Below, piece by piece: positions 1 to 64,000 of a stretch of 64,000 nucleotides of DNA (positions within the stretch are counted from its first letter, which is position 1; the number at the start of each line of letters is the position of its first letter). The stretch spans positions 53,258,001 through 53,322,000 of the forward strand of contig OX485804.1 of NCBI GenBank assembly GCA_950295325.1, given 5' to 3'. The position numbers were made by a program, and so were the translations under genes. The notes beneath the pieces were generated by a model. It did not search any database, was not told the DNA's origin, and saw nothing but the letters and a program-made list of their open reading frames with translations. This stretch comes from Polytrichum commune (Eukaryota > Streptophyta > Polytrichopsida > Polytrichales > Polytrichaceae).

Positions 1-104
1 GTGCATGTTTGTTGATTCCTTAACTAAATCCACGGGTGCCTCCAATCGTGTTCATTGTTGAGTGTGGAGTGGTTAATTAGATTTGAAAATGTAGTTTAAT
101 CAAT

Positions 105-195
105 TTTAGGTATTTAACTTTATGATGTGTGTTCTTTGATCCTCGCCAAACCACACACCAATCAAATATAGGGGTCCAATTTAAGGAAAGTAATT
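105..195 (-). repeat. Fragment of repeat family R
   Basis: On the minus strand this stretch reads like parts of 14.10-14.18, 37.74-37.81 and 59.11-59.17 kb. The shared core is TTGGACMCCTATATTTGA followed by TGGTG, TGG and GAGGATC-like blocks. It is a short piece of a dispersed repeat. Translated, it gives LNWTPIFDW, which also appears at 37.7 kb, but the reading frame is not kept downstream, so this is a DNA-level repeat. Confidence 0.4.
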
Positions 196-2573
196 GAATA
201 ACACCCACGTACATTGAGGGTATTGAGGAGAACTTAAAATTTGATACCCGACGGGTCACGGTACTAGAAGTACCCATTACATGTCCAAGGACATGAGGTA
301 TGTGGATATTGTTTGGTTTTGTATTTCATGTTTCTCTCCTACCAATCACATTTACACACATAAACATGTGTAGCATATGCAATATCCCTTTTGTGCACCC
401 ACGTGAGTAGTAACTATCAATATTGTGAGCAGCCCATGGGTGAGGCAACACATTAGATTATAGAAGAAAACTCGTCCATTATGTTACAACTGATGATTAA
501 AAAAAAATGCATACATGAATCATCATGGTTGATTTCTAGAAACATTTGGCTGCCAATTCTCCAAACACCACGACTAAAGTGATTTATTGAGGTCCTAAGT
601 GTGTTTCTTAACACCAAAATAATAACATATATTGTTGGGGTTTATAGATTCAAGTTTTTGGATGTGGACTTGCTATTTTTTCCTTAATGTTTGGAAGTTT
701 TGAGATTATGGCATTGCAAAGCATTTAAAAAAAAATCTATTGAAAGTGGAATGAGATGAAGCTTGTCACGTGAGATAGGTTTAGTTATTACCTTCAATTG
801 CAAAATGTCAAAAAAATAAATAAAAAATCTAGACTCCTCTACGTAATGCCTCACTCAACTTGTATTTCTTTCTAGCCCCAAAACTTCATAAAATATTGCC
901 TCCTTGTCATATATTCCCATCTTTTGCCATGTAGACAGGTTCAATGAATCTTTGAATACCCAAACCTACAATGGGATTATATGGGGAATAGTCTCGTCCG
1001 ATAAGCAACTGCAAATCATAAAAATTAATCTTCCAAATTCCATGATTTGAGCTAAGATGCATAGATTATAAGAGGCTAAAGTGAAAGTTATTTTTTCTCT
1101 TGATACGTTCACACATGCCCTCTCAATTGTGGTAATGACAAAACCTTCAATGATTAACATGTTTGTAGCCATGAGGGAGAGGGGGTTTCATTTTAGATTC
1201 ACTCAATAACAATGCATTTGAGCAATCTTACTAACTCCAATCTAATGTTACAATGACATGTAGTATCACCGATGAACGGGGAGAACTAGCTACTAGTCAC
1301 GGATCAACTGGTTCATTTCCCCAAATTATTGGTTCAAGATGAAAATTCTAGGGAATAAACCAAACCATGTTTTGAAATTTTTGGTATTTTGAGTAAAAAT
1401 ACAAAGAATAACCGAGGCAATTCAATGAGTAATCAGTTGACAATAAAGACTTAAGGATAGTGACTAAGTTGGTTTGAATTTCTTCAACACTAGAGAGATT
1501 ATTACATTGGTGATGATTCCCACAACCTTGAATCAAGCTTTGTGACATCTAAGTAAACTCATCCATTAGAGATAAAAGGGTTCCTTTTTTTTTGTCTGAA
1601 GCAAAAACAAAAAACCTTAGTAGGCAAATTGAGGGCATATACACACCAATTCAAGCACTTTAGAGTGATTTAGAGGTATTTGTTGCTATTTTGAGAATCA
1701 AGTCACTTGTAATATATATGCAAGTTGATTACATAAATGGCTCGATGCACTTTCACCTTTCCATTGGATGAGTTTAGATGTACCAATAGCTCTAGCCACC
1801 AATCTGTAAGGGGAGAGAGGGAATTATCATATACAAATGTACCTCTCATTCATCTAACATCAAAGCCTTGGAATAGTATGCAACCGTGAATGTAAGTATG
1901 TTAAGTTTGTTTGAGACCGCAAATAAGCTACGAAGACTATGAAGTCCAATCCAAGTTATTTGAAGACCAATTGTCCACAAACCTATAGGTACTCGTGCTT
2001 TTATGTTGGGTGATGAATGGTATGCTCGTGTGTGATAATTCACTCCAACTTGTGATTCATGGCATCTACGTAAACTCATCCACATGGCTGAAGAGGCTCC
2101 AATAAACAATCTCTACAAGATTGATGGTTGATTCATTTCGATTTGACTCCACTAGCCTAACTCGGGAGTCTCTGACTCTATTTTCCAGAGTCAAATCCTC
2201 TACAAATATAGTATAATTCATTACGTTTTCACCTTCGCAATGGATGAGTTTACGTAGACACCACGAATCCTAGCCATTCTCTCTCTCTCCCTCCCTCCCT
2301 CCCCCGAAAGGCATATATGTATGAGTGGTAAAAATGACTTTATGGAGGACAACCGAAGGACAAGATTTTCATCCGTTGGAACACAACGTGGGACGAGTGG
2401 TGGTCGTGAGATGGTTGGCCATATTATTACCCTTCCACCATGATGGAAATTTGACAATGAAAGGCAAATGGTTGAGTACATTCAAACACAAATTGAGTGA
2501 CGATTGTACTTACTAGACAACTTTCGAAAAAGTATACATGCATCCAATTTCCACTTGCGTAACATTATTAAGC
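196..2573. other. No gene or element recognised
   Basis: AT-rich sequence with open frames of at most 87 codons, mostly on the minus strand and with no recognisable family. A pyrimidine run (CT then CCCT units) lies at about 2279-2306. No paired terminal repeats were found by eye. Confidence 0.4.
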
Positions 2574-2722
2574 AGCGTGCGTTCGTTCATTCACGGGGAC
2601 CTTGAGAATATAACCATGACATATCATAGTCAGTACACATTGAGACTGAATTTACACTAGTTACGACATCCATGGTTATACTCTCGGGACCCACACAAAC
2701 GAACAAACGACACAAACACACG
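2574..2722. mobile_element. Fold-back MITE-like element
   Basis: Two imperfect inverted arms of about 45 bases face each other. The left arm (about 2574-2620) contains GTTCGTTCATTCACGGGGAC and then ATAACCATG. The right arm (about 2668-2722) is its reverse complement, with CATGGTTAT and then GGGACCCACACAAACGAAC. The spacer is under 50 bases. Size and shape fit a small non-autonomous DNA element. The target duplication is not clear. Confidence 0.5.
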
Positions 2723-4970
2723 TTGTTTTAATCATGTTATGTGAGAAGAAAACAAACGGGAGAAGCGACTAAATAGCATTGGAGTTAAAAACGTCACCTA
2801 CCTCACCCTCCCCTCCCCTACTTTAACCCCTCTTTCCGTTCCACTTTTTTATTAGGTTGTTGTGTGTCAATTATTATGGCCATTCGAGCCCCTCGCCAAA
2901 AAAACGAGTGTAAAAATGGGGGGTGGTGTTGAAACGTAGACCCCGAATTATGAGCCTCATCATGAGCTTGGCTCCGGAGCTCGCCAATGGGGACTCACAA
3001 TTCCAATTGTCTCTTGAATCAATCCCAAAAGGTTGTGTGCAGAGTGATCATGGAGGCTTGAGTGGCTTGCCCTTTTGAGACACACAATTGGGGGGGGGGG
3101 GGGTATGGTAAAAACGGAACTTACGTTGGGTCGCCAAAATTGTTAACCCTAAAAATGCTCGAGGCTCTAAGCAATTTCAAAGTGTACTATAGACAATAAT
3201 GTGCTTCTCCATAAAAGCGAGCTCTTCTTGAGGCAGAGTTTTTCATAAAGTATAGGTGCACAAATCTATACGGCTAGTGCTTGGAGTGAAGCTTTGCAAT
3301 GGTTTATTTGGGCATGATTAAAAAAAAGTTAAAAAATGAATCGAATGAGCATGATTTAGACGTTTCTTTGTAATGTTTTTGGTTGTGATGTTTTTTATAC
3401 ATAAGAATGATGTGTCGTGAAATGTTACGAGAAAAGAATTGTCTTGTGTATCAGAAATCGTCGTTTGTGTTAACATTTGGTCGTTGTTATTGGTTATTGG
3501 CCACACTCATGCTACACTTCAAAGGTGTGATGTGCCTAGCTTTGACAAGCCATTGAAATAAACATTTGGCTTCACCAAGGTGGGGAGTGGGCTCAACTAA
3601 GCCTCGAGCTTTCACCCTACCCTACTAAAAATGAAGAAGAACCATTGCATCATAGCTACACATTGAACCCCCAACTAGTCGGCAATTGGATTGTCTAGTG
3701 GTTGATTTCCACACATGACCAACGGTCGTAACATGAACTGGTTTAGGGTTTTTTTGTGTGATCATGGTTGGCAGTGTGAGGACTATGAGCAGGAGAAATC
3801 CACGTCACCTTTAAAAAGCCTTGGTCACAAGACATAATGTAAAGTGGACTTAGATCATGACATGATGTCTTCCAAAGGAGATAAAAAAATTAGGTAACCA
3901 AAAACACTTCAAGAGCCTTATTGTGAGTCATCGTAACTTAGTTGTCACTTGGATGGATAGACTGCAAATGAGCAGTATTTCTTGATTCTACTCGGGTGGT
4001 GCTGGCTCGCCTAGGTTGGATGTATTTTGGGTTACCTTCGCAATTGAATTTCTCAATTTGTGCCAAAAAAGAAGAAGAAAATTTGGATCCCAAAAAGGAC
4101 CGTCGACGTTGAGTGCACCCTGAGCATACCGTCAACTCACATGGGTGCCATGATCCTCGACCATGATAAACAAATCAACGACTTCCATAACGAAAACGGC
4201 TAAGTTATTCATATAATGTACAATATATTATTCGAAGTCCCGAATCAACCGAAAAGTTTCGTCCAAAGTGACCATCATGGAGAGGGGTTGAGTGATACGG
4301 GCTTTGGAACAAGGTAGGTGGGCACAATACTTGTGTGGCATCATAAATTGCTAGTAATTTGGTTTGTGTACTAGTGGCCATGGCCGTCGGTTATTCAATA
4401 CTACTATTTACTCATATAATAACCAAATGTGCCCCGTACGTAGGAACCCTAACCCATATCCCTAGCTAATAAGCTAAGTAGGATACTTATACAAGTGAAC
4501 TCCTTGCATAAATGATGAATGGCACCGCTAAGTTAGGTGTCCATTTACAACTGACGGTAGACGATGAATATCTTTCACTTTTTCCACTTGTTTTTATAAA
4601 AAAAAACACTCTTAATAGCATGCATTGTCAGTACTCTACGATGGGGGTCTGCTCACATGCTTCCATTCAAGTCGAGCTCTTCATAAGCTACACAAGTTTA
4701 AGTTAAGTTATCGTATCTTACAACATGGCCCGTTCGCAGGGCAAGTAGTGATGTTTCCAACATCCCCCGCAAACTAGGCTTAAATTAATAGCAACTTGTG
4801 GCGAACTCTTGTGTGGAGGATCTCCGCACATGTGAACTTAATATTAACTTAGTTTCTCACCTAACACATGTCCGAGACACGATGTGGTCGAGGGAAATTT
4901 TGTATATAGTTTTTGTGTAGTCGTGAATATTGTTGCTTGGAATAAGCGAGTGTTTCTTGAGTGTAAGTTA
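2723..4970. other. No gene or element recognised; G14 tract
   Basis: No open frame above about 65 codons has coding character. A run of 14 G lies at 3090-3103. No terminal inverted repeats or SINE boxes were seen. Confidence 0.4.
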
Positions 4971-5471
4971 GGGCCACTTCGCACACGAGCGAAGAGCCGT
5001 GACCATGAAACCGTGAGAGCCCGAAAGAAAGTGTCCCGAGGCCGTCCCAACACACCTCCATACTCATGTAGTGTGGTCACGGACCTTCGAGTGTAGTGTG
5101 AAGTCATATGTGACGGGGCCCTCAACCAAATGCTATTTCAATGAATTTCTATTCATGCAGGTTCCTCGCACATGATGAAATGATATAACCAACGGTTGTG
5201 ATCGTTTGGAGTGCCATGGTCTACTGGTTTTGTGTTAGGCCTACCTCCAAGAGGTGGTTTTGGGAAAAAAATCCAAGTGACCATAAAACGTGATCCATTT
5301 GATGCCATGTGGGAATGCCATGTAGACTTTACATCCATCTTGCATTCACATGCTCCGTTGGTCCCTCAAGTGTAGTGTGAAGCGAACTTGGACCGGCTCT
5401 GCCTTTTCCACCAATGAGAGTGCTTGAAGTGTAATGGTCACGGGCTCTAAGTCTTATGTGTGAAGTGGCCC
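4971..5471 (+). mobile_element. T1 Tourist-like MITE, copy 1
   Basis: About 501 bp. It starts GGGCCACTTCGCACACGAG and ends with the reverse complement form TGTGTGAAGTGGCCC, flanked on both sides by TTA. TTA/TAA duplications with ends starting GGGCC are typical of PIF/Harbinger (Tourist) elements. Open frames inside it recur in the other T1 copies only because the DNA is repeated; it encodes no transposase. An M2 element begins six bases to its right. Confidence 0.75.
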
Positions 5472-5477
5472 TTAGTA

Positions 5478-6604
5478 AGGTTGAGGGTGATAAAACCAAC
5501 ACCCAACTCGAAACTAACACATGTAAACACCTCCCAATCGCCAACACTCTACTACCTTGAACCGTTTTCTATGATGTAGGAGTGCCCGGGCTTACAGATT
5601 GACAATTTAAGGTGCCATGAGTGGCGCCACCTCATACCGGCTTCCACTACCTCCATGTAGGGTTCAAGGTGTGTTTAGGGTGGCTTATCGGTCTAGAGTG
5701 GTAACATGCTCCACTCTATCTTAGGTCGGTTCAAGGTGTCTTTAGAGCAGCTTATCGGTGCATGTTCTAGTCATTTTATTCACAAAGCCAAGGAAAGGGG
5801 GTCGGTTCTAGGCATAGAGGTCGGTACCTGGGGTGCAAGGTGACATGTTTGCACCCGAACTGGGTGGGATCATGGAGGTAGTTGTGTGGCTTTGCACACT
5901 ATTACTAGTTGGGCTTTCATCTAGCTTGGGTCTAGTACCCAACTATGTTGTGTTGGCTCTAGGCAATGAAGGTGTGGGTCCTCATCATATGCAAGGTCGT
6001 CATACACAAGGCAAGAGGTTTGGTTTAAGGAAGCTACACTATATATACCAATTAGTGAGGTTGGAAATTTAGTGAAGGTGATACTAAATTCCTTTACGCT
6101 ATGAATTAGTGCCACCAAAAGATCTAGGAAGCATTGTTCATCTCCTCACTTGACATGAAAGCACCGACATTTGGCACAATTTATTGAAGTATCGGAACTT
6201 GACAATAATCACCAAAAGTATCTGCAGTTGGCACAATTCATTGAAAAGCATGTGGCACACACTAAACACAAGCACACGCTAATTTTCTTGAAATACATGG
6301 TAAATGAGCCTAGAATATACTGTAGTCATGAATTTAGTGTCACTCAGTAGCAACTTCAACCCTCGATAACTTCAACATTTAGCTAGATTGTGTGTGTGAC
6401 TTCAATTAGTACCACCCTCACTACTTCATATATTTAGTGTAGCGATTTTGACTTTAAAGTTTCATAAAATATTCATTTGAGACTAATTTTATTTCTTTAT
6501 ACCCATGTTTAGCGCAAAGGCTAATATGAATTATTTCTCATATCAACCACATAGCTAAATATATGAGCAGTGGCTTAAAGTGTTGGTTTAAGCAGCCTCT
6601 ACCT
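5478..6604 (+). mobile_element. M2 element, copy 1, interrupted
   Basis: The left end AGGTTGAGGGTGATAAAACC and right end GGTTTAAGCAGCCTCTACCT form a terminal inverted repeat. A TA precedes the left end; the right flank is TG, probably a mutated TA. The interior matches the 57.96 and 61.67 kb copies, including the segment around 'tctagtacccaactatg'. Without the insertion at 6037-6439 it is about 720 bp, close to the 691 and 697 bp of the other copies. No coding capacity seen. Confidence 0.7.
6037..6439. mobile_element. TA-target MITE nested in M2
   Basis: About 403 bp, starting CACTATATATACC and ending ATTTAGTG, with TA on each side. The homologous site in the intact M2 copy at about 58.47 kb reads 'aagctaatagttttgac' with no insert, so the boundary is supported by an empty site. 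The inside holds repeated 'ttggcacaattyattgaa' units (near 6172 and 6223). Confidence 0.6.
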
Positions 6605-6611
6605 TGTGTAG

Positions 6612-6630
6612 GAGCAGCAGCAGCAGCAGC
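6612..6630. repeat. (CAG)6 microsatellite
   Basis: Six consecutive AGC/CAG units just right of the M2 end. Confidence 0.9.
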
Positions 6631-6796
6631 ATCAACCCTCCACATGATTTATTGGGGACTAAAATGGTCATGCAACACAAATGGATAATTCCCCGAACAC
6701 AATAATGTAGGTTCATTTGCATTTATGTTGTCTAGTATGAGTGGCCAAGAATAAGGAGTTGTTTATTAGGACACTTCCATCAAATAAGTTACTTAA

Positions 6797-7295
6797 GGGC
6801 CACTTCACACACGAGACTGAGAGCCCGTGACCATTACACTTCAAGCACTCTCATTGGTGGAAAAGGCGGAGCCGGTCCAAGTTCGTGTCACACTATGCTC
6901 GAGGGACCAACGGAGTATGTGAGTGCAAGATGGATGTAAAGTCTACATGGATTCCTACATGGCATGGAATGGATCGTGTTTCATGGTCACTTGCACTATT
7001 TTTAAAAACCACCTCTTGGAGGTAGGCCTAACACAGACTTGGGAGACCATGGCACTATGAACGCTCACAACCGTTGATTTATTATATCTTATCATGTATG
7101 AGGACCCACATGAATAGAAATTCATTGAAATAACATTTGGTTGAGGGCACGGTCACATATGATTTCACACTACACTTGAGGGTCCGTGACCACACTACAT
7201 GATTTTGGAGGTGTCTTGGGACGGTTGTTGGATGCTTTCTTTTGGGCTCTCACAATTTCATGGTCATGGCTCTTGGCTCGTGTGTGAATTGGTCC
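6797..7295 (-). mobile_element. T1 Tourist-like MITE, copy 2
   Basis: About 499 bp, opposite orientation to copy 1. It begins GGGCCACTTCACACACGAG and ends GTGTGTGAATTGGTCC, with one mutated base in the terminal GGCCC. TAA flanks both sides. Size and interior match copy 1. Confidence 0.75.
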
Positions 7296-10200
7296 TAAGT
7301 TCACGTAACTTTTTGGAGTCAATGCTATCCAACCTTCAATAATTTACCCTCAAAAGCATGAGGGGTGAAACCGTGAAGCATTATTTAAGGTTTGTTATGA
7401 AGAAAGCCCATGGGATGGACTCTTCGTTGGAAACCTAAATGAAGTGCATGTGTAAGTATGAGCTTAAAACCCCTTGTATATAAGAAGTTTATAGATTAAA
7501 AAAATTTATACATGAAAAATGTGCCGATGTATTTATACCAAGCTTTTTAATTGAATGTGATAAATACCTCCACTACATACACACAATATAAATCACAAAA
7601 TACACAATCCTTTATGACATGGATAAAACCCCATGGAGAATGGATAGGGTAGTTAGTGGTGACCATTACCATATGACAACAATGCATGAAAACATACAAA
7701 TTAAATGAAACTAGCACATTTATTGTCAATTTTTTTTCTCTAAACTATAGGACCTATTTTGTACATCTACTTTCACTCCAAAATTTATGATAGCCTTTAT
7801 GAATGTATGCATCTTAAAAACAATACCTCTTCCTTATGTATACTATGTATGTTGATGCCTCAAATAATACCCTTTTCTACACTCACATTGGTTCATATGT
7901 GGTATGTAGAGTCCTCACCCCCTCCACCAGGGAATTAAGTTTTCCAAGGGTTTCTTACGAATGATCTCAAAAGAAAAGTTGTATAGAAACTTCAAAGGAC
8001 CATCCATATAATAATAATTAAAAATAATTAAAAAAATATTATTTTTTACTCCTATGATGCATGCAAAAGTGAGAACGTGTGAAGATGATGTGAAGACGAG
8101 CAATTAAATCATCTTGAAGTGATAAAACTGTCAAAATAGCACTTGTGCTACACTTCATGAGGTACATTGGAAAATTGTGCACATAATTTCATGATCAAGG
8201 TTCGAAGATGATAAACATGAATTTCCAATAGCTACATTAACCCTAGGAGATGGACTCTTCATATCACATACGAACTAACGTGAGTGCAAGAAGGGGTTTC
8301 TTTTGAGACATTAGTGTACATAGAATACATAAGGGAGATGTATTGTTTTTCTCTAGTGTGAAGATAAAAAAAAAATATTAAGAAATTTGAACTAAGGGTA
8401 GATGTACAAAAGATGGCCCTAAGCTTTACCAAAAAAAACTTGATAATAGATGTGTTAGTTTCATTCAATTCTTGTTTCATTCATTGTCATCTGGTAATAG
8501 TCCTCGATGACAACCCTGTCCATTATTGTTGGGGTTTGTATTGTGAGTTCTAGGTGTTTACAAATTAGAGGTACTTGGAGTGCTCATGGGCTCCATTTAG
8601 TTAACTTATCCATATTGTGCTTATGTCTTTATTAGTTTGATGTAATTGTTGAGTTACATGCTATATGGATGAAAAAATGTTCAATGATTTCTCATTGGAA
8701 AATGAAAGTGGATTTCATATATGAGAAAGGCATATTTAGTTCATGATTCATATCTTGTATATGAAAAGCTTAGTATAAATACATGAGCCCATTTTGTAGC
8801 TTGTAGTTACACATTTGTTTTATTCTATAAACTTCTCGTATATAAGTGGTTTGATTTCATAATGACCCACACACATCATTTAGGTTTCTAGTGAAGAGTC
8901 CACCCTCTAGGACATTAATGAAAACTAATTGCTAAGAAATACACATTTCTTTAGCAAGATCTACTCATTTTAAATCAAGAGTCCCATTTTGGGACTTTGC
9001 CGTTAAAGGTCAGTCCACACATATCATCGCCAATCCAATTGTATGGAAGGAAATCATCAATTTAGTGCTAACAAAATCAAAAACTCATAAGAACTTCACG
9101 GGATTTTATGTACATGTCCTTGAGCTATATTGTACCTTACATTGTATGAGAAAATACTAAGTAATCCGGAATGAGGTCACTTATTGTATGGCTAAGTGTT
9201 GTTCTTGTTAAATTGGGGCCCCACAACGGGGCGGCTAATTAGTATTATTTTGTGGTATACAAGTGCATTAAGAGGGTATTTATTTGTGGGTATTATGTAT
9301 GTGGTCTTGATTTGCATGCATCCTTACGTTATAAAATAAGGTCACGTTTTGTTAACTTTTAGGGACCTTTTTGAATCCCACGTGATAGATATAGCTTGAT
9401 TTCCAAAATGTTGAACCATGGACTTCTATCTAAGTAAACCTAGGCATGGGCTGAAACTGTGGACTTTTTGATTACCTCGATTTTATGGGCAGATCCGCCA
9501 ATACATTTCCAATATGCCTCAACTTTGTGAGAGACACATGATTCCTTGATGACTACTTCATTGTTATGCTAATATACTATGATGGCAAGATTCAGATCCA
9601 CGTTTTTTTAATGTTGATTCTATATAATTTCATATTAAATAATGTACACTCACCCAAAACAACGTTTGTAATATTATCATGATCAATCATGCATGCATAT
9701 TTTATCAGAGGCTTCTTTAATAGAATTCAACAAGTTATAATTTTGGACTATGACTTAGTCTAGTTTCACTCAACTATCACTTGAAATGAGCACCTTAAGA
9801 CGCCACTTAAGGGAATGGTGAACAATATCATCCACGAATCTAGGTACCTTGCCCTAGCACGAAATTTATTGGATCGGTCACTTTGGCCATGGACTCGAGA
9901 GGGGAAAGGAGACTTACATTACAACAATGATGAAATTTCAATTTCGAAAAGCATATAAATTGGGCAGCCACGAAACACATGAACTCCATTAATTGGAGTT
10001 TCATGATGCTCGAGCTTTTGAACCAATCCCGAAATTCCGTCTTCATCCCTAACCACACGAAAGTGGTCCCGGAGGTTGGCAAGTTAACATAAATTGGCCA
10101 TCATCGCCATCATAGCGCTAGTGCAAAGAATTTCACTCATTGATGAACACCAAGAGGAATTTGAACCCCCCCCCCCCTCCCTTTCCCCTTTCCCTAACTT

Positions 10201-10664
10201 AGCCTTATTCACACACGGCACATTTTCTTGTACCACTTGGGATGAGGGAATCTATGGCTCAAATCAAATGCTATTTTGGCTCTTCCATCGAAGACCGAGC
10301 ATTAGCCAATGTGGGATTGATTGGCAATTGCTTCTCATAATGCACGGAGGATGCGAGCATATTCACATCCATTCCATCATGAAAGTCCTTTGATTGTGTC
10401 AACGTGGGTCTTTGGGAGGTCGTGCTTTTACACTAGATTTAGTTGCTTGAGTGCATCATTTAGCAACCTAAAAAGTAAGTAGCTTGTCAAGGTATGTGGG
10501 CCTTATAGAGTCCACCTTCTTGGTTGAATGCTCATATTTTTTAGGTGGTAGTATATAGCAAAGCTTTTAGTCAAGAACGGGAACCGAAAAAAAGAACACG
10601 TGTTATTGTGCGGTTGGAGTATGTGCTCAAAGTGTACATGTATCAATGGGAGGGTTTACTTAAT
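7296..10664. other. No gene recognised; C12 tract
   Basis: AT-rich. Open frames reach 60-80 codons on the minus strand (for example 8259-8480 and 9840-10082) and 99 codons on the plus strand (10094-10393), none with a recognisable motif. A run of 12 C lies at 10166-10177. No terminal repeats found. Confidence 0.4.
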
Positions 10665-10808
10665 ATTATTCAGATTCGTAATAATGTTTTATAGGACTGA
10701 CAACATTCCACATGATATTCTTGACTATTCTCCACATTTGTACTAACTATGGGAATGTTTTATGGAATATTGTCAGTCCCACATAACATTGTTACGAATC
10801 CGAATAAT
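10665..10808. mobile_element. Fold-back MITE, copy 1
   Basis: The left arm (10665-10710) starts ATTATTCAGATTCGTAATAA. The right arm (10763-10808) is its reverse complement, ending TTACGAATCCGAATAAT. Each arm is about 46 bases with some mismatches and the spacer is about 52 bases. The inner part of the arm (GGACTGACAA and TTGTCAGTCCCACATAACA) also occurs in the palindrome at 25.68 kb, so the two are related. Confidence 0.6.
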
Positions 10809-11612
10809 GTTATGTATTTGATTTTGTCTAAAAAAAAAGGAAAAACTTCCACTTTGATCTCTTACAACTTTTGTATTTTGAATTCAATTTTGAAACTTGA
10901 AATGACGATACGAATGATTCACAATTGCTAATCAACATGATCCGACGACCAATATTGTATGTTGAGTCGTAAGTGCCAACGATAGGGAAAACAACACTCA
11001 CTGGCCAACGATTCTTTATAATGAACTAAAATGCTTAATTAGTGTGGACCGTATTATTGTTAAAGGGTCACTCTACTTGGGAACTTAGCGGGGGCCATGA
11101 AGAACAATGCACACATGTGGTTTGAAGTTTGTTTGTTTTGTTTGTTTGTTTTTGTATGCAAGTGTATGTGTTTTTAACCACATGATCAACACCCATCATC
11201 CCCACTAGATAGTTCAACATTTGAGTGTAGTTGGGACTATTTTCACATATAAACGCAAGTGTATTTACAAAAAAAAATTATCATGTAGGTCCAATATTGT
11301 AACTTATGATGGGTTCATAGGTGAATATGATGCCACCCGGCACCGAGTGAGCCAAGAAAGACAATCAAGTTGTGGATCAATTATGACAACTTCCTAATGA
11401 TATTGGCATCTTCTTCAAGTAGCACAAATATGTCACTATGTATATGTTTCACATGTTTGGAGTATCAAATAGGGAAAGAACAATCTATTTTGTTGGTGTA
11501 GAGAGTGTGTAACCAATGAGCATCTTTGGGTGAATGTTCACAACACCTACCTAGTGGGAAGGAGAATCAAGGAAGGGGGAGGGTGAAAAAGTTAAATTTA
11601 TTGTATAAGCTA
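10809..11612. other. No gene or element recognised
   Basis: AT-rich, no open frame above 60 codons, no repeat detected by eye. Confidence 0.35.
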
Positions 11613-11985
11613 CACTAGAAAGGATATTTAGTGTTTGATTGTATTTAATGTTGTTACGACTCTACCCTGCTCAACATTAATTTCAATTCCTTGACAACTA
11701 CTGTTAGACATAAACGTGTTGTTGCCTTCCTTACTGCCACCTCCCTTCTTGTGAAGCATGGATTTCACTGGACTTGCAATTTAAGGGTTGACGCCCCACC
11801 TTCCTGCTCGTTGATCTCTCTCCTTTTATCATTGCTAATTTTTTTTTCATATCCTTACCTAGCATTAAATTCAAACATGTAACTTGTACATATTACCATT
11901 GTTGATATTTAGTGTTTGACGTTTACGTTGAATGTTACTTACTTTCATAGGGTTATTGATATTAGGGGAATGTGTTCATATTTAG
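11613..11985 (+). mobile_element. M1 MITE, diverged copy
   Basis: Begins TA then CACTAGAAAGGATATTTAGT and shares the interior with the M1 copies at 54998, 57654 and 62999 (ATTTAATGTTGTTACGAC, then CTCAACATTAATTT, then CATAGGGTTATTGATATT). The right end near 11985 (ATATTTAGTAAAT) is worn, and a further CACTAAATATCCT motif follows at about 11995. Longer than the other copies, so probably indel-rich. Confidence 0.6.
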
Positions 11986-12597
11986 TAAATCAAGCACTAA
12001 ATATCCTATGGGCATTATTTCTTGATTTTCCCTTAGGTTGCGTTGGTCAGTTGTGTTATGGTACCTTTTCTTGCAATTGAACCTTCAATTTGTGCAACAA
12101 ATTAATTAATTAATCAAGCCTAGTTAGTGTACACTTACTACAATTGGGTTTTCAAAAAACAAACGTTTAGGTTAAGACGAGGTTAAAACATACTACTATA
12201 TAAGAGTTTCTAGATGTTGCCATAGACTATTGCAGCTACATATCTTGTCATTTGTGGCGTGAAACAAAAAAAAAATGCTCCAAATTATAGCAATGAACTC
12301 CATGAAGGAACACATGTTGTTTTGTTGTTTATAAAAAGTGAATGGCCAGAAAAAATGGCTACAATTTGAAGATTTAGCTCTTATTTCGTGATGATGGGAT
12401 AGAAATAATGCGTATTCAACTATCAATTTTTTTATTTTTTTTGATATTAACATAAGATTGTGTATCTCTCTTAAAAATTGGTGACAAGTTTACCACATTG
12501 TTACGACTAGCCATCATTTGAGTTCCAAGTCTTAATGCATCTTTTGCGAGCATAACAAGACTCGAGTTGTAGGGTATTGGGATGATGCAAAACCGGT

Positions 12598-13188
12598 TGG
12601 TCCGAGATGACCCTAAACTAGCGGGTGATAGTGAAGAGGTATTCATTTTCGAATGTAGTGGTTGGCGGTTCGATTCCCGATGTAAAAGTTTCTCTATACT
12701 TGACGGGAAAAACTAGCTAAATAAGTAGGAAGCCAAGAGCCCACTCGCTGCAAGGTAGGCAACAGAGCCCTACATCGGGCGCCCATACCCATGCCCATGC
12801 CCATACCCACCCATGCCCATGGGTTTTGGGTGGGCATGGGTGCAATATTATTGTTCATGGGCGGGCATGGGTGGCCATGGGTGGGGCACAATTACACAAT
12901 TACACAATTACACAATACACGTTACATAATTTTTTAATACATGGGCGCAATTTGAATAGCATGGGTGGGCATGGGTGGGCACATGTCATGCTATGTGTGG
13001 GCATGGGTGGGCATGGATGGGCATAGGTCGTTGCTGATGGGCATGGTCTGGGTATGGGTGCAATTAGAAAGGAAAATGTTGGGCTTTGGTAGGCAATAAA
13101 CCCCACCTTGCACCAAAAGGATTCTTGAGTAGGGTAGAGCCAACGGGCTCAAATACACGTCTGATTATTCGACGTTAGTCATTGATTT
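12598..13188 (+). mobile_element. SINE-A copy 1, split by a hAT-like MITE
   Basis: tRNA-derived SINE. The body starts TGGTCCGAGATGACCCT. An A-box-like GGTGATAGTG lies near 12623 and an exact B-box consensus GGTTCGATTCC at 12667-12677. The 3' part shares 'ggaagccaagagccca', 'attcttgagtagggt' and 'gacgtta' with three other copies. A 13-bp direct repeat, ATGCAAAACCGGT at 12585-12597 and ATGCAAAACTGGT at 13189-13201 (12 of 13 match), flanks it, showing retroposition. The element at 12763-13088 inserted later. Transcription would need host RNA polymerase III and mobility a LINE partner. Confidence 0.85.
12763..13088. mobile_element. hAT-like MITE inside SINE-A
   Basis: 326 bp between two exact copies of GTAGGCAA (12755-12762 and 13089-13096); the other SINE-A copies have a single such site. 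The ends are CAGAGCCC and GGGCTTTG, imperfect inverted repeats of the CARAGCCC type. An 8-bp duplication with CAG-type ends is the signature of hAT transposons. Much of the inside is a minisatellite of GGGCATGGGT-like units on both strands, with an ACACAATT run between (about 12890-12917). No coding capacity. Confidence 0.8.
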
Positions 13189-13201
13189 ATGCAAAACTGG
13201 T

Positions 13202-14094
13202 AATATTGAAATCTATGTGATATGTACATTGGATTATACACAATCTACATCATACATGCACATTATAGTAAGTACAAATATGTAGGACTATGATACGTTG
13301 AAGTTTGGGTCGGTTTTGATTCTACTTGCCCTACATATGTTCACAAACACTAGAAGTAGTTGACGCTCGCTAGCAAACGGTGCACGGATTCAAAGAGTTT
13401 AGAGCATAGCATGTACTTGACGATCGTAAATATGTGTTACAAATACATGCACAAGTACAACTTACATGTACATGCGAAACGATGTGAAGTCTTGGGGACG
13501 AGGACACATGCAATTTGCCTTTGTATTGCATGTCCCTTGTTCCCATGTTGGATTCTTCTAAGACGGGCCTTTTATTTTTCCCCAATGGAAATTATGTTGA
13601 TATGTGTGAAGGGCACGTAGTGCTAACCTTATGCCTATGCCCCCTCTCAAGTAGGATAAATGAGACATTTGGAGTGGAGTGACGGTGATGGTCAAAGAAC
13701 CTCACCACATAAGGGACACCAAGTTTGGTTGCTAAGAGCATCTTCACCGTTGATATCACATCTCTCTCCATGCTACTTTAGGAGGGAGTAGAAGCAATAT
13801 ATTCATCATCGTATTCCACCATATCTCTCTTTGAACTAGTCAACATATATTTGGGATAAATTTCATAATGAAGAGGGCATGCTAATTTCTATTTATTTAT
13901 GAAAATGGAGGGTCTTCTACCCCGATCAAACCTCTTTCAATGCTAGAAAGCTTGAATCTATCTATATATCTATCTATCTTACAATATTATTACACGTTTT
14001 GAGATTAAAGTGTAATGAATGAATTGACAATCACGGTTATAATAGTGTTACCTTTGCCATTATAGTTGAAGAAACCCTTCCATTTGAGGTAGAT
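13202..14094. other. No gene or element recognised
   Basis: Open frames of up to 86 codons overlap on both strands at 13360-13620, without a recognisable family. A short TATC microsatellite lies near 13960-13980. Confidence 0.35.
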
Positions 14095-14520
14095 GTGCCT
14101 AATTTGGGGTACGATCCTTAAGGGAGACCTATATTTGACTGGTGCATGGTTGGGTGTGAATCTAAGATGGGACACCAAAAAAGACATGTGTTGAGAGAGA
14201 TTGGAGTATGTGGTTCAAACTTGTTGATTTTTTACATGCACTAGTAAGCATTATGGGAGGGGCGGAGGGGGGGGGAGGGTGGGCTATGTGATCATTCAAT
14301 ACCTTCAAGAATCTTCACTTTGACAATGAACATGACATTCATACAAGCTTTCAAAAGTATGAGGGCAGTGGCTATGGGCATGAGGTGGATTTGCTAATCA
14401 TCTTGCACTGATTGCGTATTTCATATACTACGAGAAGTGAGTACAGAAGAAGGATAAGAAAGTTTCCATTTAAGACCCACTTAGCTTAGTATTCTATAAA
14501 CGCCTTCGCTACCATTTTAG
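14095..14520 (+). repeat. Repeat family R, upstream copy
   Basis: The left part (CCTATATTTGACTGGTGCATGG, 14129 onward) matches 37.76 kb and the minus strand of 0.1-0.2 kb. The right part ('tgctaatcatcttgcactgattgcg', then AGAAGTGAGTAC, then AAGACCCACTTA) matches about 16.75-16.82 kb and 37.99-38.10 kb. It lies directly upstream of the transposase pseudogene, and a partial copy lies downstream in the same orientation. It could be the end region or first ORF of the parent element, or an unrelated repeat. A G9 tract lies at 14267-14275. Confidence 0.45.
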
Positions 14521-15204
14521 AATAGGAATTGGAAGGAGATGTGTTTTGCCACAATTGGATATTGGTTGATGTGCATCCAACTTTGACAAACTTGGATCTC
14601 TTCATATTAGTAGTAGTTTTTAGCTCTCCTTGATCCACCTTCTTCCTCATCCGACATATTGACGTTGCAACCTCTCTTATACCTTTTAAATTACCTTCAA
14701 TGTCATCAAGGTGGCTTATTCAATACATGATGTGGCTCATTAGATGCAATACACACATACACAACCAATTAACAAACACAAAACTCTACATTTTCAATTA
14801 GAGAGAGAGAGAGAACACTGACCTTTGGAAAAACATATGTTTGATACAAGAATCAAACAATTGAAGAAAAAATGATCATGAAACATAAATTATGATTTGT
14901 TGTGATGGTTCATTCCTAGGGAGACAATCAAAGCAAATACTCATCGACTTTATTTGAAATATAACTAAAGTAAGAGCATTTGAAACTTAAATTGATAAAG
15001 TAAAAATACCAAAATGACAATCCAACTTGACAAACAACCAAAGAGGCAAGTAGACGAACAAATAGACATATATAAACTTTGTCAGGTCATAGATTGCACA
15101 AAGCACAATATGGGTAACAATTATAGGAGCAACATGAGGGAACAACATGAAGTGATCAAAAGACTTGATAAGAAGATCTACTCATCTATAATGTAGTTTT
15201 AGAT

Positions 15205-16355
15205 TTGGTTGGAAATCTTCATGACCAAGTATTGGAACTTGGTGTTGTTGATCCTCCTAGGCGTGGTGGTTTGAAATGTAGAAAAAAATCAAATTTTAGA
15301 TGGGAAAGAATTGAGGGGCATGAACATATGGTGAAGAACTACTTTGTGGACAATCCAACGTATGATACAAGGATGTCTCGTCAGAGGTTTAGAACGTCAA
15401 AGCACATGTCTTTAAAACTAGTAGAAAGTGTGGAGAACTATGATTTGTATTTTGTGCAAAAAAACAGATGCTACTGGTGAGTTGGGTTTGAGTAGTTTGC
15501 AAAAATATATAGCAACAATGCGTATATTGACTTACGGCATCGCGTTTGATGCCACTGATGAATATGTGCGATTGGCATTGAGGACATTCATGCATCTATT
15601 GAAACGATTCATTTAAGCCACTCGGGCTCTACATGAAAGCACATATCTTAGACAACCAACCAGAGAAGATCTAGAAAAACAAGTAGCTATCGACATAAAA
15701 CGTGGTTGGCCTGGTATGTTTGCATTGTTGGACTGTATACAATATGAGTGCCCTCTTATGTGGCAAGGAACTTTTCAAGTCAAAGATGACAAAAACTCCA
15801 TCTTGTTAGAAGCTATTGTAGTCCAAAGTTTGTGGATATGGCATGCGATATTTGGTTTGTATGGAAGAAACACTGATATTAATGTACTAGATCGTAGTCC
15901 TTTAGTGACTAACTTTTTGAAGGGGGATGGCCAAGTTGTGAGTTTTGTAGTCAATGATCACATGTATCCATATTACTACCTATTAATAGATTGTGTTTTT
16001 ATCCCCAATGGACTATATTTGTATAAACAATTCATATTCCCCGAGGAGAAAAACAAAAATGCCAAGATGCATGATTCTATGCCAAGATGCATGAGCTTTC
16101 AAACAAAAATGTGGAGTACTAGTTCGGTGTTCTACAATCAAATTGGGAATCATTCAAAATCCAAGTCACCAATGGAACTTGAAGGCCATCAAGTATATTC
16201 TAATGGCATGTGTAATCATGCATAATTTGATCATTGAAGACAAAAGAGACCAAGAAGTGGAGCCCATAATAACACAACCCAATCATGTACCATGGAGATG
16301 TGGACCAATGAATTGTGGATTGAACTTTCAAGATTATGTTTGTGACATGAAATGA
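15205..16355 (+). pseudogene. PIF/Harbinger transposase pseudogene (plant transposon protein type)
   Basis: Broken DDE transposase, the enzyme that cuts and pastes PIF/Harbinger elements. In order: HMVKNYFVDNPTYD and RFRTSKHMSLKLVESV (N-terminal part), DATGELGLSSLQKYI, MRILTYGIAFDATDEYVRL, RGWPGMFALLDCIQYECPLM (first catalytic D), ILLEAIVVQSLWIWHAIFGL, GRNTDINVLDRSPL (second D), a VEY..FGVLQS block (third acidic residue, codon about 16114-16116), and IIQNPSHQWNLKAIK then MACVIMHNLIIEDKRD (C-terminal). Lesions: an A7 run at 15458-15464 shifts the frame; an in-frame TAA stands at 15614-15616; around 16080-16145 the reading passes through three frames, with a TAG right after the third acidic residue. 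An open frame at 15014-15196 may be decayed 5' coding sequence. The family assignment is from remembered conserved blocks, and the order is fully colinear. It cannot be functional. Confidence 0.88.
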
Positions 16356-16599
16356 TTCATTATAAAAGGTCACACTACATGCTTAGAAATGACCTCTAGA
16401 ACATGTAATAAGATTTTTATTCATTTTTTTACTTTTTTCAAAATGCTATAAGTGCACTTTCATGTGTTTTTGCCCTTGATAAAATTGACAAGTTTTAGGT
16501 AAAAGAGCATGACATCTAGCATTGGTCGTGGTTCAATGCGTGTCTAAAAGAGAATAGCATGTGTGCTTAAAAGCTAGTTGTTAACCATTTTGTGTTGAA

Positions 16600-16830
16600 T
16601 AGTCAATGTAATTGGGGGGTGGGTGGGTCACATATATATGATCGTTCAATATGGGATAGGATCCTTACTTTGATAAAGAAATATGATATGCATATGACCT
16701 CCAAAATTTTGAGGTAAATGGCTAAGGCCTTGATTGAGATTTGTCAATCATCTCACACGCATACTACATCCTAGTATGAGAAGTGAACATAATCCTGAAA
16801 TTGTTTGGTTTTGACCCACTTATCTTATTG
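16600..16830 (+). repeat. Repeat family R, downstream partial copy
   Basis: It shares with 14.26-14.50 kb, in the same orientation: the G-rich start (GGGGGGTGGGTGGG), 'tgatcgttcaata', CTTTGATAA, 'aatcatct', 'gagaagtgaaca' and 'gacccacttatctta'. Similarity is patchy, so this is an old direct repeat bracketing the transposase. No clean ends are visible. Confidence 0.4.
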
Positions 16831-16945
16831 AGACCTCAGTTGGAGTATGAGAAATAATGTGAATTAGACTAATTTGAAGAGCCTAATCACACTTATGCTA
16901 TTTAGGATTTACTTTTTGAGGGAGGTTTAAATAGGAAGTGAGTAG

Positions 16946-17250
16946 TACACTATATATGATATTTAGTGTCATGTGGTATTTTATGTCACTATGGTAACTT
17001 TTTGGACAACACCTCTTATGAATAAGCGAGCAAATATTGTTATGGATGATGGATGAGTTCATCCATTGACCAAAACCCTACACTCTCTTGTCAGCAACTT
17101 GTGATGAAATATTGTCATGGATGATTGCAATCTGGATGAAAAACCTCTCAATAAACGACAGTACTGTAAACACTGTAAATCTATAATCCCCCCCAAAAAA
17201 CTTTAGAAGGAATGACACATAATGTTGGGTTAACATTTAGTGTTGGTGGC
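16946..17250 (+). mobile_element. M3 element, copy 1
   Basis: Begins TA then CACTATATATGATATTTAGTG and ends near 'ttaacatttagtgttggtgg'. Shared blocks with the 32.7 kb copy: 'tgtcactatggtaac' against 'ttgccatggtaac', the AACACCTCTTATGAATAAG region, and TTGTTATGGATGA. The boundary at the right is approximate. Confidence 0.5.
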
Positions 17251-17305
17251 TCTACAGCGGTTTACAATCAGTATTGAGCAAGACAATTAGAATTGGTGAC
17301 ACTAA

Positions 17306-17897
17306 GGGTTGCTTCACACTATGGCCGTCCAAGTCGAGAGGCCATAGTGTGGGATTGAATGGCCAAACTTTGTTGAGAGTCCAAAGAAATGGCTGAAAAT
17401 ACATAGCCAATAAGATATACGAATTGGAGCCTTTGGTCGGGCATAGTGTGAAACTTCCAACAGCCAAACCCAAAGTCCAAACCTTTGGCCATGAACTCCC
17501 ACGGGCCTCTCAACTTGGACGGCCATAGTGTGAAGCCTCCAAAGGCCAAGCCCAAAGTCCAAAGGAAGAAGGAGCATCCCACTTTATTCTCTGCCCAAAA
17601 CTACCCCTCCAATCTAATGACCAAGATCATGTCAGTTTATTTTTATTTCTTTTAATGAAAAAAAATCGACGGCCTCTTGACCATAGTTTGGGTTTCCGAT
17701 CTTGTCTGACCCAAACTTCCTTTAAGAGTCTGTCGCCTTGGTCAAAAAGTACTACCATGTAGGCATTTTGGAGAGCGACAGCCTTTGGACTTTGACCTCT
17801 AGTGTGAAGAGTCGAGAGGCCGAACTCTTGGTTTCTTGCAATCTGATCGGTGGAAATCAACGGCCTCTCGACCTTCAGGCATAGTGTGAAATGACCC
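17306..17897 (+). mobile_element. T3 Tourist-like MITE, copy 1
   Basis: 592 bp with inverted ends GGGTTGCTTCACACTATGGC and GGCATAGTGTGAAATGACCC, flanked by TAA on both sides. The ends continue inward as long imperfect repeats (GTCGAGAGGCC and GGCCTCTCGAC). Open frames inside it are shadows of these repeats. The end sequence closely resembles that of the element at 41995. Confidence 0.75.
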
Positions 17898-18013
17898 TAA
17901 ATATATCATATTTAACGTAGGATATCTAAGTGAGGTAATTACTACATTTATCCAGCAAAAATTGCTTCATTTAATGACCGCTAGTTGCAGATGAACGAAT
18001 TGAGTTTGATACC

Positions 18014-18164
18014 AGGGCCACACCGAAATACTCAGCAACTCCAGTCACCAAAAAGCCCAGCCCTACGTATTCTCCAGAAATACAGGGCTGGGATTTTAGA
18101 TGGCTGGAGCTACTGGAGTGGCTGGAAGCAGGCGGGCTTTTGGCTGGGCTTTTTGGTGTGGCCC
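18014..18164. mobile_element. Small MITE, 151 bp
   Basis: Inverted ends GGGCCACACCGAAATAC and TTTTTGGTGTGGCCC, with inner arms AAAAGCCCAGCCCT and AGGGCTGGG. The ends have the same GGGCC start as the T families, but the flanks (CCA on the left, TAG on the right) are not a clean TWA duplication, so the class is uncertain. Confidence 0.55.
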
Positions 18165-18564
18165 TAGTATGAGAAGTAACCAGGTGAAGATGATCAGGAC
18201 TTCAGAGTTGTAGAAAATTTACCAAACACTCAACCATGCAGCTGCCCGGGAAAAGTGAAGTTAGTGGGTGGGGCACTTGAATGTTACCCTTTTGCTTAAC
18301 TCCGATGAACTTGATGTTCTGTGCTTCGATCTTTGAGTTTCAGTTTGAGTTTCAGTTTGACTGCTGGTGATGCTACTTGTGAATGATAGACGTACTTATA
18401 ATGCCCCACCTGATGCACCCTTTTGCAATTGAAGTCTTTGCGTCTTCTTCCGAGCCGGCCGGGCAGAGCTCAAGAACTAAAGATGCCATTGATGAGCCCC
18501 GTCAATCCGCATTTTCACCCAACGTGAAACTGATCCGCAAGCTTTAACACCCCATAACTAAGGC

Positions 18565-19577
18565 CTCCAGTTTCACCTCACGTGAAAAACTGGCTCCATG
18601 CGGAGGGGCCCCCAGTGTTGACCTCTACCATCTTACGGTAACTTATCATAGGTCATTTCTTCTAGACCCTCCAGTTGTTACTTATGTACTAGCGTACACC
18701 GTTTATGGTATTTAGTGTCACGTACACTATTTGTGAAGGGCCTAAACTAGGTGCCTAGAGGTCTCAAAGTGTCACGCTTGTTGATTGCCAGTATGATTTC
18801 ATTTGTCATTCTAAGTAAGGACTCCAGTTTCACCTCACGTGAAAAACTGGCTCCATGCGGAGGGGCCCCCAGTGTTGACCTCTACCATCTTACGGTAGCT
18901 TATCATAGGTCGTTTCTTCTAGACCCTCCAGTTGTTACTTATGTACTAGCGTACACTGTTTATGGTATTTAGTGTCACGTACACTATTTGTGAAGGGCCT
19001 AAACTAGATGCCTAGAGGTCTCAAAGTGTCACACACGTTGATTGCCAGTATGATTTCATTCGTCAACATAAGTCAGGACTCCAGTTTCACCTCACGTGAA
19101 AAACTAGCTCCATGTGGAGGGGCCCCCAGTGTTGACCTCTACAATCTTATCATAGGTCGTTTCTTCTAGACCCTCCAACTGTTACTTGTGTACTAGCGTA
19201 CACCGTTTATGGTATTTAGTGTCATGCACACTATTTGCAAAGGGCCTAAACTAGATGCCTAGAGGTCTCAAAGTGTCACACGTTGATTGCCAGTATGATT
19301 TCTTTTGTCATTATAAGTAAGGACTCCAGTTTCACCTCACGTGAAAAAACTAGCTCCATGTGGAGGGGCCCCCAGTGTTGACCTCCACGATCTTACGGTA
19401 ACTTATCATATGTTGTTTCTTCCAGACCCTCCAGTTGTTACTTGCGTACTAGCATACACCATTTATGGTGTTTAGTGTCACGTACACTATTTGCAAAGAG
19501 CCTAAACTAGATGCCTAGAGGTCTCAAAGTGCCATACCTGTTGATTGCCAACATGATTTCATTTGTCAACATAAGTG
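18565..19577 (+). repeat. Four-unit tandem array, unit about 245-257 bp
   Basis: The marker CTCCAGTTTCACCTCACGTG recurs at 18565, 18822, 19079 and 19324 (spacing 257, 257 and 245). Every unit also carries GAGGGGCCCCCAGTGTTGACC, CCTAGAGGTCTCAAAGTG and an M4 left end, CACCGTTTATGGTATTTAG or a variant (18697, 18954, 19201 and 19457). Only the last unit runs on into a full M4 element. The array therefore arose by tandem duplication of a segment spanning flanking DNA and the M4 end. Confidence 0.85.
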
Positions 19578-20038
19578 ACCTCTTCAAATTGAATAAAATA
19601 TCTACATTATGACATTTAGAGTAGCGCATTGGGGACTATAGATGATAGTCTCAGTGTGTTTTAGTATGCAAGGGGAAGATGTTTTTGATTGTATTAATGG
19701 TAAGCGTCATGTGTTTACATTTTGGTATATAAGAAGAGGATATTCTTAAGCATACTAATGACAAGTGCCATGTGTTTACATTTTAGTATACAAGAGGAGG
19801 ATATTCTTGAGCATATTGATGACAAATGTCAATTGTGTCCACTATAGTCAACTTGTAGACCACTGTGTAATATAGGCATGCATCTTCTAACACTATTGAA
19901 CATACTCATGCCAAGATATTAGTGAGCACACTTGAATGCCAAGTGTCATGAGGTGACACTTATGGTAAAGTAGTTACTCATCAATGTAACTTAGCATGTG
20001 CCTCAAAACATGGTAAGTGGATAATACCATAAACAATG
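19457..20038 (+). mobile_element. M4 element, copy 1
   Basis: 582 bp from CACCATTTATGGTGTTTAG to ATACCATAAACAATG, with TA at both sides. The interior, including 'atgacatttagagtagc', 'gtcaacttgtagacc' and 'caagtgtcatgaggtgacac', is shared with the copies at 28.6 kb (inverted) and 30.0 kb. It contains an internal ~61-bp duplication around ATGTGTTTACATTTT (19710 and 19771). No coding capacity. Confidence 0.75.
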
Positions 20039-23000
20039 TACACATGATGACTTGACATACTTACGCTTTACCAATTGTATTTACTAAGTCATGGGGGTAA
20101 CAAGGAAGACAAATAATGAGAACATGAGGGCACGAGATAAAGAATGTAGTAAGGATTCACCATGCGAAATCATTGGCTTGTGGACGAGTTTAAAGATACT
20201 CATATCATTTAACCTCTAAAGGCTGAAGCAAAATCTTCCCAAATTGTTTGAAAGAGTTTAGTCCATTTCATCGGCTAGGGCTAGATGCCCACCTCTTTGA
20301 GTTGGGCCTTCATCAACGTTGTTAAAGCAGAGAGGGCTTGGTAAAAACATGAGCTCCATACATTTGTAATTAATTGGGTCATAGTACATGGGTCGTAATA
20401 AGTTGATCATGGGGTCATTGGTACTAAATCCGGGGCCAAATAATTCAAGAAATGCTTTCACACATTTATCTATTTTTATTTTCGGATACATTGTGGATTC
20501 AAAATCCATCTTGATTGAATGTAGGACCAATTGAGTTGAAGGTTGAAGTGAAGCTATTTGTGGCCATCATCTAAGTTGTAGTATGTTACACTAGTGACCA
20601 CTAAACACATGACTATCGTTTTCTAAACTCCTTCATTAGTTGAGAAACAAGTGGCAGTCCCACTTTGTCACACACAAGGTAATCACAAATAAATTTGACC
20701 ATGTCAGAAAATCAATGAGAAATCGACACAAAATCCTACATGTTCATAAATGGATAATGCTTAGTGCTCATACGGATTTTGTGGCAAGCCAACTTGAACA
20801 CTTTATCTCAACAAACATAGGGTGACCATCATGAGGAAAACTATTTATTGTTAAAATCCATTTTTTTAGTAATACTATCCTCCATCAATTATAGGAGGTT
20901 TTCACTAGGAACACTAATTCATGGTCTTTAGCTGCCGGGAAGTCCACTTTACATTTTGTTGTGTGACCAAGGCTTTTATAAAGTAATGTTGATTCCTCTT
21001 GGTCGTGGCTTTGGACTACTAACCATGACCCTGAGATATGCCACAAAAGCCCCAACGCTTAGTCACATGTGTGGAATGACCCATAGCATTTATCGATTGT
21101 CATTCACACCACTACCAAAAAAAAAAAAAATGAGTATCAACCACAATGTTAACTTAGGAAAGAGGAATACAAGCGAACCTCTCATTCATTTGACAATATG
21201 CAATATGGAGGTATTCTAATTCAATTGGGTTGACACCATAATTAGCTTCAAAAATCACAAATTACTTTAGATGGAGTCATTTGAGATGAAGCAATCACAA
21301 ATACGCGAGGGGTCAAGTTTTTAGGTTGGATGGATGAGAGGTACGCTTGTACACAACAATTCTTTCTCGCCATACACTTAGTACCAAATTAAATTAGAAG
21401 AAGATTTTGTTGGTTTGTGGACTAGCCAGTGGTTCTAGAATCTAAATGGATAAGCCGAGTTCACATTATGGATAATAATTATTGAATTTGTTTGTGTAAG
21501 GAAGGTGGTTTGACTTATAATATTTTCACATGCATGACTAAGGTAGTACAGGTCCAATAATGTCGATGACCCCATTTCCAACACCTACTTTCCGCCAAAA
21601 GCAAGCAACTACGCACTTCAACATGAACACTGCTACGAGCATGAGACCTAGGCAACTTGTCCTGTGTTGGCGAGTTTCTTGCAAATCTAATACTTACATT
21701 GATGGATTTTTAAAGTATTTTCTATGATGCACGACGATTTACACCAATGCGAATGCAAGATGCCTTGGACTTGTATGCTTATAGTGCACTAATCGTAATA
21801 TTCAAAGGACTAAAATTGGAACTTGTTGTGGAAACCCTTAAACGTTGTTTTATGGAATGCAAGACACTCCACATAATTTGGAAACTCTCTAGTAGCGGTA
21901 GAAGTAGCTTAGGTAGGGAAGGACCTCTTGTAAAGAGACCATCACCGGCATTACTCATGCCACTAGGCACAATAGTCACTACAATCACAATACCAAGAAA
22001 GAGATGTTAGTTGGGACCATGCTTAGGTCCTCTATTTTGCATAGTCGGTGGACTAGATGTAGGAAGGTTTTGTATTTTATACTTTTCCAATGAGGATATG
22101 ATAGTGGAAAACACTTGTTATAGAGCTTGGAGTGAAAGCATCCACACGAGAATGGCGCATGGAAACCAAATTATGAAGTACGTTGAGTATAGAAGTGCAA
22201 AGAATCAAGTGGCCCTTGAGGCCGAATATGTGAGCATTTGGTGTGCCGGTGAAGTGCTTTGTAAAGGTGACTTCTCTTCCCTTCAATTGAACTTATCCCC
22301 TCCTTTCTCCCCCAATCAAGAAATCCCCTTTCCCATAAATGGAATTGGTTGGCTCCCTTTTTATGGTTTCATGAATTCACCTTGTTTCTTTCCAAACCTA
22401 AAAAGAAAAAGACAAAGTACAACTCATTGGTTGAAAGAGATACATTATTAACGATCAACATTGTCCACTATGGGAGGGCCTTTGTGCCTGGGAACATTCC
22501 TTTATAATTTAGATATGAGATGTATGATGTCCAATGAGACATATGACTTGAACATTCCTATATAAATTAGATATGTTTCAATCCATGCGATCCCACCATC
22601 ATTCACGTGCTCAAAATGTAATTGCTAATCCAAAAGAGAAAAAGATTAAAAAAAAATGAATAGTTTGCATGGGTTAGGTAAAGGTCCGAAAAGTTCAAAA
22701 TGTCCATGATAGGCACTTCTACCTTGTATCTAGTAGAGAGGTTTATGCATATGTGGCATGTCCCATAGAAAGGTTAACATAGGTGGATAGGCAGGGTCCA
22801 CTATATATGTCGATTATTTATATAATAAAGAACTCTATAAATGTTTATTTATTTATCTTTATAACACATATTTTTTATAAGATTGGAATATTTGAAGGTC
22901 GAAATTTAAGTTTAGGATTGCCTTTGGAGTGATTGTTCATTGTGTAAATCTAATCGGCAAGAGTTGGAGAAAATGTTAAACTAACCAAATAGAACCAACA

Positions 23001-23476
23001 CACATAAAGTTACATTGAGGGTTTTGACACAACCTTAGGATTGCACTCATGCGGACACCAATACAATCTTGGCCACGTGCAAAGAGATCATACTTCACAT
23101 ATAACTCGTAAGGATCTTTCGATCGCTAAGAAACCAACTTTCTCATTCTTATAAAAAATAAAATTATGCATGCACAATTAAGTTGTTCCTATGTGTCTCA
23201 CGCACATTAATCATCATACTTACAATCACAAAGTGTGATACTTCATTCAAAGTCTTGCTGAACGCGCCCGGGCTAATGTCCCACCTACACCTTACGTTCA
23301 CAAATGGAATTTTAAAAAAAAAAAATCTATGTTCAACTGCGCCTTGAAGACACAGTTGGGTATCGCCTATGGGTTGGCTATTCCTTATGGTCCCCTTTCA
23401 CGATAGGCTATGTTCCCCATTGGAAGTTCATTCCATTGGGTGTCTTTAGCGGTACATCCGTTAAAAAATATAGTTG
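20039..23476. other. No gene recognised; open frames without a family
   Basis: Open frames include 20258-20530 on the minus strand (90 codons), 20956-21219 (87) and 22011-22451 (146) on the plus strand. The last contains SAKNQVALEAEYVSI, which loosely recalls the copia RNase H 'EAEY' block, but nothing around it supports a retroelement. No terminal repeats were found. Confidence 0.35.
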
Positions 23477-23489
23477 CTTGGCAACTTAG

Positions 23490-23837
23490 ATAGATAGAAA
23501 CTCCGGTCCCTTTTTAGCAAGGGGTTGGCGTGAATAAAGTGTCTGTTCGTAATGTCAATGAACCGATGCTCACTGGACAAGGGGACATTGAGACAATACT
23601 ACTCTCCCCTTTCGAGGATGGGCACTATAGTGACACACTATACTAGTGCCTTGAAGATATCGGACATGTATCCACCCAAAGGGCTTTGAGGTACCCATAC
23701 AACAAGGTCCAAGGACCCCCCACCATAGTTGGGTGGACTAAGGTGGTGAGCACCACGCCGGCATGGGGAATAGAACCCACAACCTCCTCATTGGGGGCCA
23801 TGAGCCCTAACCACCAAGCCAAGGCCCGTGGTGCCAA
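23490..23837 (-). mobile_element. SINE-B, full-length copy
   Basis: 348 bp on the minus strand between two exact copies of CTTGGCAACTTAG (23477-23489 and 23838-23850). The 5' end reads TTGGCACCACGGGCC. An A box TGGCTTGGTGG (23811-23821, 10 of 11 consensus positions) and a B box GGTTCTATTCC (23767-23777, 10 of 11) lie 44 bases apart, as in a tRNA-derived pol III promoter. The 3' end runs into a short TCTATCTAT tail. It is unlike SINE-A outside the boxes. A 64-codon open frame over the boxes is a shadow. Confidence 0.85.
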
Positions 23838-23850
23838 CTTGGCAACTTAG

Positions 23851-25675
23851 TTCAATCGAAAGTTACGTTACCTGACTTAAACGTTGAGCCTGTATGGTTC
23901 ATGCTTACCAACATATTGCATGGGAGAGACATGGTTTTCCTCTCCGCGGCTGAAACCGTCTCATGGTGGCAGACAAAAAGCACCGCTCCTCCATGCACAA
24001 TAAATAATGGGTTGCACGGACACACCGTGATCGTTACACCGTTAGTAGGGATTGCACCAACACGGCCACGGTTTTCGTACCCCCAATCTCACTCACATTC
24101 GTTGCCGAAGAGTGCACGGCCCGGGGGGGGGGGGGGGGGGTATGATAGCTTTAGCTTTTTGGCTTTGGCTTTTTTTGGCTTTGCTTCTTCACCTCCCTTT
24201 TGCCTCTTCGGGCTTAGGCCCCAGCCTTGCCTCAGAGTTGCATGGCCGTTCCTTGCCTTTTGATCATTTGCCCATTATTCGCACTTATTATTCTTCCTCC
24301 CTTCGGACACCCTCTATAACGCCCCGGGGTAAGGTACGGATGAATGTATGGATGAATTTCATCCATCACATGAATGTTCACGAGGTGCCTAATTAGGGGG
24401 GGGGGGGGAAGGTGAAAAAGTGGCTGACTATATATATATTGTAGGGTACGGTGATTGTTGCATAAAGTCGATTTTGACCCCTACATGTGTCGGTTGATCA
24501 TTCGCCCTTTTTATGCACACTTGTCATTCTTCTCTTTGGGCACCCGGGGACTTTCACAATGTTGACACCTAGCGTTAGGCTGGGATGGATGAACACGTTC
24601 ATCTACACATGCGTGCGGGGTGTGGTTTCTCATGCACGTATTCATGGAAGGGGGTGAGGTAGTTCTCCAAGAGTCGAGCTAGGGGGTGAATGTTCATAAC
24701 GCGTGTTGAGGGGAAGGGAACATGAAGACGTTCATCGTTCATAACATTGGTTAGTTGCTATCAGTTGTTCTGTTCTAATGATATTAATACATTGTTTCAC
24801 CCAAGTTTTTCAATTATGTTGTGAGGATAAACATAGTATAATCATGGATGGAATATGCCTTATTCCCGGTCCCACCCGACATACAAACTCGGTTGAATAA
24901 TGTTATGTGATTGTAGAGCTGGGTGGTTACTATTTATAATCAACTTACTTTCTTAGTCAACCTCAAAGACTCCAAATTTGTCTAGTGAGCTCAAATTGGG
25001 ATGAATCGACAACAATGTTCAAGACTGAAGCCCTCATATGAGGTTCGTTTTGAAGGGTTGGTTCAAATCCAAGACGTCAATCCAAGAATATAGAAATGAA
25101 ATACAAAACTCATATTAAACTTGTGCATGCATTTTATGGTACATGTTTCCAAGACAATGTGAGGAATCGAGAATCAACCATCTAGCTCCACTTCTTTGTA
25201 GCGACAATGCTCTATGCTTGTTGGTTCTTGTGGCATGCATATTATATTGAGGACTTCAAGTGACGTCTTCATTTGCAATTTGGGGTTGCGTTTTGAAGGG
25301 TTCTTTTGAGAAATGTATATTCTGAAGCGCCAAATTGCGTTTGAAGGACATTGAAGACAGGTGTCAATCTTGAACACTGATCACCAACCAACTTACAGGG
25401 GGCATGTTTTTACTACTATCCCTTTGGCAGGTGTTATGAAATCCAAAACCCCATGGAGGGTTGTTGTGCAACCTATGTATACTTTTGTTTGCTTTGTCAT
25501 TTGTTACTTTGTCAATGAGTGTGAAACTATAAATATTGCAAGCTATTTCAACGAGGAAACGTATATGCAATGACACGTGATACGGTGAACAAAAACGTGT
25601 AAGGTATCGATGTATTCGAACTAGGGTTACACATTTGGCCCAATTCTATATTTGCATACACATATTGGTGGAATT
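23851..25675. other. No gene recognised; G18 and G13 tracts
   Basis: Two overlapping open frames at 23901-24263 and 24052-24396 run through a G18 tract (24123-24140) and are of low complexity there. A G13 tract lies at 24396-24408. No element boundaries seen. Confidence 0.4.
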
Positions 25676-25776
25676 GGACATAACATTATTCAAATCCACA
25701 ATAGTGTTATGTGGGACTAACATCATTCCACTCAGTCCCACATAACACTATCATGGATTTGAATGATGTTATGGAC
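25676..25776. mobile_element. Fold-back palindrome, copy 2
   Basis: A near-perfect 100-bp palindrome: GGACATAACATTATTCAAAT on the left is mirrored by ATTTGAATGATGTTATGGAC on the right. The inner arms TGTTATGTGGGACT and AGTCCCACATAACA close on a loop of about 15 bases. Related by its inner arm to the element at 10665. Confidence 0.7.
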
Positions 25777-25788
25777 AAGCATCAACTA

Positions 25789-25811
25789 CACTAAATAGAA
25801 GTATATTAGTG
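25789..25811. repeat. Minimal TA-flanked CACTAAAT/ATTAGTG inverted repeat
   Basis: CACTAAATAG and TATATTAGTG, 23 bases in all, with TA on each side, like two M1 ends with the middle removed. It could also be chance in AT-rich DNA. Confidence 0.35.
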
Positions 25812-25907
25812 TAGGTTACCATGTAATATTACATGCTACCGTAGCTTTGAAATTGAGATTATTGTCTTTTGCTCAAATCAGACCCAAAAAAACTTACACT
25901 GATTACT

Positions 25908-26213
25908 CCAATTAGTGTGTCCCGCTATTCGGAGTTACACATTGCAATGACATTTTACCCCAAAAGTTCAATTTTTACTAACAAAAGTCTCAATAGGTTG
26001 TTTGGACATTATAGAACAAAAAACAACATTGCTTGGTGAAATGCTATATTCTCTTCAAATTTTTCTCATAGCATTGCATAACTCTGAATAGTAACACACG
26101 CTAATTGAGATAATCAGTCAAAAACACACGAAATAGCTTACTTGATAATAAACAGTTCTCGATGAATACTTATAGCAACGTGTAACTCCAAATGGTAACC
26201 CACACTAATAAGA
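25908..26213 (+). mobile_element. M5 element, copy 1
   Basis: The left end (CCAATTAGTGTG, then CTATTCGGAGTTACACATTG) pairs with the right end (CAACGTGTAACTCCAAATGG, then CCCACACTAATAAGAC). The same ends occur at 44059-44570, and part of the interior ('attatagaac') resembles the M4-related element at 36.8 kb. Confidence 0.6.
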
Positions 26214-27049
26214 CCATTTAGTATACCAAAGTAGGGGGGTGGAGAGAGAGGGGGGGGGATTTCTTCACGCGAAAAGTATCCAAATACATGGTTTTGTGAA
26301 GCATGTGAATTGGACGGAGCTCTTTTTGTCGATTTTAGGACAATTTTGCTTCCGCCATTAAGGGGGGCCTTGGTGAGCTGGTGATAAAATAGTGTGGGCC
26401 ACACTAATTAAATCGGATGTTTGGCGTACTGTTGATTCACCTGGCCCCTAGTACTGTTACTTTCTTTTTATGGCATAATTTGATGACAAAGTTTGGGTTC
26501 AGGTGTCCTCTTAGAATGGCGGATTCGATCAGTGCAGTTGGCAGTGGAAGTTTTAGATAAGCGGAAGCTTGCCTGCACAAAGTGGTGGGTCATGGAGCTG
26601 GGTTTCGTGATGAGAGTTTAACTTACATTTGTACTTATAACTTACATGGCAAGGGCTCAATGTACAATGGGGAATTATCACATTTTGATTGTACCTCTCA
26701 TTCATCCAACATAAAAATAAAAAATAAAAAGCCCTAACTTAGCATGTTGCATGTATGTTACATATTTGAGTGGATTTGACAACGGAATTAGTTTCAAACA
26801 CCCCGAAATAGGAGTTGTTTACACCAGTGACCATAAAGTCGTCCCAAGGCCTTGTAAAATTTGTGATTGGTTGTTGAACTCGTCTCATGACCGCTTTGGT
26901 TTACACCAAGGACAAAATGTTAGAGTGATCATGGAGTTCGAGATCCCCAAAGGACATTTTTTAAGGATTTTGTAGTGGGAGAGGCAAAAGAGGCGTTTCA
27001 ATAGAAGAAGAGCAAGGGCCTGTGGCAGGAAAAATGTTGTTATGATACA
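26214..27049. other. No gene or element recognised; G9 tract
   Basis: A GA-rich stretch and a G9 tract lie at 26241-26258. Open frames of 74-88 codons have no recognisable family. Confidence 0.35.
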
Positions 27050-27306
27050 TTAGTGAAACTTGATTTTTTTTTCCCTTTCAAAATTGTCTTTTTTGATCAT
27101 ATATTAGAAAAATCAGCACAATCACTTTTTGGTGCATGGTCATTCCTCTTAGCTCACATTCGGTTTACACCCAGTGAGGGGCCCAAAGGCTTTGTGAACC
27201 GATCTCTCAAGAAATCGGACCATAGAAGTTGGACCAACAAGTTGTATCATGAAAAAATGCCATCTTCCAAAGTCCAACTCCATGGTCTATGGTGTAAACC
27301 GGCCCT
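27050..27306 (-). mobile_element. Partial T4 element
   Basis: The right end CTATGGTGTAAACCGGCCC and the inside ('cattcggtttacacccagtgagg', 'gtgcatggtcattc') match the left 230 bases of the 54.57 kb element in reverse orientation. The other end is not visible. Because of this DNA identity, an open frame here and one at 54.6 kb share FGAWSF, HIRFTPSEGP and KKSDH; that is not evidence for a protein. Confidence 0.55.
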
Positions 27307-27739
27307 GAGTCTAGACCATGCAAGCTGAGATGAATTGGCCACAAACTTATGGGGAGTCAAGTTTTTGTTATGTTAGATGGATGAGAAGTACGTTCGTATG
27401 CAATAATCCCCTCTCCCTTGGCTACGTGTCTTGCTCTTTAGATGTGCCCCAACACAACCCTAGCTAAGAGGAAACCACACTCAACTGTATTAGAACATGT
27501 AATTGTTTACATTGAGTTGCCTCTAGGGTTAGCATAAGAGACCATGGGTTAGTGTAATGGAACTCACTTGGGATGAATTAAGCATAAACAAATTGAGGGT
27601 CGTTTTTCTCCTTCTTCTTTCAATAGACCCTCCTTTGCCACGTGTAAATTTGTGTTTTAAACCGGTTTCCCTCTAAGAATTAACATCGAAGACATGGAAA
27701 TCGATGCAACAAGACTCAATTGGGAAGAGGGGTTTGCTA

Positions 27740-27956
27740 CACTAGATATGATATTTAGTGTCGCTTTCTATTTGAAGTTATATCACTTGCTGTATCTTTT
27801 TGCTATTGATGTAGTTTTTTACGAAGTAAAGTTGTTAATTCTCTATAATGTCCAAACCATAAGTTTGACATTTTTTGGTAAACTATGAGATATATAGTAA
27901 ATAGATAGAGCATTGCGTAATTCCACATAGTAAGTGACATTAGATACAATACTTAG
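27740..27956. mobile_element. Short TA-target MITE
   Basis: 217 bp. The left CACTAGATATGATATTTAGTG with TCGCTTTCTATTTG and the right CATAGTAAGTGACATTAGAT with ACTTAG form imperfect inverted ends, with TA on both sides. Confidence 0.55.
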
Positions 27957-28596
27957 TATAGACCTCATGTTACATGTGTAAGGTTGGTGGGACGCCCAAC
28001 TCAAAGAGCAAGTCATGTAGGATTGGCCAATATATATGCTTGAACAAGAGAAGGTGTTGCACATGAAAAGCAAACATGCTTGGGTATCTAAGAATTCATG
28101 GAGCCTTGTCAACATCAAACAATATGAATATGAATATGCAACTTTTGCAACAAGAAGAGGAACAAACCACATCAACTATATCATAACTCAAAATTTCTAA
28201 AAATCAATTATAGTTTCTTCAATTTCGAGATTAGGATGAGATACCCCACATTAGTCTAGTGGGACTTAGTCGGGATAGATGACCATATACCAATTGGGGC
28301 ATGTTTTTATTAGACTCCCTTTACATCGGTATGCTTGGTAAGTGGCCCAACTCAAAGAGCAAGACATATTGCCTTGGCCAAGAATAACACTCCTCTGACC
28401 AAAAGGATTGCTCATGGAATATTGCAGCCATGCTCAACATTCCAAGAACTCATAAAGCCCCATGGACATTGAACAAGGTTGATAACATATATGCAACTTT
28501 TGCAAAGAAAAGAATGAACCATACGTAGAAAAGAATGTAGTCAACTACCTGTTTTCTAATACATATTTATTTTTTGTTATGCAAGTGTGGACTCTA

Positions 28597-29121
28597 CCTA
28601 TTTATGGTATTTAGTGTCACATGTGTCATAGAGTCACTTACCTTATTTGAGGTGAATGGTAGGTTACACTAATGATAAGCAACTTCATCATTAGTGTCCC
28701 CTCACGACACTTGGCGTTCAAGCACGCTTGCTAATATCTTGGCATGAGTATGCTCAATAGTGTTATGAGGTGTATGCCTATGTTACACAATGTTCTGCAA
28801 GTAGACTAGAATGTACAAAAATGACACTTGGCATTAGTGTGCTCAACAATATCTTCCTCTTGCATACCAAATTGTCAACACAAGACACTTGTTATTAGTA
28901 CGCTAAATATTATCTTCTCCCTATACACTACGCTAAATGTCATCACATAAATAGTTTTCCACTTAATATGTCACTTATGTTGACGAATAATATCATATTG
29001 GCAATCAACAAACGTGACACTTTGAGACGTCTAGACATCTAGTTTAGGCCTTTCGCAAATATTGTACTTGGTGCCAGTAACTGGCATTTAGTGTACGTGA
29101 CACTAAACACCATAAATGGTG
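28597..29121 (-). mobile_element. M4 element, copy 2 (inverted)
   Basis: It runs from 'ctatttatggtatttagtgtcac' to GTGACACTAAACACCATAAATGGTG. The interior is the reverse complement of 19.5-20.0 and 30.0-30.47 kb ('gtcccctcacgacacttgg', 'tcttggcatgagtatg', 'caacaaacgtgacactttgag'). The left end is mutated. Confidence 0.7.
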
Positions 29122-29995
29122 CAGTACTAGAGACTCTATTTATGTATAGTGGAACTTATTTGATATGAATTACTATAAACTTTAGGGGTTAGGGGGAAGA
29201 GTGCATGGTTTTACATAGACCCTCGTGTACCTCACTTAAACTTGGTGGTCTAACTCCAAAACCGTAGGGTGAATGTTCATTACACCTATGGAGGGGAGGC
29301 CGAAACTTGGGGAAGGAAAAGTGAAAACGGTGATTATCATTGTAAACCGCAAGGCTTGTTATTTTGGGACCCGAAACCAAACCAACAAACTTAAATGGAT
29401 ATAGATCAACAACTAACCTATAGGGAACACGATTTCACTTACCATGACTCCCCTCGGTACATGTTATGAAACCAAAGCTAATTAAGCTAAGAGCCGGCGT
29501 CGAAGATAGAATAGGCCCGGCTAGTAATTCCACTCCTCCCGAGGAGTTATAGAGCGCCATGGACATTGGGATGGTGTCAAATGATGGGTCCCTATGCAGC
29601 TTTTGCCAAAAAGAGGAGTGAAAACGTACCCATGCACGAAACTTAAAAGGAACGTTGGGAAGCTTTGGGCAAATTGGGATACTTAATTTCACCCCAATTT
29701 GCCCAATTACGGTGGCCGAGATTGAATGCTATGTTGTGCATGTCAGAGGTGAATCTAAGCTAATTAACTTGCCTGCCCCAATTCTATCCTCTATGAGTTA
29801 AAGTTAAGTTAAGTGGAGTTAAGTTAAGTTAGTACCCTAAGTGGCGTGAATTTCTTTGGAGGGATTGGGCACGCGGCCAAAGGACTTTCGGGGGCCAGTG
29901 TCCTCTCTATATGGCCCTCCACCAACTTCCAACATGTGTAGTGGCAGGCGTTGGCAAAAGCAAAGCAAAGTGCGATTTGTTGCATAAGTGGATCA

Positions 29996-30471
29996 CACCG
30001 TTTACGGTGTTTAGTGTCACGTGAAGGGCCTAAACTACATGCCTAGAGGTTTCAAAGTGTCATGTCGGTTGATTGTCCATACGATACTATTTGTCGACAT
30101 AAGTAGTTTTTTTAAGTGAAGATTCATCCATATTATGACATTTAGAGTAGCACATTAGGGTGTTGGAGATGATCGTTTTGCGTTTTAGTGTGCAACGGGA
30201 AGATGTTGTTCAGCATACTAATGCCGAGTGTCGTTTGTGTAATGTTCAGTCAACTTGTAGACGGTTGTGTAACATAGGCGTACATCTCATAGCATTATGA
30301 AACATACTTATGCCAAGGTGTTACTAAGCACACTTGAGCGTCAAGTGTCATGAGGTGACACTATTGGTGAAGTTGTTGATTGTTAATGTAACCTAACGTA
30401 CGCCTTGAAAAAGGGTAAGTGACAGTATTACGCATGTGGTGCTAAATAACATAAACAATGTGATAGTGGTT
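29996..30471 (+). mobile_element. M4 element, copy 3
   Basis: Starts CACCGTTTACGGTGTTTAG and ends near ACATAAACAATGTG. The interior follows copy 1 ('cctaaactacatgcctagagg', 'atgacatttagagtagcac', 'gtcaagtgtcatgaggtgacac') without the tandem duplication. Copies 2 and 3 lie 0.9 kb apart in opposite orientation. Confidence 0.7.
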
Positions 30472-30760
30472 CTCATCCATCCAAATTAAAACTCGTTTCC
30501 TGATAGGTTCGTAAATAACTTATTATGTGTGCATCGGTAATTTCTTAACACTTGCGCGTTTGAAGGGCACAAATCGGGTCTATTCATACACATAAATATG
30601 AGTTTGGGCTACATACTTTCATTGCTACTCAATAATGCGAAAATCGTTCAATCCAAACTTAGCTTCTTCTTCTTCTAATGTGTTTTTGGAAGTGTTTGAA
30701 TTTCTTGGTCTTATTGAATATTGAAGTTCAAATACGCAACAATGGGTATCTATGGATGCC

Positions 30761-30785
30761 TATATATATATATATATATATATAT
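30761..30785. repeat. (TA)n microsatellite
   Basis: About 12 uninterrupted TA units. Confidence 0.9.
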
Positions 30786-31104
30786 CAATGTCACATATGA
30801 GTAGATTTAAAGTTATTCTTGACATAGAATAATGTATAAAATAAATTTTCCTTTTGAACTTGGTGAGGCTCGTATAAATTATGTACATATGGACGAGAGA
30901 GAATGCCAACCATTTGGTTGGAGTGAATGAGGGAGGCTTCACCTTGAGCATAGCCGCGAGCTCATATGCGAACTCGAGTCGGGTTTACTACGCAATGCTA
31001 TGGTCAAGTGCTACTACCTCACGTCAGAGGTGGTCCCCATGGGAAACCAAGGAAGGGGAAGGGGCCACTGTTAAGCCAAGGGGTTGTTTTGTTGGTATGT
31101 ATAC

Positions 31105-31362
31105 TAGTATATAGGTAGTGGGTATCCTTTGTGTGTATCTCTAGAGTGGGTGTCAGCGTGGTAGGGTGAACTTTAGACTCGTTGTAAATTGTGTTAGGTT
31201 TGATTCTCGGGGTTGGTCTCGTGGGGTTGTCTGTCCCTTTTTCAGAGTTAACTAAATAGGCATCTTGTTGTAGGATTCCTTCTTGGGTTTTAGTGCCCAA
31301 AGGTTTTTTTAGTGGTTGTTTTGGTTTTCCAATTTGGGTTTGTTGAGCATGATTGTTGTAAG
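31105..31362 (+). mobile_element. Candidate third SINE
   Basis: A tRNA-like stretch: GTCAGCGTGGTAGGG (31152-31166) resembles an A box with one extra base, and GGTTTGATTCT (31198-31208) matches 9 of 11 B-box positions at normal spacing. The 8-mer ATGTATAC at 31097-31104 and 31363-31370 could be a target duplication but is short. Only one copy is visible, so this is tentative. Confidence 0.35.
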
Positions 31363-31370
31363 ATGTATAC

Positions 31371-32745
31371 AAGGACAAATATAGATACTTTGTGTCTTTA
31401 AGGGTTAAAATACTAAGAGGTTTAATTTACAACCTATACATGCGATTTATACAAGCCTCATGGAGTCTTCCGATCATAGTTTTCATAATGACAACTTAGA
31501 GACTTTACTTTCTACATTATCTTGTTTCAAAAGAACTTCTAAAATTTTCCATTGATGATCTATATATATACATACACATACATATAAATTCATCCAAAGG
31601 CATTCATATTGTGTATTGAACCCATTAATGTAATAACACTAACATATTCAATAGATTAAAAAAGTGGACTTAAAGAATGAGTTCATTTGAAATAAGGACC
31701 ACTTTTGATGGAATCAATTGAAAATGGAGGTTTTGAAACACTTCAAGGGTAACCTCTCAAGATCTACAATGTGTTTGTTTTGTTTGCAAATTAATTGTCC
31801 GTCAAATCTTGCTAGAAGATTAAACATTTTGAGCACCTTGTTTCTTTGAAAACAACGGATTTTTGGATTACCCCCCTTAGGATCTGTAATTTGTTAGAAA
31901 CACTTATGATCATGGTGATTGTATTCCGTATGCCCTTTGTCAAAAACTTCCAAATGGTGTTGTATAATAAAATTTTCAGATAATACATGTGTAAATTCAA
32001 TATATAAATCAATTATATGAATTTGATGTTGCTCGATTATTTTAGACATTAAAGTGAACAAATTTCCACAACTTCAAAAGAACTTACGATGTTATTTCAA
32101 TATCTTATTATACCTACATGACGATTTTACCTTCCAAAACATTGTGATGTGGTTCTAAAGACTTGATTGGCCTTCTCGGATTCTCATATTTTTCTTTCAA
32201 AGAGCTACTTTACATGAGAACGAATTATGACACAATGGCGAATGGAACCCAAATCGAGCCCACACCATGTGCATTGTGCAATGCATAGAGACAAGTCTCA
32301 ACCACTAAGACTTTGGCATGATGGTTGCACTTATAAAGTCGAGGACATGAACGTTGATTGAGATGATGACCTCGTGGAGTTATTCATCTCAATCAACATC
32401 CATGTTAACGCGGAGATCCTTTTTGACCCTCTTCATGGACCATGTCATCATGAACATGATTGTTATAATAAGACTACCTTGTATGATGTCACTACGGTAA
32501 CTTTATTGTAATAATTTATTGAACATTCAAACATTCAAACATTTGAACTCATGATGTTATAACTTCATGTTAGGGTTAGATTTGTGATTCGGGGGTCACT
32601 TCATGCCCGGGTCTAAAGTGCCATGTTAGCTTCCATACATGAGCGTGAAAACACAATGAGTCGCATCTAATCTCGTGCTTCGGCCGAGGATCTCGCTATG
32701 GATGTCAACTATTATGACTTTGGAGAGCCTCAAGAGGCCAATACT
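31371..32745. other. No gene or element recognised
   Basis: Very AT-rich to about 32.1 kb. The minus strand at 32221-32320 has weak tRNA-like boxes (listed among rejected items). Open frames do not exceed 66 codons. Confidence 0.35.
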
Positions 32746-33068
32746 ACACTAAGTAATGTATTGAGTGCGATATGGTATTTTTTGTTGCCATGGTAACTTG
32801 TTCTAATGACACTTCCTATGAACAAGTTTACAAATATTCTCATGGATGATTGAACTTTGAGTGAAATTCATATCAATTATTGAAAGAAAAAAATTTGGTA
32901 TACCATGCATCCTAACCAGCATGTAATGTAATATTGTTACGGATGAATGAAACTTGGATGAAAAATCACTTAGGAAGTGACCATAATTGTAATATATGAT
33001 GCCCTAAATTGTTTTTACAAGGTATGACAAATATTGGTAGGTTTACATTCAATGTTGGGGACACTACA
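32746..33068 (+). mobile_element. M3 element, copy 2
   Basis: Begins TA then CACTAAGTAATGTATTGAGTG and ends near 'ggtttacattcaatgttgggg' and ACACTACA. The middle ('accatgcatcctaacc', GTAATGTAATATTGTTACGGATGA, 'tcacttaggaagtg') is shared in reverse with the 47.3 kb copy. Confidence 0.6.
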
Positions 33069-33813
33069 CATGATGTGAATAACATTGTAACATATGTGCG
33101 AGTAAAGTTGTTGTAATCACTCCATGACCCCCAAAAAATGAAACTCCCCTTCACATGGAAGTGTGCGCTGATCTAACTTGGACAACAAACTACATCAGTT
33201 GGCGCTGGAATCGACTTTCATTTGTGCGAGAAAAATCTTGATTTTTGTAATCTTGTTGGTGTCGACTTGAGCTTGTTGTATGTTACACTAATTTGTTCTT
33301 ATTGCCATATTCTTGTTATATAAGCCTTGCCTGAAGTTCTTATGATTTTGAGATTTATGTATGTTTTCTAGCATCTCAAGACATTAAAACCAATCATTCT
33401 AGTCATGCTTTTTAAAATGGGTAAGTGTGAGGATCGTCACAATCCAAATTGCATGTTGGACAACAGGGTAATCTACTCTCTTGTATGTTGCCCCCCTTAT
33501 TCGCCACATGGAAGTGTTCACCCATCGATATGCATGAAGATAGCTTACTTAATAAAAACTCTGCCGAAGTTGGTTGTCGGTTAGAATGTAGATGGATGTA
33601 AACACATGCCGCTAGACTTCCATGCATCCGCTAAAGAATCTTCAATCTACAAGTGCCAGTCACCGAAGGTTTTGAAGATTGGTTTTAGAAAGAGGAAGTT
33701 TGAACCTAGAGTAAAAAGTTGGTAAGTAGGCCCAAATTTGAGAAGATGAGAGTAGCTAACTAACACATATGAACCCTATCGCACCAAATTCCCTCTACAT
33801 TTCGGCGTGTTTG

Positions 33814-33910
33814 TCCTTATTCACACTAGAATCTAGTGGACGAGCAACCTACATGAAAACTCACCCTTATTCACACTAGAATATGGTGGACAAGTGGCCT
33901 ACATGAAAAC
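33814..33910 (+). repeat. 50-bp tandem duplication
   Basis: 'cttattcacactagaat' and 'cctacatgaaaac' occur in both of two adjacent units with a period of 50 bases and a few substitutions between them. Confidence 0.8.
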
Positions 33911-34339
33911 CCACCCTCAACACGCTCTACCTTAATAGTTTTTGCCCAACATAATGGCCATGATTGGACAAATAGCCCTTTTAACAATATAAAAAAATAA
34001 TTCAAAACTCAAAGAAACAGCCGCATTCAAGCCTCCTTTACCTCCAAGCAAACAATTTGAAATTTTACAGTGCATGGACATTCAAATTTTGGGTTTATGA
34101 CTTTGTTAAAGAAATGTAATGAGGCTTGGAGGCTGTCACTTCTAACTTGACTCACAAGCTTGGGCGGTTCTAGTTGTCGTTCTATGGCCCTCTGTAGTAC
34201 AATGTACCACAATTATGAATACGTACTAAAAAAAATCATATAATAAGTGTTTTGTATATGAAGAGTACATTAGACAATTTACTCCACCTACACCCATTTT
34301 TTCAAAGTGGTGAGGAAGTCTGGAAGAGTATACCTTTTG

Positions 34340-34400
34340 AGAGAGAGAAAGAGAGAGAGATTGAGAGAGAGAGAGAGAGAGATAGAGAGATAGAGAGATT
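34340..34400. repeat. GA-rich microsatellite
   Basis: Interrupted GA repeat with GATA and GATT variants. Confidence 0.85.
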
Positions 34401-34829
34401 GTTTTGCTTATTCCTAATTAGTGTGATTCACATGTCGCTAATATAGGTCAATCCTCCAAACGTGTGTGGGTATGCGTTGTGAGTAAGAAAGAAATTTGTT
34501 AACCCTTAAACAAAATCCAAGAGGTTCATTATAAGTTTCAAGATGTCACACAAAGGTGCATTAAATAGCTTATTGTTACTTTGGACTACATGGACCCATC
34601 TTTAAGTTGAGTCTTTAATGATTTTCATTTGTTTTTCCAATCAATAAATGACTTCTTCATAATATTAAAAAAATCCTCTTGCAAAACACACAAGTATTTT
34701 GTAAACAAGGGTTAATGATGGTTTTGGAACATGGTTGTTGATATAAAGTTTAATACAGGGATGCTTAGATATGGTTGTGGGGACCATAATGTTTGGAAGT
34801 TACGATGTTGTTATGTCTCTCCCTACAAC

Positions 34830-34990
34830 CTTTTCACGATGTCGTCAGTTTCCTTAGCTTTATGAACTTTGAATTGAAAATATCTATTTACTAAAGGTCA
34901 TAAAGCTAAGGAAATGTAAAGATTGAATCTTTACATTTCCTTAGCTTTATGATCTTTTCACAATGTCGTCAGTTTCCTTAGCTTTATGAA
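34830..34990. repeat. Fold-back flanked by 37-bp direct repeats
   Basis: Perfect 27-bp inverted arms, 34898-34924 and 34926-34952, separated by a single base; the core is AAATGTAAAGATT and its complement. On both sides stands a 37-bp direct repeat (34830-34867 and 34954-34990) containing 'cgtcagtttccttagc', with one mismatch. TTCCTTAGCTTTATGA thus occurs three times forward and once reversed. It looks like a local inverted duplication, for example from template switching. Confidence 0.8.
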
Positions 34991-34999
34991 AGGTGTAAA

Positions 35000-35995
35000 C
35001 ATAAAGATTATTTTTTCATTTCATGGATGAAATGATCTATTTTGGATAAATGTGTCCATATTTGATTAAAAGTTCCTAATTTCATCCATAGGTGCTTTCA
35101 TCACTCCAACAATTATTGCCATTTCGGCTATCTTTGAGACTTGAAAATCAAATAAAATCGATTGCAATTGTCTAATGTGGTTAGCAACTATGATTCATCC
35201 ATATTTCCATTTCAACGTTTGAATTTAGACTTGAGATGCAAAAGTTATAGGAGGTCATAATGGCGATTCGCTCACTACAAGGATAATGTAGCGTTGTCAT
35301 TGGTTGTTTGCCACTAAGAGGTAGAATTTAGGTATCCAAATATAGATGTATTTGGTTTTATACCTAGAATTTACATGTTACCGAGACTGCACCAATGTCA
35401 ATGCTACATTATCTTTGTAATGTCTTTCTTATGGAACCATCACGTAGGTCCTCCATAGCATGTTAATTGCAGTGCAATGTCTACATTTTGAGCACACAAT
35501 CCAATCTCATAGTAAGACACGTCCTTTTGATGTCTATTCTTAATCGTATGCCTTGGCATGTACAATACTATTTTCATGAACTAGTTGTCTTTCTAATCTT
35601 GGTAAAACCAACTCCCATGCTCTCAATTACCTTAGTTTTGATCCGAGATTGAACTAATGTTATATATCGTACGCTTTTACTCTATGATCAAAGTGCAACC
35701 ACCTTGGATTTTCTCACAGGGTTAGAGAACAAATTGTCCCTTGTTAAATTAGGTTTCAAGTAAATATTAACTTGTGAGTAAATTGATATGATGAATTTGT
35801 AGGCGAGTCCCAAGGGGGTGCACCCTCTTTGTTGTTTCGAAACATGTGTGTTCATAGGGTCCTTTATGTTCCTACCTATATACAACAAAGTTATTGTTAA
35901 AATACAAAATAAAAAAGCATCTATATTAAAGTGTGGAACAATATATGTACACATGAAAACGTATGAAATAATGGTTGTAGGATGGATGTATATTA
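35000..35995. other. No gene or element recognised
   Basis: AT-rich; no frame above 61 codons outside the T1 boundary. Confidence 0.35.
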
Positions 35996-36472
35996 GGGCC
36001 ACTTCACACACGAGCCAAGAGCCGTGACCATGAAAGTGTGAGAGCCCCAAAGAAAGTGTCCAAAGGCCGTCCCAAGACACCTCCAAAAAAATCATGTAGT
36101 GTGAAGTCATATGTGACTGGGCCTCAACAAATGCTATTTCAATGAATGTCTATTCATGCGGGTCCTCACACATAATAAAATAGAATAGATCAATAGTTGT
36201 GAACGTTCAAAGTGCCATGGTCTCCCAACTTTGTGTTAGACCTACCTCCAAGAGGTGGTTTTTGAAAATAGTCCAAGTGACCATGAAACATGATCCATTC
36301 GATGCCATGCAGGAATCCATGTAGACTTTACATCCATCTTGCATTCACGTAGTCCGTTGGTCCCTCAAGCGTAGTGTGAAGCTTGAACTTGGACCAACTC
36401 CGCCTTTTCCACCAATGAGAGTGCTTGAAGTGTAATGGTCATGGGCTCTTAGTCTCGTGTGTGAAGTGGCCC
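35996..36472 (+). mobile_element. T1 Tourist-like MITE, copy 3
   Basis: 477 bp, GGGCCACTTCACACACGAG to GTGTGTGAAGTGGCCC, flanked by TTA on both sides. Same orientation as the 4971 copy. Confidence 0.8.
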
Positions 36473-36824
36473 TTAGAAGGAAAAAAACCCCTTTATGTGT
36501 ATAACGCGTGATATCTCATTTCCACTTCTACAGCCGTTAAAGACTTCATTGTTGAAGCTCAAATGAGATTCATACCTAATCAATTTTTACGTCATACAAG
36601 CCAACACAACGACAATGTTTGAGTCTACCATCAAATGATCAAATTTAATCGAAGTCCATTTGTTGCCAATTGGAATGTCTTTCTTAGTATTCAAACCAAG
36701 TGAGGATACCTAGGAAAGCCCTTACCCTCACAACACCCGGTCCACCCCCGCCCAATCAATTGGTTACATTGACACCCGGGATAGAGGTTTGATATTGACG
36801 ATGTATGGGACTTGAAAACCACTA

Positions 36825-37044
36825 CACCGTTTATGGTATTTAGTTTCACTTATTATTCCGAGTTATATTGTGTCATAACTTACTACTATAGATCTCATTT
36901 TTTTTACCAACGAAGGTCAAATTGATTGTTTGAACATTGTAGAACATCAACATATTCACTTGGTAAAAAATTAAGGTAACAATAAAATGCTATAGTAACG
37001 TATAACTCCTAATAGTGAAGTGACACTACATACCATAAATGGTG
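36825..37044. mobile_element. Short M4-related MITE
   Basis: 220 bp, CACCGTTTATGGTATTTAG to CATACCATAAATGGTG, with TA on both sides. Subterminal 'tattccgagttatattg' and 'acgtataactcctaatag' link its interior to M5, so it may be a deletion or hybrid form. Confidence 0.7.
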
Positions 37045-37724
37045 TACAACTTGTACATATCATGTCCTTCACACTTTGCAGCATATCTTTGGGTGTAAGG
37101 TGCCTACATGATAGGTAAACCATGCAGTTATCCTGCCAAGATATAGCTTCCCCATGCCTTCCTTTATACACGTTTTATTGCCCAAAGTCCCTTGTTGTCC
37201 TTGGACAATCACAAACAAAACGATCACAAACAAGAGTATGTCCTCTTCGTGGAACTACCCTACTAGAAGGCCCATTGTTACATTGTGTCCTTGCCCCTTC
37301 ATAGACTACGTGACCTCCTTCCCAAGCATATGTCAAACCCATGAGACAAAATGAGAAGGGTTGGAAGCCAATCACCGGTCTTTTATCCCAACTCAAAGAG
37401 GTGGGTGTCTAGCCCTTGTTGTCTTTGTGCATGGAGAGGTCTGCATATGTAGCCTTACACCATGCCCACACTTGGTTCAGTTGGCGGTCCTTAGGAGGAG
37501 TGCCTCTTGATAGGGGAAACTCAACTCATCTCTCTTTAAAATGTAATACTACATATAGGGATGTTTCGTCCTACTCACAATGCTTTCACTAGATGTGATA
37601 TACTGCATCTCTGCCAATGGATATAAGACAAAAACTCTTATCAAGATGGCAATTGTCCCACTAGTGAGGGCCGATCATTGGTCCTAGTGTGGACATGAAA
37701 TTAGACGCTCAGGGGTTGATGTTA

Positions 37725-38105
37725 AGGTAAATGTGCTTGATTTGGTTGCTTATCTTAATTGGACACCTATATTTGAGTGGCACATGCTTAGGTGGAACTC
37801 CAAGAACGGATTCCAAGAAGACACGTGTTTTAAAAAAAATCGGACTACGTGCTCAGAATTCGACAACTATTCTAGATTCAATAGTCAACATGATGGAAGG
37901 GACCTATATGACCACTTGATGAACACGAGAATGTTTACTTTCAGAAGGAATTCGATACTCATATGAGCTCTGAACATTACGAGGAAAGTGGCTCCAACCT
38001 CGATTTGGATCACTAACCATCTTGTGCTAATTGCGTGTTTCATATCCTAGAAGAAGTGGGCTTGTTGGAAGAAAGTAACCAAAGTAACCATCTAAGACGC
38101 ATCTA
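37725..38105 (+). repeat. Repeat family R, longest copy
   Basis: Contains both R blocks in the order seen at 14.1-14.5 kb: TTGGACACCTATATTTGAG, then GAAGACACGTGTTTT, and 240 bases on 'catcttgtgctaattgcgtg' and 'gaagaagtgggc'. Two plus-strand open frames (62 and 77 codons) overlap here and share no recognisable motif. Function unknown. Confidence 0.45.
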
Positions 38106-38145
38106 CTTCCAAAGCCCAGGCTGCTTGGACCGTACACAATCCTTA

Positions 38146-38519
38146 GGGCCGGTTTACACTACGGTGGAGAAGTCCACCGGTCATGAAAAAAAGGGCGTTT
38201 CTCAATTGTGATTGGTCGAAAATGCAACTCTTGACCGGTGGGTGTTTACACTAGGTGAAGAAAACAACGGTGGTGAACTTTTCTCATGGATGATAAAATG
38301 ACATGGCCGCCTACATGGCGGCACTTTTTGGAGTTGGGCTTCGCCGGAGGAGGAGTTTCTTGTCCGGCCTCAAGAGGCCGGAGAAGCCCAACTCAATAAA
38401 AATATGTTATTGCCTTTAATTCTTCTCCGGCACATCCACCATTTGCCTCATATAACCATGTCTTGGCCAAGCATTCTTGACCGACCGGAGGCCTTCTCCA
38501 CCGTAGTGTAAACCGGCCC
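38146..38519 (+). mobile_element. T2 Tourist-like MITE, copy 1
   Basis: 374 bp between TTA duplications. The ends are GGGCCGGTTTACACTACGG and its exact reverse complement CCGTAGTGTAAACCGGCCC. The centre contains the 18-bp perfect palindrome CCGGCCTCAAGAGGCCGG and inverted GAGTTGGGCTTC arms, so it can form a strong hairpin. Very similar to 61298-61668 (opposite orientation). Confidence 0.85.
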
Positions 38520-38774
38520 TTATTAGCTTTTGGAAAATGATACAATCACCGCCATAATTCAATGATTGTTATTGTACTGGCCTGCTAAATAATCCCAGGC
38601 AACCGTATGAAGGGCCGCTCAAGCCTCAAGGCTTCGACTGGGGCTCTAGAATTCTGCCCATTTGGTCTGCCTTCATTGCTTGTTGTTTTATGCTCCCATC
38701 ATCTTGTCTCCACTCAAAATTTGATGATTGCAAGCAGTGTCCGGGAAGGAGGATTTGGGGGCATAATCAGTCGA

Positions 38775-39274
38775 GGGTCACTTCACACACGAGCCATGAG
38801 CCGTGACCATGAAATTGTGAGAGCCCAAAGGAAAGTGTCCCAAGGCCGTCTCAACACACCTCCAAACTCATGTGGTGCGGTCACGGACCCTCAACTGTAG
38901 TGTGAAGTCATATGTCATTGGGCCCTCAACCAAATGCTACTTCAATGAATGTTTGTTCATGTGGGTCCTCATGCATGATAAAATAGAATAAATCAACGGT
39001 TGTGAGCGATCGGAGTGCCGTTGTGTCCTGGTTTTGTGTGAGGCTTACCTCCAAGAGGTGGTTTTTGGAATTAATCCCGAGTGACCATCAAACATGAGCC
39101 ATTGGATGCTATGTAGGAATCCATGTAGACGTTACATCCATCTTGCATTCACATACTCTGTTGGTCCCTCAAACGTAGTTTGAAGCGGACTTGGACAAGC
39201 TCCGAAATTTCCACCAATGAGAGTGCGTGGAGTGTAATGGTCACGGGCTCTCAATCTTGTGTGTGAAGTGGCCC
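38775..39274 (+). mobile_element. T1 Tourist-like MITE, copy 4
   Basis: 500 bp, GGGTCACTTCACACACGAG to GTGTGTGAAGTGGCCC. The flanks are CGA and GGA, so the target duplication has mutated or was atypical. Confidence 0.7.
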
Positions 39275-39446
39275 GGAGATCCCAATGTTTCCAAGTCCAA
39301 CCGGTTACATGTTGACATCTTTTGGCTTTCCTTTAATTAATTTGAGGTATATTCCATACATTCCTCTAAAAACAATGGGCAATTTTCCTGAAGTCTTGAA
39401 CTTCAACGGGTTACTTCTCAAACTCAACCGGTTCATTGGGAACTAA

Positions 39447-39944
39447 GGGTCACTTCACAAATGAGACTGAGAGCCCGTCACCATTACACTCCAAGCACTC
39501 TCGTTGGTGGAAAAGGCGGACCAGTCCAAGTTTGTTTCACACTACGCTTGAGGGACCAACGGAGTATGTGAATGCAAGATGAATGTAAAGTCTACGTGGA
39601 TTCCTAAATGGCATCCAATGGATCATGTCTCACGGTCACTTGGACTATTTTCAAAAACCACCTCTTGGAGGTAGGCCTAACACAAAACCAAGAGACCATG
39701 GCACTCCGAAAGCTCACAACCGTTGATTCATTCTATTTTATCATGCTTGAAGACCTGCATGAATAGAAACTCATTGAAATAGCATTTGGTTGAGGGCCCG
39801 GTCACATATGAGTTCACACTACACTTGAGGGTCCGTGACCGCACTACATGATGTTGGAGGTGTGTTGGGACGGCCTTTGGACACTTTCTTTTGGGCTCTC
39901 ACAACTTCATGGTCACGGCTCTTGGCTTGTGTGCGAAGTGGCCC
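39447..39944 (-). mobile_element. T1 Tourist-like MITE, copy 5
   Basis: 498 bp, GGGTCACTTCACAAATGAG to TGTGCGAAGTGGCCC, TAA on both sides. It lies 170 bases from copy 4 in opposite orientation. Confidence 0.78.
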
Positions 39945-41061
39945 TAAACTAGCGGTCGGTTCTCTCCGTTTATTGATTGCAATGAGATCTCACAAATTTC
40001 ATGTCAGGCTCATGCCAACAAGGTCTTGGCCTTCAACTTAGAAGTAGTAGTCCCTTGCTTTCAAATTGCCCCTTCAGCTCCTGTACAGGCCAATTTAAAG
40101 GCTTCATGAAACACCAAGCTCCCGTAATGTAGATCGGCCCTAGATACTGCAAACGTCATGACCTTGATTTTAATAAAGGCGGGTATGTACTAGGTTCAAC
40201 CCCGTTTTAATGGGAGGGAGGGAATTCTCATAATATACGAGCGTACCTCTAGTTCATCGAAACTTAAAAAGCCCTAGAACAATGTGCAGCCCAAGGACTT
40301 TACATTGAAGGTGGAAATAGTGGGAACCCCTTACAACTTGGAGATTTCTTTTAAAAAAACACTCCTTAGCATACTCAACTCCATGGTTCTCATGAAAGAC
40401 TCCGAAATAGTCTAGTGGGATGAAGTTGAGATGGATTCAACCATGAACTTAGAGGGGATGCAATAGACAATGTCTAAACCAACAGTTTGAATGATTTAGC
40501 CTAAGTTTGGAGCCCATTTAAATAAGTGGTATTCACGATAGGCTATAGCAAATTGGCTTAGACATTGTGGAAACGAACTTTAAATAAATAGCACATCATA
40601 TGAATATTCTACAAATTTTTGAAGTCACTCACCTCTAGCTTCTTAAGTGCCCCCTAGACCCCATGTTTCATACTGCAAACGGCTCCATAAACCATCCCCA
40701 AACTCACCCAAAGTTGCTCTCATTTTTCATCCAGAACCGCCCCTACCTTGAGCCCAAACCACCCCTGCACTAAAACTAACTTTTGACCCAATAAAAAAGA
40801 TTGAGCTCTTATAACTATTACATGTGGGATCTTAATAAACACGTATAAGTAAGCCCACCCCTAGCTACGCTCCGATGCTTCCTCAAATCCAATCCCACTT
40901 TCACCCAAAATCAACCCCGCATTTTCCCGAAACCACCCTGCTTTCACCCGAATGCACCTCTGCTTTGAGCCGGAGATATTTGGACGGTTTAAGATATATT
41001 CCAGATACAAGATTGGGGGACGTGCATAAGTTTTTTTTTGAAATTTTTTTTCCCTTTTGTT
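39945..41061. other. No gene or element recognised
   Basis: Open frames of at most 68 codons; no paired repeats seen. Confidence 0.35.
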
Positions 41062-41091
41062 AGGGTGTTGGATATAGCACCCTCTACCTTA
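41062..41091. mobile_element. Solo M2 end
   Basis: GGTGTTGGATATAGCACC followed by CTCTACCTTA resembles the end of M2 at 62.34-62.37 kb. No partner end was found within the previous kilobase, so this is a relic. Confidence 0.4.
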
Positions 41092-41386
41092 GGTTTTTAT
41101 TGAACCTCCTTACACGAGTGGCATGGATCCTAGTAAGTGGCCGGTATCAACCCATGTACACATATGGGCACGCAATGCCCAACTTGGATATCTAGGTGTA
41201 GCCCAAGTATCTATGAAGCTATATGTATGGGTACAAAGACACAACCCGGGTGACATCACATCTTTCAATAGCAACATCGATATATCCTTGCTTGATGGCT
41301 AGAGTTCCATCGTGTCTATGTAAATTCATTTATTGGGAAGGTGAAAACCCGGAGGATTGATAACACATCCCATTTATTCATTTCAA

Positions 41387-41643
41387 CAAGGTTTGAGATG
41401 ACCTTAAACTACTGGGCGATAGTGGAGAGGTACCCATTTCCAAACGGAGTGGTTGGCGGTTTGATTCCCGTTGCGAAATCTTTCTCTACTTGACGGAAAA
41501 AAAAACTAGGTAGGTAGGTAGGAAGCCAAGAGCCCACCCACTGCAAGGTAGGTACTAAACCTCACCCTGCACCAAGAGGATTCTTGAGCAGGGTAGGGCC
41601 AACAGGCTCAAATTCATGTCAGGTTGCCCGACGTAAGCTATTT
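41387..41643 (+). mobile_element. SINE-A copy 2
   Basis: 257 bp flanked by the exact 15-bp repeat ATTTATTCATTTCAA (41372-41386 and 41644-41658). A-box-like GGGCGATAGTGG, B box GGTTTGATTCC, a GGTA run, 'aagccaagagcccaccc', 'gaggattcttgagcagggtagg' and a CCCGACGT end match the other copies. The tail is TATTTATT-like and merges with the target repeat. Confidence 0.88.
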
Positions 41644-41994
41644 ATTTATTCATTTCAAGATAATTGAACTTAAAAATCAGTCTACCTTACCATAAACAAA
41701 ATACCAAAAAAACAACACGAAATGATATCCTCACAACATTGGTTGTTAATAGTGGTTTTGGTAAGCTCAATATCATGAGGTACAAACATTCTAAACCCAC
41801 CCATCAACGGTGGGGACGAAACAACCCACACACTAGTTCCTTGGAAGCAAGGGTTGGGTTCGAATGTATGGGTTGGTTCGCCCAACTCACCACTCAACAC
41901 CCAAAAATCTTTCACTTAAAACACGTGTGCGCCTCTTGGAAATGCCCACATCCTCAACACCATGCTCCCCTTGTCAGTCTTTCGCATCAACTTA

Positions 41995-42356
41995 GGGCCG
42001 GTTCACACTATGGCCAAACTTCGAGAGGAGAAGTGTTTGGACCAATGAAAATGCAGAAATGTCTAAAGTCCGTCCTCTCGGCCTTCACACTAGAGGCCGA
42101 AGTCCAAAGGACGTCGCCTCCAAAAGAGCCCAGGTGGCAACACTTTTAGGAAGATATGGCGCCAAGAGTTCGGCCTCTCGAGCCAAGTTTGGGTCGAGCA
42201 AAATGCTCGACCCAAACTATCGTCGAGAGGCCAAACATTTTTAGCCGTGGATTATTTCAATATACTTTTTCAACCCAAAGGCTTCTCCTCTCGACATAGT
42301 TTGGTCTAGGAAAGTGACGCTTCTCCTCTAGACTTGGGCATAGTGTGAACCGACCC
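41995..42356 (+). mobile_element. T3 Tourist-like MITE, copy 2
   Basis: 362 bp between TTA duplications. Ends GGGCCGGTTCACACTATGG and GGGCATAGTGTGAACCGACCC. Near its centre a perfect 14-bp stem (42187-42200 and 42204-42217, GTTTGGGTCGAGCA and complement) closes on AAA. A 161-codon open frame running into it is a shadow. Confidence 0.78.
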
Positions 42357-42940
42357 TTACACAACCCTAAAACTTTTGAACCCTTTATTTATATAACTGT
42401 TACGGAATTCAAATAAGACACACTTTGTTGGTTGTGTCGGAATCCCACGCCAATTGCTAACGGGAACCGTTTTAAATAGTTTTCAAAGATCATGAAATCT
42501 ACACTCAAAGCTCATATATAGCTGGGGACGGGCTTGGCACTTTTAAACCCAGGTAAGGAGTTTGAATAAATAAGGGTGGACAAAAGGAAGGAATCAGGAA
42601 ATGAAGGAAGGCCAGTAGTGCACTGGCTATTGTCCCTGGCCCAAGATCGGCTTCCCGCATCTTGGCTGAGAAGTACATGCGCCTGGCCACCAACAGTCAG
42701 AGGCTTCAGGAGTTTTTGAACAAAGGATTGAATTGGGGGTTGAGCCCCGAGAAAGTTTGCTTTTAAAAAAACACCCCTTGGGGGCCTCCACGTATCATGT
42801 GTAGTAGTAGTAGTACTACTAAGTTGTCGGTGTATAGCTTACAACTATGCCTGCGAAGCCGGATTTGAATTTATGAAAGAGAGGAAAAAAAAAAACAAAC
42901 AAAAAAACAATAAGATTGCTGCAGCCTAACATTGGAAACA

Positions 42941-42970
42941 CCACACCCACACCCACACCCACACCCACAC
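42941..42970. repeat. (CCCACA)n microsatellite
   Basis: About five hexamer units. Confidence 0.85.
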
Positions 42971-43121
42971 TTGCAATGGTACACGTTTGAAGGTTGTGTA
43001 CTTATGGTCACTGCACACACGAACCAAGGGCCGTGAGTACTGGAATTCCAACATCTAGAGTCTTTATTCTCGAATCTATTGATGGGCCCGAGAATACAAG
43101 TCTTAAGGTTGAGTAATGTTG

Positions 43122-43725
43122 GGGCCATTTCACACGCAAGGCTGAAGGCCCTTGATCATGGCAATGTAAGAGCTCTCATTGGTCGAAAAGGAGGAGACTG
43201 TCCAAGTTGACTTCACACTAGGAGGTGAAGGCCTAAATGCCCAAAGAAAAGTTCGTGGATGAAAAGTCTACATGGAGTCCTACATGGCAGGTTATGGATA
43301 AGGGTGCATGGTCTACCGGAATTTGCGTCAGGGCCATCTCTTGGAGGTGGGCCTAACGAAAATTCCGGGAGACCATGATTTTCTTTAAATATTTTTTCCA
43401 GTAGGTGAGATTTAAGGACAAATGTCATGGAAAATTCCAAAACGGATTCCAAGACATACTCCAAGACACACAAACACCACCAAGTAATTCTCTTAAATTG
43501 ATAAAGTTTGAGACATATTAAATTAAACCAAATCCTCCTCACTTTTCCCACCAACAGAGTATGCAATGGTCCCGCAACATGGTCCATCCTCACTTCACTA
43601 TATGCTTGAGGGCTCGTGACTACATAAAACGGCTTTCCCAACACCCATGGTACGGCCTTTGGATGAGAGTCAAGGGTCCTCACCATTTCAAGGTCACGGC
43701 TCTTGGCTCATGTGTGAAGTGGCCC
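43122..43725 (-). mobile_element. Diverged T1 Tourist-like element
   Basis: 604 bp, GGGGCCATTTCACACGCAAG-type left end and 'catgtgtgaagtggccc' right end. The flanks are TTG and TTA, so the duplication is imperfect. Inner blocks such as 'tcttggaggtgggcctaac' and 'ggtcacggctcttggctc' are shared with T1, but the middle (about 43.38-43.55 kb) is different. Confidence 0.6.
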
Positions 43726-44058
43726 TTATGCTCCACATTTCTACAAGTGTAGTGTCAAGAGAGATTTGGAATATAGGTGATAAGCTTTTAGGAGATGCCG
43801 TGTGACAAAATAAGCATGAAAAAGTTCCACCCTACTACAGGTACAACATCCATGCCACTCAAATTTCTTTAATACACATTGACCGTGGCTACTTGGATAG
43901 TAGGAATTGTAAGCACAAAACTAGTGTATTAAGAAACTCGTTTATGAAGTTAAGGTTTATCACAGTATAAACAAGTAAGATACAATCACATTCACTGTCA
44001 AGACCTGGGGAGAAATATGAGGAGCGTTGAGCATAGTCATTGAAGTGCATTTTTTTTG

Positions 44059-44570
44059 TCTAATTAGTGTGGGTTACTATTTGAAGTTACACATTGCTAC
44101 AACATTTTACTGGAAGTATCATGTTCTACCCAACTAACATAAGTAGTTAAGGTAGAGGGGCCCTTTCCCGCTCGGGTCCTTAAACCACTCACTAGACCTA
44201 TCCAAACAAGAGGTACATTATAGCTTCCAACCTCAAATTTCTATGTAATCATAGTGACATTTTTGGGGTGAGTGGTTTTGGGTACCCCTATGAGTTCTCC
44301 TTCCAAAATGCATAACTAATTTAATATTAATCCAAAATTAATTATTCCAATTGGTCCAATTTCCAATGTACTTTGCACATCTTCCAAGATTGATTCCCCC
44401 TTAATAACTCCCCAATGAACATGCCAATCTGAAATTCGAGCGGGAAAGGGCCCCTCTACCTTAGTACGCGCACCGGAGGATGCGATATGATTTAGTTGGT
44501 AAGAAATGATCATCTCTGTAAAACGTTACAGCAACATGTAACTCCGAATGGCGACCCACACTAATTGGAC
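44059..44570. mobile_element. M5 element, copy 2, interrupted
   Basis: Ends GTCTAATTAGTGTGGGTTAC and CGACCCACACTAATTGGAC continue inward for about 53 bases with some mismatches (including GAAGTTACACATTGCT and its complement). Without the insertion at 44150-44461 it is about 200 bp. The exact target duplication is unclear. Confidence 0.6.
44150..44461. mobile_element. M2-related MITE nested in M5
   Basis: 312 bp with a perfect 25-bp terminal inverted repeat (44150-44174 and 44437-44461) beginning AGGTAGAGGGGCCC, flanked by TA on both sides. It shares the outermost AGGTAGAGGG with M2 but not its interior, so it is a separate family or a strongly deleted derivative. Perfect ends suggest a fairly recent insertion. 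Confidence 0.78.
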
Positions 44571-44954
44571 AAATCAGTGTAGCTCATGTCAACAATAAAA
44601 GGGGTCATCAAAACCCTCTCATCACAACTTTGTCTTGTTGGAATCGACTCGTAGTGCTTGTTTTGTTGGAAATTTCGCAACGTGAGAGACACTTGAATTG
44701 ATTATTATGGTCTCATCACGTCTTGGTTTTAAGGTGAGTGACCTCACATTTTTAACCACGAAATAATTGACAAGATGAACACTTGTTCAGCTGAAAATTT
44801 CAGAATTTTCCATCATTGGTAAGCGATTTATCCCTTCGACGATGTCTTGGTAGCCCACATGGACGATGAGGAGACCATACTTGCAATGGATCGGCAACGG
44901 GTTCAAGAACAATTTCCCAACCTTTCGTGCCGGTCCACCAAGCCCAAGAGCTTA

Positions 44955-45460
44955 GGGCCACTTCACACACGAGACTAAGAGCCCGTGACCATTACACTTC
45001 AAGTACTCTCATTGGTGGAAAAGGCGGAGCCGGTCCAAGTTCGCTTCACACTATGCTTGAGGGGACCAACGGAGTATGTGAATGCAAGATGGATGTAACG
45101 TCTACATGCATTCCTACATGGCATCGAATGGATGAAGTTTTATGGTCACTCGGACTATTTTCAAAAACCACCTTGTTGGAAGGTAGGCCGAACAGAAAAC
45201 CGGGAGACCATGGCACTCCGAACGCTCACGACCATTGGTCTATCCTATTTTATCATGTGTGAGGACCCATTTGCATAGAAATTCATTGAAATAACATTTG
45301 GGTTGAAGACCTGGTCACATATGGCTTCACACTACACTTGAGGGTGCGTGACCACACTACATGATGTTGGAGGTGTGTTGGGACGGCCTTGGGACACTTT
45401 CTTTGGGGCTCTCACAATTTCATGGTCACGGCTCTTGGCTCGTGTGTGAAGTGATGTGCC
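44955..45460 (-). mobile_element. T1 Tourist-like MITE, copy 7
   Basis: Begins GGGCCACTTCACACACGAG after TTA. The right end reads CGTGTGTGAAGTGATGTGCC, disturbed by a small insertion or mutation, so the right target copy is lost. Interior as in the 6.8 and 39.4 kb copies. Confidence 0.72.
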
Positions 45461-45559
45461 ATGAATTAGTTGGCCGGCACAACATCCCCACAGAGAGCAA
45501 GTGACCTTCAGTCCCAGGGCCACACTTTGGAAGCATTGCAGGAGAAGCCAGAGACTTTA

Positions 45560-45720
45560 GTAGGCTCTACCAGAAACACAATCCGAGGACGGAATGTGGT
45601 ATGGAGAGGAGGGATAGTGCTAAGGTCGTGGAATGTAAACACGTGGATATTGTGGTGTGCTAACAAGCTCAAATTGACTAGAGTTTAAAAAATAAAACTC
45701 CACATGGTTAAAAAACCATG
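45560..45720 (+). pseudogene. Possible LINE endonuclease fragment
   Basis: A plus-strand frame reads VLRSWNVNTW, then NKLKLTRV. A few frame changes later it reads MMVTETWL (about 45717-45740). The order WNVN, NKL, TETWL matches the start of the exonuclease-endonuclease-phosphatase domain of non-LTR retrotransposons (metal-binding N and the (Q/T)ETW glutamate). It is short, frameshifted and cut by a CACTA-type end at 45774. No reverse transcriptase motif was seen nearby. The call rests on three short motifs, so it could be chance. Confidence 0.3.
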
Positions 45721-45773
45721 ATGGTAACTGAGACTTGGTTATAATCGGGAAGGTAGGTGGTAACAAGAGATGG

Positions 45774-46030
45774 CACTAGTAGAAAAGTGTGCCAAAAGGA
45801 ACCACAGCTAAACTGGATGCGGTTCTTTTGACCAGCCTGATTTGAAGTCGCTCAATGATTGCATATTTGCTTTTGGGGGTTTAGCGATTGAAATTTTAGG
45901 GATTTGGGGGCGTGTAATATATCATTGGAAAGGTCTTGCATAATGTCTTTCCAATAGTGTATTACATGCCCCAAAGTTTTAAAATTGCATCACGAAAAGA
46001 AAAATATATAGTCATTTAGCGACTGCACAT
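45774..46030 (+). mobile_element. CACTA-type terminus with fold-back
   Basis: Begins CACTAGTAGAAAAGTGTGCC, the form of many plant CACTA (En/Spm) ends. Next is GGTTCTTTTGACC, then a long imperfect inverted repeat: AAGTCGCTCAATGATTGC to CATTGGAAAGGTCTT on the left and GTCTTTCCAATAGTGTA to TTTAGCGACTGCA on the right. The same series recurs at 55.0-55.5 kb. No opposite end (TTTTCTACTAGTG) was found, so the extent is unknown. Confidence 0.5.
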
Positions 46031-46054
46031 CATTTCAGCAAGAATTACAGTTTT

Positions 46055-46077
46055 GAGAGAGAGAGAGAGAGAGAGAG
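46055..46077. repeat. (GA)n microsatellite
   Basis: About 11 uninterrupted GA units. Confidence 0.9.
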
Positions 46078-46180
46078 TTTTTTGGAAGGACGAGAAAAGA
46101 CAATTTTGGGAGGAAGGATTCCCTAGAATGAGTTCAAAAACAAGAACTATGGAAATAAATGCAGATTTCGAGACAAATGC

Positions 46181-46634
46181 GTGATTTTGCTTGTTGATAT
46201 GAAACAAAGATGGGTTTTGTTCACCAAGATCAAGTTCAAGAAAGAGATGAAGGCATGGGTTTTGAATGGAGAAGGATGTTTGTTAGGGTTTGACTCAACA
46301 TCTACACTGTGGCATAAAGTAGGTGAGAATGTTAAAGGATGTCGGGCGAAACTAAAGGGACCAACCAGACCCCAATGACCAAAATTTGGGAAGAATAGCT
46401 CTAGGGACAGTAGTACCAAAGCATGATCAAGTAGGCGCGTTCAATGCAATATGTTGTAGGACAGTATTGGCCCTGAGATGCCGATCATATCAAGCGGGGA
46501 GTTTACTAGTTGGGCGAGAAAGATACATGATCTTCGAGAAGAGTAACATGGGATTGGTTCATGGATTTAAGTATAACAAGAGATTTTTGGCAAGATTTGC
46601 ACACCATCGCTCAAGCGTAAAGGAGCTACACTAG
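46181..46634 (+). other. Unrecognised coding-like stretch
   Basis: Two plus-strand open frames follow each other in different phases (46181-46378 and 46386-46634, 65 and 82 codons). Base composition looks less AT-biased than the surroundings. Neither translation (for example MKQRWVLFTKIKFKKEMKAW) matches a family I recognise, and the minus strand has a competing 90-codon frame. It lies downstream of the LINE-like and CACTA-like pieces and may be decayed element coding sequence. Confidence 0.25.
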
Positions 46635-47301
46635 GGTAAGAAAGGTGAGAAAACCCATTAACACACTCTAATTGTGGGGTTGCCTTGGGAGGTAGGGGTT
46701 GGGTTCTTTTCTCCCACACATATGTTATTTGTGAATATTCTTGAATGCCTTGTGGTACCTAAACAATCTAGGTTATTTTAACCCACAAATACTTGATAGA
46801 GGTCATCCTTTGTTATTTGTAGTAGATTTACAATTTATAATTTATGAAAAGAACGTTAAACCCTATGTTTTATCCCACCATTTGTTAAAGATTTTGGAAG
46901 TGGCCCCTCCCTCCCTCATGGCCCACTTGAGACTAACAAAATAGATTTCCCCTTCCTTGTAAGTCACGTGTGCATTTAGAAGATAATCATAGTCACTCTA
47001 CATATGAACCTCAAGAATCCAATTCTTATGCAAAATATGTCATTATAGATTATATTCATTTATATATGTCATTTATACGGTTTATTGCATCACGGATGAA
47101 GGCAACAACATGATATACAATGGTTGGAGGTGGCCACTTAGGAAAAAGGTCCAGTATAGGGAGATAATTAACCAATCGTGAATGGCTCGACATAAGCTAC
47201 TGAATCAACTTTTGACCCGGAAGCCGAATGACTAGGCTAGATGTTGCATTTGGTGGAACTAATTCTATTTGTCTCCCTCAACACTAACTGTAAACTGCCC
47301 T
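46635..47301. other. No gene or element recognised
   Basis: AT-rich; one 67-codon frame, no repeats seen. Confidence 0.35.
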
Positions 47302-47696
47302 TGTAGTGTGGCCAACACTAAATGTAAACCTAACTTATTTGTCATTCCTTGTCAATAAAATTAGGCATTATAGATAGATACACAATGACTGCCACTTATG
47401 AAGTGGTTCCCCATCCAAATTTCAACCATCCATGATAGTATTTCATTACATAAATGAGAATTGAATGAAATCCATGCCAATTATACCACCTAGTTACTGA
47501 AACAAAGTTTGGTGTATTATGCATCCTAACAATCGTGTAATGAAAGATTGACATAGGTGATTGAACTTTGGATGAGAATTCACTTGGTAAGTGGCAGCAA
47601 TCGCAACATTGTAAATCCACAATGCCCAAATGTATAAAAAGAACAACAAATAATGCAAGATTTACATTTTGCGTTGGTGACACTACATACAATATC
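47302..47696 (-). mobile_element. M3 element, copy 3 (inverted)
   Basis: TGTAGTGTGGCCAACACTAA at the left is complemented by 'gcgttggtgacactaca' at the right. Reverse-complement blocks (GGTTTACATTTAGTGTTGG, 'taggatgcataatacacc', 'catggatggttgaa') match 32.7-33.07 kb. Confidence 0.6.
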
Positions 47697-48337
47697 TAGT
47701 GCACATCTTGAGGGAGAAAAGACTCAAAATCACTCAAATTTGAGTAAGATCCAAAGAACATTTAGGGCCGTGGTCAGAAGAGGCCGTGTAGGGTTAATAG
47801 AGGTTGTGGAGAAATGCCAAAGGGGGCATTTACCCTCAACGGCCACACCCATATCCCCACTCTATTTTAATAATTGGAAGTTTCGGCGCATAATGTGTAG
47901 ACTTGAAAACCTGGGCAACAAAAGAGGCTTCGGATGCCTTGGGCATAATTGTCAATGAATGGCTCCACTGGTGGTGGTCGTGGCATTACCCCCAGATGGC
48001 CAGGGACTCGGGAGATGGAAGTGAATGTTCATGATTAGGAGACACATAATGCAGGCTTGCCAAACGCAAGGGGACGGGTAAGGGCATTGTCTTTTGTGTT
48101 CTCTCGCCTCACCCGATTTCATCTTTGTTGCTAACCCAACGAAACGAAATCTATAGCAAGAAAGTCATAGCTTTGTGTAACTCCAAATAATAAGTGACAT
48201 AAGACGGTGTCGTGGTCTTTCGTATCGAGAAAGACGTGCCTATGGTCGAGAAACCAGAGGTTCTTCTGTTCTTTTGGTCTTTGGTGGTATCGACAACCGT
48301 ACATCTGGCGTTGACCTACGGGTTCACTCTTCAAATA

Positions 48338-48607
48338 AGTAAATAAGTAAATAACCAACGTCAGGTAATCCGATGTGAATTTGAGCATATTGGTTGTATT
48401 GTGTTCAAGAATCCTCTTGGTGCAGGGTGGGGTTTACTACCTACCTTGCGGTGGGTGGGCTCTTGGCGTCCTACCTACCTACCTACCTATCTAGTTTTTC
48501 CCGTCAAGTAGAGAAAAGATTTCACAACAAGAATCGAACCGCCAACCACTCCATTCGAAAATGGGTGCCTCTCCACTATCACCTGTAGTTTAGGGTCATC
48601 TCGGACC
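48338..48607 (-). mobile_element. SINE-A copy 3
   Basis: 270 bp on the minus strand, flanked by TCACTCTTCAAATA (48324-48337) and TCACTCTGCAAACA (48608-48621), 12 of 14 bases alike. B box GGTTCGATTCT, a GGTAGGTAGGTAGG run, and the 'ccaagagcccaccc' and 'aatcctcttggtgcaggg' (complement) blocks match the family. The tail reads TTATTTACTTATTTACTTAT. Confidence 0.85.
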
Positions 48608-48933
48608 TCACTCTGCAAACACTAGACTTCTATACCTTACGGCTTCTCATGTTTTCTAGTTAGAAGTATACAACGAATCCTCCCACTGGTTCAGTCGACT
48701 TATAGCCCACCCACACTTATTGGTCTGCACCACCAATGAGCGGTTTCTACCAGCACTAGTTACATCCAATGGCTCTCATTAGCCAAATTGGAGCTAAAAG
48801 TAGCGCTTGTTAATAAAAGCCGTTCACTAGTGACCCACACCAATAAATGTGGGTGGGCTATTACACTATACATCTCGTATATCTCTCATGATTCCTATGC
48901 TAAAATGCCATCAGTTAATAAAATTGGATATGG

Positions 48934-48938
<5 letters not shown>

Positions 48939-48968
<30 letters not shown>

Positions 48969-48987
48969 TACATACATACATACATAC
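48939..48987. repeat. (CA)n then (CATA)n microsatellite
   Basis: About 13 CA units run into six CATA units; the histidine/threonine-rich open frames over it are artefacts. Confidence 0.95.
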
Positions 48988-49174
48988 TAGGGCCAACTGG
49001 TCCGTTGGAAAGGGAGGTTGGGGCTCCCTCTTGGCTTCCTATTGTTACTCCTTCTCATGTGACTGTTCATAAAAGCTTTGTGATCTCCATTATCCTTTTC
49101 AATCCTCTGGGTTCTCCTGACTTTACTATCGTGTTCTTACCAGTTTCTGATGTATTTGCTTTTGTAAACGTTAA

Positions 49175-49212
49175 GCCTAAACCCTGAACCCTGAACCCTA
49201 AACCCTGAAACC
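49175..49212. repeat. Degenerate telomere-type repeat
   Basis: Five heptamers of CCCTAAA / CCCTGAA, two of them close to the plant telomere unit on this strand. Probably an interstitial relic or chance expansion. A similar CCCTGGA run of three units lies at about 58873-58892. Confidence 0.6.
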
Positions 49213-49621
49213 AACCCGAATATTCTACCCCTAACAGTAACAATTTAGAGTCCATGGAATGTGGTGGAGAAGTTGCATTTTTATCCAAACAGGGTTTAAT
49301 GAAACCCACGCAATGTGGTGGGGGTTACATGAACACCAAAGGATGTTGAATGGAGAACCACATCACCAAACTTTGTAGACCTACTACCTACTACCATTGG
49401 TGAGGTCTAAGGAAGTTGGACCACCGCTTGGAGAGGGGTAGAAAAGAAAAAGAAAAAATAACGCCCATATCATGTACCGGCATGAATGCGAGCCCGTTAA
49501 CCCGTAACTGATCATGTTACCCATGATGCAGTATGGGGCATTATGCCTCTTTCTTGGGGAGGGGTATAAGAAACGACATCAAGAAAGGGGAGAGTTAGCA
49601 GCTAACCCTTGATGTTTCTCT

Positions 49622-49883
49622 TCTAGTATGAGACGACCCTAAGCTACCGGGTGATAGTGGAGAGGTACCCATTTCCGAATGGAGTGGTTGGCAGTTTGAT
49701 TCCCGCTATGAAATCTTCTCTCTACTTGATGGGAAAAATACTAGGTAGGTAGGTAGGAAGCCAAGAGCCCACCAATCACAAGGTAAGCAGTAAACCCCAC
49801 CCTGCATCAAGAGGATTCTTGAGTAGGGAAGGGCCAACGGGCTCTAATTCACATCGGATTGCCCGACGTTATTTATTTATTTA
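49622..49883 (+). mobile_element. SINE-A copy 4
   Basis: 262 bp flanked by the exact 12-bp repeat TGATGTTTCTCT (49610-49621 and 49884-49895). The A-box region reads GGGTGATAGTGGAGAGG, the B box GGTTTGATTCC appears as AGTTTGATTCC, then the GGTAGG run, 'ggattcttgagtaggg' and CCCGACGTTATTTATTTATT. Structure complete. Confidence 0.88.
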
Positions 49884-50754
49884 TGATGTTTCTCTCCCAA
49901 AATCAGAAAAAAAAAACTGTGAGAGCTACCTTGGTTAAGCAATTTCTTGTCCCTTGTTCTTGTGTATATGGGGGCATTAAGCCTTGTTTGAGCCCACATG
50001 GGTGCCAAGTATTCCCACCCAACCAAACCTAGCCGGGGCTAGACACCCACTTCTTTGAGTTGAGCCTACCACTATCACCCAATGTGAAAACACAATTAAG
50101 TTTGTTATAGAAAACCTTTTTTAAAGATAATTTGACCCCATATTTAGCATCGGAGGCCCAACATTAGTCTAGAATTACCCATGGAAGATGAATTGACCAC
50201 GATTTTATGAGGATCAAGTTTCTACTAGACCCCCTTTACTTGGGGACCTATATCTTAAGTCAAGGAATCAACAAACATACACTTCTCATAACTATAACTA
50301 AATAAGGGAAGCTCTAATTTTTAATCCAATTTTTTGTTGATACTTCATTCAAGATTTTCTAATGCAACATACCTTACTACACTCAATGGAATGATATGGT
50401 TGTTAATGTTATGCAATGACCCAGTGAGAAAACACATCAAGTTATTTGGGACGCCTTGTAGGATTATGGTAGGATTGAGTGGCAATGGACTCTCTCGGAC
50501 TTGGAAAAGGCCCCGGACGTTGCTTACCAAGGTGCCTTTAACAAATTCAATTCAATTTGTTTTTTTTGGGGGGGGGGGTCAAAGGTCTTATTATGACATG
50601 CAATAACTTAGTGGTTATGTGGAAGGTTAAGCCCCAAATGGATGTTGTTTCTTGATTTCCCCTCAGTCTGCGTTGGTTCTCCCAAGATTTCGTTCCTTTC
50701 TTGCAATTGAATTCTCAATTTGCACCCAAAAAGAAAAAGAAAAAACAAACCTTA

Positions 50755-50925
50755 CTACACCGAATATTGTATTCAGTGTCACTTACTATTTGGACTTACA
50801 CAATGCTATATTGAAGGAATTGAGAGCATGAAAGGAATAAAGCTAAAACTTTCTATCCTACAAGAAGTAGTGGTGTAGGGAGAAAAGTGTCCGTTTAAGA
50901 TCCCACCTACCCTAGTGGAAGTGAA
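50755..50925. repeat. Degraded TA-MITE end and R-like fragment
   Basis: TA then CACCGAATATTGTATTCAGTG, followed by 'cttactatttggacttacac', is an M4/M5-like left end with no right partner found. About 70 bases on, 'ctatcctacaagaagtagtgg' and 'gtttaagatcccacc' resemble the right block of repeat R. Confidence 0.35.
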
Positions 50926-53900
50926 GTTCTTAAGAAGCATCCCCCAAGATTTCACGGTCGTCCCATCCACTTGGCCGCATTCATTTACCTTATTACTTGA
51001 CTTATGTGTTACAAATCCAAAGGAGATCCCGTCACCTTGCGCATGTGTGCTTCGAAGGCTTATACGTTAGGAAATGTGATGATTTGAAGCATAGGGTTAG
51101 GTTCGGTTCGGTTTCCTTTCCAACAAGGAATGCATGGGCCGTATTATGACGCCAACTACTTACAAGGGCTAAGTTACAAAGTGGCCCATGATACTCATGG
51201 CCGCCCTTATTATTATTATTACTACTACTATTATAGGTCACTATATGCAAATGATACGTTAGTAGTAGCTAGGCCATGTAAGCTATGGAGTACATTAAGT
51301 TGGTGAATCATGAGTATGATGTGTGATCTACATGAGTAGATATGCTTTCATCAAAGTCAAGATGCTTTATGACCTTGATATGAAGACATAGGTTACGGAG
51401 AGAGAGTCATGAGTATGGAGCGGTATTGAGGATTGACTTTCATTTTTCTTGATTTTTTCTTTCAATTTCTTCTTCTTGGAAAGCATATGATTACTACTGA
51501 ACAATGCTCTTGTTGTTTTCCAAATGTTTAGGATAGCCACAACGGCTATAAGCATTCGAGTGATGAGGCCACATATGGATGATGGTGTGTATTCCATCCA
51601 AATATGAACGTTTTTGGCAATTTCATTCATGGGAAAATGAAATTTTATTTGGCTTTTTTGTTTTTGTTTTTAGAGTCATAGTTTTGCAAATTTTTGTCTT
51701 AAGAAACATGTTAGGTATGACCTAAGGGTTCATTCTAGTTGCCAAAGTTAAGGAAAAGTTCATGAACAAAGGATATTTTGGCAAGACTAGCAAGAAAACA
51801 AAGCAAAAGGACATAAATTGTCTTTTGTCATTGCTTGTCACCCTTGTAATTAGGGTGACCCAATTTCTAAATACAATTAGTGGCTTCATTCTAGTTGCGT
51901 TTAATCACTTTTTATACTAGATGATGTGAAATTTTAATCAAACTTCTTCCAAATTATCATGTGTGGGGTGTCAAGAAGTGTGACCTTGCAAGACAACAAA
52001 CTGTCATCAATCTCCTTAAGAAAGGTATCGTCCCCACTCACCCGGGGTAGGTTAGCAATTGCTTTGACAATAGCATCCCAACAACATGCTTGGCCTTGGA
52101 ATTTCTTGCACTCGCTTGTTGGCCTTTTGAGGCTAACTTCTTCCTCTTGAAGAGCCAGATGAACCCACATTGCCCTTGCCACCTACCGTCACCTTTCACC
52201 CTCCCCAAAGCCCACAACCTGAAGCCCAAATTCTAGGTTAAGAACCAACACCTCCCTAAATCTAAGAAAGCATGCAGATGTTGGCGTTGATGGAAGGAAA
52301 CCCCCACATGGGACGGACATAAGAAACCTAAACCCCAAGAACATTGAATTGCATGTGCACATGAGCACAACAACTACACACAATATAAGTATTTGCCATC
52401 TTGAACAATATGTTGAGAGTCTCTATTGCAAAACAAGGAGCAACATTGCATCATTCAAAACTTGCAACAAATTGACAAGACAAAAGCTAGGGTGATGCAA
52501 TTTGTGGTGGGGTCTTAAAACGAATGTGATGGACAATGGATTTCTTTTATTTAAAAGAGTTGTTAGGGTTGTGCATGCAATTGAAGTTGGTGGTGGCCAT
52601 TGAAGAGGTTGGGATGACATGGCGATGAAGGTGAGGAGGAATGGAGTTAGAAACGGCAACAATGTTGCGACAAAGGTGGTGAATAGCAAGCAAAAGCATA
52701 CACCCCAAGGAAATGCAAAGTAGCGTGTTCATTCATGATTGCTGAAGGAAATGGGCGACTAAAGCCATTGGGGTGGGCGCAAAGTTGTAACACCCTAATC
52801 AAATCAAATCAAATCATATTAGGTGGACGGGATTTGGTGATAATGGCGATGGAATTGCCTGTGATTTGACGTCATATCAACTTGATCGGGATGGAAGATG
52901 GCTATAGATGGGTTTTTTCATCTGTTTTTTTAACACATAGGTGTCGCCTCCATAAAATTTTAGTCATTTTTTGGCTAAAAATCAAAAAAAATGTTGCTCC
53001 AAAACATTATTCAACTACATGGTTGTGTTTGATTTTAAATTTAACATATGACATGGGCTGCTAAAAACTTAGAAAATAAGAAGAAACTGACGTCGATGTG
53101 AATAATGAATAATGGTGATGTTTTTAGCGAGAATATTGTGAATAATGTCAGTATTTTTAATGATAATGTTGTTATAAATAGTATTTTCATTGAATAATAA
53201 TGGGATGAATGATGTTTCATGTAAATAGTGCCGGGAATATATCTCCACCCAAATTCCAAGTATCAGCATGAATATATGAATGGTAGATGAATATTCTCAA
53301 TTTTTCCGGGGACATAAAATATAATTGACATATTCTAGAATCATGAAACTAACACACATGAATAAATAATGTTATTTATGGCCCTCTGAAAGGGCCGCGT
53401 TCCTTAATTTACTTGAGGTGAAAATATCTAGGACTTGATGTAAGAGAGTGCTACATTCATTAAAGTGCAGTGCTACGTTCATTCAAGTCGGCAAAGTGCA
53501 TGGATTGATATGAAATGTTAGTGATCCAAGTGCAATGACTCATGTGCAGTGTTGCATTTTTATTCTAGAGGTCAGAGGCGGCATTTTAAAATAAAAATTT
53601 CAATTTTTTTTATGTATCTTATTAAAAATCATTGAAGACATCAATCCGTGAGGTCCTTTATGGCAAATCATTGTCGAAAAATATTTCCTTCTTCTAGGAT
53701 GAGTTCTTCGAGCCCTTCTCTATCCAAGAATTGATCCCAGACTACGCCTGGATTGTCCCCGATGCAAAATTCATCTTGTTCAATGTTGTCGTCATTCTCC
53801 GTCCAGGGCTCGGGGCTCATGGCTTAGGGCTCAGGCATTGCTATTGAGTTTGAATGTACTAATGCTATATGAAAATATGGAACCATTGGCAAAGTTACAC

Positions 53901-54571
53901 GTGTCTATTATCGCCCTACAAATCTGGACGGATGTAGTAGTGAATTTATAATTAAAAAACATAAATTATACCTACAAATTTGCCAAGTATTTGAAAATGT
54001 ATATTTTTAAATAAATTAAAAATAGATGCACCCTTACTCATGTGAGCATATTCATGTAACATTGCTTTTCAGATGTGTCATTTGTGCAAGAGATCAATAG
54101 CACTCGGCTCCATAGCTTATCTCCATAATTAGTCTCTAATTTATCTTATTGTTGTTGATGTTTCATCATAAATATGCTACTGCGGCAAAGTTCTATCTTT
54201 CCCAAATGATCCATGGAATAGCACTTCACATGAATAACTAGCGTGCAATGCAATTGAACTTCCTTTAGTATTTAGGAAGGTGCAATAGTACCAAAAGAAT
54301 GAAAACAAGCGGTTAGTCACAAGAATGTTATGCCCTATCATTATCTGGCAAACGTGGCTAATTATAGCCAGTTGTGCAACCAAGTCCAAACTATGGCTCA
54401 TTTGTAGAGACCATTTTAGATCAATACTCACTCAACCCCTAAGTGTCTAAGAGGTCCAAATGGGGCCTCTCCAAGCAAAAGGTAATGTGGTTGGGCTATA
54501 TACATTCATTCTTAGATAATCATGTCAAAAGTGACCCTATCTTAAATCAACTTATTCTTCAAGTGCACTAA
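50926..54571. other. No gene or element recognised
   Basis: Overlapping frames occur on the minus strand at 51934-52229 and 52423-52732 (up to 88 codons), none with a recognisable motif or consistent phase. Between 53.0 and 53.3 kb the sequence is a low-complexity GAATAATG-rich stretch. Confidence 0.35.
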
Positions 54572-54821
54572 GGGCGGGTTTACACTACGGACCATGAAGT
54601 TGGATCATGGAAGAGGGCCCTTTTTAATGGTCCGAGTTCATGGTCCAACTTTCATGGTCCGACTTCTTGAAAAAATAGTTTTGAAAGCCTTCGGGCCCCT
54701 CACTAGGTGTAAACCTAATATGACCCAAGAAGAATGACCATGCACCAAAAATGAATGTGCTGATTTTTTTAATACATGCCCAAAAAGGGTTGTTTTGAAA
54801 AAAATAAATTAAGTTTGACCA

Positions 54822-54884
54822 TTCTCTTGTCTTCTCTTGTCTTCTCTTGGGCTTCTCTTGTCTTCTCTTGGGCTTCACTTGTCT
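54822..54884. repeat. CTTCTCTTGT minisatellite
   Basis: About six units of 10-11 bases. On the minus strand it reads as RQEKPKRRQEK-type repeats, an artefact. Confidence 0.85.
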
Positions 54885-54992
54885 TCATTTCTTGTTAGAT
54901 ATGTTGAAGATGTGGCTTGCAAATCTTCTCAAAAATTTATTTACAAAAAATGAGCGATTCAATTTGTACATGTGACATGTACCTTATGTTGT

Positions 54993-55500
54993 CACTACAC
55001 TAAATAAGATATTTAGTGTTTGATTATATTTAATGTTGTTACCACCGTACCTTGCTCAACACTAATTTTTAGATCTTTGATAATTAGTGTTAGAAGATTT
55101 GCAAGAAGATATGTTGGAATCCTCCTTTTTTTTCTTTTTTTTCTTTTTTTTTATCCTTACTAACACTAAATTAAAACATGTAACTTCCACATATTACCAT
55201 AGTTGATATTTAGTGTTTGAGTTTACATTTAATGTTACTATTTCATAGGGTTATTGATATTTAGTGTATGTGTTTGTATTTAGTGTAGTAGAAAACTATG
55301 CAAAAATAACTGCAATTGTTTTTAAATTGTGGTTCTTTTGACCACCCTGATCTACAGTCGCTAAATGACTACAGATTTTTTGTTTTTGTTTTGCAACTGT
55401 AATTTTTAAAAGTTTTTGGGCATGTAGTATACCGTTGGAAAGATATTTTCAAGACCTTTCCAACGGTGTATTAAAATCCCCCAAATTCCAAACATTTTAG
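54993..55500 (+). mobile_element. CACTA-type terminus, copy 2, split by M1
   Basis: CACTA at 54993-54997 is separated by M1 from GTAGAAAACTATGC (55288 on). With M1 and one TA set aside, the end has the same form as that at 45774. GGTTCTTTTGACC, ACAGTCGCTAAATGACT and the hairpin CCGTTGGAAAGA / CCTTTCCAACGG (55431-55470) follow in the same order. A run of A lies at 55514-55532. No far end found. Confidence 0.6.
54998..55285 (+). mobile_element. M1 MITE, copy 2
   Basis: 288 bp, CACTAAATAAGATATTTAGTG to GTATTTAGTG, with TA duplication. Nested at the TA of a CACTA-type end, which fixes its boundaries exactly. Confidence 0.85.
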
Positions 55501-56031
55501 TTTGGTAGACCAGAAAAAAAAAAAAAAAAAACTGCACTCAAATTCTTGAGTTCTAGATGTTCCACATTGTTTGATGAAACATGTGGGAGCAAGTTTAAGG
55601 GGTAGGGCATGGAAGAGCTTATGGGCTATGATATGATCTAGGCATAGAGAGGGCAAACTTGCTTCTCAAGATTTATTATATCATATAGATTTTGAAAAGT
55701 GGGTCTTATGAGCCTTACCTAGGGGAAGAGTTGTGTATAAAGCCCCCAGAAGATATTTCTATTAAAATTTTATTATAATGGAGTTTCTTTGCCATGGGAC
55801 CTTGCTTTTTCCTACTGGACCACTTCTCTTGCCTCTTTCACTGCAAAACCCATTGGACCATGTCAGTGCATTTATTACGCCTTGAAAATTGTATTATGGG
55901 GACCTCGACCTGCATGATCCCTTTGCGATTTTTTCCTTAGTGTAAACCGAAGTGGTCCCGGGACAATTCAACCAATCAACGCTCTTACAATACCATGATT
56001 CGACTTCCTTGTCCATAGTGTACACCGGCCC

Positions 56032-57653
56032 TAAGTTAAACACTTTGATGTTATTGAAGATCTAAGTTCAAATATGCAGCATGGGTGTCCTTGGATGCAA
56101 ATACATTTGTTGTATTTTGATCATCAATGTATGGTATGAGTGTGTTATTTTAATTTTCTCCTTGACATAAGAGAATGTGTATAATAAGGTCTCAAACATA
56201 TAAAAATATAAAAATATGATTGTTGAACTTGGTGAAACCTATACAAATTATGTATATGGCCATATATTGAGAACCCACATCTTTTAGGAGTTAACTTACT
56301 AGTGCTCTCCACTTGGAGAACTAGCAAGTTACTAACACCACAAAATTACAACACATATGTGATCGGTTCTGGTTGATTGCCAAAGTTTGGCTTATTTTAG
56401 AGACCCCCCATAGGTCTCTTCCCTCACTAGGCCACAATCATTTTTTATTTATTTATTTAAAAAAAGACAGAGATGGTGCCAATAGTTGCACTAGGAAGGG
56501 TCCCCAATGCGAGTGGGCATGGCCAATCATTGCAAAGTAAAAGTCATAGTTATCTACAAACATATTATATGCTACTTCCATACTTACATAAACTTTGGCC
56601 CATTTTAGATACCACCCCTAGGTCCCCTCCCTTAGGACATAGCCATTAAAAGAAACAAAAGAAAGAGAAGAAAGAGAAACTTGATGCCAATAGTTGCACT
56701 GTAAAGGGTGCCCAATGGGAGTGCACATGGCCGATTGTTAGAGAGCCAAAGTTATAAATTACCTACAAACGAATCATATACTACTTTCATACTTACAAAA
56801 AAACTTAAACCCATTTTAAATACCACCTTAGGTCTCTTCCCTTAGGGTAGAGCCAATAAAAACAAAATCAAAAAGAAAGTAAGAACATTGTATTCATTAA
56901 TTTGAGACTTTCTCTTGTCTCAAATTGATATATGGACCACAACAACGTGAATTCGCCTGAAACTATATTGTCAACAATCTGAAATAAATTTTGAGTCCTA
57001 ATATCCCAAAATCAATGGTTGGCCGACTTAAGCACATTGGGTAGAGCACTTGACACCATAGTCATCAACAAAAACACATCGGGTAGAGCATCGGTAACGA
57101 TTTCCCCTTCAATATGATCTAATGTTTAAATTGTCCTACCTAAACCATCTTGATATGATTTCTTATTTGGGTTCTTGATATGAACACCCACTTCAAAGTA
57201 TTTGCATCTTCCAACATTCTCCAATATATGTGTGATTTCATTCATGTTCTTATGTTTGTAAATGTCTCAAAATGCCCAAAAAGTCCCAAATTAACGAATA
57301 CATTGTTTAAGGTCAATGTATCCAAAATCAACCAGGTCCATTTAACCACTCACTAGCGGCATGTAATGCCGACATGGATGAGATCTATATATTTTTAGGC
57401 AAACGAAGTAAAGGTTTATGTGGCGGCAACTTGTGATCGATTAGCCTATCCTTAGAAGAGCTTTGACAATTGTTGTAGCCAAGCATTAGCATTTAGATGT
57501 GCAGTTTTGGGTTAACCTATAAATCAACTATGTGTTACCCTAACTTTACCGCCTCAAAAGTTGTAACAACTTCCATATGCATGAAACAAATTTGATTTTT
57601 TTGCATTCTCCTTAGCATTTGTTTCTCTTCACGAGAAAAATGATTCCCCACTA
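56032..57653. other. No gene recognised; faint internal repetition
   Basis: Three loosely similar segments near 56.39, 56.58 and 56.81 kb share 'cccattttaaataccacc', 'gccaatagttgcact', 'gggtgcccaatgggagtg' and 'catactac'-like words at 190-230-base spacing, suggesting an old tandem duplication. No coding frame. Confidence 0.4.
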
Positions 57654-57931
57654 CACTAAATAGGATATTTAGTGTTTGACTATATTCAATGTTGTTACCA
57701 CCCTACCATGCTCAACACTAATTTACAGTTTTTTGACAACTAGTGTTAGAAGATATGTTGGAATTCTTCTTTTATCATTGGTATTTTTTTTCTTCATATC
57801 CTTACTAACACTAAATTCAAACATGAAACTTCCACATATTACCATAGTTGATATTTAGTGTTTGACTTACATCTAATGTTACTTACTTTCATAGGGTTAC
57901 TAATATTTAATGTATGCGCTCATATTCAGTG
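57654..57931 (+). mobile_element. M1 MITE, copy 3
   Basis: 278 bp, CACTAAATAGGATATTTAGTG to CATATTCAGTG, TA on both sides. Its 60-codon open frame is an artefact of the repeat. Confidence 0.78.
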
Positions 57932-57954
57932 TATCAAAACACTAAGGTAGAGGG

Positions 57955-58645
57955 TGCTAAAACCAACACCTATAAATGCCTCCCAATTGCCAACACTCTA
58001 CGACCTTGAACCTTACCCTGCAGTGTAGGAGTGTTTGGGCCATGGAGTGACGGTTTTAGGTGCCATTAGTGGTGCCCACCTCATAGCGGCCTCCACTACC
58101 TCCATGTAGGGTAGGTAACGGGCTTCACCCTATCTTGGGTTGGTTCAAGGTGGGATTAGGGTGGCATGTCAATGCCTATTCTAGCCATTCTATTCACAAC
58201 GCCAAGGAGGTAGGCCCACAAAGCACAAAAGGGTCATTTCTTGGGATGCAAGGGGGTTGGTTCCCGGGATGCAAGGTGATGGCTTTACAAGCGAACCGGG
58301 TGGGATCATGGAAATAGTTGTGTGGCTTTGCCTATCATTACTACTTGGGCTTTGATGTAGTTTGGGTCTAGTACCCAACTATGTTGTGTTGGTTCTAGGC
58401 AACGAAGGTGGGGGTCCGCATCATATGCGAGCTTGCCATACACATGGCCTATGGATTGGTTGAAAGAAGCTAATAGTTTTGACTTCGAATATTCATCAAA
58501 TATCCAACTGACACTAAAGATATTATTTCTTTCTTGACACCTACGTTGAGCCCAAAGACTTATATATATATATAAATTTTCTATCAACCATATAGCCACA
58601 TGTATGTGCAATAGCTTAAAGTGTTGGTTTAAGCAGCCTCTACCT
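57955..58645 (+). mobile_element. M2 element, copy 2
   Basis: 691 bp, AGGTAGAGGGTGCTAAAACC to GGTTTAAGCAGCCTCTACCT, TA on both sides. It lies 21 bases after an M1 element. Uninterrupted, so it serves as the empty-site reference for the 5.48 kb copy. Confidence 0.78.
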
Positions 58646-59104
58646 TAAATATCCTTTTCTAGTGTAGTACTCCTCCATAGCATATGCAAAACTCTCTTAT
58701 TTTCTTCATGGGGAAGGGTGCCCAATGGGAGGGAGACAGGGCGTATCATGGTGGCAGAGCAAAAGTTCTAAGTTACCTACAAAGAAATTTTTATACTACT
58801 TCTTCCCTATATAACTTAGCACTCAAAGAAAGCATGCAGGGTGCAGGCAGGTGGGGATTGGTGCATGGGTGAACCCTGGACCCTGGACCCTGGACTCTTC
58901 CTTTGTTATTTTGGCTGCCACTAACTTACAACTGGTACTTTGATCGACCCCGTAGCTTAAAAGGTGTCCTCAGCAGCAAGCCCATCAAAACCCTAAACCA
59001 GGTGCCCCACATCTCCCCTCACGCTTTCGTTCCCGAATTCATGCAATGCCCTCTCGCCCACTTGCATAATTGCATCTCAAGCATAAGGAAGGTGTGCGCG
59101 TGTG
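58646..59104. other. No gene recognised
   Basis: Two short plus-strand frames (58684-58872 and 58903-59127) with less AT bias than the surroundings, including 'cccatcaaaaccctaaacc'. No family recognised. Confidence 0.3.
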
Positions 59105-59225
59105 TGTTATTCGGTTGCTTTTCTTAATTGGACACCTATGTTTGGTTTGGTGTATGGTATGGTGAGGATCGAGGATCAAGGAACGATTGCCGTTGAAGAC
59201 ACGTGTTTTCAAGAGATTGGATGAC
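59105..59225 (+). repeat. Repeat family R, fragment; G16 tract downstream
   Basis: TTAATTGGACACCTATGTTTG, then GAGGATC, then GAAGACACGTGTTTT, in the order seen at 37.74-37.83 kb. A G16 tract lies at 59364-59379. Confidence 0.45.
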
Positions 59226-59460
59226 GTCTTCGTATTTTATCAACTAATGCGTAGTTGATGTTGAACATAATTGGGAGGATCTATGTATCCGATTATGGAA
59301 TCGACAAATGGGCACTTTTTGAAGATCATAACCAAGTAAAGGTGGTGGGTGAGGTGGGGGGAAGGGGGGGGGGGGGGGGAGCTTCTCAATTTGACCTTCT
59401 TTTACTGATGGTTTATGGTAGATTTGTTAATGCAACCCAAGTTTGTATGTGAAAATCTAA

Positions 59461-61297
59461 TCTCTAGAAGTTGGAGAACATGAAAAACAAACCGAGCGTC
59501 ACCCACATTCATGGTTTCGTTTGTTTTTTCTTCTTCTCAATCTTCATCTTGATCTTATATTGGTCAAATTTCGTCTTGGAAATCGTGTTGCATTAGCAAG
59601 TCTACGATGAAAGATCAACGAACATTGGATTGGGAATCCAACTTCCCTCGATTTAGTTATGGATATTGGAAGTGATATTAGAAATAAAGATAACTTTGGG
59701 TTATTGAATATCTCATCCGCACATTCACCTTCACGATGGAAGAGTTTACCTCAACACCATGAAAGCTCTCCGGCCTCCGATTGATGGATTCCAATGAACG
59801 AACGGTAATACATGGATCATCGTTGTGCGTGTCCTTATCTTAGTACACGCCGGGGGATAAAATGTTGGAAATTTCACAAAATCATTGGCCACCTTGGGAC
59901 CTCCGAAACCCCGATTTGGAGCCCTAGCTACCTCGCGTGCTTCTAAATGCTTCTAGAGTGTTCCCTTGAGAAGTGAAGTACGGTCCCGGGTCCACCAATA
60001 AGGACCTTGGCGACAAGCATCCGAGCAATGGCATGTACTTAGCTTACACCGCAACCCCAAATGTTTCGTTCTAGAAATGAGGTTGAGTTCGCTACTACTA
60101 GCGAGTTGTGCAATAGGGTGGGCATGTGATGGAAGGAGAGTTAGGGTTTGGGGGGGGGGGGCACCCTCCGACAACTGTTGATTGGCAGTTGAATTTGTTC
60201 CACTATCCATGGTCGAAATTTGATGAAAACGAGGGTTGAGATTTGGGGATCGAGCACAAACCCTATTGTCCGTGTCCGTCCATATGATGAAACTTTGACG
60301 ATGGACAATGAATGTGTGAGTGCAGGGTGGCATTAGGTGGACATTGGATGAGCTCCACCTAGCCCCCGTTTCGAATGAAAAAAACAACAACCTTATTTTC
60401 GTGAAAATCCATTTTGTTTTGATGAATGTGGGCTTTTGCCTATTTCATCTAAGTTAGTACTGCACGTACAACACATTCCTCACTTCCCATGGTTAATGAC
60501 TAGGGCCTAACCACGGTACTCCAAACATAGCATGGTAAAATTAACTACACATTTTGATTTTAAAATATCTACATAATTCTCAACACTTTAAAGACCCAGG
60601 TCTACCCAAAACAACCTGTCTATAATCAATACGGCATGTACTAACAACCGCACCAAAAAATGCACACTAACAATCTAATTTAGTGTGGCATCGAAATTGT
60701 TATGCCAAATGTTAATTAATCTCGTCTTCATGACTTGTTATGTAACGTCAACTGTCAATTGACAACCTTCTCTAGTTGCCACCCAGTACTTGCAAGACAA
60801 TTGACATGAATTAGTTATGAATAACATAAGCCACACTAATCCGATGTTAATGTTCACGGCAATACAATCACGTTAAGATCCGAGACGAAATTGTTGGCCG
60901 AAACGTGAGTTCGATCTTCAAGAAATCATATTGTTGGAAGTGACATGGAAACGACGATGCTTGGAAACCAAAGGACACGAGGGGGGTTGGTATACTAGCT
61001 AGAAAGCTCTGGCTCAATCCAAGCTAAGTTTATTTGTTTTTGTCGGGGGATATTGTAACCACAATGAGTTAGGATACACGGTGTCAGGTGAATCCAATTT
61101 ACTTGCCGACCCAAATCCACATGTTGTATGTGGGTGGAGTTATATGTGTACTTTAATTTGTAGGAGAGGATTTGGGCACCGGCCAACCAACGATTCTTGG
61201 AGCCACGTCCTTCATGAAGTCGTCTCCAAACCACATTCACAACATGAGACCTATTCCATTGCCATAGCTCGATGTAATGAAACGAAATGGAAGCTAA
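59461..61297. other. No gene recognised; G12 tract
   Basis: The longest frame is 59953-60390 on the minus strand (145 codons), crossing the G12 tract at 60150-60161; it contains no recognisable domain. No element boundaries seen. Confidence 0.35.
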
Positions 61298-61668
61298 GGG
61301 CCGGTTTACACTACGGTGGAGAAGGCCTCTGGTCGGTCAAGAATGCTTGGCCAAGACATGGTTATATGAGGCAAATGGTGGATGTGTTGGAGAAGAATTA
61401 AAAGCAATAGAATGTTTTTATTGAGTTGGGCTTCTCCGGCCTCTTGAGGCTGGACAAGAAACTCCTCCGGAGAAGCCCAACTCCAAAAAGTGCCGCCATG
61501 TAGGCGGCCATGTCATTTTATCATCCATGAGAAAAGTTCACCACCATTGTTTTCTTCACCTAGTGTAAACACCCACCGGTCAAGAGTTGCATTTTCGACC
61601 AATCACAATTGAGAAACGCCCTTTTTTTCATGACCGGTGGACTTCTCCACCGTAGTGTAAACCGGCCC
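61298..61668 (-). mobile_element. T2 Tourist-like MITE, copy 2
   Basis: 371 bp between TAA duplications, ends identical to the 38146 copy. The interior is nearly the same over its whole length (for example 'aagaatgcttggccaagac'), differing by a few substitutions and small indels. Its right TAA overlaps the TA of the next M2 element. Confidence 0.85.
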
Positions 61669-61670
61669 TA

Positions 61671-62367
61671 AGGTAGAGGGTGCTTAAACCAACACTTTGA
61701 GCTATTGCACATACATATGTCTACATGGTTGACATAAAAAAAGTGTATATATTCATATCAACCTTTGTTCTAAACATAGGTATAAAGAAAGAAAACATAT
61801 TTTTTAGCCTCAATTAGATATTTGATGAATATTCAAAGTCAAAACCACTAGTTTTCTTAAACCAATATATAGGCCCCGTGTATGACGACCTTGGATGCGA
61901 TGAGGACCCCCACCTTCATTGCCGAAAACCAACATAGCATAGTTGGGTACTGGACCCAAGCTAGATCAAAGACCAACTAGTAACGGTGCGCAAAGCCACG
62001 TGGCCACCTCCATGATCCCACCTAGTTCCCTTGCATCTTGGGTGCCAACCCCCTTTGTGTTTTGTGGGCCTACCTCCGTGACTTTGTGAATAGAATGGCT
62101 ATAACCCCCCTCCCCCCACCTTGCAGTGTATAGAATGGCTAGAATAGGCATTGACAAGCCACCCTAAAGCCACCTTGAACCAACCCGAGATAGAGTGGAG
62201 CCCGTTACCTACCCTATATGGAGGTAGTGGAGGTTGCGATGAGGTGGCGCCACTAATGGCACCTAAAAGCGTCACTCCATGGGCTACACAATGGGGAACG
62301 CTTCAAGGTAGTAAAGTGTTGGTGATTGGGAGGCATTTATAGGTGTTGGTTTTAGCACCCTCTACCT
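61671..62367 (-). mobile_element. M2 element, copy 3 (inverted)
   Basis: 697 bp, AGGTAGAGGGTGCTTAAACC to GGTTTTAGCACCCTCTACCT, TA on both sides, reverse of the 57955 copy. Confidence 0.78.
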
Positions 62368-62998
62368 TAAGTAATAGGGAACGCATGAGGAGAGTGCATT
62401 ATGGGGAACACGGACACCGTTCGAGATGGTAGTTGAGCACATGTGTTTGTGTACCTCTGTAACGCACTCCCCCTCGTGCATTACCAGACGTAAAGACCCA
62501 AGGATAGATTTCAACCTTTCAAAGAACCTTTCACATTGTAGAAGAGGAGACGGAGAGCTTGTTCATTGAGAGCCTCTCAACTCGTTTAATATTTTTGAAG
62601 ACATAGAAGGCTTTCTAGATACTTTGTTTACAACATCTAGCAAGTTAGAGAAGTGGACTTGGGCCGATCGAGTGTATCCATGTTTGGGGGGTTTGTTATG
62701 GTTATTGCAAAGTTTACAAAGGGAGTTCAGTGTTCCATATGTATCCTCCCCTCCTAGTGTCATTCTTCCTTGGAACAAGTACAAAGGGTCTCACACCAAG
62801 GCCATCTTTGAGTTTGTTTATGCCACGTTTATGTTAACCTACACGATGTTGTTCCCATACTCCTCTTTTAAACCATGTATCACAAGTACTTAGGGACAAT
62901 GCGAGGATTTATTTTTTTTATTTTTTTTATCATGTATGAATTCAAGATTGCATGGGATTGGTGGGGCTTCAATGAATCGTCATTGTGTCTACAAACTA
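62368..62998. other. No gene or element recognised
   Basis: A plus-strand frame of 89 codons (62624-62893) overlaps a minus-strand frame of 73; neither is recognisable. Confidence 0.35.
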
Positions 62999-63314
62999 CA
63001 CTAAATAGGATATTTAGTGTTTGATACATTGAATATGAACGCATACACTAAATATCAATAACCTTGTGAAAGTAAGTAACATTAAATGTAAACTCAAACA
63101 CTAAATATCAACTATGGTAATATGTGGAAGTTACATGTTTAATTTCTTGTTAGTAAGGATATGGAAAAAAAAGATATAATAAGGGAGGTAGCAATAGGGG
63201 AGGTAACAACACATTTATGTCTAACATTAATTATCAAGGAATCGAAAATTAATGTTGACCAGGGTAGGGTGGTAACAACACTAAATAATCAAACACTAAA
63301 TATCCTTTGTAGTG
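62999..63314 (-). mobile_element. M1 MITE, copy 4 (inverted)
   Basis: 316 bp, CACTAAATAGGATATTTAGTG to AAATATCCTTTGTAGTG, TA on both sides. The interior is the reverse complement of the other copies ('aatatcaataacc', 'ttaaatgtaaac', 'taatgttgaccagggtagg'). Confidence 0.78.
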
Positions 63315-63580
63315 TAGTGGATAGCTCTCTTATGGTACATGACACGTGTTAGCCCTCACCATGTTATCATTTGCATGTGGGAAGTAGATGTGTCCATTCA
63401 TGCTTTGTTGGCATAGTGGTCGCCACTTTGTTGTACGCGTTAGAGATTATGCCATCTTTGATACTTCCTTTACATGAATACTACAACTTCTCTATATAAA
63501 GGTGGAACTTGACAGTATATAAACTCCCTCAATGACGATGATGATGCAGCCGTTTGTAAAGACCTTCAAATATTTTGCAC

Positions 63581-63611
63581 ATCTATCTATCTATCTATCT
63601 ATCTATCTATA
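63581..63611. repeat. (TCTA)n microsatellite
   Basis: Seven to eight ATCT units. Confidence 0.95.
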
Positions 63612-63765
63612 TGTATGTTTGATGACCTAATTATTTCTGGACGGAGGAGTCCAAGGCACATGTAAGAAATTCTTGGTAATCTCAAGACATCCTTACCCAA
63701 AATGTCTTTGCGTAGGAGAATGCCCCGAGGAGAGTGCATTGTGAAATTTCTAGGCAAGGCTAGGG

Positions 63766-63769
<4 letters not shown>

Positions 63770-63803
<34 letters not shown>
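63770..63803. repeat. (TA)n microsatellite
   Basis: About 17 uninterrupted TA units. Confidence 0.95.
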
Positions 63804-63806
<3 letters not shown>

Positions 63807-64000
63807 TTAAAAATTATATCGGCAAATATTGAGGCATTTTAAAAATATTTTTTGTTATGGATTCACTACTACAGTCAGTGCATGCCAATAGGGTGAATAT
63901 AGACACGCGCAACTTCGCCGATTGTTCCATATTGCCATATAGCATTAGTATATCGAAACTCAACCGCGACGCCTGAACCCTAGTCTCTGCCACCCGAATT

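Follow-up and report, generated by a model that had tools for sequence, protein, structure and literature searches.

In Chlamydomonas reinhardtii, the 3′ ends of SINEX-1, -2, -4, and -5/6 are tabulated as RandI/Dualen-derived, and it is only for Chlamydomonas that a partnership between a Dualen/RandI LINE and a SINE appears in that tabulation (PMC3747384). Dualen/RandI LINEs are characterized by the combination of an apurinic-type with a restriction-like endonuclease; an RNase H has also been reported (PMC4640811, PMC3636483). The pairs described in land plants involve other LINEs: ZmSINE2 and ZmSINE3 are paired with LINE1-1_ZM, and TS with RTE-1_Stu. In the lineage of the maize pair, the common 3′ end forms a stem-loop whose stem letters are variable (PMC3747384, PMC2774510). 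Many flowering-plant SINEs, as surveyed there, end in poly(A) and show no homology to LINEs (PMC3747384).

The 64-kb stretch of DNA analyzed here (the window, Table 1) holds four copies of an element of ~255 nt which is very likely a pol III SINE moved by a Dualen/RandI-like LINE that reads a 3′ fold common to both. The four same-family copies reported in the initial annotation were recovered at their places by BLASTN with copy 2 (41387-41643) as the query: the other three score 285, 257, and 151+93 bits—the last being a match split by an insertion—and thus far exceed the top scores of 22-29 obtained with five shuffled-letter windows. All four copies are flanked by target duplications (TSDs); of the lengths originally given (13, 15, 14, and 12 bases), that of copy 3 is to be corrected from 14 to 12. 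The GGTA run is present and variable in length, and the 3′ block is conserved as described, although its end, CCCGACGT, is not constant, with copies 1 and 3 deviating. The SINE tail is (TTTA)n-like. Within copy 1 lies a 326-bp insertion bounded by an 8-bp TSD (GTAGGCAA) and with the termini CAGAGCCC/CAAAGCCC, which we take to be a member of the hAT superfamily on account of its TSD length and ends. This insertion is itself repetitive (724 first-look genome candidates, 40 of these scored).

Table 1. Features of the SINE family and its partner LINE in the window
Feature	Position	Strand	Details
SINE copy 1	12598..13188	+	Interrupted by hAT-like element; TSDs 12585-12597 / 13189-13201, 12/13 identical
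hAT-like non-autonomous element	12763..13088		Inside SINE copy 1; 326 bp; TSD at 12755-12762 and 13089-13096
3′ module of SINE copy 1	13079..13178	+	25.3 bits, E 1.5e-4, LINE-only model
SINE copy 2	41387..41643	+	Intact; TSDs 41372-41386 / 41644-41658, 15/15 identical
A-box-like motif of SINE copy 2	41420..41430	+	TAGTGGAGAGG; fits the A-box consensus as we assume it
B-box-like motif of SINE copy 2	41458..41468	+	GGTTTGATTCC; family consensus GGTTCGATTCC; fits the B-box consensus as we assume it
3′ module of SINE copy 2	41528..41637	+	60.3 bits, E 1.7e-13, LINE-only model
SINE copy 3	48336..48607	-	TSDs 48608-48619 / 48324-48335, 11/12 identical
3′ module of SINE copy 3, degraded	48355..48464	-	23 bits, E 5.8e-4, LINE-only model
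5′-truncated partner-LINE copy	49440..49552	-	113 bp with tail; 71.1 bits, E 3e-16; TSDs 49553-49565 and 49427-49439, 12/13 identical
SINE copy 4	49622..49883	+	TSDs 49610-49621 / 49884-49895, 12/12 identical
3′ module of SINE copy 4	49763..49872	+	56.8 bits, E 1.3e-12, LINE-only model

As the initial annotation suggested, the genome was searched for a LINE whose 3′ end resembles that of the SINE, and such a LINE was found. This LINE is abundant, and its 3′ end is matched by the last ~110 nt of the SINE: three of the six copies first taken (L108, L109, and L110) match at E<=8.8e-4, the other three align at the same place with individually non-significant scores, and the best copy found later reaches E=3.9e-8. 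None of the LINE ends sampled carries the exact terminal hairpin of the SINE or a (TTTA)n tail. A second LINE type, represented by 684-bp RVT_1 matches, was rejected as a partner; its seven 3′ flanks (L101-L107) hold nothing at their 3′ ends, and the best stray match to the SINE has E=0.037. A hairpin pattern combined with non-SINE upstream letters led to one place only, where a TSD encloses an internally deleted SINE copy. This pattern could not reveal the partner because the letters it excludes are common to LINE and SINE.

The protein encoded by the partner LINE appears to be Dualen/RandI-like, judging by its domains and C-terminal motifs. An apurinic-type endonuclease lies upstream of the reverse transcriptase (PF14529 with 31.5 bits in copy L114, cut-off 27.4; PF03372 with 24.6 bits in L115, cut-off 24.5), and an RNase H is found downstream (PF00075, 56.1 bits in L109). 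The C-terminus displays CCHC, RxxRHN, and KxxKY motifs in six of six copies and RPD...E in four of six, presumably corresponding to a zinc knuckle and a restriction-like endonuclease; profile searches of this region stayed below significance (E=1.6 in one of them). Among structures in the PDB, the reverse transcriptase is closest to R2 (E 1.6e-31), followed by L1 ORF2 (E 5.5e-18). The LINE also features 2A-like motifs and a PCIF1_WW match under the cut-off, and its protein has no match in phages.

In its 3′ ~110 nt, the SINE shares ancestry with the LINE 3′ end and retains most of the four-helix layout of the latter. A covariance model for which only LINE ends (38) were used detects all four SINEs in the window and a fifth site, the truncated LINE. 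In copy 1, the 5′ strand of helix 1 is cut off by the insertion, the SINE letters restarting at 13089. Among 60 supplied SINE loci, 56 are recovered by this model and 57 by a sequence-only model of the same alignment, and the two degraded copies in the window obtain better E-values with the latter. Structure is therefore not required to detect the kinship of SINE and LINE. With structure, the bit score rises in 54 of 55 SINE loci (median +14.5), a comparison not strictly like for like since neither scoring mode nor calibration is identical between the two models, and the E-value falls in 43 of the 55 (median about 15-fold). Covariation within the 38 LINE ends includes double changes in 15 of 33 pairs, and 95.9% of cells are paired in the LINE fold, compared with at most 40.7% in slid controls; the number of further pair types in the LINE is neutral (288 of 500 shuffles as high). 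From LINE to SINE, as compared in an alignment (A3) fitted to the LINE model, 20 of the 33 pairs are the same, seven differ at both positions and still pair, none differs at one position alone, and six are lost. Pairs 12-22, 44-61, and 45-60 are among those missing, and the terminal hairpin of the SINE is shorter. A second neutral control is the count of SINE pairs with double changes (81 of 500 shuffles as high). By its 3′ end, which it has in common with a LINE found in this same genome and in which RNA structure is conserved, the SINE belongs with those that have a stringent-type LINE partner.

The SINE and LINE 3′ ends share just 70-73% letter identity across ~97 nt, and their tails are unlike, (TTTTC)n in the LINE and (TTTA)n in the SINE. 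The LINE copies fall into several subfamilies, and the 46 sampled stretches that contain LINE ends cover little of the 5,092 first-look candidates. These observations would fit a scenario in which the SINE and the LINE each obtained the 3′ module from another LINE lineage, unsampled and with (TTTA)n tails, the sampled LINE being a cousin of the true partner, which we regard as a serious possibility although not as the leading one. Were it true, another subfamily would be the partner, and the kind of LINE would remain unchanged.

It is improbable that an ordinary L1-clade LINE mobilizes the SINE via the tail alone, with the LINE-like 3′ half being a relic without a present role. L1-like LINEs are many and diverse in this genome (141 zf-RVT matches in 150 scored of 322 candidates), and the flowering-plant SINEs lacking LINE homology (PMC3747384) would fit such a route. 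However, the tail of the SINE is not poly(A), its paired positions change in step with the structure by most measures, and none of the 20 L1-like 3′ flanks compared—picked from the 141 matches and extending 1.8 kb downstream each—convincingly matches the SINE end. One of them (L097) scores 16, where shuffles reach at most 14, and this was put down to chance; L1-like LINEs were rejected as partners.

A genome search with the SINE, as proposed earlier, yields many copies distributed over all seven large contigs, with 5′ and 3′ ends in common. TSDs scoring at least 8 flank 50 of 83 copies versus 12 of 410 mismatched-flank controls; at a score of at least 10, the numbers are 30 of 83 and 1 of 410. 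At score 8, 33 of the 83 copies are without a TSD. The duplications measure roughly 8 to 18 bases, and 5′-truncated copies exist, three of 11 having a TSD at a score of at least 8. Membership in a SINE family is supported by these features of a dispersed short element, namely common ends and variable TSDs after a 3′ tail. The abundance expected from four copies in 64 kb holds insofar as there are many dispersed copies, but not in its magnitude: ~25,000 copies would be implied, whereas capture-recapture estimates ~2,250 genome-wide, equivalent to a mean density of ~0.35 per 64 kb. The window therefore constitutes a local cluster. No published report on this SINE family was found among the best matches listed in a literature search that covers subscription journals thinly. 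Common flanks or homology beyond the ends, named in the initial annotation as evidence against the family, are mostly absent among the 83 copies; the exception is the pair L017/L022, with 155 bp right after the tail in common at 93% identity, and the other pieces of flank found in more than one copy, all short or diverged, resemble other repeats in the neighborhood. Even though direct repeats flank the copies and this pair has a 3′ flank in common, segmental duplication or a DNA transposon (MITE) can be dismissed as a source of copies that otherwise differ in their flanks apart from pieces of other repeats, occur across all seven large contigs, carry an A-T tail before a 3′ duplication of variable length, are in some cases 5′-truncated, and lack terminal inverted repeats in their consensus.

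Towards the 5′ end, the SINE consensus contains motifs that we take to be the A and B boxes of a pol III promoter. The B box is good and the A box, which begins ~30 nt from the 5′ end, is tolerable. Of the initial description as "tRNA-derived" with A/B boxes, the box-like motifs are present, but a tRNA origin is not confirmed: these motifs are the sole feature that might indicate it, and none of the 12 copies searched (two from the window and ten from the genome) matches the Rfam tRNA model at E<=10. No relevant Rfam family was detected at gathering and relaxed thresholds, and ARAGORN predicts no tRNA gene in the window.

Under the reading that we prefer, in which the Dualen/RandI-like LINE acts on the SINE transcript, RNA polymerase III would transcribe the SINE from its internal A/B-box promoter, and the LINE protein would recognize the four-helix fold on the resulting RNA. 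Target-primed reverse transcription might then begin on the short tail repeat, and such priming would account for the TSD length (~8 to 18 bases), for (TTTA)n tails that look like products of slippage, and for copies now and then truncated at the 5′ end. In the SINE, (TTTA)n may have taken the place of the (TTTTC)n tail of the LINE because TTTT would stop pol III transcription early. TTTT is missing from the SINE consensus; among 76 SINEs, 11 have it in the 20 nt that open the tail region. Taken as a whole, the proposal that a Dualen/RandI-type LINE with two endonucleases drives this land-plant SINE, with the four-helix module mostly kept by compensatory changes and the tail rewritten against pol III termination, is probably correct. 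The host is probably a bryophyte: rbcL, trnR(CCG), and a gene whose protein reads as accD follow one another on one contig, and this trnR is retained by bryophytes but lost from most flowering plants; a moss with n=7 would be a guess. If the proposal is correct, stringent, structure-based template recognition by Dualen/RandI-like LINEs, so far listed for green algae, extends to land plants. The covariation would then define a precise, testable RNA substrate for the LINE protein, and the difference between the tails a testable rule for adapting a LINE end to a pol III transcript.

Like the SINEs of the land-plant pairs, the element described here has its 3′ end in common with a LINE and harbors internal motifs resembling the A and B boxes of the maize families; in contrast, the partners there are L1 and RTE elements, and the maize tails are poly(T) or poly(A) (PMC3747384, PMC2774510). 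Its putative partner resembles Dualen/RandI LINEs in what appears to be a combination of two endonuclease types with an RNase H, the restriction-like part being assigned here by motifs only (PMC4640811, PMC3636483). Chlamydomonas SINEX elements likewise possess a RandI/Dualen-type 3′ end and a short non-poly(A) repeat tail, e.g., (ATT)n or (CTTT)n, a likeness drawn from table descriptions rather than sequences; in contrast to SINEX, the host of the present SINE is a land plant (PMC3747384).

Similarity among the four SINE copies of the window greatly exceeds chance: in BLASTN comparisons with copy 2, the other three score 285, 257 and 151 + 93 bits (the last split by an insertion), against best matches of 22–29 bits in five letter-shuffled windows. 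All four lie between target-site duplications (TSDs) that are 12 to 15 bases long and differ at one position or none, and on both points the initial annotation was borne out. Copy 1 harbors a nested hAT-like element containing many CCCATG/GGGCAT repeats, which is itself repeated genome-wide (724 first-look candidates, 40 of them scored).

Features located in the window
Feature	Position	Strand	Details
SINE copy 1	12598-13188	plus	
hAT-like non-autonomous element nested in copy 1	12763-13088		326 bp; 8-bp duplication
Open reading frame	15716-16225		169 residues; presumably resembles a PIF/Harbinger transposase fragment
SINE copy 2	41387-41643	plus	
SINE copy 3	48336-48607	minus	
5′-truncated copy of the partner LINE	49440-49552	minus	113 bp; 13-bp TSD (12/13 identical)
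LINE end found by covariance model	49458-49568		71.1 bits; the truncated copy of the preceding row
SINE copy 4	49622-49883	plus	

With copy 2 as query against the assembly (407.8 Mb, 64 contigs), the best 40 matches are distributed over all seven large contigs. Of these, 39 were fetched with their flanks, the fortieth being the query itself. The first 41 hits of an exact 15-mer list, which all lie on contig 1, supplied 40 more copies; the remaining hit was already in the set. An alignment of 42 copies yielded a 261-nt consensus that contains some of the tail; its 5′ boundary, near GGTCCGAGATGA, is sharp, and its 3′ end consists of a hairpin followed by (TTTA)n. TSDs scoring at least 8 were found in 50 of 83 copies (79 fetched and the four of the window) versus 12 of 410 mismatched flank pairs, and those scoring at least 10 in 30 of 83 versus 1 of 410; 33 copies thus lack a TSD at score 8. 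In 11 copies of this set the match begins only past consensus position 15 (range 33 to 174), and three of them have a TSD scoring at least 8. Such late starts fit premature arrest of reverse transcription begun at the 3′ end, though some of the 11 may simply be diverged. A further copy, L100 (C1:58933700-58937700), lacks consensus positions 202-228, the region of the 3′ strands of the outer helices described below, yet its flanking TSD is perfect over at least 11 bp.

Common flanking sequence, named in the initial annotation as a sign of segmental duplication, was searched for among the 83 loci with the SINE masked (E ≤ 1e-6), and 13 matches involving 15 loci were obtained. Most of these (45-183 bp, 69-86% identity) are read as probable other repeats nearby. 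The exception is the pair L017 and L022, which have 155 bp in common immediately 3′ of the tail at 93% identity and differ in the 30 upstream bases compared; a TSD was found in neither. The common 155 bp may belong to a longer subfamily, be a 3′ flank acquired by transduction, or be a repeat that was duplicated.

The 15-mer CAAGAGGATTCTTGA occurs 447 times in the genome (control 1) and AGTGGAGAGGTACCC 618 times (control 0). Since AGTGGAGAGGTACCC is also present in 11 of 40 fetched copies having CAAGAGGATTCTTGA, the copy number is estimated at about 2,250 (618 × 40/11), assuming independent loss of both words, with a range of 1,400 to 4,200 from the exact binomial range of 11/40; the first-look candidate count is 2,687. 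Four copies in 64 kb, which had originally suggested abundance, therefore constitute a local cluster. Identity to the consensus has a median of 88.7% and a range of 73-92% in 28 copies taken as near full length. Among the 40 copies obtained with the 15-mer, L042, L052 and L065 have diverged most (73-77%) and are perhaps older subfamilies.

Consensus positions 34-44 (TAGTGGAGAGG) and 72-82 (GGTTCGATTCC) we take, by their likeness to the usual box forms, to be a putative A box and B box. No tRNA match was returned by Rfam at E ≤ 10 for two window copies and ten genome copies. Of the initial description as tRNA-derived, the box-like motifs thus stand, and a tRNA origin is suggested by these boxes alone.

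A LINE with a similar 3′ end, for which a search had been proposed, was found. Neither the 3′ flanks of 20 L1-like LINEs (from 141 zf-RVT matches) nor those of a second LINE type (seven members, L101-L107) gave a convincing SINE match at their ends, and both types were rejected as partners. The second type matches RVT_1 over 684 bp, with several open frames about 1,430 residues long, and its 3′ ends are unrelated. A third type, found through RVT_1 matches about 804 bp long, is matched by the SINE 3′ half at its very 3′ end in three of six copies (E = 1.7e-6, 7.2e-5 and 8.8e-4 for L110, L108 and L109); the remaining copies line up at this position too, at individually nonsignificant levels, and the best later copy, L122, reaches E = 3.9e-8 (72% over 97 nt). 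Homology among the LINE copies ends within about 50 bases past the SINE-like part, which is therefore the LINE's own end rather than an adjacent SINE. This LINE is abundant: its last 131 residues gave 5,092 first-look candidates, and all 150 scored match at E < 1e-59. The truncated copy in the window is as short as a SINE and lies about 60 bp from copy 4.

An open stretch of 1,170 residues (L114) matches RVT_1 (114.5 bits) and, above cut-off, Exo_endo_phos_2 (31.5 bits), and an adjoining 1,202 residues in L109 match RNase_H (56.1 bits). Between reverse transcriptase and RNase H, residues 462-550 of L109 score 28.3 bits with PCIF1_WW, below the cut-off of 31.1. Genome-wide, PF12237 gave 697 candidates, of which 150 were scored, all above cut-off, some of them in open frames of up to 2,924 residues. 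The C-terminal motifs CxxC...HxxxxC, RxxRHN and KxxKY occur in 6/6 LINE copies and RPD...E in 4/6; we take them to mark a putative restriction-like endonuclease. Profile searches of this C-terminal part returned nothing significant. According to PMC4640811 and PMC3636483, Dualen/RandI elements combine the two types of endonuclease, and RNase H has also been reported in them. Based on the endonuclease and RNase H domains, the C-terminal motifs and this published make-up, the partner is provisionally classed as Dualen/RandI-like. Another open frame, L115, carries two 2A-like motifs about 800 bp apart, GDIELNPGP and GDIEINPGP, both obeying the rule D[V/I]ExNPGP stated in PMC4981915; GDIHPNPGP of L114 deviates.

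The structured 3′ module of about 110 nt was delimited in 41 of 46 stretches expected to hold a LINE end (L108-L113, L116-L155); among the others, L138 and L142 are exact duplicates, L127 and L128 start later and L140 lacks an end. After omission of L129 (deleted), L136 (repeated segment) and L141 (end too late), RNAalifold on the 38 aligned ends predicted four helices with 33 pairs, 15 of them with both-side changes. Paired cells amount to 95.9% versus 90.2% in column shuffles and at most 40.7% with partners slid, and double-changed cells to 91 versus 30.5; further pair types do not exceed shuffles (288/500 as high). The SINE consensus folded alone adopts the same stems (z = -2.74; 2/200 shuffles as good). 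A covariance model built from the 38 LINE sequences and zero SINEs detects five places in the window at E ≤ 1, the four SINEs (60.3, 56.8, 25.3 and 23 bits) and one LINE end. A sequence-only model from the same alignment finds the same five (SINEs 33.8, 33.2, 21.2 and 24.7 bits), structure lowering the E-value for the two better copies and not for the two degraded ones. Among 60 of the 79 fetched loci (L001-L020, L040-L079; E ≤ 0.01), the structured model recovers 56 and the sequence-only model 57; the former scores more bits in 54 of 55 common loci (median +14.5) and gives lower E-values in 43 (median about 15-fold), figures to be read with rough E-values and differing scoring modes. Comparison of the commonest SINE and LINE pair at the 33 positions, using 52 SINE ends in an alignment biased towards the LINE model because it was fitted to it, showed 20 identical, seven changed on both sides and still pairing, none changed on one side and six lost, three of these through a shorter terminal hairpin in the SINE. 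In these 52 ends, paired cells reach 82.7% versus 80.3% in shuffles and at most 46.5% when slid, and double-changed cells 46 versus 21.1; double-changed pairs number 14 versus 11.8, a value reached by 81/500 shuffles. The predictions support a common fold of LINE and SINE, comprising, in order, an outer stem GAGCCC/GGGCTC around two hairpins, a terminal hairpin and the tail. Overall, the SINE family is real and ordinary-looking, and its partner is identified to the level of the LINE family on good structural evidence.

TTTT occurs within a 30-nt stretch in 41/41 delimited LINE ends, mostly as (TTTTC)n, a count partly built in because the end-finder relied on such T runs. The SINE consensus contains zero TTTT, and 11 of 76 SINE copies contain it within 20 nt 3′ of the module, flank being counted where the tail is short. 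TTTT is the pol III terminator, and on general grounds its absence from the SINE consensus would reflect avoidance of pol III termination; alternatively, the tail may have been taken from a LINE subfamily ending in (TTTA)n that lies outside the sampled copies.

On one contig, rbcL is followed by trnR-CCG and then by accD (the last by reading of the protein), a gene order usual in bryophyte plastids but not in those of flowering plants. The count of seven large contigs would suit a moss, for example one of the Polytrichaceae. The points of interest are the change of tail and the link of a land plant to Dualen/RandI; within the limits of the literature search, no land-plant SINE paired with such a LINE was found. 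In PMC3747384 the land-plant SINEs given LINE partners are ZmSINE2, ZmSINE3 and TS, with L1 or RTE, and the maize pair is described in PMC2774510. Four Chlamydomonas SINEX entries are paired with RandI/Dualen in the former source, and Dualen is reported from several Chlamydomonas relatives in PMC8226300; this kind of partnership is therefore already known in green algae. The present family resembles ZmSINE2, ZmSINE3 and TS in its land-plant host, whereas its partner is probably Dualen/RandI-like rather than L1 or RTE; with Chlamydomonas SINEX it would share the partner type, although the host is a green alga there and a land plant here.
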